From Saccharicrinis sp. (GTDB lineage Bacteria; Bacteroidota; Bacteroidia; Bacteroidales; Marinilabiliaceae), in contig JAGXIP010000010.1 of the NCBI GenBank assembly GCA_024635585.1, forward strand, positions 1 through 49,030: a stretch of 49,030 nt of DNA. The letters run 5' to 3'. The translations under genes were made by a program, and so were the position numbers. Of the stretch, positions 1 through 49,030 are shown piece after piece. Under the pieces are notes generated by a model, which worked only from the letters and a program-made list of their open reading frames with translations, was not told where the DNA came from and ran no database searches. Position 1 is the stretch's first letter. Every line of letters starts with the position of its first letter.

Positions 1-1
1 A

Positions 2-634
2 GGTTTTAAATACTTCAATTTTGGGAATAAGGCTGTTAAAAAGAGCGATAAACTAAAACTTAAGCTTAATTGTAAATTGATTAACTCCACGCAACTAGCC
101 GTTTTTGTTGCTTTACCCGAAAATGCAAATTTAGTGGAAAAACATATTAAAATTGGCAGCATGGATGTATTACCAACTTCTTCTAAAGACGGTGACTTCG
201 AAAACATTGAAATCCCCATATCGGATATTGAGAACAATGATGCATTGAAGAAAGTGGACGGACTAAAAGGCAAATTGGCCTTGTTTATTTCTTTTAGCGG
301 TGAGAAAGTTGAACTGTGCCAACTCAAAGAAATTGAGTTTGTAAAAAATAACAATCCTACTCCTAATCCATTAAAGGAGATAAAAATTGAAACTTCAATG
401 CATGGAACACTATCTACAACAGCATCAAGAAGCAGAAGTGATGAATCGGTTAAAGTAAGTGTGTTTCCTGACAAAGGTTATAAGTTAGCCTCCATTAAGG
501 TAGTGGATAATAAGGGGAATCAATCGATTGCTGTTCAAGTAAATAATATAGCTCCCTACGCCCCTGAAAGTTATAATTTTTTTATGCCAAATTCAGAAGT
601 AGGTATACAAGCATTGTTTAAAAAGGAAGATTAA
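2..634 (+). CDS. C-terminal part of a surface/secreted protein: CBM6-like end plus InlB-type repeat domain (partial)
   Basis: The reading frame is open to the left edge of the window, so this is the 3' end of a longer gene; the TTG at 77 is not a credible start. The first ~115 visible residues form a beta-rich segment ending in a pattern (GLKGKLALFISFSGEKVELC, then a short acidic-hydrophobic tail) like the last strands of a CBM6-type carbohydrate-binding module. The last ~80 residues resemble the divergent InlB B-repeat family: a 'GTLS' turn, a 'PDKGYKL' strand and the terminal 'FFMPNSEVGIQALF' motif. Only 31 bp separate it from the GH43 gene, so the two are probably co-transcribed. The catalytic part, if any, lies outside the window. 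Domain assignment is by eye. Confidence 0.6.
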   Translation, partial: GFKYFNFGNKAVKKSDKLKLKLNCKLINSTQLAVFVALPENANLVEKHIKIGSMDVLPTSSKDGDFENIEIPISDIENNDALKKVDGLKGKLALFISFSGEKVELCQLKEIEFVKNNNPTPNPLKEIKIETSMHGTLSTTASRSRSDESVKVSVFPDKGYKLASIKVVDNKGNQSIAVQVNNIAPYAPESYNFFMPNSEVGIQALFKKED

Positions 635-665
635 AACGAATTAAATATTTATTAAATAAATTGAA

Positions 666-2426
666 ATGAGCGTAATGAAAAATTTGGGTTATTGGCTTTT
701 TTTGTCTGTCGTGTTTTTTTCGTGTGTCACTGAAAAAAAATCAACAATATTAACAGCCAAAACGGGTAGCTGGGGCGATCAAGGTGATGGCACTTATGTA
801 AACCCGATTTTAAATGGCGATTATCCCGATTCCGATGTGGAACAGGTTGGTGATACCTACTATATGATTACCTCCAAACAACACATGTCGCCGGGCATGC
901 CGATTTTGGAATCGAAAGATATGGTAAACTGGACAAACGTAGGTCATGTTTGGGACAGTCTATCGTGGGCTCCCGAATACAATTGGGATCGCATGAGTGG
1001 ATATCCGTTTGGCGTATGGGCTGGTGACTTAGCCTACCACGAAGGAACCTGGTATTGTTATCAAATTGATTTTAAACATGGTTTGTATGTGAGTACAGCT
1101 GAGGATATCCGCGGCCCATGGAGTGCACCCATTCAAATGTTACCTCCCGAGCTGGTTTTGGATGATCCGGCAGTGTATTGGGATGAAGAAACACACCAGG
1201 CTTATGTGATTTGTAATACCGCCGGCAAGCAGAAATCAAAAGAAAATACACTTCCCGGAAACGAAAATCGAATATATAAGATGAGCTGGGATGGAACAAA
1301 AATCCTTGACGAAGGCCAGCTAGTTTACACAGCCTTAGGAGCCGAAGCTGCCAAAATATATAAATTTGACGGCATATGGTATATTTTTATGGCAGAGTGG
1401 TTTTATACCGACCCAGAAAATCCAGGAGAAATCCCAAGTGCTCAAAACGACCGCAAACAAGTTGTTCTCCGATCAAAAGAAAGTATTTATGGTCCTTACG
1501 AAAAGAAAATTGTTTTGCAGCGTGGTAACGGAATTGAGCGTAGTTGTAGCCAAGGTGCTTTAATGCAAGCTCCGGACAGTTCGTGGTGGTATGTACACCA
1601 ATTAATACAAAATATCGAAACTCCATTTCAAGGGCGTCCGCAGTGTTTAGAGCCTGTAACATGGGTGGATGGCTGGCCAATCATTGGCGTTGATGTGAAT
1701 AACGATGGTATTGGCGAACCGGTTGTTCAATATAAAAAACCTATTCAGGGTTTTCCGGTAACAGCACCTCAAAGCGACGATGATTTTTCTGCAAGTAAAT
1801 TGGGGCCGCAGTGGGAATGGAACCACAACCCGCGCAATGCATTTTGGTCGCTGACTGAGCGACAGGGATGGCTGCGTTTAAAAGCAGGTATTCCTTTGTC
1901 AGCAGAATCTGGTGCAGGGCCAACGATAAATCAGTGGACAAACAATGATGGATCAGATACTGATTTTTGGCGTGCATACAATACTTTGAGCCAACGTTTA
2001 ATGGGTGTAACCACAGGAACAGCAGAAGCCAAATTTGATATCTCGAATATGGCAGTAGGGCAGAGGGCTGGATTTGTGCGCTATGGTGGGGTATATCATC
2101 TTTTAGGTATTAAAGTAGATGATTCAGGAAAACAAAATCTGTTTTTTATGGACAACTATGCTAACGAAACTATGGGACCTGAAATTACCAGTGATATCAT
2201 TTACATTCGCACATCAAATACTGGAAATAAAGCATTTTACGAATACAGCTTAAATGGGAAAACATACCAGCGTTTTGGTCCTGAATTTACCATTGCGTTT
2301 GGGAAATGGACAGGCGATCGTCTTGGATTCTTTTGCTGGAATGAAAAAGAAGAAAAAGGTTTTATCGATGTAGATTGGTTTACTTACGAATACGATGGCC
2401 CCAAAGCGGCAGTTGGTTTAAATTAG
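666..2426 (+). CDS. GH43 family glycoside hydrolase, lipoprotein (beta-xylosidase/alpha-L-arabinofuranosidase type)
   Basis: Predicted to release xylose or arabinose from glycan side chains; the exact substrate is not readable. The N-terminus is a lipoprotein signal (hydrophobic segment, then FFSC with Cys20; a start at Met4 would also fit). The five-bladed propeller signatures of GH43 are visible: catalytic base Asp55 in 'DYPDSD', the pKa-modulating Asp167 in 'LDDPAVYWDEE', and the general acid Glu227 in 'GAEAAKIYK'. From about residue 370 a beta-sandwich of the GH43 C-terminal concanavalin-like type follows ('DDDFSASKLGPQWEWNHNP', ending 'GFIDVDWFTYEYDG'), typical of 550-600-residue GH43 enzymes. 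It lies 31 bp behind the preceding gene. The gap after it is long, so the transcription unit may end here. Confidence 0.87.
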   Translation: MSVMKNLGYWLFLSVVFFSCVTEKKSTILTAKTGSWGDQGDGTYVNPILNGDYPDSDVEQVGDTYYMITSKQHMSPGMPILESKDMVNWTNVGHVWDSLSWAPEYNWDRMSGYPFGVWAGDLAYHEGTWYCYQIDFKHGLYVSTAEDIRGPWSAPIQMLPPELVLDDPAVYWDEETHQAYVICNTAGKQKSKENTLPGNENRIYKMSWDGTKILDEGQLVYTALGAEAAKIYKFDGIWYIFMAEWFYTDPENPGEIPSAQNDRKQVVLRSKESIYGPYEKKIVLQRGNGIERSCSQGALMQAPDSSWWYVHQLIQNIETPFQGRPQCLEPVTWVDGWPIIGVDVNNDGIGEPVVQYKKPIQGFPVTAPQSDDDFSASKLGPQWEWNHNPRNAFWSLTERQGWLRLKAGIPLSAESGAGPTINQWTNNDGSDTDFWRAYNTLSQRLMGVTTGTAEAKFDISNMAVGQRAGFVRYGGVYHLLGIKVDDSGKQNLFFMDNYANETMGPEITSDIIYIRTSNTGNKAFYEYSLNGKTYQRFGPEFTIAFGKWTGDRLGFFCWNEKEEKGFIDVDWFTYEYDGPKAAVGLN

Positions 2427-2530
2427 GTTTAATGAGGTCGGTAGGTCTATGGGGTCTTTAGGTTGATAGATCTTTAGGTACGTAGTTTACCTTGCTGTTT
2501 TAATCTAATGGATATAGCTTAGTGATTGCC

Positions 2531-2624
2531 ATTCACTTTTGCCGTTCACTATTGACGTTCACTTTAGTCAAATTGCCGTTCACTTTAGTGAACGGAAGTA
2601 AATATTAACAGGGGTTTTAACCCC
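2531..2624. repeat. GTTCACT repeats with terminal palindrome and adjoining hairpin
   Basis: Four GTTCACT-like heptamers start at 2531 (ATTCACT), 2544, 2557 and 2578. The last is one arm of an inverted repeat (CCGTTCACT at 2576-2584, AGTGAACGG at 2587-2595). It is followed by AAGTAAATA and a GGGGTT/AACCCC hairpin at 2611-2624. A close relative of the palindrome-spacer-hairpin arrangement lies after the second SusD gene at 35859-35928. Confidence 0.7.
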
Positions 2625-2684
2625 ATGCTAAAATATTTTTTGTGTATTATTAATAATGAAATATCCATTTTTATCGGGAAGAGG

Positions 2685-2711
2685 ATAGCCTGCTCCGAAC
2701 TTGATTCGGAG
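2685..2711 (+). repeat. REP-like palindromic unit
   Basis: A 27-bp unit begins ATAGCCTGC and carries the stem CTCCGAA/TTCGGAG (2693-2699 and 2705-2711, loop CTTGA). The same unit occurs in reverse orientation at 43018-43044. The two differ at only two bases, and these are paired in the stem (T-A here, C-G there). Confidence 0.7.
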
Positions 2712-2820
2712 AGTAAAAGAATAAACTCTGGGGCTCAGTGCCTCTTCCGCTGCGGTGGAACAGGTAGTGTTCGTAGTCTATTATCTCATGTCTATCAGTC
2801 TCTTATCTAATTTTAATCCA

Positions 2821-5800
2821 ATGAAAATTAACACAATATTCCTCTTTCTATTCTGCGTCCTTCTTTCTGGCTGTGTTACTGATGTAACTAACTCAAGTTT
2901 AGAAGATGATTTCAAAAATCCACCTGCGGCGAGCAAACCCAAAACTTGGATGCATGCTTTAAGTGGAAACATGAGTAAAGAAGGCTTAACGAAAGACCTG
3001 GAATCTATTGCAGATGTAGGGCTTGGTGGAGTGTTGCTTTTTAATGTTTCGGCCAATATCCCGAGTGGTAATATCACTTACAACTCCGAAGAGCATCATG
3101 CCATGATAAAACACGCCGCACAGGAATGCGAACGTTTAGGTTTAACTTTTGGTTTCCATAACTGCGATGGATGGTCGTCGAGTGGCGGGCCTTGGATAAC
3201 GCCAGAGAACAGCATGAAAATGGTGGTATGGAGCGAAACTGTGGTGGATGGTGGCGAAATAGATACTTATTTAAGTCAACCTTTTACCCGGAAAGAGTTT
3301 TATAAGGATATAGCCGTACTGGCTTATCCTGCATTGACCACCGAAATAGAGGACTTTAATGCGAAGGCTATAATAACTTCATCAGATGAAAATACCAATG
3401 TGGCTTTGTTAACGGATGAAAATCCCGATAATGAGGCCTATATTACTGGCGATAACCCATGGATTCAATTCGACTATGGAAAGCCGCGAACGATACAATC
3501 CTTGTCCATGGTTATTAAAGATCGCTGGGGAGAAGCAGAACTTTGGACCTCCAATGATGGTTCAGATTTTACCTTGGTCAAAGATTTATTTAAACATAAA
3601 ACGGTGCACCAAAGAGTGGATTTTCTCGACGGATTTAGTCCCGTTTCAGCCCGTTATTTCCGCCTTAAGTTTAAGCGCACAAGCGCGGTAAAAGAAATAA
3701 GCCTGTCGTCAAAATATACGCCCAGCCAGCTTACTGCTCGCATTGGTATTAACCGTATTGACGATGCTAAACTTGCCCCGATAGGTTCTCCTGGTCAATC
3801 GCACATAATCGACCCCAAAACTATTGTTAACATGTCGAGTAAAATGGATTCCGATGGTAAACTTGTGGCGCAGTTACCTATTGGAAAATACACCATTTTG
3901 CGGTTTGGCTATACCACTAACGGACTGCAAAATTCACCCTCGTCCATCGAAGGTAGAGGCTTGGAGTGCGATAAGTTCAGTAAAAAAGCATTGAAGTCAC
4001 ATTATGATGCTTTTATTTCCAAGGCGATACAAAATTTGAAGGGCATAAACGCCATGCAGTATATCGAGATAGATAGCTACGAAATGGCCATGCAAAACTG
4101 GACGGATAAGCTCGATTCCATTTTTTTGAGTGAAAAAGGCTACGACATGCGAAAGTTTTTGCCGCTTTTTGCAGGACGGTTCGTCGAAAGTGCCGAGGCT
4201 TCAGATGCGGTTTTAGGTGATTTCAGACAAGTGACCTGCGACCTTACCACCCATAATTATTATGGCTATTTTACCGAACTCTGCCATAAGGACGGTTTAA
4301 GAACATATTTTGAACCTTATGGCGATGGTTTGATTAACGAACTGGATGTGGCCAAAACAGCCGACGTAAACATGGGTGAGTTTTGGTTATGGCGACCGGT
4401 GAAAATGATGGAAGCGGCTATTTCCGGAAGTCATATTTATGGTAAGAATATTATTTCGGCCGAATCGTTTACTTCCATTCCAACTGTTAACTGGAAAGGA
4501 CATCCAGCCATGGTAAAACAAAAAGGCGATTCGGCATGGACCGATGGAATCAACGAATTTATGCTGCACCGGTTTGCACATCAGGCCAATACGCACGTGA
4601 AACCCGGTATGACCCTCGATAAATGGGGCTTTCATTTCGACCGGACGAATACATGGTGGTACAATGCCGGAGCGCAATGGTTTAAGTACATGGCCCGTGG
4701 TTCGCACATGCTCAGGCAAGGCGTGCCCGTTTCCGATTTGCTGGTTTTTATTGGCGAAGGTGCGCCCAATGCACCCTTTTACCGCGAAGATTTTGAACCC
4801 AACATCCCCGTAGAAACTAATTTCGACTGTATCAATGCCGATGCGTTTATAAATCGTATCCAAATAAAAAATAAAAAGCTGGTGCTTCCCGAAGGAATTG
4901 AATACCAGATGTTAGTATTGAAACATTGTGAAAAATTGTCGCTTCAATCCCTTAAAAAGATTCACGAAATCGCATTGGCAGGCATTCCGGTAGTAGGGGT
5001 AAAATCAATGGAGCCTATTGGCTACTTGGTTTCAGATACCTTAAAGTTGGAATTTGAAAAACTGGTAGTTGATATTAAAAAGCAGCCTAAAACCTATCCT
5101 AATTTTAACTGGGAGCATATATTCTCAGAAAATAACTTGATTAACGATCTAAATTTTGTGGATAGGGACGATATGGGCTATTCGCACAGGAAATCCGAAA
5201 AACTTGATATCTACTTTTTTTATAATCGCGAAGATATGCCTGGTCAATTTGAATGTGATTTTAGAGTAAACCAAAAAATACCGGAATTATGGAATCCTGT
5301 GAATGGTGAGATTACAAAATTGGGACAGTTTAAAAACGAAAATGGAGTTACAAAAGCCTGGATTAACCTTCAAGCGCAGGAATCGGTTTTTGTGGTTTTC
5401 CGCGAATCATCAAAAGGAATAGATGCGGTGAGTGAACCAGCGTATCAAAATAGGGGAGCTGCATATGTTTTAAACGATAAAAATGAACTGAGCCTCATAG
5501 TGAATGAAAATGGTAGTTATTCAACAGAGCTAAATTCTGGTGCAGCAAAAAGTGTTGAAATAATAGATATTGCAGTACCTCAAAGGATAGAGGGATCATG
5601 GGATGTCGAATTCTTAAAGCAAAATAATTATCATGCTATTCATGTTTTTGATCAGCTGACGGATTGGAAAGACAATGCTGAGGAGAACATCAAGTTTTAC
5701 TCCGGCACAGCTATCTATCGGAAAAACTTTCAATTTAGCAAAAGGAAATCTTCTGTCCAAGATAGGTTAATCCTAGACCTTGGTGAAGTAAGTGTGGTGG

Positions 5801-6144
5801 CACAAATTACTTTAAATGGGCATGATTTGGGCGTGTTATGGCTGTCGCCTTTTACGGTGGATATTACCAGCGCACTTGTATCTGGCGAAAACAAATTAGA
5901 AATTGAGATTACCAACCAGTGGACGAATAGGTTAATTGGCGATGAACGATTCCCAGCAAATGATGGATACGATAAATCAGGCGAAAAAATGCCTCAATGG
6001 TATGTTAACAATCAACCCATGCCTCAAAGTGAGCGAACAAGCTTTTGCACGGCACAGTTTTACAGTAAAAATAGTCCGCTGATGTCGTCCGGGTTATTGG
6101 GTCCGGTGCAGATAAAAACTTATAAACGAGTAGTGTTAAAGTAG
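2821..6144 (+). CDS. GH106-type alpha-L-rhamnosidase, lipoprotein
   Basis: Large (1,107-residue) glycoside hydrolase. The start at 2821 is chosen over the upstream ATG at 2755 because it opens directly with a textbook lipoprotein signal (MKINTIFLFLFCVLLSGC, Cys18 in an LSGC lipobox). Segments typical of the GH106 family are visible: an early 'DVGLGGVLLFNVS' strand, 'LGLTFGFHNCDGWSSSGGPW', 'YGKNIISAESFTS' and 'DGINEFMLHRFAHQ'. GH106 enzymes remove alpha-L-rhamnose from pectic and other rhamnose-containing glycans. Near the C-terminus (about residues 960-1080) is a GH2-like jelly roll ('LDLGEVSVVAQITLNGHDLG', 'PFTVDITSAL'). Probably surface or periplasmic, membrane-anchored. The catalytic acids cannot be named with confidence by eye. 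Confidence 0.8.
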   Translation: MKINTIFLFLFCVLLSGCVTDVTNSSLEDDFKNPPAASKPKTWMHALSGNMSKEGLTKDLESIADVGLGGVLLFNVSANIPSGNITYNSEEHHAMIKHAAQECERLGLTFGFHNCDGWSSSGGPWITPENSMKMVVWSETVVDGGEIDTYLSQPFTRKEFYKDIAVLAYPALTTEIEDFNAKAIITSSDENTNVALLTDENPDNEAYITGDNPWIQFDYGKPRTIQSLSMVIKDRWGEAELWTSNDGSDFTLVKDLFKHKTVHQRVDFLDGFSPVSARYFRLKFKRTSAVKEISLSSKYTPSQLTARIGINRIDDAKLAPIGSPGQSHIIDPKTIVNMSSKMDSDGKLVAQLPIGKYTILRFGYTTNGLQNSPSSIEGRGLECDKFSKKALKSHYDAFISKAIQNLKGINAMQYIEIDSYEMAMQNWTDKLDSIFLSEKGYDMRKFLPLFAGRFVESAEASDAVLGDFRQVTCDLTTHNYYGYFTELCHKDGLRTYFEPYGDGLINELDVAKTADVNMGEFWLWRPVKMMEAAISGSHIYGKNIISAESFTSIPTVNWKGHPAMVKQKGDSAWTDGINEFMLHRFAHQANTHVKPGMTLDKWGFHFDRTNTWWYNAGAQWFKYMARGSHMLRQGVPVSDLLVFIGEGAPNAPFYREDFEPNIPVETNFDCINADAFINRIQIKNKKLVLPEGIEYQMLVLKHCEKLSLQSLKKIHEIALAGIPVVGVKSMEPIGYLVSDTLKLEFEKLVVDIKKQPKTYPNFNWEHIFSENNLINDLNFVDRDDMGYSHRKSEKLDIYFFYNREDMPGQFECDFRVNQKIPELWNPVNGEITKLGQFKNENGVTKAWINLQAQESVFVVFRESSKGIDAVSEPAYQNRGAAYVLNDKNELSLIVNENGSYSTELNSGAAKSVEIIDIAVPQRIEGSWDVEFLKQNNYHAIHVFDQLTDWKDNAEENIKFYSGTAIYRKNFQFSKRKSSVQDRLILDLGEVSVVAQITLNGHDLGVLWLSPFTVDITSALVSGENKLEIEITNQWTNRLIGDERFPANDGYDKSGEKMPQWYVNNQPMPQSERTSFCTAQFYSKNSPLMSSGLLGPVQIKTYKRVVLK

Positions 6145-6150
6145 ATATTG

Positions 6151-6182
6151 TATTTAAAAAAAGGCAACATTTTTTTTAAATA
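6151..6182 (+). terminator. Possible terminator: AT-rich hairpin with T tract
   Basis: A TATTTAAAAAAA arm (6151-6162) pairs with TTTTTTTAAATA (6171-6182) across a short loop, 7 bp after the GH106 stop codon. The T-rich right arm could act as the release tract. The stem has no GC pairs, so strength is uncertain. Confidence 0.4.
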
Positions 6183-6225
6183 CTTCTACCTCTCGGTTGA
6201 AAGCTAATTCCCCTTTTGAGCCTCG

Positions 6226-6233
6226 TATGTTTG
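6226..6233 (+). promoter_or_regulatory. Possible -7 promoter box (TAnnTTTG) for the GH3 gene
   Basis: TATGTTTG matches the Bacteroidota -7 consensus TAnnTTTG. A well-spaced -33 TTTG is not evident; the nearest TTTG is only about 8 bp upstream. It lies 239 bp before the GH3 start, leaving a long leader that includes the palindrome cluster. Confidence 0.25.
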
Positions 6234-6351
6234 TGTTATAAATATGACCTTACTTTTACTGGAAAGAAATGAGGACAGAATAGGAGTAAGTTGAGTTGCT
6301 GAATTTTATCTAACACCTTGAAAATATGTATATTGTAAATGAGTCTAATGT

Positions 6352-6421
6352 CCCAGCCTGCCGGCTGGCAGGTATTATCCCAGCCTGACGCCTACCTGTC
6401 CGGTAGGCAGGGATGGCAGGT
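6352..6421. repeat. Cluster of GC-rich REP-like palindromes
   Basis: Two hairpins are adjacent: CCTGCC-GGCT-GGCAGG (6357-6372) and CCTACC-TGTCC-GGTAGG (6391-6407). Each is preceded by CCCAGCCTG (6352 and 6379), giving a 27-bp tandem period. The block is sharply more GC-rich than its surroundings. Confidence 0.65.
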
Positions 6422-6471
6422 AAAATATAACGGTCTATTGTTAGTATAAAGTGTAATAAAAAGTATAAAAA

Positions 6472-9177
6472 ATGAAACAGTATGGATTTGTGTTATTGGC
6501 CTTTTTGTGGGCTATTAACGTGAGCGCTCAAGCGCCACTAGCGGGTAGCCTCAAGTATAAGGATCTTGCTTTAGACTTTGAAACCCGAGCATTGGATTTG
6601 GTTCAGCACATGTCGCTGGACGAAAAAATATCTCAGCTGGGTAATACTTCTCCTGCCATTCCTCGTTTAGGAGTATCGGAATACGATTGGTGGAACGAAT
6701 GTTTGCATGGGGTTGCCCGAGCAGGTACTGCCACAGTTTTTCCGCAGGCTATTGGTATGGCCGCAACCTTCAATCGGAATTTGATGAAACAAGTAGCCGA
6801 TGTAATTAGCGACGAAGCCCGCGCCAAACATCATGAGGCACTGCGTAACAACGATTATGGGAGATACAAAGGCTTAACTTTCTGGTCGCCCAATATCAAT
6901 ATCTTCAGAGATCCTCGTTGGGGGCGTGGGCACGAAACTTACGGAGAAGATCCCTACCTAACTGGTCAGTTGGGAATGCAGTTTGTTAGAGGCTTGCAGG
7001 GCGATGACGAAAAGTACTTAAAGCTGGTTGCCACGGCAAAACACTTTGCTGTGCACAATGGTCCCGAGGGTCTTCGTCACTCTTTTAACGTGGTACCCAA
7101 TGCCCGCGACCTATGGGAGACTTATCTTCCGGCATTTAAAGATTTAATGGTAGATGCTAAAGCTTACTCCATCATGGGTGCTTATAACCGTGTGGACGGC
7201 GAATCGGCTAGTGCAAGTTGGTTGTTATTGCAAGATATATTGCGGAAAAAATGGGGTTTCGAAGGATATGTTGTTTCCGATTGTGGCGCAATCAATGATA
7301 TACATGCACATCATAAAATTGTTAACACAGCAGAGGAATCGGCTGCAGTAGGTGTGCGAAAAGGCTGCGACCTTAATTGCGGCCGCGTATATCAACGGGC
7401 ACTTAAAAATGCCGTTGAGCAAGGTTTAATTGATGAGGGCGAAATTGACCTTTCGGTGTATAGGTTAATGCTGGCCCGGATGAAGCTGGGTATGTTCGAC
7501 CCTGCTGATATTGTACCTTACGCGCAAATACCCTATCAAGTAAACAATAGTGCCGAGCATGATGCGCTGGCATTGAAAATGGCTCAAGAGTCAATGACTT
7601 TGTTAAAGAATGATGGCATACTGCCTTTGAACAAAAAGAAAGTAAAACGTATAGCCGTTGTGGGACCTAATGCCGAAAATATTGAAGCCTTACGTGCTAA
7701 TTATTATGGCATCGCCACCAATCCGGTAACGGTTATTGATGGTATTAGAAAAGCCGTGGATCCCAAAACCAACATTACCTATTCTCAAGGCGTACCGCTG
7801 GTGAAATACCAAGATGAAAAGAATATGGTTGTGGCGGTGGATAGTAAATATCTATTTACAACAGATAAATCCGGCAAAAAAGTGAGCGGGCTCACTGCGG
7901 AGTATTTTAACAACAAAGAGTTATTAGGTGAGGCTGTTTTTACGCGGAATGATCCAAAAATTGCATTTAGCTGGAGCGGCTCTCCAACACAAACAGAAGT
8001 GGCCCAAGGAATTTTAGAACCCGACAAAGCCATTGGTGATGACAATTTTTCGATTCGCTGGACCGGGAAATTATTGGCTCCTGAAACCGGAAAGTTTAAA
8101 CTGGGAGTTGCTTCCGATGATGGTTCGCGCTTATGGGTTAATGGAAAGCTCATAGCTGACGGGTGGTCGGATCATGCCTTGCAATCTTTTTTCGGCGATA
8201 TAGAACTCGAAGCGGGCAAGACCTACGATATAAAACTCGAATATTACGAAAATACACAGGGGGCTGCAGTTACTTTTGCTTGGGAAACACCAAGCTCCAA
8301 AGCGGTAAAGGCGGGTAATACTGATGTAAAATTAGCACAATCCGTTTTGGATGATGTTCGTAAAGCTGATGTAGCCATTTTTGTGGGAGGATTAGATGCC
8401 ACCTGGGAAGGCGAAGAAATGAGAGACAGGGTTAATATTGATGGTTTTAATCGTGGCGACCGTACAAAAATTGAATTGCCAAAAATTCAACAAGACGCCA
8501 TACAGGCTATGTTAGAAACAGGAACGCCCGTGGTACTGGTATTAATGAGTGGCAGCGCAGTAGCTTTTGACGGATTAGACAAGAAACTGCAAGCAATTGT
8601 GTTAGGATGGTACCCAGGACAACGTGGCGGCGATGCCATTGCCGATGTGCTTTTTGGTAATTATAACCCGGCGGGCAGGCTACCAGTTACTTTTTATTCC
8701 TCAACCGATGAGCTGGCCGATTTTACCGACTATAACATGCGGGCCGGAAAAGGATTTACCTACCGTTATTACCAAGGTGAGGCTTTGTATCCTTTTGGCC
8801 ATGGCTTAAGTTATACCAATTTCAAATATTCCAATCTTAAAATTGATAAAACTAAAATATGTGATTCGGATGAATTTTCTGTTTCGGTAAATATTGCAAA
8901 TACCGGTAAAATGGATGGTGACGAAGTGGTTCAACTTTACGTTAAAGATGTAAAATCAGATATATGGATGCCCATAAAGCAACTTCGAAAATTTGAGCGT
9001 ATCACTGTGAAAAAAGGCCAGGAGGAAACCATTGAATTTAAGTTAAATGCCAAAGAAGACCTCCGTTATTATAATTCGATGTACGGACGCTACATGGTGG
9101 AGCCTGGTGATTTTGAAATTCAGATTGGCGCATCGAGTAATGATATCCGATTAAAAGCGCTTATTACTGTAGAGTAG
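6472..9177 (+). CDS. GH3 beta-glycosidase with inserted PA14 domain (beta-xylosidase/beta-glucosidase type)
   Basis: Secreted enzyme of 901 residues with a cleavable signal peptide (cut near 'VSAQA', residue 20), so probably periplasmic. GH3 N-terminal barrel motifs are clear: 'WWNECLHGVARAG', 'ATAKHFAVHNGPEG', and the nucleophile Asp270 in 'VVSDCGAI'. A PA14 domain of about 135 residues (about 472-606: 'GLTAEYFNNKELLG' to 'AAVTFAWE') is inserted into the second GH3 domain. This is the architecture of Prevotella/Bacteroides GH3 beta-xylosidases and some beta-glucosidases. The acid/base is probably Glu646 or Glu648 in 'TWEGEEM'. A fibronectin-like domain closes the protein. It would hydrolyse terminal beta-linked sugars from imported oligosaccharides; the WWNECLHG motif is common in xylosidase-type GH3, but the sugar is inferred. 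Confidence 0.9.
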   Translation: MKQYGFVLLAFLWAINVSAQAPLAGSLKYKDLALDFETRALDLVQHMSLDEKISQLGNTSPAIPRLGVSEYDWWNECLHGVARAGTATVFPQAIGMAATFNRNLMKQVADVISDEARAKHHEALRNNDYGRYKGLTFWSPNINIFRDPRWGRGHETYGEDPYLTGQLGMQFVRGLQGDDEKYLKLVATAKHFAVHNGPEGLRHSFNVVPNARDLWETYLPAFKDLMVDAKAYSIMGAYNRVDGESASASWLLLQDILRKKWGFEGYVVSDCGAINDIHAHHKIVNTAEESAAVGVRKGCDLNCGRVYQRALKNAVEQGLIDEGEIDLSVYRLMLARMKLGMFDPADIVPYAQIPYQVNNSAEHDALALKMAQESMTLLKNDGILPLNKKKVKRIAVVGPNAENIEALRANYYGIATNPVTVIDGIRKAVDPKTNITYSQGVPLVKYQDEKNMVVAVDSKYLFTTDKSGKKVSGLTAEYFNNKELLGEAVFTRNDPKIAFSWSGSPTQTEVAQGILEPDKAIGDDNFSIRWTGKLLAPETGKFKLGVASDDGSRLWVNGKLIADGWSDHALQSFFGDIELEAGKTYDIKLEYYENTQGAAVTFAWETPSSKAVKAGNTDVKLAQSVLDDVRKADVAIFVGGLDATWEGEEMRDRVNIDGFNRGDRTKIELPKIQQDAIQAMLETGTPVVLVLMSGSAVAFDGLDKKLQAIVLGWYPGQRGGDAIADVLFGNYNPAGRLPVTFYSSTDELADFTDYNMRAGKGFTYRYYQGEALYPFGHGLSYTNFKYSNLKIDKTKICDSDEFSVSVNIANTGKMDGDEVVQLYVKDVKSDIWMPIKQLRKFERITVKKGQEETIEFKLNAKEDLRYYNSMYGRYMVEPGDFEIQIGASSNDIRLKALITVE

Positions 9178-9200
9178 CTCAAGCACTTGGGGTTTGAAAT

Positions 9201-9236
9201 GAAATAAGTTGATAGTTTGAAACGTCAACTTATTTC
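9201..9236. other. Perfect 12-bp inverted repeat between GH3 and GH-A genes
   Basis: GAAATAAGTTGA (9201-9212) is the exact reverse complement of TCAACTTATTTC (9225-9236), with a 12-nt loop. It starts 24 bp after the GH3 stop codon. No T run follows, so it may be an intrinsic processing hairpin or weak terminator. Confidence 0.45.
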
Positions 9237-9298
9237 GACACCGGCTCTTGTATTATAATTTAACAATATTGAAATATGAAACTTAAAAATCAAAACAG

Positions 9299-11857
9299 AT
9301 GATGATGAAAACTACAAAAATTGATGAACTAATGTACAAGTCCAATATAGGGACGAAATACAAATTGATGCGCTTCGGTTTCGCACTTATGCTTTTTCTG
9401 GGATCACTTGGCTTTTCTAATGCAGTAAAGGCTCAGGATTATCCCTTTACATTAGCCGATACAATAAATGTAACGTTGGACGTAGAAACAAGCGTACAGG
9501 AAACTTTTAAAAATCCTATTTTGGGTTATAATATTTTTGGTTTTAACTCTGCTGTAGAGAAAAGCCTAATCAATACCTTTAATCCAACAACCATGCGATT
9601 TCCTCATGGTTTATATGCCAATTGGTACGATTGGCGTACGGATCAAACAAGGGTTTTTGGAACAGAGACTTTCGAATACATTCATCGAAATACGGAAAAT
9701 AGGATAGCAACAATAAGCGAACTGAATGCTATTAACACGTTTGACCGCTTGAATAGAAAAGTGGGGATAGACGGTCTTGAACAATTGAACGCAGATAAAA
9801 AAGAAACAAATCAGGATCTTGGGTATGATGTGGTTTGGACATTGAACATGAGTGTTGATGGTGCAGATTTTACCAATGGAAGCCCCGAAACGGTTGCTCA
9901 CTACGAGGATCTAATTGCGCGTGGGTTTAATGTCAAGACAGTGGAAATGGGTAATGAATGTTTCTATCCTGGCCAACGCAGTTCCATTATTCCCAATGCA
10001 ACGGAATATATCGCCAGGGCAAAATCTATTTATGCAGCTTTAAAAGCAAAAGACCCAAATATTCAATTGTCTATCCCCCTGCTACGTCGAGGGTCGTTTG
10101 TAAACCCTGATTGGAATGCGGATTTAACGCAAGATACCACTTATTACGATGCCATTACAGTGCACACCTATATCGGTGCCGATCCCGATAATGCTAATAA
10201 TAGCGACGAGGCTTACAGTACCGCCTTAACAGCACGAAAAAGTCTAGCGTCTTCCACAAATGATTTTGTTCGTCCGTATTCAAAAGATAAACCTATTTGG
10301 TTAACCGAATGGGGCGTAAAATCAGGTGGCCCAAATGCAGCATCGGTATTGGGGATGGCCGATTGTTATCTTTTTATGGCCGAAAATCAAGATATCTATC
10401 ACCGGGCAAATTGGTTTAGTGTGAACGGGAAGCTTAATTCTTTTTTGATTTGGGATGGAAATAATATAGAATATCCCTTGAAAAAAACAGGTTTTGGCTC
10501 AACTCACGAAATCCTGAAAGGAATTTTTGAAAATAGCACACTGCTTCAAAGTGCTGTAACTACTACCCAACTTGTAGCTGGTGTAAATGCAGTAAATGCA
10601 CGCGCAGTAACCAAAGATGGAATTACAACTGTTTTTGCTATAAACTTAACCGATAAGCCTGCTGTATTTAAGCTCAACTTAGATGGAACACCTTCCAATC
10701 AAACATTTTTGCACGAGACAATGGCTTATGATAACGTGGGGCAGGAAAAGGTATTAGGAATTGATGTGAATCCCCTAAGCCTTGTAAAAGATGGTCAAGG
10801 TGAGATTATCTTACCTCCATTATCGTTAAATAAAATTACGCTGAAAGGCGAACCCGTACCCATTGAGTACGACGTTAATTTTGTAGCGCCTGCTAATGGA
10901 GCCAAAATGGATATGGGAACCAACCTTGTGGTGGAAGCAAATGCTGGAAGTGCCGTAACCAACGTTTCATTGTTTATTGATGATACATTGGTGCGGAGCA
11001 TTACAAGTGCTCCATACACTTGGGGTGAAGACACAACAGTAGATGTGGCATTAAAAAACCTGGCAGTAGGATTTTACAAGTTAAAATTAGTGGCCGAAAA
11101 TGCAGATATCGAAAGTATTTCCGATTCTATTACCATAGAAGTTCAAGATACGTCGTTGCAATACCCATATGCGGGTATAATTAAGATCCCCGGCAAATTT
11201 GAAGCAGAAAACTATGACCAGGGAGGCGAAGGTTTTGCTTATCACGATAGTGATGGTAGTAACCAAACGGGTGAGTTTCGGAACGACGGCGTGGATATTG
11301 GCACTGGCGGTTCGGGGTATGTTATTGGTTATACAAACAATAGCGAATGGCTCGAATATACCATTGATGTGGAAGAAGATGCTTTGTACGAAATGAATAT
11401 TTCCTATGCATCGGGCAGGCCGGGAGGTGGTGCCATAATTGGTGCTAGCTTATTCGATGAAGGAATAACGCTCGATTCGTCTTTCCCACTTGCGGTAACC
11501 GGTTCATGGGCCGACTATACCCAACAGTCTATTGGGAAATTTGAGTTAAGCAAAGGCAAGCATGTATTGCGCATCACGGTAGTAGAGCGAGGATTTAACC
11601 TTGATTGGATCGAATTTAAAAAAGCAACAAATACAAGTATTGAAAATACCTTTGCCAAAGGCACAAAAGTGTATCCCAATCCTAGTTCCAGTGGACAATT
11701 CAATTTATCCGAAGCGCAAAAATGGGAAGTATTCTCCTTGAATGGGATAAAAATAAACGAGGGCGAAGGGACTATTATTGATCTATCCCAGAATTCCAAA
11801 GGCGTTTATTTACTGAAAACACAAAAGGAGTCCTTTAAGTTGATAAAAATAAAGTAA
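9299..11857 (+). CDS. Clan GH-A glycoside hydrolase with Ig-like, CBM6 and T9SS sorting domains
   Basis: Modular secreted enzyme of 852 residues. The extended N-terminus (three Met codons, then a hydrophobic stretch from about residue 24 to 'VKAQ' near 46) is a signal peptide; the true start may be one of the internal Met codons. Residues ~60-520 look like a (beta/alpha)8 clan GH-A fold with probable acid/base Glu220 in 'EMGNECF' and nucleophile Glu337 in 'WLTEWGV'. I cannot assign the family. An Ig-like domain (about 522-616), a CBM6 module (about 630-775, with 'KFEAENYDQGGEG' and 'LDWIEF') and a type A T9SS sorting domain (about 790-852, 'VYPNPSSSGQF') follow. The sorting domain predicts export across the outer membrane and cell-surface attachment or release, so it is a candidate for initial polymer attack. 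Confidence 0.85.
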   Translation: MMMKTTKIDELMYKSNIGTKYKLMRFGFALMLFLGSLGFSNAVKAQDYPFTLADTINVTLDVETSVQETFKNPILGYNIFGFNSAVEKSLINTFNPTTMRFPHGLYANWYDWRTDQTRVFGTETFEYIHRNTENRIATISELNAINTFDRLNRKVGIDGLEQLNADKKETNQDLGYDVVWTLNMSVDGADFTNGSPETVAHYEDLIARGFNVKTVEMGNECFYPGQRSSIIPNATEYIARAKSIYAALKAKDPNIQLSIPLLRRGSFVNPDWNADLTQDTTYYDAITVHTYIGADPDNANNSDEAYSTALTARKSLASSTNDFVRPYSKDKPIWLTEWGVKSGGPNAASVLGMADCYLFMAENQDIYHRANWFSVNGKLNSFLIWDGNNIEYPLKKTGFGSTHEILKGIFENSTLLQSAVTTTQLVAGVNAVNARAVTKDGITTVFAINLTDKPAVFKLNLDGTPSNQTFLHETMAYDNVGQEKVLGIDVNPLSLVKDGQGEIILPPLSLNKITLKGEPVPIEYDVNFVAPANGAKMDMGTNLVVEANAGSAVTNVSLFIDDTLVRSITSAPYTWGEDTTVDVALKNLAVGFYKLKLVAENADIESISDSITIEVQDTSLQYPYAGIIKIPGKFEAENYDQGGEGFAYHDSDGSNQTGEFRNDGVDIGTGGSGYVIGYTNNSEWLEYTIDVEEDALYEMNISYASGRPGGGAIIGASLFDEGITLDSSFPLAVTGSWADYTQQSIGKFELSKGKHVLRITVVERGFNLDWIEFKKATNTSIENTFAKGTKVYPNPSSSGQFNLSEAQKWEVFSLNGIKINEGEGTIIDLSQNSKGVYLLKTQKESFKLIKIK

Positions 11858-11877
11858 TAGTATCCTTTTTGAAGAAA

Positions 11878-11914
11878 GGCTGTCTGCCGCATTGAGAAAA
11901 TGCGGCAGACAGCC
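11878..11914. terminator. Strong 16-bp hairpin downstream of the GH-A gene
   Basis: A perfect 16-bp stem (11878-11893 with 11899-11914, GC-rich, 5-nt loop) lies 20 bp after the stop codon. It is followed by a run of A rather than T on the + strand, so it is not a textbook rho-independent terminator; it may still stop transcription or protect the 3' end. Confidence 0.5.
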
Positions 11915-11952
11915 AAAAAAATAGAGAAGATGCAACCTTTAAAATTTAAAAT

Positions 11953-12075
11953 ATGAAACGAGCTTCAGAAGGGTTGGGGCGACCTGTCCCGCAGAATTGC
12001 GGGAGGCTATGAGAGTTCACTCACACATTACCGGTCCCGCTTTAGTGGGAGGGGGGATTGTAATGGCGAGTTCTC
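11953..12075 (+). repeat. ATGAAACGAGC dispersed repeat, copy A (with nested palindromes)
   Basis: Shares with copies at 33838, 42917 and 43073 the blocks ATGAAACGAGC, ATGAGAG...CTCACA, a TCCCGC/GGGA hairpin, GATTGTAATGGCGAGTTC in that order. In this copy GC-rich palindromes sit after the first block and after the CTCACA block. It lacks the GTGGCAATTGAAA 3' end of the copies at 33838 and 43073. Confidence 0.7.
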
Positions 12076-12100
12076 TGTCTACCCGTTAAACGAGGGGTAA

Positions 12101-12199
12101 ATCGGCTTTCAGGCCGAAACTGGTGAAATTCTATACCGAAACATTACAATCAAAGAATTTAAAGAGATTATTGCTAAGGATGAATTTATAAAAGAGTAA
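12101..12199 (+). pseudogene. C-terminal remnant resembling a DUF1080 (3-keto-disaccharide hydrolase-like) protein
   Basis: After an in-frame TAA, 32 codons read IGFQAETGEILYRNITIKEF followed by a charged tail and a stop. The pattern IG(L/F)QAE-G---(Y/F)RNI-IKE is the characteristic end of DUF1080 concanavalin-like domains, which act on modified disaccharides or bind sugars. No upstream part of the gene is present: the dispersed repeat ends 25 bp before it. This looks like the residue of a deleted sugar-processing gene at an old rearrangement junction. The identification rests on a short match by eye. Confidence 0.45.
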
Positions 12200-12476
12200 A
12201 ATTTAGAATCTATTGTATTTTAATAATAAAAAATATCAATTTCTAAACTGTATTTATTGAACTTTCGTTTCAAATTGAGATATAAGTTCAGTTCTGGTAT
12301 ATAAATTCGCGAATCTGAATAGAAAGTGCAGCTGTTAAGCCTGGAAATTAAATAACATTGTAATTAATAAATTTTAACAGTTTTAAGTATCAAATCATAG
12401 AATTGTTAAAATTTAGAAGAATGCGAAGGATGTAAATCTCAAGTAAAATTTAGTTCTCATTTAATTATATGTTATT

Positions 12477-15400
12477 ATGAAAAAAAATTTCCTATTGTTT
12501 TTAGTCGTCTTTATGGCTATACAGTTTAATGCTCTTGCCGAGCGCATTAATATTCCGGGGCTGAATATTCCTGGGCTAATTATTTCGGAGGTAAGGCCCG
12601 ATAATGAAACTACTGCCTATGTGGAATTAACTAACGTGGGTGATTCAGCTATTGATCTTTCATCTTTCGTTTTGTATTCGGTATTCTACAATACTAGAAT
12701 TAACGAAGTGTCGGATAGTATTATTAATCTTAGAATGACTAATCCTGAGAATAGTAATACTGTTGGTAAAGTATATTTAAAAGGAATGCTTCAGCCAGGT
12801 GAATCGTATGTTGTATCCTCAGTGTGGGATGCCAATGATGCCAGAGGTTCTGGTAATCCAAGGCATAATACGGCTCTAGCTGAGATAGGCAATCAGTTTG
12901 TTTACAAAGCGGAGCCTACCAATACAAATGGCTGGATAAATAAACCAGAATGGCAATGTTTTGGAAAAGACTCTGTGGGCGATCCACATTGGTGGGGAAC
13001 AGAATTAGAGCTGTTATATGCACAGTCCTCAGCAGGTTATCTTCTTAAATGGTTCTTTGAAACAGATTTGGGTACGGTTGACTCTACGTTTATCGATAAT
13101 TTTAACTTTTTTTACGAACCAAATTCTGTAGGTTCCAAAGGGACTGAGATTCGTTCTATTGCTGGTATAGAAGATGCCATGACTACCAGTGTTATGGTGC
13201 GTAAAGCTGCTGTAAAAAAAGGTAATTTAAAATGGGATCAATCTCGCGGAACGGATGCGCTTACTTCGGAATGGTTGGTAATACCAAAAAATAATTCCAG
13301 GCACGATGCTTTTACTTCGGTAGGAGTACATGGTGATTATGATCTTGATTATACCGTAAAAGATCCTGCAACTATTATTCTTAATGAACAAGCAAAAACC
13401 ATTTCAGTGCCTTGGCAATTGACACGTGGCGATTCTCTTTCGCACTACTTTAACTTAGGCAAAGGGATGAGTTGGGATTATAACCTGAATGCTTCATTCG
13501 AGGATACGGCATCTTTTATTGCTCGTCCAGGTGATATGTTTACTTTTTATGCTGTTGGAAATCAGTTACAGAAAGTCGATTATACATTGCAAGTTCGTGA
13601 GCCGGAACCAGATGTCGCATTGGTTTTCCCCAAGCGTCGCCTTGTACTCACAGAGAATCTTGTTCTGAATGAAGTAACTGGTTTAATGGATACGGTTATC
13701 ACCAGATCCTGGTCAAATTTTGTTTATGGTGTGGTTGAAGGTGAACAGATAGACACTATTTATAATGTGCCTTTTGCAACACGTACCGATAGTTTATTAA
13801 AGTATTTGGATAAACCAGCAAAAGCTAACTTGGAATTTGTATTTGTTGATGGTTTGAATCGTATTGACGTGATGCACGGCGATAAGCTGAAAGTAACTTC
13901 CGAAAATGGGACAGAAAAAGAATATTTTGTGTCTGTTTTGGATTACATTCCAAGTAATAATGCTCTTTTAAGTACGGTTACCTGGCCCGATATTGATAAG
14001 GATTTGTACCCAAGATGGAACATGGGCGATACACTTACAGATTTCACGCCATTGAAAACTGAATATATTATTCAGTTACGCAGCGATGCCAAGCAAATTC
14101 CTGCTTTCCAGTTTAAACCGCAAAATTTCAAATCTCGTATTGAAGTGAAAAATGCGGAAGATATTGATGGTACTTTGGCACAACGCACAACGTCGGTTAC
14201 TGTATATGCCGAAAGTGATACTACTATGCTAACGTATAATTTCCAATTCGTAAAGCAAGGTCCTGTGCAACCAAATGAGGCGGAGCCATTTTTCTCAGAA
14301 TTTATGAAGAAAGGCCACACGCAAGGATATGCTGTGGAGGTTTATAACCCTGGTACGGTTGAGTTGGATTTGAGCAGGTATTGCTTTTTAAGAGGTGCTG
14401 CTGGTCAAACTTGGCAAGAAGCCGTTGAAACTGTTGTTGCTGGCGATACACCAGGTACGTTTGGTACACCTGAACTTAAAATTTACCAAACGCACTATTT
14501 CCCTTCTAAACGATGGATAGCAGATGGTTCTATCGCTGATTGGAATGCTATCCCCAATGAAGAAAATCCTTATGTAGGTAAAGGTTTCTTAAGAGACGAC
14601 AACCAAACGGATCCCTATGTAAAAGGTGGTGATGTGTGGATTGCAGGTGTTGCTACCAGAGCCCCGGGAACAAGCTCTTATCAAGATAAAATTAAATTAG
14701 AATCAGACTTTCTTTTTAAAGGAAGTACCGCTGATAATACGTATTATGCTTGGGACTCAACAGCTATCTATCAACAATCTAATGTGGCCTGGACATATAA
14801 CTATGTATATTTATTAAAGTGTATTAACGATTCTATATTAGAAGGTACCAAGGATGTGAGAGATGCTAGTGCTTATGAGCTTATTGATCGTTTTGAGGCG
14901 ATAGGCGACTCTGTTGCAGGTGTAAAACTTACTGGTACCATGGCCTTGGTTCGCAAGCCACATATAACTAATGGTACGCTTGAGCGTATTGGTGGAGGTA
15001 GCGAAACGGCAGAAAGTTCGGAATGGATTATTGATACAAGTAACCCAACGGACAACTTAGGTATCCACGTCATGGATCCTATTACCAACTATGCATCAAC
15101 GGTTACATCTGTTAAGTTTGTTGTTACGCCCGGTTACAGAGGCGACAATCTCTCAATTACTGGTAATATAGCCGATTATACGCCTACAACCATTGCTTTA
15201 CTATTGGACAAAGCGGAGGCTAGTGCAACATTTGTATTTATGCGTGGTGCCACGGAATTGACTGCTAACCAGAGTTTAGCTGAGGGCGATATGTTGGAGG
15301 TGACTTCAGGTAACGGTAAATCAACAACAATGTATAAGTTAATCAATGCACCATTGGATGGTAATACTTCTTTAACTGCAAAGGCTGGTTCTGGATTAAC

Positions 15401-16157
15401 TGTTGTAGGTGATAAGGTAACCGGTGTAACTTTCGGTATGACATTGAAGGAAGCGATGATGAATCTGGAAGTGGCAAATACATCTATTCTTAATGTGCTT
15501 GATGCTAATACGGGTGCTTTACAGCCTCTGGTAGTTCATAATTTGGATACAGTGGTGATGGATGTAATGGTTAGTAAAAATGTAAAACTACAAGTGGTTG
15601 CCGAAAATTACGATAAGGCCATTTATACTTTCGATTTTAGTTTGGCCAGTGATCAAGCGGTTTTAGGATCTAATATCTTAAAAATTGATCAGGCTAAGAG
15701 GCAGCTTTTGGAGCTTCCAATTGGCTCTACACCTACTAGTTTCTTGTCGATGGTTTTTGCAAACGAAGGTGCAACGATACGAATCCTGGATAGGGCTGGT
15801 TTCGAACGTACCAATGGTTTAATGAATGTTGATGATGAGATTGAAGTAACGGCTCCTGATGGTATAGCTAAATCCATCTATGGTATAGCCGTAGCAGGGC
15901 ATTATACCACTATTAAAGGTGGTGCTGAATCTGCAACTAAAGTGGTGTTATATCCTATGCCAGTCACTTATGTTCTAAACATTCAAGGTTTTGACTTAGC
16001 ATCGATTCAGGTATTTACACTTTCTGGTACCATGATTATTTCTCAAACTTCATCAAGCAATAGTGTAGATGTAAGTGGTTTACCTAAAGGAGTGTATATC
16101 ATTAAAATGAAGGATGTAAACGGTGTAGTTGCCGTGGATAAATTCCTTAAGAAGTAA
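12477..16157 (+). CDS. Large T9SS-exported lamin-tail-domain-like surface protein, paralog 1
   Basis: 1,226-residue exported protein of unknown function. A signal peptide (MKKNFLLFLVVFMAIQFNAL) is followed by a lamin-tail-like segment (about 33-150: 'LIISEVRPDNETTAYVELTN', 'LQPGESYVVSS'). A second similar segment lies near residue 605 ('FFSEFMKKGHTQGYAVEVYN', 'LDLSRYCFLRG'), with repeated beta-rich units between and after. The last 71 residues (from 'VVLYPMPVTYVL' to the Lys-Lys end) form a type A T9SS sorting domain, so it should reach the cell surface. It closely resembles the next gene from end to end. Lamin-tail domains in bacteria occur in secreted nucleases and adhesive surface proteins; no catalytic motif is visible here. 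Position directly before the FAS1/SusC/SusD array suggests a surface binding or scaffold role (inference). Confidence 0.8.
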   Translation: MKKNFLLFLVVFMAIQFNALAERINIPGLNIPGLIISEVRPDNETTAYVELTNVGDSAIDLSSFVLYSVFYNTRINEVSDSIINLRMTNPENSNTVGKVYLKGMLQPGESYVVSSVWDANDARGSGNPRHNTALAEIGNQFVYKAEPTNTNGWINKPEWQCFGKDSVGDPHWWGTELELLYAQSSAGYLLKWFFETDLGTVDSTFIDNFNFFYEPNSVGSKGTEIRSIAGIEDAMTTSVMVRKAAVKKGNLKWDQSRGTDALTSEWLVIPKNNSRHDAFTSVGVHGDYDLDYTVKDPATIILNEQAKTISVPWQLTRGDSLSHYFNLGKGMSWDYNLNASFEDTASFIARPGDMFTFYAVGNQLQKVDYTLQVREPEPDVALVFPKRRLVLTENLVLNEVTGLMDTVITRSWSNFVYGVVEGEQIDTIYNVPFATRTDSLLKYLDKPAKANLEFVFVDGLNRIDVMHGDKLKVTSENGTEKEYFVSVLDYIPSNNALLSTVTWPDIDKDLYPRWNMGDTLTDFTPLKTEYIIQLRSDAKQIPAFQFKPQNFKSRIEVKNAEDIDGTLAQRTTSVTVYAESDTTMLTYNFQFVKQGPVQPNEAEPFFSEFMKKGHTQGYAVEVYNPGTVELDLSRYCFLRGAAGQTWQEAVETVVAGDTPGTFGTPELKIYQTHYFPSKRWIADGSIADWNAIPNEENPYVGKGFLRDDNQTDPYVKGGDVWIAGVATRAPGTSSYQDKIKLESDFLFKGSTADNTYYAWDSTAIYQQSNVAWTYNYVYLLKCINDSILEGTKDVRDASAYELIDRFEAIGDSVAGVKLTGTMALVRKPHITNGTLERIGGGSETAESSEWIIDTSNPTDNLGIHVMDPITNYASTVTSVKFVVTPGYRGDNLSITGNIADYTPTTIALLLDKAEASATFVFMRGATELTANQSLAEGDMLEVTSGNGKSTTMYKLINAPLDGNTSLTAKAGSGLTVVGDKVTGVTFGMTLKEAMMNLEVANTSILNVLDANTGALQPLVVHNLDTVVMDVMVSKNVKLQVVAENYDKAIYTFDFSLASDQAVLGSNILKIDQAKRQLLELPIGSTPTSFLSMVFANEGATIRILDRAGFERTNGLMNVDDEIEVTAPDGIAKSIYGIAVAGHYTTIKGGAESATKVVLYPMPVTYVLNIQGFDLASIQVFTLSGTMIISQTSSSNSVDVSGLPKGVYIIKMKDVNGVVAVDKFLKK

Positions 16158-16191
16158 ACCTTTCATGCAAAACATGAAGTGCTAATAATTT

Positions 16192-16226
16192 GAGGTCAGA
16201 TAACTTTTTATATCTGACCTCTTTTA
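16192..16226 (+). terminator. Rho-independent terminator after lamin-tail paralog 1
   Basis: GAGGTCAGATA (16192-16202) pairs perfectly with TATCTGACCTC (16211-16221) across an 8-nt loop and is followed by TTTTA. It lies 34 bp after the stop codon. Confidence 0.85.
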
Positions 16227-16298
16227 TTAATAAATGTAAAAGAAAATTGAAGTATGTTGATGCTGAGAGGTAAAATACTGTCACTCATGTCGTGTTGT

Positions 16299-16345
16299 TG
16301 CAACATTTCTATTAAAATGCAACAATATTTACAGACTATGCAACA
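16299..16345. promoter_or_regulatory. Three TGCAACA direct repeats, possible operator
   Basis: TGCAACA occurs at 16299, 16318 and 16339, spacings of 19 and 21 bp, close to two helical turns. They lie upstream of paralog 2 and have no evident counterpart before paralog 1. Binding by a regulator is inference from spacing only. Confidence 0.25.
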
Positions 16346-16557
16346 ACAGTAGTAATAGAATTTGTGGTTAAAAGGTAATTTTGACAATAATTAATTCATT
16401 AAAGCAAAGCGTGTAACCTGGCATTTTCACAAACAGGTTTTCACAGGGTAAATTTTTTAAACATTTTTAAGTATCGAGTATGCTATTGTTAAAAAAATCC
16501 CGAATGCCAAGGATACAAGTTTTGTGTCAAAATTATTAATAATTAAAATGTATTATT

Positions 16558-19500
16558 ATGAAAAAAGGTTTTCTATTGTTTCTAGTCGTCTTTATGGCGA
16601 TACAGTTTAACGTGCTTGCCGATAATCCGGTTCGCATTAATATCCCGGGTTTAAACCTTCCGAAGTTACTTATTACGGAGGTACGACCTGATGGCGAAAC
16701 TACGGCTTATGTTGAGTTGACTAATATAGGTGATACCCCCATTGATTTGGCAACATCCGAGAATGAATATTTTGTATTGGAATCTGTGTTCTACAATACC
16801 AGACTTGTTGCAGTATCAGATAGTGTTATTGAGTTCAACCGAGCCAACAGTATTCTAGAAGAGCAGGTTGGTAAAGTATATTTAAAAGGTATAATTCAGC
16901 CGGGTGAATCTTTTGTTGTGGCTTCTGTTTGGGATACTGATGACGCAAGAGGTTCTGGTATTCCAAGACACAATACTGCGATAGCGCAAATAGGCAATCA
17001 ATTTGTATACAAAGACGAGAGTACATTTACCAATGGTTGGATTAATAAACCGGAATGGCAAACTTTTGGAAAAGACTCCGTGTATTCAGGTGAGCCTACA
17101 ATTGAGCTTTTGCGTGCAGAGTCCTCAGCTGGTTACTTGATTCGCTGGTTTTATCAAGCGGAGGATCTAACTTTTACATCTACGTATATCGATCAATTCA
17201 ACTTTTTTCACCATCCAGAGGTAAATGGCTCGGAGAAAGGGAGAGAAATTTTCTCTATTGCTGGTGTGGAAGATGCCATGACTACAAGTGTTATGGTGCG
17301 TAAAGCCATTGTAAATAAAGGTAATTTAAATTGGGATCAATCTCGTGGTACCGATGCTACAACTTCAGAATGGTTGGTGATACCAAAAAATAGTTCCAGG
17401 CGTGATGCTTTTACCACCGTAGGAGTACATGGTGTTTATAACCTTGATTATACGCTTAACGATCCTGCAACTATTACTGTTGATGAAGGTGCAAAAACCA
17501 TATCAGTTCCTTGGGAGTTGACGCGTGGTGATTCTCTTTCTCATTATTTCGATTTAGGCAAAGGGATGAGTTGGGCGTATAAACTTAATGGTGTTTCCGC
17601 AGATACGGCATCATATATTGCTCGCGATGACGATATGTTTTCTTTCTATGCTGTAGGTAACGTATTAGATCGAGTTGATTACACCTTGGAAGTTCGTGAA
17701 CCAGAAGCAGATGTAGCAATGGTTTTTCCAAAACGTCGTCTTAACTTCGGCGAGGAAATTGTTACCGACGAAATAACAGGTTTAGTTGATACCGTTGCTA
17801 CAAGATCTTGGTCTGGTTTCCTTTTTCCTGTGGTAGAAGGTCCTGTGATTGATACTATTATTAACGTACCTTTTGCAACACGTACCGATAGCTTATTGCT
17901 ATATTTGGATAAACCAGCAAAAGCTACATTCGATATTGTATTTGTTGATGGTAAAAATCGTATTGACCTTATGCTTGGCGATATACTTAAAGTAACTTCT
18001 GAAAATAGAGCTACCGTAAAAGAATATTTTATTAAGGTTAATGAGCACGAAGTAGGTCAAAATGCCCTTTTAAGCTCAGTAACATGGCCTGATATTGACA
18101 AGATGTTATACCCACGATGGAACGTTGGTGATACACTTCCGGAATTTGACCCTTTAAAAACAGAATATTTTGTAGAGTTGCGCTCTGATGCCAAAAAAAT
18201 TCCTGCTTTCCAGTTTAAAACGCAAGATTTAAAAGCAAGAACTGAAGTAAAATCGGCAGTTAGTATTAATGGTAACTTGGAACAACGTACAACTTCTGTT
18301 AAAGTATATGCCGAGAGTGATACAACTACTTTGACGTATAACTTCCGATTTGTAAAGCAAAGAGCTCCCGTGCAACCAAATAATGCCGAGCCATTTATTT
18401 CAGAATTATTGAAGAATATAAATACGCAAGGATATGCCGTGGAAATTTACAACCCCGGTACGGAAGAGCTGGACTTGAGCCAATATATGTACGTACGAGG
18501 TAACTCTGGTCAAACTTGGCAACAAGCTGTTGCAACGCTTATAGCCACAAACAATGCAGGTGCATATGCAAGTGGAAATCAACTTAAAATATACAAAACA
18601 CACTATTCTCCTTCTAAGCGATGGGCAGCAGATGGTTCGTTAGAAGCATGGTCAGCTACCCCTACCGAAGAAAATCCATTTATCGGTCAAGGTTTCTTAA
18701 AGGACGATAACCAAACTGACCCATGGGTTGACGGGCAAGATGTTTGGATTGCAGGTATAGGTATGGGTACAGGCGATACGCACGTGAAAATACGACAGGA
18801 ATCAGATTTTCTTTTTAGAGGGAATGAGGCCGAAGGTAACATGTATGCTTGGGATTCAACCTTGATTCTTCACCGCGAAACACCTGTTTGGACATACAAT
18901 AATACCTTCTTGTTAAAAATTCTTAACGATTCAATTATTTATGGAACAAAGGTAGTGACGGATCCTGCTGACTATGAGCTTATTGATCGTTTTGATGCAA
19001 TTGGAGACTCTGTTGGAGGCGAAAATTTGAGTGGTAATCTCTCTATAGTTCGTAAACCATCGGTTAGTAAAGGTAATGTTGATCCTTTTGGTGGTGGTAC
19101 TGAAACTGCTGAAAGTTCTGAATGGATTGTAAGAAAAGGTCATTTAGTTGACAACCTGGGAATTCACGTGATGGATCCTATTACTAACTTCGTGTCTACT
19201 GTGACCTCTTTGAAGTTAATTGTTACGCCTGGTTATAGAGGCGCGGATCTTACGATTACCGGTAACATTGCTGATTATACGCCTACAACCATTGCTTTGG
19301 TATTGGATAAAGGAGATATGAGTCAAACATTTGAATTTAAACGTGGTGAGGTGGTTTTAACTGCTGAGCAAAGTTTAATTGATGGCGATGTGTTAACAGT
19401 GACTTCTGGTGACGGTAGAGCTCAAACAATGTACACCTTGGTGAATCAACCTTTAAATAGCAGTACTTCATTAACTGCAAAAGCTGGTTCTGGTTTAACA

Positions 19501-20253
19501 GTTAGTGGTACTAAAGTTGGTGGAGTAACTTTTGGCATGACCCTTACACATGTGGTTGCAAATCTGGAAGTTGCCAATACATCTATTCTGAACGTGCTGG
19601 ATGCTTCAGGTGCTTTACAGCCTTTGGTAATGCATGACTTAGAAGGAATGATTAAGAGTGTAATGGTAAGTAAAAATGTAAAACTCCAAGTGGTTGCCGA
19701 AAATGGCGATATGGCTATTTATAGCTTCGATTTTGGGTTTGACAGTAGCATAGCTATTTTAGGCTCTAATATCCTAGAAATTAATCAGGATAAGAGGCAG
19801 GTTATGGAGCTTCCTATAAATTCTACAGTTCCTAGTTTCTTGTCGATGGTTTTTGCAAACGAAGGTGCAACGGTAAGGGTTCTTGATAGAGCTGGATTTG
19901 AACGTACTGTTGGTTTCATGAACGTTGATGATCAGATAGAAGTTACGGCTGCTGATGGAGTAGCTAAAGCCATCTACGGTTTGTCCGAAGAAGGGTATTA
20001 TAACTCTGTTAAGGGTAGTGTTGAATCTGCTATTAAAGTAGTGTTATATCCTATGCCGGTTACTAATGTTCTAAATATTCAAGGACTAGAGTTAGCTGCT
20101 GTTCAGGTATATTCACTTTCAGGTAGTATGATTATTTCTCAAACTTCATCTAGCAATACTGTAGATGTAAGTGGCCTACCTAAAGGTGTATATATTATTA
20201 AAATGAAGGATGTAAACGGTAAAGTTGCCGTGGAAAAATTCCTTAAGAAATAA
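16558..20253 (+). CDS. Large T9SS-exported lamin-tail-domain-like surface protein, paralog 2
   Basis: 1,231-residue paralog of the preceding gene, collinear over its whole length with nearly identical signal peptide, lamin-tail-like segment and T9SS sorting domain ('VVLYPMPVTNVLNIQG' to the Lys-Lys end). Differences concentrate in the middle. For example, the region just after the second lamin-tail-like segment is 'YMYVRGNSGQTWQQAV' here versus 'YCFLRGAAGQTWQEAV', and the segment after 'TAESSEWI' diverges. A short insertion near residue 65 ('LATSENEYFVLE') distinguishes the N-terminal region. It has its own leader and terminator. A surface-exposed structural or binding role is inferred; no enzyme motif is visible. 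Tandem copies that keep their ends but vary internally suggest different ligands or heterodimer partners. Confidence 0.8.
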   Translation: MKKGFLLFLVVFMAIQFNVLADNPVRINIPGLNLPKLLITEVRPDGETTAYVELTNIGDTPIDLATSENEYFVLESVFYNTRLVAVSDSVIEFNRANSILEEQVGKVYLKGIIQPGESFVVASVWDTDDARGSGIPRHNTAIAQIGNQFVYKDESTFTNGWINKPEWQTFGKDSVYSGEPTIELLRAESSAGYLIRWFYQAEDLTFTSTYIDQFNFFHHPEVNGSEKGREIFSIAGVEDAMTTSVMVRKAIVNKGNLNWDQSRGTDATTSEWLVIPKNSSRRDAFTTVGVHGVYNLDYTLNDPATITVDEGAKTISVPWELTRGDSLSHYFDLGKGMSWAYKLNGVSADTASYIARDDDMFSFYAVGNVLDRVDYTLEVREPEADVAMVFPKRRLNFGEEIVTDEITGLVDTVATRSWSGFLFPVVEGPVIDTIINVPFATRTDSLLLYLDKPAKATFDIVFVDGKNRIDLMLGDILKVTSENRATVKEYFIKVNEHEVGQNALLSSVTWPDIDKMLYPRWNVGDTLPEFDPLKTEYFVELRSDAKKIPAFQFKTQDLKARTEVKSAVSINGNLEQRTTSVKVYAESDTTTLTYNFRFVKQRAPVQPNNAEPFISELLKNINTQGYAVEIYNPGTEELDLSQYMYVRGNSGQTWQQAVATLIATNNAGAYASGNQLKIYKTHYSPSKRWAADGSLEAWSATPTEENPFIGQGFLKDDNQTDPWVDGQDVWIAGIGMGTGDTHVKIRQESDFLFRGNEAEGNMYAWDSTLILHRETPVWTYNNTFLLKILNDSIIYGTKVVTDPADYELIDRFDAIGDSVGGENLSGNLSIVRKPSVSKGNVDPFGGGTETAESSEWIVRKGHLVDNLGIHVMDPITNFVSTVTSLKLIVTPGYRGADLTITGNIADYTPTTIALVLDKGDMSQTFEFKRGEVVLTAEQSLIDGDVLTVTSGDGRAQTMYTLVNQPLNSSTSLTAKAGSGLTVSGTKVGGVTFGMTLTHVVANLEVANTSILNVLDASGALQPLVMHDLEGMIKSVMVSKNVKLQVVAENGDMAIYSFDFGFDSSIAILGSNILEINQDKRQVMELPINSTVPSFLSMVFANEGATVRVLDRAGFERTVGFMNVDDQIEVTAADGVAKAIYGLSEEGYYNSVKGSVESAIKVVLYPMPVTNVLNIQGLELAAVQVYSLSGSMIISQTSSSNTVDVSGLPKGVYIIKMKDVNGKVAVEKFLKK

Positions 20254-20287
20254 AATTTTGAATCAATACATTAAATTGTAATTTATT

Positions 20288-20329
20288 TGAGGTCAGATGT
20301 CATTCTGAAGGCACCTGACCTCATTTTTT
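20288..20329 (+). terminator. Rho-independent terminator after lamin-tail paralog 2
   Basis: TGAGGTCAG (20288-20296) pairs with CTGACCTCA (20315-20323), followed by six T. The stem base GAGGTCAG is shared with the terminator of paralog 1, as expected from the duplication. It leaves only about 60 bp before the next start codon. Confidence 0.8.
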
Positions 20330-20389
20330 AACCGGTTATTTTGCCGCAAAATGTATAAGCTTACTGATATTATCTCGAAAATTTTTTTT

Positions 20390-22627
20390 ATGAAAATCAT
20401 TAATCGAAAAAAGAAACAATTATTGACCCGCGCCATACTCGGGTTTCTTGCAGTTTCGTTTTGTACTTCGTGTGTGGATAGATTTGACCAGTTAGAAAAA
20501 TATCAGCGACCTGAATGGTTAGCTGGTAAAATCTATACGCAAATATCCGATCAGGAAAACATGACTATTTTTTCACAGTTTTTGACGGATACAGGTTATG
20601 ACAAAATTGTGAATAAAACGGGTACTTATGCGGCTTTTGTGCCTACGGATAGTGTAATGAAAATTTACCTGATGGATAAGTATGGCACTTCTAATCCTAG
20701 TGAAATAGACTCTACTGTTAAGGCTAATATTGTAAAATATCATATTTTACCAATGCCATGGAGTAAAGCCCAGTTACAATCCCTCTCGGCTCGTGGGTGG
20801 ATTAGTATGACGGATATATCCAATAATGAGCCAACGGCTTTTAAGCGTAAAACCTTATTACGCGAGCCAAATAAAACTTACAACGTACAACGTTTTTTAG
20901 GCAGTAACCCATTTGAAATTATTGTCCCAAATAATTCATCAACAAAATATACAGTATATAATAATTCCCCAAAGTATGTCCCATTGTTTTTCGATGGTTT
21001 CATGAATGCCAAAGGTTTAAGTACTGCAGACTATAGTTTTTATTTTAATCGTCCCTATGAGGCTGGCGAAATTTATTATGCCAATGCCAAGATGATAGGT
21101 GATGAAATATTTGCCGAAAACGGTTTTGTTTACACAGTGGACAAGGTGGTAGAACCACTTAAGAATGCTGAACAAATATTAGAAACGGGCAAGTATGCTA
21201 CATTTTTACAATTAATCCATAATAATTCTGTATTTGAGTATAATCAGTCCGCAACTCAAGCGCAAGAAGGAGCTGATCAAGGAGCTGAGGTGGATAAACT
21301 CTATGATTTATCATACCCTACATTATATATTGATATTCAAGATGAGATAGTATCAACTTATACCTACACAGTAGAACGAAATAACGGACTATTGGCACCT
21401 ACGGATGAAGCTATGGCCGTATTCTTTAATGATTATTTGAAGGCCTGGGGGAGCAATTGGAATGCGGTTCCCAAAGGCATACAGCGTGCTGTAGTAAAGG
21501 CACATATAGCTTTAGAGCCTGTTTATAAAAAAAATATCACAAGTGGCTTTTATAATTATAATGGCGACATTGTTGATGAGAGTGATATTTCAATTGACAA
21601 TGCCAGTTATGGAAGTAACACTACTTTTATTGGTTTAAAAAAGGTTATTGTCCCTAAATTCTTTTCTTCTGTTTCGGCTCCTCTATATTTAGATCCTTCC
21701 TATAGTTTCTTTTTTGGTTCTTACAAGGAAACAGGCCTACTCAGTGCTTTAAAGGATCCGGCTATTGATTATTCATTGTTTCTTATTGATAATGCATCTT
21801 TAGCTGCCGACTCCTCACTATTGGTTACTGAATTAACAAATGGTAGGAGTGAAATATTGGCCTTTGATCGTGTCGAGCTGATGGGAGTTAACATGTTAAG
21901 TTCTAGTTATAGAGATATTTTTAAGCGCAAACTATATGGACAAATTGGTGTACAACCCATTTTAGGCCAAGCCAAGCGTGAGTTTATCGAAACATTGGAT
22001 GGTCGTCACATTGTTGTTCAGAATGATACGGTTTCCGGTGGAGCCCCATCAGTGTATGGTTTCAATGGTGACAGTACTGTCACTGTAGTTTTTTCTGAGA
22101 TTACAAATTTTACTATTCCTAAGGGGCATGTTTATAAAAGTAACGGTTGGTTAAAATTTCCAACCACAAGTACTTATCAACGTTTAGCCGGGACAAAATT
22201 TTTAGCTCTTCTTAACAAAGTAAAGCTTGCCGACACGTCTAATAGTCGTCTTATCTTTCCAGATGAAACGGAACGTTATACCATTTTTGTTCCTTCCGAT
22301 GCCGCATTGAATAGTATTGGGGCAGATAATCTTTCTTTAGTAGAACTTAAAAAATTGCTTAGTTTTCACATTGTGAAAGGGAAATTGATTTTTACGGATG
22401 GTCGTCAACCTAAAGGTACTTATCGTACGCTGGATAATCAATTTATTAATCTGGATCCACAGCCTGATAATTTGATGATTTTGGATAAAAATCAGAATGT
22501 TTTATGGAATCAATTGTTATCTCCAAAATCAAATTTGATTGGAATGTATTTACAAAATAGTAGTGAAAATTACTTTTTGTCTAATACTGTAGTACATCGT
22601 ATTGATACAGTAATAATGCCTTATTAA
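20390..22627 (+). CDS. Multi-FAS1 (fasciclin) domain lipoprotein A
   Basis: 745-residue lipoprotein. The start at 20390 is preferred over the ATG at 20351 because it begins a normal signal (MKIINRKKKQ..., Cys28 in 'CTSC'). Four fasciclin-like units can be traced. The first has 'MTIFSQFLTDTGYDKIV', 'GTYAAFVPTDSVMKIYL' and 'IVKYHILP'. The second carries 'NGLLAPTDEAMAVFF'. The third is degenerate. The last (about 600-745) has 'RYTIFVPSDAALNSIG' and 'LLSFHIVKGKL'. FAS1 domains mediate adhesion and glycan or protein binding. It begins the array that continues with SusC/SusD 38 bp downstream, so it is likely an outer-membrane accessory of that importer. A promoter was not recognised; the gene may rely on read-through of the preceding terminator. 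Confidence 0.85.
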   Translation: MKIINRKKKQLLTRAILGFLAVSFCTSCVDRFDQLEKYQRPEWLAGKIYTQISDQENMTIFSQFLTDTGYDKIVNKTGTYAAFVPTDSVMKIYLMDKYGTSNPSEIDSTVKANIVKYHILPMPWSKAQLQSLSARGWISMTDISNNEPTAFKRKTLLREPNKTYNVQRFLGSNPFEIIVPNNSSTKYTVYNNSPKYVPLFFDGFMNAKGLSTADYSFYFNRPYEAGEIYYANAKMIGDEIFAENGFVYTVDKVVEPLKNAEQILETGKYATFLQLIHNNSVFEYNQSATQAQEGADQGAEVDKLYDLSYPTLYIDIQDEIVSTYTYTVERNNGLLAPTDEAMAVFFNDYLKAWGSNWNAVPKGIQRAVVKAHIALEPVYKKNITSGFYNYNGDIVDESDISIDNASYGSNTTFIGLKKVIVPKFFSSVSAPLYLDPSYSFFFGSYKETGLLSALKDPAIDYSLFLIDNASLAADSSLLVTELTNGRSEILAFDRVELMGVNMLSSSYRDIFKRKLYGQIGVQPILGQAKREFIETLDGRHIVVQNDTVSGGAPSVYGFNGDSTVTVVFSEITNFTIPKGHVYKSNGWLKFPTTSTYQRLAGTKFLALLNKVKLADTSNSRLIFPDETERYTIFVPSDAALNSIGADNLSLVELKKLLSFHIVKGKLIFTDGRQPKGTYRTLDNQFINLDPQPDNLMILDKNQNVLWNQLLSPKSNLIGMYLQNSSENYFLSNTVVHRIDTVIMPY

Positions 22628-22665
22628 GCATACAAAGCGAATTAATCTGTATAAAATTAAGAAGA

Positions 22666-25600
22666 ATGAAATACCTATTGTTATTGTTATTTATAACATC
22701 TTTTGCAAGCCATATTAGTGCCCAAAAACATATTGTACGCGGTACGGTTATCGATGAAATGGGAGGTGTTGTTGGGGCTACCGTAGCCGAGCTTGATGCC
22801 AACAAAAGGGTTATACAAGGTACCATCACGAATATCGATGGTGATTACACCATTCAAATTTCCTCACCCAATGGAACGCTGCAATTTAGTTTTATTGGTA
22901 CCAAAACGGTGGTGGAAAAAGTAAATGGAAGAACTACGATTGATGTTACACTGTCTGGCGATGATCAAATGGTGGATGAGGTTACCATTACTGCCGAACG
23001 AACCTCTACTACTTTTACTGGCGTATCGCAAAGGGATCAAACAGGTTCCTCTACCATTGTTAAGCTCGAAGGGGTAATGGGAAGTGTAGTGTCGTCGGTT
23101 GATGATGCACTCCAAGGGGCGGTCGCCGGTCTCGACATCATAGGTGGTGGTAGTCCGGGTAGTGGATCTAGTATCGTTATCCGTGGTTTAGGTAGCCTTG
23201 GTGGAAGTAACCCACTGATTGTTGTGGATGGTATTATCCAGAAAGTTAGCACCGCCGATTTGGACTTTGCATCTGCCGACACAGAAGATATTGGTAGCTT
23301 GGTAAGTATTGCCCCTGGAGATATTAAATCGGTTCGTGTACTGAAAGATGCTGCCGAGACGGCGGTTTACGGTACACAAGGTGCCAATGGTGTACTTGAG
23401 ATTGAGACCAAAAAGGGAGTTAGAGGTAAAACACGTTTCGATGTAAATTATAAAAAATCATATTCCTTTGAATCGCCTAGTATTCCCATGCTAAATGGTG
23501 ATGAGTATGTGATGTTACAGCAAGAGATGTACCATAACCGCTATGGTGTTATTGATTTGCCTCAGGAAATTTCAAATGATATCGAATATCTCGATTATTA
23601 TAACTACGCTCAGAATACGGATTGGGTTAAAGATATTACGCAAATTGGACAGATTGATGATTTTGGATTCCAAATATCGGGTGGTGGCGATAGAACATCG
23701 TACTACGCCTCGGTGAATTATCAAAATGAGATTGGTACAGTTAAAAATACAGCCAATAAGCGTTTTACTACCCGTATAAACTTAGGTTATAAAATATCTA
23801 CAAAACTAAATTTGAATACGCAAATTAGTTATGTAAATATGTATAAGGACGATAACTGGGCCGAAGATGATAGAAGAAGAAATAACGTGCGTAGCCTGGC
23901 GTATAAAAAAGCCCCTAATATGTCCATTTATGACTATACGCCTAATGGTAGAAAAACGGATGAATTTTTTACTCCTTTAAACAACTATCAAGGTGATGGT
24001 ATAAAATATTTTAACCCCAGTGCGGTAGTGGCATTAAGTGATTACGACCAAGCTAACAACGACTTTCAGACCAACTTTAAATTAAATTATAATGTAAATA
24101 GCTGGTTAAGGTTGAGCGAAACGGTGTCCTTTCAGTTTCAGAATTCTAAAAAAATGGAGTTTTTGCCTTATAAAGCAATTGGTGCTTCTTGGCTGAATGA
24201 TGAAAATAACTCATCAGTGGAGCGTAACTCTACGGGTACTTTACTTTCAACTCAATTCATGGCCAATTTTACGCCTATTTCTAACGGGGTACATTCCTTG
24301 AGTGGTTTTCTAATGGCGGAGACCCGGCAGGATGAAGATGAATTTATTGAAACGTCCACCGGTAATGGTCCCAGTACTGCCATCACCGATCCGGCTTCCA
24401 GTCCAAATCGCAGAGGGCTTAAATCGGGTTCATCTATTATAAATAGTGTTGGATTTTTAGGGCAAATACATTATAAATTGTTGGATCGTCATATGTTTCA
24501 AGTGAGTATGAGAACAGATGCGAGTTCTCGTTTTGGTGCAAGTTCACGTTGGGGAACTTTCCCCAGTGCCTCTTATGCATGGCGTTTTTCGGATGAGCCC
24601 TTCTTAGACGGTTTGAGTTTCTTGAATGAAAGTAAGTTGCGTATTAGTTATGGTCTTTCGGGTAGTTCAAGTGTGGGTGCATATTCTCGCCATGGTATTT
24701 ACGAAGGTATTGGCGCTTATATGGGTATTCAAAATGTTATACCAACGCAGGCTCAACTTCAAAAGCTAAAATGGGAAACCTCTACCATGCTTAACGTGGG
24801 TATTGAGTTGGCTTTCTTTAATAATCGTTTGGAGTTTACGGGTGAGTATTACGATAGAGTTACAGTGGATAACTTATGGAAAGATTATGAGCTTCCTACC
24901 ACTTCAGGATACGACAAACTAGCCTATTATAATGATGGAAGTATTGAGAATAGTGGTTTTGAGTTTACAACCAATGTTACAGCCATAAGGCAGAAGGACT
25001 GGAATGTGAATTTAAACTTTAATATCTATTTTAATCAAAATAAATTCCTCACTTTCCCTGCTAATATTACCGATGAACAAACCGATATTTCCAATGGAAA
25101 ATACCCGGTAAAAGCGGAGATTGGTAAACCTGTAGGGTCATTCTTTGGATTTCGCTATCTAGGTGTTTATCCAACAGATGCGGATGCCGTTGCCCATAAT
25201 GCGGATGGCTCTGTTAAATTGGGTCCAAATGGTAATCCTATTCCGATGAACTATGACGGAAAACATCAATTTGAAGGTGGCGATGCCAAATATCAAGATA
25301 TAAATAACGATGGAATTATCGACCTCAACGACGTGGTATATTTAGGGGATTCAAACCCTGATTTCGCAGGTGGTTTTGGAGGTAGTGTAAAATATAAAAG
25401 TTTTCAAGTAGTTGCATCATTCCTTTATCGTTATGGTTACGATATTGTAAATGGAGTAGCCTTATCGGCCGAAAGTATGACCAATAAGGATAACCAGAGT
25501 AAGGCAGTTTTGAATCGTTGGCGTGTTGCGGGGCAGGATTTCCCCAATATACTGCCTCGCGCTTACGTGGGTCATCCAGCCAACAATCTTGGATCAGACC

Positions 25601-25860
25601 GCTATGTAGAGGATGCTAGTTATCTTCGCTTGAATAACATTTCCATGAATTATTCTTTTGGACCAGGAGTATTAAAAGCCTTACATCTTAACAGTTTTAA
25701 GGTTGGAATCCAGGCTCGAAAACTGATGACAATTACAAACTACAGTGGACAGGATCCTGAAGTGCAGATGAAGAAAGAAGATGCCTTATGGTTTGGTAAA
25801 GATACAGGTACGGTACCACCACCTATTCTTACTGCAATCAATCTATCTATAGGTTTCTAA
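22666..25860 (+). CDS. SusC/RagA-type TonB-dependent outer-membrane transporter 1
   Basis: 1,064-residue importer for oligosaccharides across the outer membrane, working with the SusD partner 47 bp downstream. Order of parts: signal peptide ending 'HISAQ' (residue 20); carboxypeptidase-regulatory-like domain (about 22-98); a TonB box 'VDEVTIT' (about 103-109); a plug domain with the family signatures 'SSIVIRGLGSLGGSNPLIVVDG' split over residues 168-189 and 'VRVLKDAAETAVYGTQGANG' (about 223-242); then a beta-barrel ending in the aromatic C-terminus 'INLSIGF'. Length and motifs are normal for the family. The FAS1 gene before it and two after it suggest a specialised lid or accessory set. Confidence 0.93.
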   Translation: MKYLLLLLFITSFASHISAQKHIVRGTVIDEMGGVVGATVAELDANKRVIQGTITNIDGDYTIQISSPNGTLQFSFIGTKTVVEKVNGRTTIDVTLSGDDQMVDEVTITAERTSTTFTGVSQRDQTGSSTIVKLEGVMGSVVSSVDDALQGAVAGLDIIGGGSPGSGSSIVIRGLGSLGGSNPLIVVDGIIQKVSTADLDFASADTEDIGSLVSIAPGDIKSVRVLKDAAETAVYGTQGANGVLEIETKKGVRGKTRFDVNYKKSYSFESPSIPMLNGDEYVMLQQEMYHNRYGVIDLPQEISNDIEYLDYYNYAQNTDWVKDITQIGQIDDFGFQISGGGDRTSYYASVNYQNEIGTVKNTANKRFTTRINLGYKISTKLNLNTQISYVNMYKDDNWAEDDRRRNNVRSLAYKKAPNMSIYDYTPNGRKTDEFFTPLNNYQGDGIKYFNPSAVVALSDYDQANNDFQTNFKLNYNVNSWLRLSETVSFQFQNSKKMEFLPYKAIGASWLNDENNSSVERNSTGTLLSTQFMANFTPISNGVHSLSGFLMAETRQDEDEFIETSTGNGPSTAITDPASSPNRRGLKSGSSIINSVGFLGQIHYKLLDRHMFQVSMRTDASSRFGASSRWGTFPSASYAWRFSDEPFLDGLSFLNESKLRISYGLSGSSSVGAYSRHGIYEGIGAYMGIQNVIPTQAQLQKLKWETSTMLNVGIELAFFNNRLEFTGEYYDRVTVDNLWKDYELPTTSGYDKLAYYNDGSIENSGFEFTTNVTAIRQKDWNVNLNFNIYFNQNKFLTFPANITDEQTDISNGKYPVKAEIGKPVGSFFGFRYLGVYPTDADAVAHNADGSVKLGPNGNPIPMNYDGKHQFEGGDAKYQDINNDGIIDLNDVVYLGDSNPDFAGGFGGSVKYKSFQVVASFLYRYGYDIVNGVALSAESMTNKDNQSKAVLNRWRVAGQDFPNILPRAYVGHPANNLGSDRYVEDASYLRLNNISMNYSFGPGVLKALHLNSFKVGIQARKLMTITNYSGQDPEVQMKKEDALWFGKDTGTVPPPILTAINLSIGF

Positions 25861-25907
25861 ATCTAGTTTATTTAAGTTATTTACAGCACATATCAATCAT
25901 AATAATT

Positions 25908-27410
25908 ATGAAACGAAAAATATCACGAAGCATACCCTTCAAAATAGCGATATTAATAACGATTTTTTTGATACCGTTAACATCGTGTGAGGATTTTTTA
26001 AATCAGAAGCCCACAGACGGTTTAGTATATGATGAGTATTGGAAAAATAAAGAAGAAGTTCTATCCACTTTAGGTGGGGCATATCAACGTTTTGCCGATT
26101 TAGATTACATCCTTTTTGTACATGGCGAAGTACGTGGCGATATGTTGCAGGCGAATGGTACCAAAACACCTGGTTCTGAAAGGGCAATAATGTCTTCCAA
26201 TATTCAGTCAAATCAGTATTTCGCAAAATGGGAGAAATTTTACGAGATGATTAATATTTGTAATTCTGTGATTGCTTTAGCCCCTGGCGTGCAAGCCAAG
26301 GACGCTACCTTTACCGATTACCTTTTGCAGCAGTATGTGTCCGAAGCTACCTTTTTACGTAGTCTTGGTTATTTTTACCTGGTACGTATATTTAAAGATG
26401 TGCCTTACATAACGGAACCAACTGTAACGGATGAAGGTGAGTTTTTTCCAAAGCTAACTTCAGGTGATGAAATTATGGCAAGTATTACAGCTGATCTTAT
26501 TGCTATTAGAAATAAAATGCCCGATCATCCAACAAATGAAATGTCTAAGTCGCGTGCCACAGCAGGTGCTGTGAATGCTTTACTGGCTGATATTTCCTTA
26601 TGGAATTTTGAGTATGAAAAGTGTATTGAGTACATAGAAGCTGTTGAAAACAGTGGGCAATACTTCTTATTGCCTTCTACGGAGTGGTTTCAAAATTTTA
26701 ATCCTGGATTTTCTCTAGAGAATATTTTTGAGATTTATTTTGACCAGCCAATCGGACAAGAAAATTCTATTGCGGGTAATACCTATATATCTGATTTTAG
26801 AGAAAGAAAACTATTGGCGAGTGATTACGCCGAAGAGATATTAAGTGTTGTAACAACGGAAGCCGGCGAATTAATTAGAGGTAATGGTTCCATAGCTACT
26901 AATCATCAAGTTTTTAAATATGTTGGGTCAAGATCCGATAAAAGTTCAATTCGAGCTAGTAATGTATTGAGTAGTGCTAACTTTATAATTTATCGCTTGG
27001 CCGATCTTTACTTGATGAAAGCGGAGGCGTATTCACAATCTCAAACACCCGACTATGCAAAAGCGTTGCAGTATATTAATGAGATACGCCAACGATCAAA
27101 TATGCCACCCTACGCACAGCTAACAAACAGTGCTCAGGCATTTGAAGATGCAATTTTAGTGGAACGTGCAAAAGAATTGGCTTTTGAAGGTAAGCGCTGG
27201 TTCGACTTGTTACGTATGGGACGAAGAAATGACTATTCCAGGAAGAATAAGCTTATTGAAATACTAGTTCAGAATGTTACTTCTTCACAGCAGCTTGTAT
27301 TAAAATCACGTCTTAGCGATCCGAACGGCTGGTATATGCCAATTCATCAGGATGAAATTGAAAACAATAAGAACTTGACGCAAAACTCATATTACGATGA
27401 AAATAAATAG
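25908..27410 (+). CDS. SusD/RagB-type glycan-binding lipoprotein 1
   Basis: 500-residue surface lipoprotein that caps the SusC barrel and binds the glycan. Signal with Cys27 in 'LTSC', followed by acidic residues (CEDFLNQ), consistent with Bacteroidota surface export of lipoproteins. The SusD pattern is complete: 'FLNQKPTDGL' at the start, 'EATFLRSLGYFYLVRIFKDVPY' in the helical repeat region, 'ELAFEGKRWFDLLRMGR' and the closing 'WYMPIHQDEIENNKNLTQN'. It overlaps the start of the next gene by 14 bp, indicating translational coupling with the FAS1 lipoprotein. Confidence 0.93.
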   Translation: MKRKISRSIPFKIAILITIFLIPLTSCEDFLNQKPTDGLVYDEYWKNKEEVLSTLGGAYQRFADLDYILFVHGEVRGDMLQANGTKTPGSERAIMSSNIQSNQYFAKWEKFYEMINICNSVIALAPGVQAKDATFTDYLLQQYVSEATFLRSLGYFYLVRIFKDVPYITEPTVTDEGEFFPKLTSGDEIMASITADLIAIRNKMPDHPTNEMSKSRATAGAVNALLADISLWNFEYEKCIEYIEAVENSGQYFLLPSTEWFQNFNPGFSLENIFEIYFDQPIGQENSIAGNTYISDFRERKLLASDYAEEILSVVTTEAGELIRGNGSIATNHQVFKYVGSRSDKSSIRASNVLSSANFIIYRLADLYLMKAEAYSQSQTPDYAKALQYINEIRQRSNMPPYAQLTNSAQAFEDAILVERAKELAFEGKRWFDLLRMGRRNDYSRKNKLIEILVQNVTSSQQLVLKSRLSDPNGWYMPIHQDEIENNKNLTQNSYYDENK

Positions 27411-29004
27411 AAATTATAGCAAAATAAAAGTACTACATATATTACTGGTGCTGTTTATAGGCTTCTCGTCTTGTGAAGATGAATTAAAAAAGGATGTCCT
27501 TTTTGTAGGCGATAGTTATGAAAACATCATGCACTATATTGATGCCAATCCTAACTATGCTTCGTTTTCTAAAATCGTGAAATCCGCTAAGATGACGGAT
27601 GTTTTAAGTGCCTATAACAATAACGGGGGTGACGGTTATACCCTGTTTTTACCTACAAATGAAGCTGTAACTAAGTATATCGACGAATCAGATAGATATA
27701 CTACGCTGGATGAATTATTACAGGATGCTGTGTATGCTGCAGAAATTGTTAAATACCACATCGTCAATGGACGTATTCCTTCTAACGAATTTCCCAATGG
27801 TGCTTTAGCTAAAAGAACAATTTCAAATTACTTTTTAACCATTGTTTTTAGAGAAGAAAATGACGCTATTTCGTATGCTGTTAACGATGAATCCAAAATA
27901 TTGATATCAGATATAAAAAAGGATAATGGTACAATTCATACCATTGATAAAATGCTGACTCCGGTTGTTTTTACATCGTATCAATGGGTACAACAAAAAA
28001 GTAATTTTACTATTTATACCGAATTATTGACTAAATGTGGTTTAGCGGATGGTTTAAACGCTTTTGAGTTGGATGAGTTAGGTCGTGAAGTTTATAATGA
28101 ATACACTTTGTTCGCCGAATCCGATGAGCTCTATGCAGCCAATGGAATCATGTCGTTTAACGATCTGGTTAATTCTATTGTTACTGATGGTTCTACAAAT
28201 CAAGATTTTACCAATCCAACGAATTTAGTGAATAGATATGCACGCTATCATATTTTAGAAAAAAGCGTTTTTCTGGATGAATTTGCTACTGGTGTTTATA
28301 ATACCTATGGCGAGTCACCCGTATCTTTAGACTTAGATTCTATTTTAAAAATTAATAAGGGCACTAAGATCTTTGATGTTATTATAAGTAAAGGGGACAC
28401 AATAAACATTGATTATTTACAGGTTGATTTAGATCAAAGTAATATTGTTACCCGTAGTGGTGCAATTCATCAATTAGATCATATTTTGCGTCCTTTTGTA
28501 CCCAGTAGAAAAAAGGTTGAGTATGAATTTTATGAAGAACCAGTAATCAATGCTTTACGGGATATTGAAAGTTCTTTTTATATTCTGGATGAATACTTTA
28601 AATATATCAGTTTTATAGGAACAAATTATTTGATCTATACAAAGTCGGCAGATGATATAGACAATTGTAACAATAATGATTACATACGAGTTGCGGGCGA
28701 TGTAGATTTTAGTTTTAAAACAACAAAGATTCTGGCTGGAAGGTATAGATTAAGGTTGGTGTTGGAGCGTGGGTATACCTACCTTGCAAGTGTGCAAGCC
28801 TATGTTGATGATACCAAAGTGGGTGTTGTTATTGATGCGACCAAAGCGGTTGGTAGACAAGGCGTTGGGTTTAATAACATTGCTGGTACTAGTGGTGTTG
28901 TAGGCACAGTTGAATTCACGAGTTTTACTACGCATACGGTTAAACTGAGTACGGTTATTCCAGGTCTAATGATAATTGACCGTATCATCTTTGAACCAAT
29001 TTAA
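27397..29004 (+). CDS. FAS1-domain lipoprotein B with C-terminal beta-sandwich
   Basis: 535 residues; lipoprotein signal with Cys26 in 'FSSC' and an acidic +2/+3 (CEDEL) suggesting surface exposure. Two fasciclin units are visible: about 40-190 ('YASFSKIVKSAKMTDVL', 'GYTLFLPTNEAVTKYI', 'IVKYHIVNG') and about 200-375 ('NFTIYTELLTKCGL', 'YTLFAESDELYAANG', 'YARYHILE'). The last ~160 residues form a different beta-rich domain ending 'MIIDRIIFEPI', a terminal signature like carbohydrate-binding beta-sandwiches. The start overlaps the SusD stop by 14 bp, so it is made with SusD and is probably part of the same outer-membrane complex, in the position where SusE/SusF-like binding proteins usually lie. 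Confidence 0.85.
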   Translation: MKINRNYSKIKVLHILLVLFIGFSSCEDELKKDVLFVGDSYENIMHYIDANPNYASFSKIVKSAKMTDVLSAYNNNGGDGYTLFLPTNEAVTKYIDESDRYTTLDELLQDAVYAAEIVKYHIVNGRIPSNEFPNGALAKRTISNYFLTIVFREENDAISYAVNDESKILISDIKKDNGTIHTIDKMLTPVVFTSYQWVQQKSNFTIYTELLTKCGLADGLNAFELDELGREVYNEYTLFAESDELYAANGIMSFNDLVNSIVTDGSTNQDFTNPTNLVNRYARYHILEKSVFLDEFATGVYNTYGESPVSLDLDSILKINKGTKIFDVIISKGDTINIDYLQVDLDQSNIVTRSGAIHQLDHILRPFVPSRKKVEYEFYEEPVINALRDIESSFYILDEYFKYISFIGTNYLIYTKSADDIDNCNNNDYIRVAGDVDFSFKTTKILAGRYRLRLVLERGYTYLASVQAYVDDTKVGVVIDATKAVGRQGVGFNNIAGTSGVVGTVEFTSFTTHTVKLSTVIPGLMIIDRIIFEPI

Positions 29005-29034
29005 TATTTGTAACCAATTTAATACTACAAAAAA

Positions 29035-30609
29035 ATGCGTTATATAATTAATAAAATATCCATATTACTATTGTTGTCAAGCATATTTGTAGCTTGCCAA
29101 GAAGAGATTGATGATTATTTTTATAAGGAAACAGAAACTACGGTGGATTCTGATATTATGTCTTTGCTAAAGCAGAATGCAGATTATTCTCGGTTTGTTG
29201 AACTTTTAGAAGCGTATCAGATTGATACTTTACTTCGTAAGGGTAATATTTTTACCTTCTTTGTGCCTAATAATAGCGCAATGGATAACATTAAGCAAGG
29301 GGTACTAGAAGATAAAGATTTAGTAGAATATCTTATTACTGAGTCCTACGTGAATCTGAATCAAATAAGTTCTCATGCCCTGATACAGACGAAAGGTGGG
29401 AAATTTGGCCTAATTAAAGCTGCAGGTGGTTCTAGTTATACGTTTGATGATGTTGAAATAGTAAAAGGTAGTCCACTAGCCAATAACGGTCGTTACTATG
29501 AAATTGCGGAAGTGGTGCAGCCTAAACCCAGTTTGTACGAGTATATTGCTGCAACCAATCCATTTTATCGTAATTATTTAGATTCTCAAGATTCAATATA
29601 CCTTGATAAAGAGTTAAGTACACCCATTGGGTACACGGAAGCAGGTTCAACTGTGTATGATACCGTTTTAACAACTGTCAATTTGTTCGAAGAAGCTTAC
29701 TTTCCTATATCTCAAGAGTTCAGAGACCGTAAAGCAACCATGCTGTTATTTACGCAAGAGCAATATGATAGAGCTTTAGATATTGTATCTGAAAACATGA
29801 GTATTCCGGTAGAGAACATACCCTCATTGTGGCAAAACGATATATTGATGCCCTATTTAATAACACAAAGTGTATTTTCAAACGCACTTCCTTATACTGC
29901 TTTTGCTAAAGGACGCGCTAAAAACATTCTTGGTGATAGTGTATATGTTACTCCCCAAAATATTTCACCTGAATATTTTGAGAGTAGTAATGGACGAACT
30001 TATAAATTTATTGATTTTCAGGTGCCTGAACAACTTTATAAAGTGAATGACACAATACCCATGGTGTCATTGTTGTTCAGTAAAGGTTCCGGTCTTTGGG
30101 GATGGAAGGAGGACGTAGTAGTAACAGGACAAAAATTTAATCCAGTTCCACTTGGTAATAAATTTTCAAAGTTTGACGATAACTTGCTTATTGATATGGG
30201 AAATAATTTTAGAGGTGAATTTTCCTTAGCATATAAACATAAAAATGTATTTCCGGCAAAGTATAGACTTACGATACGATTTAATGCCACCAGTGTAACC
30301 GGAGTGTTTAATATTTATGTAAATGGCAAGCTATATCCGGTTGATATTGATGATGGATACGGACCTCGGGAGGATTTTGATTTTTATGACGTAAAAGAGC
30401 GTGGCGTTATCAGTTCTGTTACGAATGTTTATTATCCTTATGATATCAAATTCGGCGGTTTTTGTAGTTTTGAGATTTTAGTTGACAATATTACCGAATA
30501 TGGCGATGTGGAAGTAAAATTGGAATATGTAGAGCCTAGCCGAAAGAATAGAAGTAAATGCGGTTTAAGTTTAGACTATATTGCTCTACAATATTATGAA
30601 AATAATTAA
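29035..30609 (+). CDS. FAS1-domain lipoprotein C with C-terminal beta-sandwich
   Basis: 524 residues; lipoprotein signal with Cys21 in 'FVAC' followed by QEE, compatible with surface export. A clear FAS1 unit occupies about 40-165 ('YSRFVELLEAYQIDTLL', 'IFTFFVPNNSAMDNI'), and a second, diverged one about 170-340 ('KATMLLFTQEQYDRAL'). The C-terminal ~160 residues form a beta-sandwich with 'YRLTIRFNATSVTGVFNIYV' and the end 'LDYIALQYYENN', comparable to the end of lipoprotein B. It sits between B (31 bp) and the second SusC (39 bp). Likely a glycan-binding or complex-assembling partner of the second importer (inference). Confidence 0.82.
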   Translation: MRYIINKISILLLLSSIFVACQEEIDDYFYKETETTVDSDIMSLLKQNADYSRFVELLEAYQIDTLLRKGNIFTFFVPNNSAMDNIKQGVLEDKDLVEYLITESYVNLNQISSHALIQTKGGKFGLIKAAGGSSYTFDDVEIVKGSPLANNGRYYEIAEVVQPKPSLYEYIAATNPFYRNYLDSQDSIYLDKELSTPIGYTEAGSTVYDTVLTTVNLFEEAYFPISQEFRDRKATMLLFTQEQYDRALDIVSENMSIPVENIPSLWQNDILMPYLITQSVFSNALPYTAFAKGRAKNILGDSVYVTPQNISPEYFESSNGRTYKFIDFQVPEQLYKVNDTIPMVSLLFSKGSGLWGWKEDVVVTGQKFNPVPLGNKFSKFDDNLLIDMGNNFRGEFSLAYKHKNVFPAKYRLTIRFNATSVTGVFNIYVNGKLYPVDIDDGYGPREDFDFYDVKERGVISSVTNVYYPYDIKFGGFCSFEILVDNITEYGDVEVKLEYVEPSRKNRSKCGLSLDYIALQYYENN

Positions 30610-30647
30610 TAAGTTCTTTAACATACAGAACATAATAATAGAATAAC

Positions 30648-33600
30648 ATGAACAGAATTGCAACCATTTTATCTGTAATAATTCTTAATTTATTTTTGAC
30701 TGTGCCTATTTTGGCACAGAGTTCAAAAATGCTTTCAGGTATTGTCTTGAATGATGCCAAACAGCCGGTGAGTCAGGTGACACTTAATATTCCCGGTTCT
30801 GAACCTGTATTTACCGGCGAGGATGGTGTGTTCACTATTCCACGTGTAAGTGAAACGGAATGGCTTTTTGTGACCCCTTTGGAAGGTTATAGCCCTAAAA
30901 AGATACTATTAATGGACCAGGAGCATGTTAAAATATACCTAACAAGCTCCGATATTGAGTCTCTTTATTCAGAGGCGCTTACTCCTTTGGATAACAAGGA
31001 AAGACGAGATGTAATTTCATCTTTTAAAGCCTTAGATCCTTACGGATTTGAAAATCAACCGTATACTTCTACCGAGCAGTATTTACAAGGCGCTGTTTCG
31101 GGTGCGTTTGTTACCCAAACATCAGGTATGCCTGGTGCTGGTGCATCTGTATATATCCGGGGATACTCATCGCTATTGTCTAATAATCAACCATTGTATA
31201 TTGTTGATGGTATGCCTCTGGAAAGTGGTAATATTTATAATAATTTAATCGAAGGTTATAACTTTAGTCCAATTTCCAGTATTGATCCTTTAGATATTTC
31301 GCAAATTTCTGTATTAAAAGATGCGGCTGCAACTGCATTATATGGAGCTAAAGCGGCTAACGGGGTTGTAATTATTAAAACCTTGGATCCTAAAGAAACA
31401 AAAACTACGATTGACTTTTTGTATAGAACGGGTATTTCAATGGAACCAACGCAGCTAGCACAGCTCAATACCAAAGCGTATAAGACCTTGGCTAACGAAG
31501 TGCTTTTTTCAAGTAAGTTTGCGGAGGAGCAATACAAAGAGAGTTATCCTGGTTTATTTGCAACACCAGGCGATAATGATTATATAACTTACAATCACAA
31601 CACGAACTGGCAGGATGAAGTATTTAATAATGGTATGATGAACAATGTCCGCTTTTCGATTAAAGGGGGTGATGCGATTGCTAAGTATGGTTTGTCTGTG
31701 GGGTATTTGCAAAATAATGGGATAGTTAAAAATACGTCATATGATCGTTTAAACATTCGACTTGTGGGTACATTTGATATTTTCGAGTGGTTAAAAATGG
31801 ATGTGTCAACAAACTTAACCACGGCAACCTCAATGCTTAAAGAGTCTGCTTTATCCTCTGTGACAAATCCATTGCTGTCGTCCTTGTGGAAAAGCCCGAT
31901 GCTTAATCCTTACGAATATGATAGTGATGGAAATTTATTGAGAACAATAGATGAAGTTGACGAATTGGGAACATCAAATCCAACCGCGGTTATTAAACTA
32001 TCGGATGCTCAAGCTAAAAACTATAAATTTATTACCACGGTAAATTTAAATGGCGATATCAGTAAATCCGTAAAATTTAGCTCTATTATTGGTTTAAATT
32101 CAAACAACTCTAAAGAATACTTGACCATCCCCGATAGAGGATTTGACCTTTTGTATGAAGATGAAGTCAATCGCGAATCAAAAGGTCAAAATAATTCCTT
32201 ATACACTGTCTATAACGATAACCGTATTTTCTATACCAAAACCTTTAATAAAGTTCATTCTTTATATGCAGCACTGGGCTTAAGGTGGCAGCAAAATAAA
32301 TATGATCAGGATTTTGGTGTAGCCAGAAATTCGGCAAGTGATTTTTATACCAATCTGGATCGTGGTAATTCTTTGTTAAACCAAATTGGAGGAATTAATA
32401 GAGCTTGGAATTGGGGCGCATTATATTCAAATGTGTCTTATTCCTATGCCGATAAATATCTGCTTTCTGCTACTGTATCTTCTGATGTATCATCACGTAT
32501 TGGCGAAAATGCTGCAAATACAGTTAAAATAGGCAATATGCCGGTTGGTATTTTTTACTCCGTGGCAGGGGCTTGGCGTATTTCTAGCGAAAAATTCTTT
32601 TCTGGTATTAAAGGTATTGAAGAACTAAAACTTCGTGCTTCGTATGGTATAACTGGAAATGATGATATTGGCGAAGTGAATAGTTATTCTCACTTCGTGG
32701 TTAGTCAATACCGCGAAACGGCAGTTTTAGTACCTGGTGGTTTAGCCAATGATGAATTAACTTTTCAAACTAAAAAACAGGTGAATCTAGGGCTGGATTT
32801 TAGTGCTTTAGCCAATCGTTTTAATTTTACGGTCAATTATTTTGACAATAAAAGTGAAAATGTTGTTATGCTCGAGCTTCAAAATAGTTTCCTAGGTTAC
32901 GATACCTATCCCAATAATACAGCGTCTTTCTCTACAAAAGGGTTTGAAGCAGAGGTTTTTGGTCGTGTGATAAGTCGTCCTAATTTTTCTCTCGACCTGG
33001 GATTAAATTTCTCTAAATATAATACGGTTACCGACCATGTTACTTCGGGACAGGTAATATTTGATGCGCCCGGACAGATGCAGATTATTAACCGTGATGG
33101 AGCACCTATTAACAGTTTTTATGGTTACCGTTTCAAAGGTGTATATGCCAGCTCGCAAGAAGCAAATGACGCCAATATGTACAACTATAGAGGATTTAAA
33201 TACCAAGCAGGGGATGCTATCTATGAAAATGTGGCTGATGCTGATGGAAATATGGATAACCGTATCGATAAAAATGACAAGCAGCTATTGGGTTCGTTTG
33301 AACCTGATTTCTATGGCGGCTTCTTCTTGAATACGCGATATAAAAATCTCAGCCTCGATATGTTTTTCCAAGGTGTTTACGGTAATGAAGTGTATAATTA
33401 CATGAGACAACAAAATGAAAGCATGAGCGGACTGGAAAACCAGAGTGTAAAAACCTTACAGCGCTGGCAGTATGAGGGGCAGCAAACATCTGTGCCAAAA
33501 GCAACTTGGGATGATCCAATGGGAAATGCAGTTTTCTCTGACAGATGGATTGAAGATGGTTCTTATTTACGCCTGAAAAATTTAACCTTAGCGTATGATA

Positions 33601-33791
33601 TTAAGAAAAAGGTTATTGGGCTTTCTTCCATAAAAGTATTTGCAACGGCATCCAATCTGTTTACTTTAACTAAATATTTAGGATACGACCCTGAGTTTAG
33701 TTATTCGCAGGATTTAATGATACAAGGAGTGGATTATGGTAATATGTCGGTAAGCAAGCAATTTATGCTGGGTGTGAAGATTGGCCTATAG
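30648..33791 (+). CDS. SusC/RagA-type TonB-dependent outer-membrane transporter 2
   Basis: 1,047 residues. Signal peptide ends 'PILAQ' (residue 24); a regulatory-like beta domain spans about 28-100. The plug has the signatures 'GAGASVYIRGYSS' (163-175), 'PLYIVDGMPLESG' (182-194) and 'ISVLKDAAATALYGAKAANG' (220-239). It is clearly SusC-type but distant from the first copy. I see no usual TonB box (such as DEVVVT) between the regulatory domain and plug, and the protein ends 'MLGVKIGL' rather than in an aromatic residue, both less typical. It is paired with the SusD gene 156 bp downstream, a gap occupied by a dispersed repeat. Confidence 0.92.
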   Translation: MNRIATILSVIILNLFLTVPILAQSSKMLSGIVLNDAKQPVSQVTLNIPGSEPVFTGEDGVFTIPRVSETEWLFVTPLEGYSPKKILLMDQEHVKIYLTSSDIESLYSEALTPLDNKERRDVISSFKALDPYGFENQPYTSTEQYLQGAVSGAFVTQTSGMPGAGASVYIRGYSSLLSNNQPLYIVDGMPLESGNIYNNLIEGYNFSPISSIDPLDISQISVLKDAAATALYGAKAANGVVIIKTLDPKETKTTIDFLYRTGISMEPTQLAQLNTKAYKTLANEVLFSSKFAEEQYKESYPGLFATPGDNDYITYNHNTNWQDEVFNNGMMNNVRFSIKGGDAIAKYGLSVGYLQNNGIVKNTSYDRLNIRLVGTFDIFEWLKMDVSTNLTTATSMLKESALSSVTNPLLSSLWKSPMLNPYEYDSDGNLLRTIDEVDELGTSNPTAVIKLSDAQAKNYKFITTVNLNGDISKSVKFSSIIGLNSNNSKEYLTIPDRGFDLLYEDEVNRESKGQNNSLYTVYNDNRIFYTKTFNKVHSLYAALGLRWQQNKYDQDFGVARNSASDFYTNLDRGNSLLNQIGGINRAWNWGALYSNVSYSYADKYLLSATVSSDVSSRIGENAANTVKIGNMPVGIFYSVAGAWRISSEKFFSGIKGIEELKLRASYGITGNDDIGEVNSYSHFVVSQYRETAVLVPGGLANDELTFQTKKQVNLGLDFSALANRFNFTVNYFDNKSENVVMLELQNSFLGYDTYPNNTASFSTKGFEAEVFGRVISRPNFSLDLGLNFSKYNTVTDHVTSGQVIFDAPGQMQIINRDGAPINSFYGYRFKGVYASSQEANDANMYNYRGFKYQAGDAIYENVADADGNMDNRIDKNDKQLLGSFEPDFYGGFFLNTRYKNLSLDMFFQGVYGNEVYNYMRQQNESMSGLENQSVKTLQRWQYEGQQTSVPKATWDDPMGNAVFSDRWIEDGSYLRLKNLTLAYDIKKKVIGLSSIKVFATASNLFTLTKYLGYDPEFSYSQDLMIQGVDYGNMSVSKQFMLGVKIGL

Positions 33792-33837
33792 ACCTTGATT
33801 AATTTTATAAGTTTGTATAATTACAATATTTTGTAGC

Positions 33838-33932
33838 ATGAAACGAGCCATGAGAGTTACCTCTCACACAACCTGTCCCGCCTTAGCGGGAGGGAATGAC
33901 TAATGTGGCGAGTTCCATGTGGCAATTGAAAA
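33838..33932 (+). repeat. ATGAAACGAGC dispersed repeat, copy B
   Basis: Lies between the second SusC and SusD genes. It contains ATGAAACGAGCC, a TGAGAG/CTCTCA hairpin, a TCCCGC/GCGGGA hairpin, the block TGGCGAGTTCCATGTGG and the end GGCAATTGAAA, 15 bp before the SusD start codon. It therefore forms most of the SusD2 leader. Confidence 0.75.
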
Positions 33933-33947
33933 ACAAAATTTAGACAC

Positions 33948-35849
33948 ATGAAAAGGATAATAATATATGTTCTATTATTACTTGTTGTAACAACAGCATG
34001 TAATGATTTTTTAAACCCTGACCAAGGTTTAGTAGTACCAGAAAGTCAGGTGCCAAAGGATGAAGTTGAATTGCGTTCTATTAGTTTAGGATTGTATAGC
34101 TTACAGCAAGATTTGGTAGAGCAGATTGTAATGTTAGGCGAATTGCGTGGCGATCTTTTAACGGTTACAAATAATGCCGACCCGGATTTAAGAGAGATTA
34201 ATTCTTTTCAAATAACAGAAAACAATAGGTATGCTAGCCCTTCAAATTTTTATAAGCTAATAGCCTCTTGTAATAAAGTGATAAGGATATTTGAAAAGAT
34301 GCATCCTGAGGTGCTGGATAAGAATAGCCCGATATCTAACTATCATCGCATGTATGGTGAGGCGATTGCTATGCGTTCATGGGCGTATTTTTATGCTGTT
34401 AGAATATATAATGAAATTCCTTACATTCCGGAAACGCTGAACTCTATTGAGGAGATCAATGCATATGTAAACTCACCCGGAGAATATACCGACAGTATTT
34501 ATATTGATTACGCACCTAATGGCATAGATACTAAAACTGTGTTTGATACTACTTTTGTCTACACCGACAAAAAGTTTTTGAATCAAGACTTAATGACACG
34601 TCGATGCATAAAGGATATCAAGGAAAAGATTAGGGTTGTAGGTGTTGACTACTCCAATAAAGATAATATTAATGATGTAACGTGGAATACAACAGTTTGG
34701 AATGAAGATGGCCTTAAAGCCTTATTGGTGCAAATGTATATGCACATTGATAACTACAATGATGCTTTAAGTATTTTAGAACCAACATTTTTAAGACGTA
34801 GTATGCAGGTGGGTGATGACTTTATAAAATACGCAGTGGATGATAGATATGCAGGAGGTAAATGGAAGAATATTTTTGAAGGAATTGAAAATAATGAACA
34901 TATATTCACACTTCAATTCCAAAAAACCCAATCCTCTTGGCAATTAAATAATCTTCAGCGTTATTTTTCTATCATACCCCCCAATGTTTACGCCTTAAAG
35001 CCAAGTGCCAAGTCTATACGTTTGTGGGAATCGCAATGGAAAAATTATATTATTCAAACAACTGTGCCAAAAAGTGATCCAATAGAGAATTTGCCTCTCA
35101 ATAAAGTATATACCTTAGATCCTGGAACACCAGGAGATTTTTCCAGAGGTTATGGCAAATCTTATATATATGTTAAAAATGGCCTTGCTGTAGATAGTGC
35201 TACCGTGGCGGAAGTGCTTAAGCTGAAGAGGCTTAGTTTTTGGGACGAAGTTAACGAATTGATGCGTGGTGTAGATACGGTAGTTTATAAATATACCATA
35301 GGAAAGAGTACTTTTGATAGAAATGCAAACTTTATAGTGTATCGTGCAGCGGCAATGCACTTGTATGCTGCCGAGATTATGGCTGATCGTCAATATACGG
35401 ATGGAGGTAGCTTTCGTCATGATATTGGTTTTGCCCAGTTTTATATTTATAATGGCGATTATATTGGAACAAACGATAATCGTAGGGGTGTTGCAGGTAG
35501 AGCAGGTTTTAGTGCATACGGAGGAAAAGCCGTAGATCAACCCCAGTACTTTACGTTTGATCCGAATACCAATGAAATTACTGGATATAAACCTTTTGCA
35601 TCATTATTGGATAAACAGCTTTATATGGAAGACATTATCATGGACGAACGTGCCAGGGAATTGGCTTTTGAGGGAGAGCGTTTTTACGATTATATCAGGA
35701 TTGCACGACGTCGCCAAAAAGCGGGTTTAAATGGTAATGAGTGGTTAGCGACTAAAATATCCGAATCATATCCTGCTGGTCAACGTGCCGATATTAAAGC
35801 GCGTTTGATGGTAGAAAGTAACTGGTACTTGCCATTTATTCTTAAATAA
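33948..35849 (+). CDS. SusD/RagB-type glycan-binding lipoprotein 2
   Basis: 633 residues, longer than the usual ~500-550 of the family. Lipoprotein signal with Cys18 in 'TTAC'. Family features: 'CNDFLNPDQGLVVPESQ' at the N-terminus, 'GEAIAMRSWAYFYAVRIYNEIPY', 'ELAFEGERFYDYIRIARRR' and the closing 'ESNWYLPFILK'. The extra length lies mainly in the middle (about 165-215 and 330-440, for example 'TKTVFDTTFVYTDKKFLNQD'), regions that in SusD proteins often shape the glycan site. The end lacks the common 'ENP.L.QN' tail found in copy 1. It is the partner of SusC 2 and the last gene of the array; a terminator follows. Confidence 0.9.
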   Translation: MKRIIIYVLLLLVVTTACNDFLNPDQGLVVPESQVPKDEVELRSISLGLYSLQQDLVEQIVMLGELRGDLLTVTNNADPDLREINSFQITENNRYASPSNFYKLIASCNKVIRIFEKMHPEVLDKNSPISNYHRMYGEAIAMRSWAYFYAVRIYNEIPYIPETLNSIEEINAYVNSPGEYTDSIYIDYAPNGIDTKTVFDTTFVYTDKKFLNQDLMTRRCIKDIKEKIRVVGVDYSNKDNINDVTWNTTVWNEDGLKALLVQMYMHIDNYNDALSILEPTFLRRSMQVGDDFIKYAVDDRYAGGKWKNIFEGIENNEHIFTLQFQKTQSSWQLNNLQRYFSIIPPNVYALKPSAKSIRLWESQWKNYIIQTTVPKSDPIENLPLNKVYTLDPGTPGDFSRGYGKSYIYVKNGLAVDSATVAEVLKLKRLSFWDEVNELMRGVDTVVYKYTIGKSTFDRNANFIVYRAAAMHLYAAEIMADRQYTDGGSFRHDIGFAQFYIYNGDYIGTNDNRRGVAGRAGFSAYGGKAVDQPQYFTFDPNTNEITGYKPFASLLDKQLYMEDIIMDERARELAFEGERFYDYIRIARRRQKAGLNGNEWLATKISESYPAGQRADIKARLMVESNWYLPFILK

Positions 35850-35858
35850 TATGCATTG

Positions 35859-35878
35859 CCGTTCACTTAAGTGAACGG
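35859..35878. repeat. Perfect 20-bp GTTCACTTAAGTGAAC palindrome
   Basis: CCGTTCACTT followed by its exact reverse complement, starting 10 bp after the SusD2 stop. The same palindrome in near-identical form is at 2576-2595; both are followed by AGTAAATA, AACAGGG and a second hairpin. Confidence 0.75.
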
Positions 35879-35896
35879 AACAAGTAAATACATGGC

Positions 35897-35940
35897 AACA
35901 GGGCTACCTCAAAAGGGTAGCCCTGTTTAATTCTTATTTT
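35897..35940 (+). terminator. Terminator at the end of the FAS1/SusC/SusD array
   Basis: AACAGGGCTACC (35897-35908) pairs with GGTAGCCCTGTT (35916-35927), a 12-bp GC-rich stem with 7-nt loop, followed by T-rich sequence up to 35940. Confidence 0.8.
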
Positions 35941-35949
35941 TAGAGCTAG

Positions 35950-36009
35950 GCAGGTAAATACCTAAACCAATCAAAAGTTGAACCCCTGTCTGCAACAGGC
36001 AGGCCTTCA
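35950..36009 (+). repeat. TTGAACC dispersed repeat, copy 1
   Basis: Shares the core TACCTAAACCAATCAAAAG followed by TTGAACC with copies at 38429 and (reverse) 47866. The core is followed by a CCTGT/ACAGG palindrome. Confidence 0.65.
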
Positions 36010-36061
36010 GGATTTCCTATCTTACATTCAAAAAGAACTATGAAATAGTTCAACTTGAATA

Positions 36062-36146
36062 GCCATGGGTGTCCGCGTGCTGCCGAAGCTTTCCGCGAGC
36101 GCCATAGCTACCCTGCGGAGGCTCTAGCGAAGGAGCAAACCCATGG
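36062..36146. repeat. GC-rich 85-bp element with terminal inverted repeats
   Basis: Bounded by CCATGGGT (36063-36070) and its reverse complement ACCCATGG (36139-36146). The interior is much more GC-rich than the flanks and has further possible pairings (TCCGC with GCGGA; GCTC with GAGC). It resembles a palindromic intergenic element; no coding signal. Confidence 0.5.
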
Positions 36147-36189
36147 TAAATTCGGATTAAGAATATGAACCCCAAAGTGGGTTCAATAT

Positions 36190-36197
36190 TATTTTTG
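36190..36197 (+). promoter_or_regulatory. Possible -7 promoter box (TAnnTTTG) for the PL8 gene
   Basis: TATTTTTG matches the Bacteroidota -7 consensus, 120 bp before the PL8 start; no matching -33 TTTG at the usual distance. Confidence 0.3.
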
Positions 36198-36317
36198 CAT
36201 AGATGTGTTACCCACTATAATCTATATAGCACCGAAAAGAATAACACCTTGGATATGTTGATTAAAAAAAATAATCAAGGAGCTTTAAGAAAATATAGGA
36301 ATAGCAAAAACGGAATT

Positions 36318-38428
36318 ATGAAAAAGATAGGTAGATTTTTATGTATGGCTACTTTTGTATTTATTGTAGCGGCTTGTTCTAACCCTAAAGTGCAAAAAGT
36401 CATCTATCCTGCTGAATTACAGCTGTTACAAGAAAATATTATTTCAAATTTTTTGCAGGATTCGGTAAGTGAGGCACAGGTTGATGAGCTGTTAGATGCT
36501 TTGGATGAAAATGGTGCATGGCGACAAATAGACTACACTAACCTAACCCGTGGGCATTGGCCTGTATTACAGCATTTGCGAAACTTGCAGATTCTTACCA
36601 GAGCCTATCAAAAGCCAGGCTCAAAGTATTATCATAAAAATAAGTTGTCAAAAAAAGTACATTTGGCACTTAACTACTGGCTCGATAACGATTTCCAGAA
36701 TCCCAACTGGTGGAATCCGGAAATTGGCGTTCCCAAATTTATTGCACCTGTTTTAATTACCATGGAAGGCGAATTGAGTCCCGAGCAATTTGAAAAGGGA
36801 ATTAAGATACTCAGTCGATCGCAAATACGATTGGCAGGACAGAACAAGGTATGGTTATCTGGTAATGTATTGAGTAAATCCTTGCTTCTTAGGGATGTAG
36901 ATAGTGTGAAGATTGCCAGTGAGTCCATTAAAGATGAGCTTGTAATCCGAAGGTTGGCCATACAACCCGATTATTCTTTTCACGAGCACGGTGCCATGTT
37001 GCAATTCGGTAACTACGGATTATCCTTTTTAGCTGATATGGTCATGTGGATGGATATATTCAAAGGGACGGACTATCAATTTGAGGAGGAAAAAATAAGC
37101 TTGTTACGAAATTATGTGCTCGATGGTATGCAGTGGGTGCTTTGGAAAAAAGGGATGGACATTGCAGCAAGTGGACGACATATGTTTAAAGGTGCTCAGG
37201 TCGAAAAAAGAAAGACCATGGTGGCTCTGCTAAATAAGCTGAAAGTATTGGATCCCGAGTATGGCCAAGCATACGAAAAGGCAAGGACACAGAAAGCCTT
37301 ATAGGCAACAAGCACTTTTGGAAGTCCGACTTTCAGGTTCAACGTTCAAAAGATTATTACTTCTCACTAAAATTGTCATCGAATAGAGTTAATGCCTACG
37401 AAACGGCCAACTTTGAAAACCTACAGGGCTATCACCTGGGGAGTGGCATGACTTTATTGTACCAAAGCGAGGAGGAGTATGTTGATATCTTTCCATTTTG
37501 GGATTGGAAAAAGCTGCCAGGAACTACAATTGTGCAGGACACTGCTGCCATAAGGGTTTCCAATGCCTGGGGTTATACAATAGATGACAATTTTGTAGGG
37601 GGTGTTTCGGATGGTGAAAACGGAATTGCTGTTTTAAAATACAAGCGCGGAGGATTGCAAGCCAATAAAGCCTGGCTTATGTTTAACGATAAAATTATTT
37701 GTTTGGGCAACGCAATATCGTCCGATACCAGTTACACAGTAAGCACCTCCGTCAATCAAACTTTTTTACATGGCAATATTTTGGCAAGTACGCCATCGGG
37801 TGAAGAATTGGTGGACAAGGAGATGGAATTTACAGACCTCCAATGGTTGCTTCACGATAGTATTGGCTATTTGTTTGACGGCGATGCAAAGGTGAATTTA
37901 AAAGCCGGCAAAGTAACAGGTTCGTGGTATGATGTGGCCCATAGATATGCCGATGTTATTGAGGAGGCTGATGTTTTTAAGCTATGGATTAATCATGGCA
38001 AAAGACCACTCAATAAAAAGTATGCCTATGTGCTGGTACCCAATGCCACCAAAACGCTAATGACAGACTTGCAAGCAAATAAGCCTTTCGACTTGATAAA
38101 CAACGCCAATCAACAATCTGCTGTGTCTAATGATGGAAGATTAGCGGGCGAAATTTTTTATTCAGCTGCAAAATCAAATGTATTTGGCGGCATTGAAGTG
38201 GACAAGCCTTGTGCGCTTATGCTCAAAAAAAAGGAGGATGGGCTTGCACTCTCCATTAGCGATCCATCGTATCAATTGGATGAGATAAACTTTAAGATTA
38301 AAGGTCATTATTCCGCAGCTAACGCAAGGTTTAAAAATGGGCAAACATGGGTTAATATTAAACTGCCTCAAGGTAACGAAACGGGCAAAACAGTTACCGT
38401 TGTGCTTAAAGAGAAGTTAATTTTTTAG
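36318..38428 (+). pseudogene. PL8-family polysaccharide lyase, split by a frameshift
   Basis: Two frames together give one ~703-residue PL8 lyase, the usual family length. The first frame (36318-37304) starts with a lipoprotein signal (Cys20, 'VAAC') and carries the catalytic helical domain: 'NPNWWNPEIGVPK' (about 129-141), 'AGQNKVWLSGN', 'QPDYSFHEHG' (His224), 'GNYGLSFL' (Tyr233) and 'SGRHMFK' (Arg287). The second frame, open from 37238 to 38428, continues with 'LIGNKHFWKSDFQV', 'SSNRVNAYETANFENLQGYH' and the beta-sandwich domains. The switch lies between 37238 and 37304 and fits loss of one base, perhaps in the A run at 37276-37279. PL8 enzymes cleave uronate-containing polysaccharides (chondroitin, hyaluronan, xanthan) by beta-elimination; the substrate here is unknown. 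It may be a recent pseudogene, a sequencing error or, less likely, recoding. Confidence 0.82.
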
Positions 38429-38490
38429 AGGTCAGTAGACAAATACCTATATCAATCAAAAGTTGAACCCGGCAGCTGCCCGGTTCTATT
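38429..38490 (+). repeat. TTGAACC dispersed repeat, copy 2
   Basis: Begins directly after the PL8 stop codon. Contains TACCTATATCAATCAAAAG plus TTGAACC, then a near-palindrome GAACCCGGCAG/CTGCCCGGTTC. This could also act as a 3'-end hairpin between the convergent PL8 and regulator genes. Confidence 0.65.
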
Positions 38491-38613
38491 TAAACTAACC
38501 TATATAAATCAGTGCTTTAGGCGAGATTGCCAAGTAAATGGAAATATGCAACTACCTACCTTCATTAATTTTTAACTCGATTGGTTTAAATACTCAATCT
38601 TTCCTTTGCATAA

Positions 38614-41600
38614 TCATAGTTTAATATCCTTATTGGCTTTAATATCGTTATAAATTTCCTTGGGGGTTTTACCATACTTACCCTTGAAAGTGCGCGCAAA
38701 ATAGGAGTGTGAATTAAAACCCACATAGGTGCCAATTTCTTCCAGGCTATATTTGTTTTCTTTCATTAGTTCCAGCGTTTTTTTCATGCGCAAATCCCTT
38801 ATAAATTCAGTAGCACTCTGCCCCGACTCAATTTTTACTTTTCGGTGCAAGGAGCTCCTGCTCATATCCAGTTTTTCGGCTAAATGGCCTACGCTAAATT
38901 GAGGGTTAAGAAGATTTTCGAGAACAGTTAGTTCCACTTTTTCAATAAAGCTATGTTCTTTATGGCTTGCCTGTAATGTTTTTTCAACTGATAAATCAAC
39001 ATTGAATTGTCGTGATATTTCTTTTCTTTTTTCAAGGAGGTTTTGTATGTGTGCAAATAACAAATCCACCTCAATAGGTTTTGTTAAGTACGAATCGGCC
39101 CCATATTCAATTCCTTTAATTTGATCCGTTTTGTCGGCCATTGCACTTAGTAATATAATCGGGATGAGCCTTGTTTTAGGGTTTTCTTTTAATTGTTTAG
39201 TCATTGTAGTGCCATCCATAACGGGCATTTTAATATCGGATATAATTAAGTGCGGAATAATCTCTTGCGCAATTTCATAACCTTGTACACCATTGGATGC
39301 TGTTAAAACTTTATATCTTCGGTTTAAAGTGGTTTTAAGATATTTTTTTAAATCGATGTTATCCTCAACTATAAGAATAACAATGTCCGACTGCATCTTT
39401 TGCAGTTTATTGTCGTCCTCAAAAGGTTGATTGGCAGCAAAATCTTTGGCTTCATTTTGAATAACATATTTCTTTTCGGATTGGGCAATCTCTTGCTCTA
39501 AAGGTAAGTTAACAATAAAGGTGTTGCCTTCACTTTTTGAAGAAGTAACAGAGATGTTTCCGTTGTGGAGTCGTATGTATTCTCGTGAGATGTGCAAGCC
39601 TAAACCCGTACCAACAGACTGAGAGTTATTATGCATCGAAAACCGCTCAAAAATGTTAGGTATTTGTTTTTCGGATATAGAATAGCCATAGTTTATTACT
39701 TTTATTTCAAGCGTAGGGCCTTGAAATGCTTTACCAGTATAAAATAAATTTTTATAATCATCACTTGTTTTGTGAGATGATTCTATGCTTAGGAGAACAT
39801 GACTTTTGTCTTCGGAATATTTGAATGCGTTGGAAAGTAAATTAAAAATCACCTTTTCCATTTTGTTGTTATCAATGCTAATTTCTAAACTTTCGTAGCG
39901 CGACGAAAAAATAAAATTTATTTCTCTTTCCATCGCTTCAAAAACAAAACAATTGTAGGCACTTTTGCAGGTTTCTATAATGTCGTATTGTTTAGGATTA
40001 AATTTTATTTTTCCGGTTTCAATAAGTCTAAAATCCAAAAATTCATTGGTTAATCTTAGCAGTCTATCCGCATTGCGTTTTACGGTTAAAAGATGTTCAC
40101 CAGTACTTGTGTCATACTTAAATTTTTGAATTAGCAAGTCAATGGGAGATAGGATTAAGGTTAGTGGGGTGCGTATTTCATGTGAAATATTGGTGAAAAA
40201 TTCTTGCTTGTCTGCAAAAAGTTTTTCTTCGGCTTCATGGTGAAGGCGTTCCAATAACATTTTTTTTTCGAGGTCTATTCTAAAATATTTCTCTTTGATT
40301 ATCAAATAGCCAACCATGAGGATTAAAAGAATGTAGATTACGAATGCATACCAAGTGAGCCAAAAAGGGGGCTTTATATGAATGGGGAATTCCAATGGGC
40401 TGGTGGACCAAACACCGCTGTTGTTAGAGCCCAGTATGGCTAATTTATAATGTCCGGGAGGGATTTTGGTAAATGAAATTTCATTTTTCGTTTTCAGGTC
40501 AACCCATTCGTCCTGATAATTAACCAGTTTATATTTGAAATTATTTTTGTATGATTTAATAAAATTGTTAGCCACAAAAGTAAATAAAAGGCTGTTTTGC
40601 TGATAAGGTAGTTCAAGTTCTTTGATGGCATCAATGTTTTTGTCCTTTAAGGATTCAATAGTGGTTTCATGATATGGCTTATTATTGATAGAAATTCCGG
40701 ACAATAATACATCAGGGGCATTCGGGTTTAGGGTGATTTGTTCAGGATCAATAATGTTAAAGCCATTGTGACCGCCAAAAAATAATATCCCTTGTGTGGA
40801 GCATAGTGATGCGTTGGGGCTAAAATTCCCTCCTAAAACGCCATCATTTTCATTAAAATAAAGAATGCTTTTAGTATGTGTGTTATACATTTGGATGCCC
40901 AGGTTAGAGGCTATCCAAACATTTCCGCTTTGGTCGTTTATAATACTAAAAACTTCATTTAGTTCTTTGTTCCACTCCTTTTCAAGTGGCTTGAAGGTAT
41001 AAGTAGTCGTGTCCAAAACCAAAATACCTTTGTTTTTGGTACCAACCCAAATTTCGCCCTCATTTGTTTCGCAAACTGAGTGCATAACCCTATTGTAGCT
41101 TTCGTCATGATTACCAAGGTTTTGGAATGTATCACTATCGGGATTTTTTATGCACATTCCTTTTTCTGTCGATAACCAGTAAATCCCTTTACTATCTACG
41201 GTCAAGGATCTTACATTATCCGATAACATACCATTGGCACCCGTGTTTTGTATGTTATACTTTTTTAAAGTTTTGTTATTAGGGTTATACTGTAGCACAC
41301 CCTTTCCGTTGGTGCAAATCCACAATTCTTTATTTATCGGAACAATTCTATGTATGATAAATTTCTCTTTAAAAAATGGATGATCTTCTTTTCTAAACTT
41401 TGTTTCTCCAGGTTTTTTCTGCCATAAACCATTTTCAAAAGTTCCCATCCATATGGTTCCCTCTTTGTCTATTGTAAGCGATTTAATATTGATGATATCC
41501 CCATCTTCATCATACATTTTAATAGAGTTTACAACTTCATTGCTGTGATTATAGGTTTTTAAACCATCGTTCTCGCTCCCTAAAAATATAAGACCCGATT

Positions 41601-42672
41601 GGTCTTCGATAATGGATGAAATGGTATTTCTGCTAATTTCGCTTTGATAAGGTATCTTTTTTATATGCCTAAAATAATAATTGTACTCACTATAATGTGC
41701 TATTCCGCCTGCCCAAGTAGCTACCCAAATTCCATTATTTTTGTCCTTCATAAGGTCTAAAATACTGTTGTGGGGCAAGTTGTTAAAAGTAGTTTCTAAA
41801 ATGCAATGGTTGTCGTTTCCGTTAATTACGTTAATTCCTTTCAAAGTACCCGCCCAAATCTCCCCATTGTCTCTCGATTCAACTTTTCGTACGGTGTTGT
41901 TAGATAGCTTAAAAGGAGCAGGTTCATTAACCCCATAGTGCTGTAATAAAATACCATCTAGACCTACTTTATCTATTCCATCATTGGCGTATCCTATCCA
42001 CATCGCTTTATTAGTTATGCAAATAGAGTTTATAGCCGCTATTCTGAAGGAGTGCCATAGGTTTATACTTTGCAGGGTGGTATCCGTTTTAAAAATATTT
42101 CCGCCTCCAAGTCCAATCCAAATGTTACCTTCATTATCTTTAGTCATTGTTTTGCATTGCACTTTTTCGCTATGATTATAAAAAAAGTGAATGCTTAATT
42201 CTTCGGTAGCCACGTTGTAACGATATAAACGCAAATTAATGATGCATAAATAAATGGAATCATTGACCTGAAGGATATCTGTTACATCGTGGTTTTGGCC
42301 TCTAACTACCGAAGTGTTGAGTTTAATGCGCGTAAAATCATTTGTTGCTCGGTTAAACTTGCACAAACCCTCTGCGGTACATACCCATAATTGACTTTGA
42401 TTGTCGCGGTAAACTTTTCGTATGTTATTGTCGGGCAGGGTGTTTAATTTATCTTCTTTGGATGTGTATTGATGAAATGAATAGGAGTTGTAATGGTACA
42501 AGCCATTGCTTGCACCAAACCATATAGTACCATTTTTATCTTCTTCAATAGTTGTTATGCCATCAAACACAAATCCTCCTTCCGGTGATTTGTTTTCAAA
42601 ATAATACGTCTTAGCATACAACACATTCTGAATAAGTAGTATGGAAATAAAAAGTGCAAATATTTTATACAT
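38614..42672 (-). CDS. Hybrid two-component system regulator (HTCS)
   Basis: 1,352-residue one-protein sensor-regulator that controls polysaccharide loci. The start at 42672 (MYKIFALFISILLIQ) is preferred over the in-frame ATG 36 bp upstream because it begins the signal peptide. Order of parts: periplasmic Reg_prop propeller repeats (about 30-640, many 'G.IWxGT..G' units); Y_Y_Y domain (about 700-765); one membrane helix (about 773-793); HisKA with phospho-acceptor His831 in 'FFTNISHEIRTPLT'; HATPase (N-box 'NLLSNAFKYSE', G-box 'GTGLGLHIS' near 1021); receiver domain with Asp1146 in 'IISDIKMP' and Lys1198 in 'LTKP'; AraC-type DNA-binding domain (about 1245-1350). All key residues are present. 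It is convergent with PL8 and divergent from the GH5 set, so it probably controls both arms of the locus (inference). Confidence 0.95.
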   Translation of the reverse strand: MYKIFALFISILLIQNVLYAKTYYFENKSPEGGFVFDGITTIEEDKNGTIWFGASNGLYHYNSYSFHQYTSKEDKLNTLPDNNIRKVYRDNQSQLWVCTAEGLCKFNRATNDFTRIKLNTSVVRGQNHDVTDILQVNDSIYLCIINLRLYRYNVATEELSIHFFYNHSEKVQCKTMTKDNEGNIWIGLGGGNIFKTDTTLQSINLWHSFRIAAINSICITNKAMWIGYANDGIDKVGLDGILLQHYGVNEPAPFKLSNNTVRKVESRDNGEIWAGTLKGINVINGNDNHCILETTFNNLPHNSILDLMKDKNNGIWVATWAGGIAHYSEYNYYFRHIKKIPYQSEISRNTISSIIEDQSGLIFLGSENDGLKTYNHSNEVVNSIKMYDEDGDIINIKSLTIDKEGTIWMGTFENGLWQKKPGETKFRKEDHPFFKEKFIIHRIVPINKELWICTNGKGVLQYNPNNKTLKKYNIQNTGANGMLSDNVRSLTVDSKGIYWLSTEKGMCIKNPDSDTFQNLGNHDESYNRVMHSVCETNEGEIWVGTKNKGILVLDTTTYTFKPLEKEWNKELNEVFSIINDQSGNVWIASNLGIQMYNTHTKSILYFNENDGVLGGNFSPNASLCSTQGILFFGGHNGFNIIDPEQITLNPNAPDVLLSGISINNKPYHETTIESLKDKNIDAIKELELPYQQNSLLFTFVANNFIKSYKNNFKYKLVNYQDEWVDLKTKNEISFTKIPPGHYKLAILGSNNSGVWSTSPLEFPIHIKPPFWLTWYAFVIYILLILMVGYLIIKEKYFRIDLEKKMLLERLHHEAEEKLFADKQEFFTNISHEIRTPLTLILSPIDLLIQKFKYDTSTGEHLLTVKRNADRLLRLTNEFLDFRLIETGKIKFNPKQYDIIETCKSAYNCFVFEAMEREINFIFSSRYESLEISIDNNKMEKVIFNLLSNAFKYSEDKSHVLLSIESSHKTSDDYKNLFYTGKAFQGPTLEIKVINYGYSISEKQIPNIFERFSMHNNSQSVGTGLGLHISREYIRLHNGNISVTSSKSEGNTFIVNLPLEQEIAQSEKKYVIQNEAKDFAANQPFEDDNKLQKMQSDIVILIVEDNIDLKKYLKTTLNRRYKVLTASNGVQGYEIAQEIIPHLIISDIKMPVMDGTTMTKQLKENPKTRLIPIILLSAMADKTDQIKGIEYGADSYLTKPIEVDLLFAHIQNLLEKRKEISRQFNVDLSVEKTLQASHKEHSFIEKVELTVLENLLNPQFSVGHLAEKLDMSRSSLHRKVKIESGQSATEFIRDLRMKKTLELMKENKYSLEEIGTYVGFNSHSYFARTFKGKYGKTPKEIYNDIKANKDIKL

Positions 42673-42696
42673 ATTAACTCGGTTTAACAATTGATA

Positions 42697-42704
42697 CAAA
42701 TGTA
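42697..42704 (-). promoter_or_regulatory. Possible -7 promoter box (TAnnTTTG) of the HTCS gene
   Basis: On the minus strand TACATTTG matches the Bacteroidota -7 consensus, 24 bp before the start codon. A TTTTAC about 16 bp further upstream is a weak -33 candidate. Confidence 0.45.
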
Positions 42705-42916
42705 ACAACTCCTTGTAAAATATATCGATGTGAATTTATAGTTATGATGCAATGATTGTGCTTTTTAGGACATATGTTCATGTGTGATTCTTTTTTGTTA
42801 GTTACTGAACCAATACTTCATGCAATAATCTTTAAATGTTATTAAAATTGTGCTATTAAGTTAAAAAAACATTAGATAGCTGTAATAGCGAGTTATGATT
42901 ATTAATTGTTCGTAAT

Positions 42917-43057
42917 ATGAAACGAGCCCCCCGAAGGGTCGGGGCAGGCTATGAGAGTAACTTCTCACAAAACCTGTCCCGCCATAGCGGGAGGGGAATG
43001 ATTGTAATGGCGAGTTCCCCCGAATCAAGTTCGGGGCAGGCTATGTGGCAAAAAAAT
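42917..43057 (+). repeat. ATGAAACGAGC dispersed repeat, copy C (three nested palindromes)
   Basis: Same block order as the other copies, with three insertions of GC-rich hairpins: CCCCGA-AGGG-TCGGGG after ACGAGC (42929-42944), TCCCGC/GCGGGA after CTCACAA, and the 27-bp REP unit at 43018-43044 inside the GAGTTCC/ATGTGGC junction. Two of the hairpins end in the same CAGGCTATG tail. Confidence 0.75.
43018..43044 (-). repeat. REP-like palindromic unit, second copy
   Basis: Reverse-strand counterpart of the unit at 2685-2711, with the stem CCCCGAA/TTCGGGG. The two stem differences from the first copy are compensatory. Confidence 0.7.
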
Positions 43058-43072
43058 CAATTATTAGAGTAT

Positions 43073-43149
43073 ATGAAACGAGCCATGAGAAAAATTTCTC
43101 ACAAAGGGGAATGATTATTTTCTGGCGAGTTCCATATGGCAATTGAAAG
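43073..43149 (+). repeat. ATGAAACGAGC dispersed repeat, copy D (minimal form)
   Basis: The shortest copy: ATGAAACGAGCCATGAGA, TTTCTCACAAAGGGGAATG, CTGGCGAGTTCCATATGGC, AATTGAAAG, without the inserted GC hairpins. It ends 13 bp before the GH5 start codon, so it is the GH5 leader, just as copy B is the SusD2 leader. Confidence 0.75.
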
Positions 43150-43162
43150 AAAATATAAACAT

Positions 43163-44536
43163 ATGAAAAAAATAATAGTATTCCTTCTTTTTGTCTCAAC
43201 ATGGAGTGTCTCCGCACAGCTTAAACATCCACTTCGCGATGAAAATGGCAGGCATGTGATTGGACGTGGATTTGTTGTGGTAACCAACGATAGCTACTTT
43301 TCCAAGGATGACTATACCCGGATGGTTCGTCTGGGTGCCAATTATCAAGTTATCCGTCTGGAGCTGGGCAAATTGAGTAACTTCCCTGGCGCCAGCCTCG
43401 ATCCAAATTACCTTCTCAAATTGGATACCCTCGTTCAGCTCGGTGAAAATGCAGGTATTAAAACCGTATTCAAAATGACCCTATACGGAATCACGGATTT
43501 TTCGTGGGAGAAATTCTGGGCCAACGAAAACAACTTGCATGAAAAATATTTAGATGCCTGGAAAGTGGTGTGGAATAGGTACAATGACGAAAATTCGGTT
43601 GTTGGCTATGATATTGTAAACGAGCCACGTAAGCTTTCTATGGAGATTTCATATACCGACTTAACCAATCGATACCTGATCCCTTTATATCAACAGTTGA
43701 TAGATGAGTCGCAAAAAATTAATCCGAAAAAATATTGTTTGGTTCAATCTATATTTATGAACAAAGGTGAAGCTATAAATGGCAACCAGTATGCCGAGAT
43801 AACAGCTTCTATCAAACGGAAAAATATACTTTTTGCACCGCATATATACCAAAACCAAAAAGAATTGGTGAAACCGACCCTTTTGCGTTTCGAGAAAGAA
43901 TCGAAAATGCTTAAAGCGCCAATTTTTATCGGGGAATGGGGATTCCCAACCTTTGCTACAACCGATTCTACAATCAAGGGGAGGTTGGGACAATTAGAAT
44001 ATATGGATTTCTATATCCGAACCGCCGAATTGTTCGACAGTTTAGGGATAAACACCATAAAAGCATGGTTTTCGGGTAATCCCAACATGCAAAATTTTAT
44101 GGCGGGTGGCCGCTCTACATGGGCAATATTTAACGATAAACATGCCGTTGGAACCGTTGAGCGAAAGTATATTACCGACATCATTGCTCGTCCATATCCA
44201 CAAAGCATTGCAGGCGATATTAATTCATTCAAATATGATTTTGCTACCCGAAGCCTGGATATATTTGTTAAGAGTGATAACACTAAAGGAGCCTCAAAAA
44301 TATTTATTGGGGCAAATCGGCATTATCCCGATGGCTTTTCGGTGGTGATAAACGATTCTTTTGTGTTGTGCCACAATCCACTGAAAACAAAAGGTCTAGA
44401 AGTTTTTAAATCAAACGAATTAAGTAATCCTTCCGATTTTATTTGGGATAACAACAGCCAGCAGCTAACAATACTAAAATGGCCAGTTGACAAGTCTGAT
44501 TTGCATATCCGAATTATTCCTGGTATTAATAATTAG
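43163..44536 (+). CDS. GH5 family glycoside hydrolase with C-terminal beta domain
   Basis: 457 residues. The start at 43163 (MKKIIVFLLF, signal peptide cut near 'VSAQ', residue 19) is preferred over the ATG at 43136, which lies in the repeat. The GH5 catalytic pair is clear: acid/base Glu154 in 'YDIVNEPRKL' and nucleophile Glu258 in 'PIFIGEWGFP'. Other family marks are 'FKMTLYGITDFSWEKFW' and 'ILFAPHIY'. The last ~95 residues ('RPYPQSIAGDINSFKYDF' to 'LHIRIIPG') look like the C-terminal beta domain seen in endoglycoceramidase-related GH5 enzymes, so this is probably not a typical cellulase. Secreted, likely periplasmic. The next gene starts 1 bp after its stop. Candidate endo- or exo-beta-glycosidase; substrate unknown. 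Confidence 0.88.
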   Translation: MKKIIVFLLFVSTWSVSAQLKHPLRDENGRHVIGRGFVVVTNDSYFSKDDYTRMVRLGANYQVIRLELGKLSNFPGASLDPNYLLKLDTLVQLGENAGIKTVFKMTLYGITDFSWEKFWANENNLHEKYLDAWKVVWNRYNDENSVVGYDIVNEPRKLSMEISYTDLTNRYLIPLYQQLIDESQKINPKKYCLVQSIFMNKGEAINGNQYAEITASIKRKNILFAPHIYQNQKELVKPTLLRFEKESKMLKAPIFIGEWGFPTFATTDSTIKGRLGQLEYMDFYIRTAELFDSLGINTIKAWFSGNPNMQNFMAGGRSTWAIFNDKHAVGTVERKYITDIIARPYPQSIAGDINSFKYDFATRSLDIFVKSDNTKGASKIFIGANRHYPDGFSVVINDSFVLCHNPLKTKGLEVFKSNELSNPSDFIWDNNSQQLTILKWPVDKSDLHIRIIPGINN

Positions 44537-44537
44537 T

Positions 44538-46184
44538 ATGAAACAACTATTTGTAACAGCAATCCTTATTGTATTCTGTATCTCGTCCTACGCACAACAA
44601 AATGAGGTAGATACCATAAGCGAAGAGCATACCATTACCATTGTTACGGACAAGGTGCTTGGCTGCATCTATAACCTTTGGGATGTGCGGGTGATTAATG
44701 CACCTGAGTTATGGGGAAAAGAGGGTTTTGCGGATAAAATTAAAGCAACCACCAAGCACATTAATTACATCAATAGCATACGCACCTTGGGCGGTAAGCA
44801 CAATGGCGAATGCGAGTGGTTCAAAGGCATTGACGAAAATGGGGAACTTATCTGCGATTTTGATCCCTTTATAGAATATTTGAAAGCACAACGCAATGTT
44901 GGGTTTATACCGTGGATTGTGCTCGATAACGTACCTAATAAAATGAGTAGCACCAGTAAAAATCAGTATGGAGTTACGAGTCCACCCGATGATTATGATG
45001 TTTGGTTTAGATATGTACAAAAATTTGTTTCAGCACTTGTTACCGAGTTCGGGTTCGATGAAGTAAGCACATGGCGTTTCAGGGTAGGTACTGAACCTGA
45101 TTTATATCCTGGCCATTGGTCGGGAACAAGGGAAGAGTATTTTAAACATTATGATTATACTGTAGCTGCCGTTGAGAGTGTAATAAGTGATCCCTGGATA
45201 GGTCCTGGAAACATGCTTATGTGGAATGGTGCTCAGGAAGGAGCTAAAGGTGGCCGCTGGGGGTTTGATATATTAAAACATTGCGCCGAAGGAAAAAATT
45301 ACTACACCGGTAAAACTGGAACCCGGATTGATTACTTTTCTCATTCGGTTTATGCTTGGAGCCCCAAACCTTTTTTGTTTGAGGAAAATATGCGCAAGGT
45401 AAGGGCCGAGATAGCCAAATATCCCTCCATTAAAGATATTGATTATGAGATACATGAATATGGCGAGCTTAACGAGTGCCTGAGTCGTGGCGATGCCCTG
45501 AGCAATACGGAATTTTTTGTGGGCCTCTATGCCCATACGGTGGATGTGGCCTACAACTACAATGTGCGTCGCATTTATAACTGGGATCAGCATTTGGGTA
45601 TGATAACTACCTACAATCAGATTGTGGAAGGCCTGTTTCAGCCTTGGGTAAAAGTTATGGACTGCCTGAGTGAAATGGAAAACGGTGAGCGTGTAGAAGT
45701 ACTTAAAGATGCGCAAAAGAAACTCAAGTTTGGCGCTATTGCAGCATGGAAGGATGGTAGCCTGTATGCCCTGGTTTATTCCCACCACGATGATGCAGCA
45801 CAAGAAACTGAAAATGAGATAGATTTGACCTTGGTTGGCGACCGTATTGCCAGCGTTTCGGCATGGAGCGTCGATGAACTGTTGCTCGATAAGGATCATG
45901 GGGTTTATATTCATCAATTATATAAAGATATTGAAGAAGCTGGCATCGCACCCAAGGAGACCAAATTTTATTTGCAGCGCAACATAGCACGCCGCTACGG
46001 TGAAGAAAACCTGGAAGCAACAACAGCCGTTATCAAAAATAACATGGAAAAATACCAAGCGATGGGGGAGATGCATCACGTGAAATTTGGAGAGTTTGTG
46101 GAAACCCAAAACGGTAAATTAAACATGAATCTCCATTTAAACGGTAGCGGTTTCCGGTTTATTAAGCTTACACCTATTCAATAA
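44538..46184 (+). CDS. GH39-like glycoside hydrolase
   Basis: 548 residues, beginning 1 bp after the GH5 stop with a signal peptide (cut near 'SSYAQQ', residue 20). The fold reads as clan GH-A and most like GH39 (beta-xylosidase/alpha-L-iduronidase family): 'STWRFRVGTEPDLYPGHW' gives acid/base Glu186, followed by the family-like 'EEYFKHYDYTVAAVES'. The probable nucleophile is Glu307 in 'YEIHEYGELNE'. The canonical GH39 'W.FE.WNEPN' is altered to 'W.FRVGTEPD', so it may be a diverged branch with its own specificity. A small beta domain closes the protein. A second, more distant relative begins at 47957. GH43 follows 55 bp downstream, suggesting one operon for removing xylose-like units. Confidence 0.75.
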   Translation: MKQLFVTAILIVFCISSYAQQNEVDTISEEHTITIVTDKVLGCIYNLWDVRVINAPELWGKEGFADKIKATTKHINYINSIRTLGGKHNGECEWFKGIDENGELICDFDPFIEYLKAQRNVGFIPWIVLDNVPNKMSSTSKNQYGVTSPPDDYDVWFRYVQKFVSALVTEFGFDEVSTWRFRVGTEPDLYPGHWSGTREEYFKHYDYTVAAVESVISDPWIGPGNMLMWNGAQEGAKGGRWGFDILKHCAEGKNYYTGKTGTRIDYFSHSVYAWSPKPFLFEENMRKVRAEIAKYPSIKDIDYEIHEYGELNECLSRGDALSNTEFFVGLYAHTVDVAYNYNVRRIYNWDQHLGMITTYNQIVEGLFQPWVKVMDCLSEMENGERVEVLKDAQKKLKFGAIAAWKDGSLYALVYSHHDDAAQETENEIDLTLVGDRIASVSAWSVDELLLDKDHGVYIHQLYKDIEEAGIAPKETKFYLQRNIARRYGEENLEATTAVIKNNMEKYQAMGEMHHVKFGEFVETQNGKLNMNLHLNGSGFRFIKLTPIQ

Positions 46185-46239
46185 TATTATAAAAAATAAG
46201 GTTGAAATTATAAATAAATCATATTAGATAATTTACAAA

Positions 46240-47625
46240 ATGAAAAAAACAGTATTTACTATTTTCGCATTACTGGGGTATTTTTGCGGCAATGCGCAAA
46301 ACCCCATTATTTCGCAACGTTATACTGCCGATCCGGTGGGTATAGAGTACAATGGTCGTTTGTATTTATATACTTCGCACGATATCGACGGGCAAAAGCG
46401 TTACTGGATGAACGATATTACTTGCCTTTCTACCGACGACATGCAAAACTGGACGGACCATGGCGAAGTGCTGAAAGCACCGGAGGATATGCCTTGGGTT
46501 ACCCAGGCTTGGGCGCCAACAATTGTTGAGCGTAATGATACCTTTTATTTATACACCGGCGATGGAAACCGCAGCATAAGTGTGGCGGTGTGCGATTCGC
46601 CAACGGGTCATTTTAAAGGACATGGCGGAAAATCGCTCATCACAAAGGAGTTGGAAAACGCCAATGTGGAGTGGTGTTTTGACCCTACCGTATTTATTGA
46701 CGAAGATGGTCAGGCTTACTGCGTATTTGGTGGAGGTCCTGCTAAATTTCCCGAAGGAGGCACCCGTCCTAAAAATGCCCGTATCATTAAACTAGGCAAT
46801 GATTTAACCAGTACCCACGGACCTGCCATTACCATTGATGCCCCAGGGTTTTACGAAGGTGGTTACATTCATTATAATATAGTAAACGGAAAAAAACATT
46901 ACTATTTCTCCTATTTTAATACTGGAAGCCGTGGTATGAATATCGATTATATGATGAGCGATAATCCTTTAAGTGGATGGGAATATAAAGGAACTGTGCT
47001 TGAGCAGCCAAAAGATAATTTTAATAACTCACATGCCAGTATTTTTCCGTTTAAAAACAAATGGTATATGGCCTACCATACCCGTAAAATTGCTACCGAT
47101 AGGGGTGTTGATGCTATGAGGCAGCGTTCAGTTTGTATCGATGAGCTGCATTATAACGAGGATGGCACCATCCAGCCCCTAATAACTACCCGCAAGGGCC
47201 CTGAGCAGATTAAAAACCTAAATCCATACTTGATTAATCAGGCCGAAACCATGGCGGCACAGTCGTATATGTTACCCGGTATCGAAACAGATTCGTGTTT
47301 TGACAAAGGAAATAGTAGAATGGTTACTGAAATAAGCAACGGTGATTGGATTAAGATAAGCGGCGTTGACTTTAACAAGGGAACTAAAAGGTTTAGCGCC
47401 CGTGTAGCTGCGGCTAACGAAGGGACTATAGAAATCAGACTTGATGGTGATTCGGGCAAAATAGTAGGTGTTTGTAATGTTAAGTCAACTGGCGGCTTAA
47501 ATAAATGGAAAACACAAAAATGTAAAATCGATAATATTTCCGGAACACACGATCTTTACCTGAAATTTACAGGAGAAAATGAAGAACTGTTCAATCTGAA
47601 TTGGTGGAAGTTTACAGCTAAATAG
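46240..47625 (+). CDS. GH43 glycoside hydrolase with C-terminal CBM6
   Basis: 461 residues with a cleavable signal peptide (cut near 'CGNAQ', residue 20). GH43 catalytic residues: base Asp31 in 'RYTADPVGIEY', pKa modulator Asp148 in 'WCFDPTVFIDEDG', acid Glu206 in 'GFYEGGYIHYN'. From about residue 330 a CBM6 module follows ('INQAETMAAQSY' to 'GTHDLYLKFTG...LFNLNWWKF'). This GH43+CBM6 form is common for arabinofuranosidases and xylosidases acting on xylan or arabinan. It is distinct from the GH43 lipoprotein at 666, which has a different C-terminal domain. Third gene of the GH5-GH39-GH43 unit; probably periplasmic. Confidence 0.9.
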   Translation: MKKTVFTIFALLGYFCGNAQNPIISQRYTADPVGIEYNGRLYLYTSHDIDGQKRYWMNDITCLSTDDMQNWTDHGEVLKAPEDMPWVTQAWAPTIVERNDTFYLYTGDGNRSISVAVCDSPTGHFKGHGGKSLITKELENANVEWCFDPTVFIDEDGQAYCVFGGGPAKFPEGGTRPKNARIIKLGNDLTSTHGPAITIDAPGFYEGGYIHYNIVNGKKHYYFSYFNTGSRGMNIDYMMSDNPLSGWEYKGTVLEQPKDNFNNSHASIFPFKNKWYMAYHTRKIATDRGVDAMRQRSVCIDELHYNEDGTIQPLITTRKGPEQIKNLNPYLINQAETMAAQSYMLPGIETDSCFDKGNSRMVTEISNGDWIKISGVDFNKGTKRFSARVAAANEGTIEIRLDGDSGKIVGVCNVKSTGGLNKWKTQKCKIDNISGTHDLYLKFTGENEELFNLNWWKFTAK

Positions 47626-47665
47626 AAATAGCTTATTGGTGTTTTACCTCTATTATTCCACGTAA

Positions 47666-47750
47666 AAACGGCGAAGCCGTTTAAAGTCGCACTTCAAGTG
47701 CGACTCAAATTCGTGTAATTCGTGGACGAAAAATAATTGCGTAGCAATTA
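47666..47750. repeat. Cluster of three short perfect hairpins
   Basis: AAACGGC-GAA-GCCGTTT (47666-47682), AGTCGCACTT-C-AAGTGCGACT (47685-47705) and TAATTGC-GTA-GCAATTA (47734-47750), with CCACG before and CGTGG after the first two. None has a clear T tract; a termination or 3'-protection role for the GH43 transcript is possible. Confidence 0.55.
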
Positions 47751-47865
47751 GGCAGTGCAAAGAAATAGATGATGTTTTTCGTGCAGCTCCCGATGCATTG
47801 GGGACAAGAAAGCCTGTCCGGCGACAGACGGGTAAGAGCCTCCCGTAATGTATGAATAGTAATTA

Positions 47866-47942
47866 GAACCCTTCGGCCTGCCTGTCAGCAGACAGAGGTT
47901 CAACTTTTTATTGGCATAGGTATGTATCTACTTGCTGGCCTC
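47866..47942 (-). repeat. TTGAACC dispersed repeat, copy 3 (reverse orientation)
   Basis: Its reverse complement gives TACCTATGCCAATAAAAAG then TTGAACC and a CTGTC/GACAG palindrome, matching the order of copies 1 and 2. Confidence 0.65.
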
Positions 47943-47956
47943 AAAAAATTAAAAAA

Positions 47957-49030
47957 ATGGTAAAATACAATTTTGTAAAAAAAACGGTAGGAATAGCGCT
48001 TGGCCTTCTATCCTTTTTATATGCCGAATCACAGGTTACGCTATCCACTGATTTTACCAGTGAAAGCTATAAAAAAGCAGCGCTGCACGATATATGGAAA
48101 ACAGCGAATCGCATAAGCCCTGAAACTGGTGCAGGTGTAAAGACAGGGATGGAGGTTAATCTCATCCGAATGATTGGTGGAATTATGAAAACTGTAGATG
48201 GGGTTAGGGTACCATATCTTGAGTACGACCCGGTAACTTACAATGAAACCACAGAAGAGTATGTTTATAATTGGACACCTTTGATAACGCGTTTAAACCA
48301 TATTGTAAATTCAAACACTAAAATCCATCAACTGGTGCTCGATCAGGTACCATGGGCGTTTCAGCATGGGTATACATTTATCCCCAAAGGAACCCGTGAT
48401 AACATTAACTTCCGTGAGGATGAGCAAATTTCTTCCTATGGAAACTCTTTGCCTCCGTTCGACAAGGTGGCGTATCACGATTTTATTAAAGCGCTTATTC
48501 AAAAGTTGGTGGATACCTATGGTCTGGAAGAAGTGGGATCTTGGCGTTTTAGGGTAGGGTCAGAGATTGAAACACCGGATCATTGGTTTGGTACAAAACA
48601 AGATTTTATAGACCATTTTGCAAATACAGAAAAAGCGGTTCGTGCTATTTTGCCAGACGCAGAAGTAGGGGTGCATACCCGCGATCCCGGATTTAATTAT
48701 AAAAATGGTACCGTACTCAATTATAAAGGTGAACCTTTCGCATCCTTTGCCAAGGACTTAATAGAATACTGTTATGATAACGATGTGAGATATGATTTTT
48801 GGGGTATATCGGACTATGTGCTCATAAACGGTGCTACACAACGGGATATATCGGTTAAATACGAAAAATTGTTTGCTCCAATGATCACTCATCCCAAATG
48901 GAATACCAACGCTACGCTCGATATGATGGAATACAATGTGGTAATAACTATGGCTGCAGATGATGGGCGAGGTTACCTTAATTGTGCAACTTCACATGCC
49001 GATTTAGTTAATATTGGATTTTCGGATATG
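47957..49030 (+). CDS. GH39-like glycoside hydrolase, N-terminal part (runs off window)
   Basis: 358 codons without a stop to the right edge. Starts with a signal peptide (MVKYNFVKKTVGIALGLLSF, cut near 'YAESQ'). It shares with the enzyme at 44538 the segment 'VGSWRFRVGSEIETPDHW' (acid/base candidate Glu203) and 'IDHFANTEKAVRAILPDAEV', placing both in a GH39-like branch. Here the residue after the acid is not proline (SEIE instead of TEPD). 'LDMMEYNVV' near the edge may hold the nucleophile. The function would be an exo- or endo-beta-glycosidase; the substrate is unknown. The separate leader suggests it may start another transcription unit. Confidence 0.72.
   Translation, partial: MVKYNFVKKTVGIALGLLSFLYAESQVTLSTDFTSESYKKAALHDIWKTANRISPETGAGVKTGMEVNLIRMIGGIMKTVDGVRVPYLEYDPVTYNETTEEYVYNWTPLITRLNHIVNSNTKIHQLVLDQVPWAFQHGYTFIPKGTRDNINFREDEQISSYGNSLPPFDKVAYHDFIKALIQKLVDTYGLEEVGSWRFRVGSEIETPDHWFGTKQDFIDHFANTEKAVRAILPDAEVGVHTRDPGFNYKNGTVLNYKGEPFASFAKDLIEYCYDNDVRYDFWGISDYVLINGATQRDISVKYEKLFAPMITHPKWNTNATLDMMEYNVVITMAADDGRGYLNCATSHADLVNIGFSDM

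Follow-up and report, generated by a model that had tools for sequence, protein, structure and literature searches.

Two SusC/SusD pairs and three FAS1 lipoproteins in one conserved gene module of Bacteroidota, a candidate system for glycan capture and import

Seven genes of a Saccharicrinis sp. contig, in the order FASa-SusC1-SusD1-FASb-FASc-SusC2-SusD2 (20351-35849, all on the + strand), are one conserved module. We consider it probable that they encode a dual-channel outer-membrane module for glycan capture and import, in which the FAS1 lipoproteins would act as surface glycan binders. For this reading we used the computed gene order, its conservation, the correlated divergence of the proteins, lipoprotein signals, predicted folds and the enzymes encoded nearby. 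The window, i.e. the whole stretch of DNA that was analysed, was 49,030 nt in length (assembly GCA_024635585.1, contig JAGXIP010000010.1, positions 1 to 49,030), and the part considered in detail was that from 12,477 to 35,849.

The seven-gene array and its conservation

Domains were called with Pfam and NCBIfam models at curated cut-offs, and open frames were confirmed for all nine genes considered, i.e. the seven of the array and two lamin-tail genes, LTD1 and LTD2. FASa (20351-22627) is a FAS1-repeat lipoprotein with two stretches of Fasciclin above cut-off; its true start is more likely at 20390, and its lipidation cysteine is Cys41 as numbered on the listed frame. It is followed by the TonB-dependent outer-membrane transporter SusC1 (22666-25860; TIGR04056, 656.6 bits versus a cut-off of 368) and the lid lipoprotein SusD1 (25908-27410; SusD_RagB, 116.4 bits), then by the lipoproteins FASb (27397-29004) and FASc (29035-30609), both with Fasciclin above cut-off. 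A second TonB-dependent transporter, SusC2 (30648-33791; TIGR04056, 615.5 bits), and a second lid lipoprotein, the divergent SusD2 (33948-35849; SusD_RagB, 35.4 bits versus a cut-off of 23.1), complete two tandem SusC-SusD pairs. The seven-gene order given by the initial annotation was hence borne out in both frames and domains.

From the coordinates, the intergenic gaps are 38, 47, -14 (an overlap), 30, 38 and 156 bp. The 14-bp overlap and the 156-bp gap agree with what had been annotated, while the range of 31-47 bp given for the other gaps has to start at 30 bp. The 156-bp gap between SusC2 and SusD2 (33792-33947) had been described as filled by repeats, and what it holds is indeed a repeat, one dispersed through the genome, where at least 49 matches to it were counted, own copy included (40 of the 132 first-look candidates were scored). 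Tandem repeats were ruled out as the content of this gap, as the repeat scan found none in it. No SusE/SusF model matched any of the nine proteins at E 0.01, as previously proposed. A terminator-like stem of 13 pairs lies 47 bp after SusD2 (35897-35927, + strand) and is a possible end of the array transcript; it is the longest stem among those listed by a scan that found 14 such stems against 13.4 expected.

The complete seven-gene order was present in 49 of 79 FASb-like loci of named Bacteroidota genomes, a sample that favours window-like arrays because the loci were chosen as best FASb matches. These complete arrays, with median gaps of 12-27 bp, belong to Bacteroidales, Flavobacteriales, Sphingobacteriales, Chitinophagales and Cytophagales, where we take the placement of genera in orders from general knowledge. 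The same array was seen in 8 instances in 5 Bacteroides-type genomes, one of them being the B. nordii array (L093) counted again, with FASa split, and another having FASc split. Since the order recurs in this way, we rejected chance, or a local oddity of the assembly, as its origin; the neighbourhood is conserved in other genomes. Three FAS1 proteins are not obligatory, because 4 of the 79 loci pass from FASb to SusC2 with no FASc in between.

In the SusC tree, in which 23 of the 25 other SusCs of the window's genome served as controls (the two left out were fragments), the SusC1 proteins of the arrays form one clade (63 rows, support 100) and the SusC2 proteins another (57 rows, support 100). 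When pairwise distances were computed for each of the seven proteins over 48 arrays, they correlated with one another, with Spearman values of 0.58-0.84.

The three FAS1 lipoproteins

In an alignment-based count, the column of the lipidation cysteine was conserved in 54 of 56 FASa, 59 of 59 FASb and 57 of 58 FASc sequences. Residues +2 to +7 after this cysteine are rich in acids in all three families; precisely, acidic residues occupy +3/+4 in 30-61% of cases versus 12-13% in the background, the only reference used. The published export signal of Bacteroidetes surface lipoproteins, as given in the passages of PMC5080379 used here, is acid-rich as well. From their sequences, the FAS1 lipoproteins thus carry signals of the surface type, and they would be exposed at the cell surface.

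The Fasciclin model, found in FASa, FASb and FASc, also matched 45 of 45 members of the FASb family. The predicted model of FASb (pLDDT 86.2) consists of two FAS1 domains followed by a beta-sandwich, and that of FASc (pLDDT 89.5) of a FAS1 domain, a degenerate FAS1 domain and a beta-sandwich; for FASa, only FAS1 domains are visible by sequence. The highest Z values of the predicted models with the FAS1 fold were 21 (FASb) and 19 (FASc), and the nearest structures of the FAS1 part were periostin and TGFBIp (Z 18-21).

The C-terminal domains (residues ~369-535 of FASb and ~337-524 of FASc) resemble, in the predicted models, both a domain of the PL8 xanthan lyase 6F2P (Z 14.6 and 15.6, respectively) and the xanthan-binding MiXBM 7EHG (Z 13.9 and 14.4), the latter presumably near CBM84. 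We take 7EHG to be the MiCBMx of PMC10049358. The matches with CBM35 and CBM6 reached Z 10-12. Only those with 6F2P and 7EHG stand out, because beta-sandwiches of other kinds, such as a Cry toxin (Z 10.1), equal the values of the CBM6 matches. The FASb profile also matched MiXBM by sequence (E 6.6e-5). A fold of the CBM kind does not in itself reveal what a domain does, and Pfam put a CBM name (CBM_35_2, E 0.0068) on just 1 of the 45 FASb members, and DUF5108 on 9 of them. DUF5108 makes up the C-terminal domain of FASb both in B. nordii and in a relative of the Bacteroides type, where it spans residues 370-578 (E 1.9e-46); in the window's FASb, the C-terminal domain occupies its place.

On these models, FASb and FASc look like surface glycan-binding proteins in which FAS1 domains replace Ig-like modules. 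As the initial annotation had it, the FAS1 lipoproteins stand in the place of SusE/SusF; this position, the surface-type signals and the CBM-like ends of two of the three make glycan-binding surface proteins of the importer the best reading. They are probably not lids of the importer, as had also been suggested, the lid being SusD.

Neighbouring genes and the likely substrate

The array is directly preceded, as reported initially, by two T9SS lamin-tail proteins, LTD1 (12477-16157, + strand) and its tandem copy LTD2 (16558-20253, + strand). They are 68.5% identical, and both have the Pfam LTD domain and a C-terminal type A sorting domain above cut-off (Por_Secre_tail in LTD1; TIGR04183, 39.2 and 42.6 bits versus a cut-off of 23). 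The co-occurrence that had been expected for the FAS1 lipoproteins, SusC/SusD and the lamin-tail pair holds for the former two; the lamin-tail gene is single in the nearest relative (G002). In a sample of 295 genomes of the order, 26 had FASb; the lamin-tail family was found in 12, each of them one of these 26. No full-length homologue was found in two further array-bearing genomes (G004 and G023). For these reasons we excluded the lamin-tail proteins from the core and considered them as partner genes, linked to the array only in a branch of the Bacteroidales; the part of surface scaffold that had been proposed for them is hypothetical.

The statement that the array has no enzyme is correct for the seven genes but not beyond them. 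A PL8 lyase starts 315 bp downstream of the array (36165-38428, + strand); it is split here (36165-37304 and 37373-38428) and intact in the nearest relative, and with the intact protein as query its nearest solved structure was chondroitinase AC. Next to it, on the - strand, is a hybrid two-component sensor/regulator (HTCS, 38614-42708; Reg_prop, HisKA, HATPase_c, Response_reg, HTH_18). The window also holds GH43, GH106, GH3, GH5 and GH39, so that both carbohydrate-active enzymes and a regulator are linked with the array, and no rhamnogalacturonan-I (RG-I) lyase was found among the window genes scanned.

Elsewhere, the arrays are accompanied by PL11, GH28, GH88 and pectate lyase, and also by GH115, GH3 and GH5; precisely, a PL11 RG-I lyase adjoins the arrays of B. 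nordii, B. salyersiae and a third genome (G739), and an HTCS is upstream in 11 of the 79 loci. Lyases are a minority of the flanking ORFs: the 72 scanned included 3 pectate-lyase-like and 3 GH43 among the 25 of 115 families listed. Judged from these neighbours, the cargo would be complex acidic polysaccharides of plant or microbial origin that contain uronic acids, e.g. rhamnogalacturonan; the low number of lyases and the presence of GH115, GH3 and GH5 give weak backing to a single common class of substrate. Xanthan, to which the CBM match could point, was not adopted as the substrate, with the PL8 lyase nearest to chondroitinase AC and the relatives of FASb and FASc beside pectin enzymes.

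Mechanism, alternative readings and known systems

In the mechanism that we propose, oligosaccharides would enter through two SusC barrels, each paired with a SusD lid, and FASa, FASb and FASc would be surface lipoproteins with a glycan-binding role of the SusE/SusF type. The FAS1 pair of FASb and FASc would serve as stalk and interface, and the polysaccharide would be bound by the beta-sandwich at their C-terminus, which is similar in kind to CBM84, CBM35 and CBM6 and corresponds to DUF5108 in the FASb of Bacteroides relatives. FASa may belong to the first SusCD pair as its bridging or docking component. As cargo, a long polysaccharide with uronic acids is likely (rhamnogalacturonan in gut relatives, an unspecified acidic polymer in the window), which lyases encoded beside the module would cut at the cell surface. 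We know of no general reason why some PULs have two SusCD pairs; a spare pair is unlikely here, because both pairs and the three surface proteins are a fixed unit diverging together across the phylum. As a more speculative extension, which we regard as somewhat doubtful, the module could be a phylum-wide hetero-utilisome, in which FASa, FASb and FASc physically join two non-equivalent SusCDs, the FAS1-CBM arms capture one long acidic polysaccharide and pass it on to two channels that differ in specificity, and the lamin-tail T9SS protein is an additional capture part in the Bacteroidales branch.

The FAS1 lipoproteins could instead be adhesins, for attachment of the cell to a surface or matrix, made together with an ordinary importer, which they would help by holding the cell on substrate particles while having no direct part in import. 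FAS1 is an adhesion fold, as the proximity to periostin and TGFBIp recalls, and in 12 of the 79 loci (several of whose stretches end near the gene) FASb-like genes occur without SusC/SusD in the stretch covered, including two tandem arrays of such genes (L097 and L102). Moreover, the passages of PMC10199937 used here report two SusCD pairs on one contig of a symbiont and, apart from that contig, strong transcription of a FAS1 gene in a Bacteroidota symbiont, which is read as adhesion, and they draw no link between the two. Against this, the FAS1 genes hold fixed positions within a SusC/SusD operon throughout the phylum and diverge in correlation with it, and FASb and FASc end in CBM-like domains, hence we judge adhesion alone improbable. 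Much less probable still is a module that imports or displays something other than glycans, such as peptides in the manner of RagAB, or that is a surface assembly machine made of SusC/SusD homologues. In its favour, homologues of SusC/SusD can have other roles. The BAM complex of Bacteroidota has SusC/SusD-type subunits. Its distinct nature is described in part of PMC12578637, and RagAB is implicated in protein uptake in part of PMC11817032. RagA is also among the PDB matches of both SusCs. However, the best solved match of SusC1 and SusC2 is 8AA4, titled 'SusC homolog', which we take to be a dextran transporter, and the array has CBM-like domains and lies among lyases, glycosidases and HTCS regulators.

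A further reading, compatible with glycan capture by a dual-channel module and one towards which we lean, is that the array corresponds to the two SusCD pairs of RG-I loci, already studied in B. thetaiotaomicron (BT4145-BT4183), where the FAS1 proteins would be annotated as DUF5108 or as hypothetical proteins. The portion of PMC10434189 considered lists BT4164-69 as SusC/RagA, a DUF5108 protein, hypothetical proteins and a TonB-dependent receptor, and that of PMC3243724 assigns BT4145-83 to RG-I, loss of the HTCS BT4178 reducing growth on RG-I to 58.5% of wild type. The placing of DUF5108 on the C-terminal domain of FASb and the PL11 lyases of the gut relatives are in favour of this reading. 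Yet the link with B. thetaiotaomicron comes from one annotation line and, even if it is true, the module would have other cargoes besides RG-I. The initial claim of an undescribed system is therefore tempered, the B. thetaiotaomicron RG-I locus probably carrying the module; our searches of the open-licence literature brought up no case of FAS1 lipoproteins joining two SusCD pairs that differ, and as a unit the module looks little described.

With the glycan-capture reading, a class of fasciclin/DUF5108 proteins gains a suggested function and a predicted glycan-binding domain that is mostly missed by sequence databases, and an uncharacterised T9SS lamin-tail family would be linked, in one branch, with glycan capture. 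These readings are open to test in tractable gut Bacteroides.

With the Sus-like systems and utilisomes (those of B. thetaiotaomicron for levan and dextran, made of SusCD, SGBP and a surface enzyme) the module has in common the SusC/SusD pairs, lipoproteins with a stalk and a terminal domain, an HTCS and enzymes nearby. In the section of PMC7618045 used, SGBP-lev has two Ig-like domains and then a glycan-binding domain, a plan like that of FASb and FASc. Unlike the utilisomes, the module combines two SusCD pairs that differ from each other in a single operon-like array, has FAS1 lipoproteins, three in number, in place of Ig-like or SusE/SusF proteins, and contains no enzyme among its seven genes. 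Arrays of gut relatives are flanked by RG-I lyases; the window has PL8, GH106, GH43 and GH39. In the predicted models, the last domain of FASb and of FASc has a fold like that of CBM84/MiXBM and CBM35/CBM6; here, however, the putative binding domain is on FAS1 surface lipoproteins and not on secreted xanthanases, and the PL8 of the window is nearer to chondroitinase AC than to xanthan lyase. The FAS1 pair has the same fold as in periostin, TGFBIp and fasciclin I, whereas in this case it is part of lipoproteins of the bacterial outer membrane, is joined to a CBM-like domain and has its genes together with those of importers.

Gene layout of the array

In the window, the array consists of FASa (20351-22627), SusC1 (22666-25860), SusD1 (25908-27410), FASb (27397-29004), FASc (29035-30609), SusC2 (30648-33791) and SusD2 (33948-35849), where the FAS genes encode FAS1 (fasciclin) lipoproteins, SusC is a TonB-dependent transporter and SusD a lid lipoprotein. 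A terminator-like stem of 13 pairs lies 47 bp past SusD2. Two tandem lamin-tail T9SS proteins are encoded upstream (12477-20253), preceded by GH43, GH106, GH3 and a CBM6/T9SS protein; downstream are a PL8 lyase in two frames (36165-38428), a hybrid two-component sensor/regulator (HTCS) on the opposite strand, and GH5, GH39 and GH43.

The window's genome (Bacteroidota, 4.85 Mb, 310 contigs) has as nearest named relative found a Saccharicrinis MAG (G002, whose equivalent locus is L050). Stops lie between the two PL8 frames, the counterpart in this relative being an intact, single 700-aa gene; the split copy is a pseudogene, or else the assembly is wrong here. A dispersed repeat was found at 33792-33947, 42948-43018 and 43107-43161, the first copy being the 156-bp SusC2-SusD2 gap, which has at least 49 matches in its own genome, itself counted; the same gap in the relative is nearly equal (157 bp).

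Conservation and correlated divergence

The seven-gene array is a unit. The window's genome carries two further copies, on contigs C50 and C72, both cut by contig ends, and in four relatives (G002, G043, G004 and G023) the gene order was identical, every gene being closest to its positional counterpart. Named genomes were scanned with the FASb alignment, which gave 79 loci, biased to window-like arrays because they are the best 79 of 445 confirmed places; two of them duplicate those relatives (L050 is G002, L090 is G023). By gene calling and profile matching, all seven genes were in order in 49 of the 79, among them loci of Bacteroides nordii, Bacteroides salyersiae, Flavobacterium, Pedobacter, Mucilaginibacter, Niastella, Sphingobacterium, Pontibacter, Jejuia, Mariniflexile and a Prevotella MAG. 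Among the other 30, 11 stopped at a contig or locus end but were consistent with the array as far as present; the cut locus L116 had an unrecognised 168-aa ORF at the expected place of the FASa end; FASc was absent between FASb and SusC2 in four (L086, L087, L091, L106); a FAS1 gene had moved in two (L066, L105); and 12 had FASb-like genes with no SusC/SusD within the stretch examined. Median intergenic gaps in the complete loci were 12-27 bp, and a gap above 250 bp occurred in three of the 49 (past SusD2 before an extra SusC, inside a split FASa, and from a short FASa to SusC1).

FASb was present in 23 of 158 Bacteroides-type genomes (E 1e-30), and the eight arrays examined, from five genomes (two each in G739, G719 and G810, one each in G874 and G824), all had the seven families in array order. 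Precisely, one G810 array (contig C113) is the B. nordii array L093 over again, with FASa split, the other (C114) has FASc split, and the outer SusD2 of one G719 array is cut by the end of the stretch examined. The module is uncommon in the phylum sample: with at most three candidates scored per genome, FASb was found in 60 of 395 genomes at E 1e-20, and with a match of at least 430 bits in only eight, own genome counted.

In a FastTree tree of 143 SusCs, the 63 array SusC1 and 57 array SusC2 rows each formed one clade with support 100, and a further 23 SusCs from the window's genome fell outside both. Among 48 arrays (the window and 47 of the 49 complete loci, L063 and L072 being left out), pairwise distances of the seven proteins correlated with Spearman values of 0.58-0.84, and the nearest array was agreed on by a mean of 76% of the seven genes, organism phylogeny being still included in both values.

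Variant arrangements were also observed. Two Bacteroidales MAG loci (L097, L102) have three and five FASb-like genes in tandem, each about 650-700 aa long; in four other loci (L076, L078, L079, L080) a short FASb-like gene (373-380 aa) faces a FASa-like gene encoded on the opposite strand. In both cases no SusC/SusD lies within the stretch examined. A tandem FASb duplicate lies inside the module in Mariniflexile (L084, L085), and two divergent arrays adjoin in a Bacteroides-type genome (G719:C38, 45000-77001).

Lamin-tail proteins and neighbouring enzymes

The two lamin-tail proteins are 68.5% identical, and the relative G002 has a single copy. Within 295 genomes of the order, the family was found in 12 (E 1e-40) and FASb in 26 (E 1e-80), all 12 falling within the 26 (hypergeometric 1.3e-14, or 1.8e-12 minus the genomes G000 and G043, both sources behind the profile; kinship is ignored in both values). 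The other profile rows are named loci, whose genomes may recur in this sample. Eleven lamin-tail genes in eight genomes were on the same contig as FASb, 7.2-15.9 kb apart; two more places in those eight were on other contigs (G500:C9 and G671:C50, the latter partial), and in the other four genomes the family and FASb were on separate contigs. Some places, such as that on own contig C31, were missed because at most two candidates were scored per genome. Lamin-tail genes occur both up- and downstream of the array, and on either strand. From co-occurrence, contig distances and variable placement we therefore consider the link real but lineage-limited. Of the co-occurrence across Bacteroidota sought by the initial annotation, the FAS1 and SusC/SusD order was borne out, and the lamin-tail link only within a lineage. 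The C31 gene (L129, 3304-7049), a third lamin-tail gene broken into two overlapping frames, adjoins an HTCS on an 8.3-kb contig with no array.

Enzymes adjoining arrays include PL8 (window and G002), PL11 rhamnogalacturonan I (RG-I) lyase (B. nordii, B. salyersiae, G739), GH28 (G874), GH88 (G739), pectate lyase (G824), GH78, GH3, GH5 and GH115. The nearest structure to the relative's PL8 is chondroitinase AC. Of 97 flanking ORFs of at least 300 residues without a module-family match, 10 were scanned singly, 72 in batch and 15 in neither; family counts in the batch were low and mixed (T9SS tails 19, GH43 3, pectate-lyase-like 3, among the 25 of 115 families listed). Uronic-acid polysaccharides are our best common guess for the cargo.

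FAS1 protein architecture and known systems

FASb and FASc (model pLDDT 86.2 and 89.5, from alignments of 45 and 43 sequences, respectively) are predicted to fold as FAS1-FAS1-beta-sandwich, and are related across most of their length (hhalign 99.9%). In structure comparison the modelled FAS1 pair matches periostin and TGFBIp. The closest folds to the predicted C-terminal domains were a PL8 xanthan lyase domain, 6F2P (FASb: Z 14.6, 132 residues, rmsd 2.4; FASc: Z 15.6, 140 residues, rmsd 2.4), and the xanthan-binding module MiXBM, 7EHG (FASb: Z 13.9, 127 residues, rmsd 2.1; FASc: Z 14.4, 133 residues, rmsd 2.3); CBM35/CBM6 came next at Z 10-12, a range that also holds an unrelated beta-sandwich (Cry toxin, Z 10.1). 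The FASb profile matches MiXBM in sequence (E 6.6e-5); the FASc profile gave no match to it at E 0.001. FASa has a FAS1 domain at each end and weak traces in the middle, by sequence profiles. The FASb C-terminal domain is mostly without a Pfam name (DUF5108 in 9 and CBM_35_2 in 1 of 45 members); DUF5108, wherever located (three DUF5108 proteins among eight examined), is this domain, as in a G739 protein (residues 370-578, E 1.9e-46).

The lipid-attachment cysteine is conserved in FASa (54/56), FASb (59/59) and FASc (57/58), with acidic residues enriched 2.5-5-fold over background at +3/+4, similar to those of the Bacteroidetes lipoprotein export signal (PMC5080379).

The initial annotation had called the system undescribed. 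Full-text searches of open-licence papers turned up no description of the module; two papers suggest that the B. thetaiotaomicron RG-I locus probably has it. A table of iron-responsive genes gives BT4164-69 as SusC, a DUF5108 protein, hypothetical proteins and a TonB-dependent receptor (PMC10434189), and these belong to BT4145-83, the RG-I locus; a mutant in the HTCS of that locus reaches 58.5% of wild-type growth on the locus substrate (PMC3243724). BT4164-69 are probably the module, because DUF5108 is the FASb C-terminal domain. If so, use of the module for RG-I is no novelty; new are then its conservation as a unit, its FAS1-CBM design and its spread across the phylum.

We file the module under the SusCD glycan-uptake kind, as a variant. 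SGBP-lev has two Ig-like domains followed by a C-terminal binding domain (PMC7618045); with a FAS1 pair in place of the Ig-like domains and then a C-terminal domain, the predicted plan of FASb and FASc is, by analogy, that of a surface glycan-binding protein.
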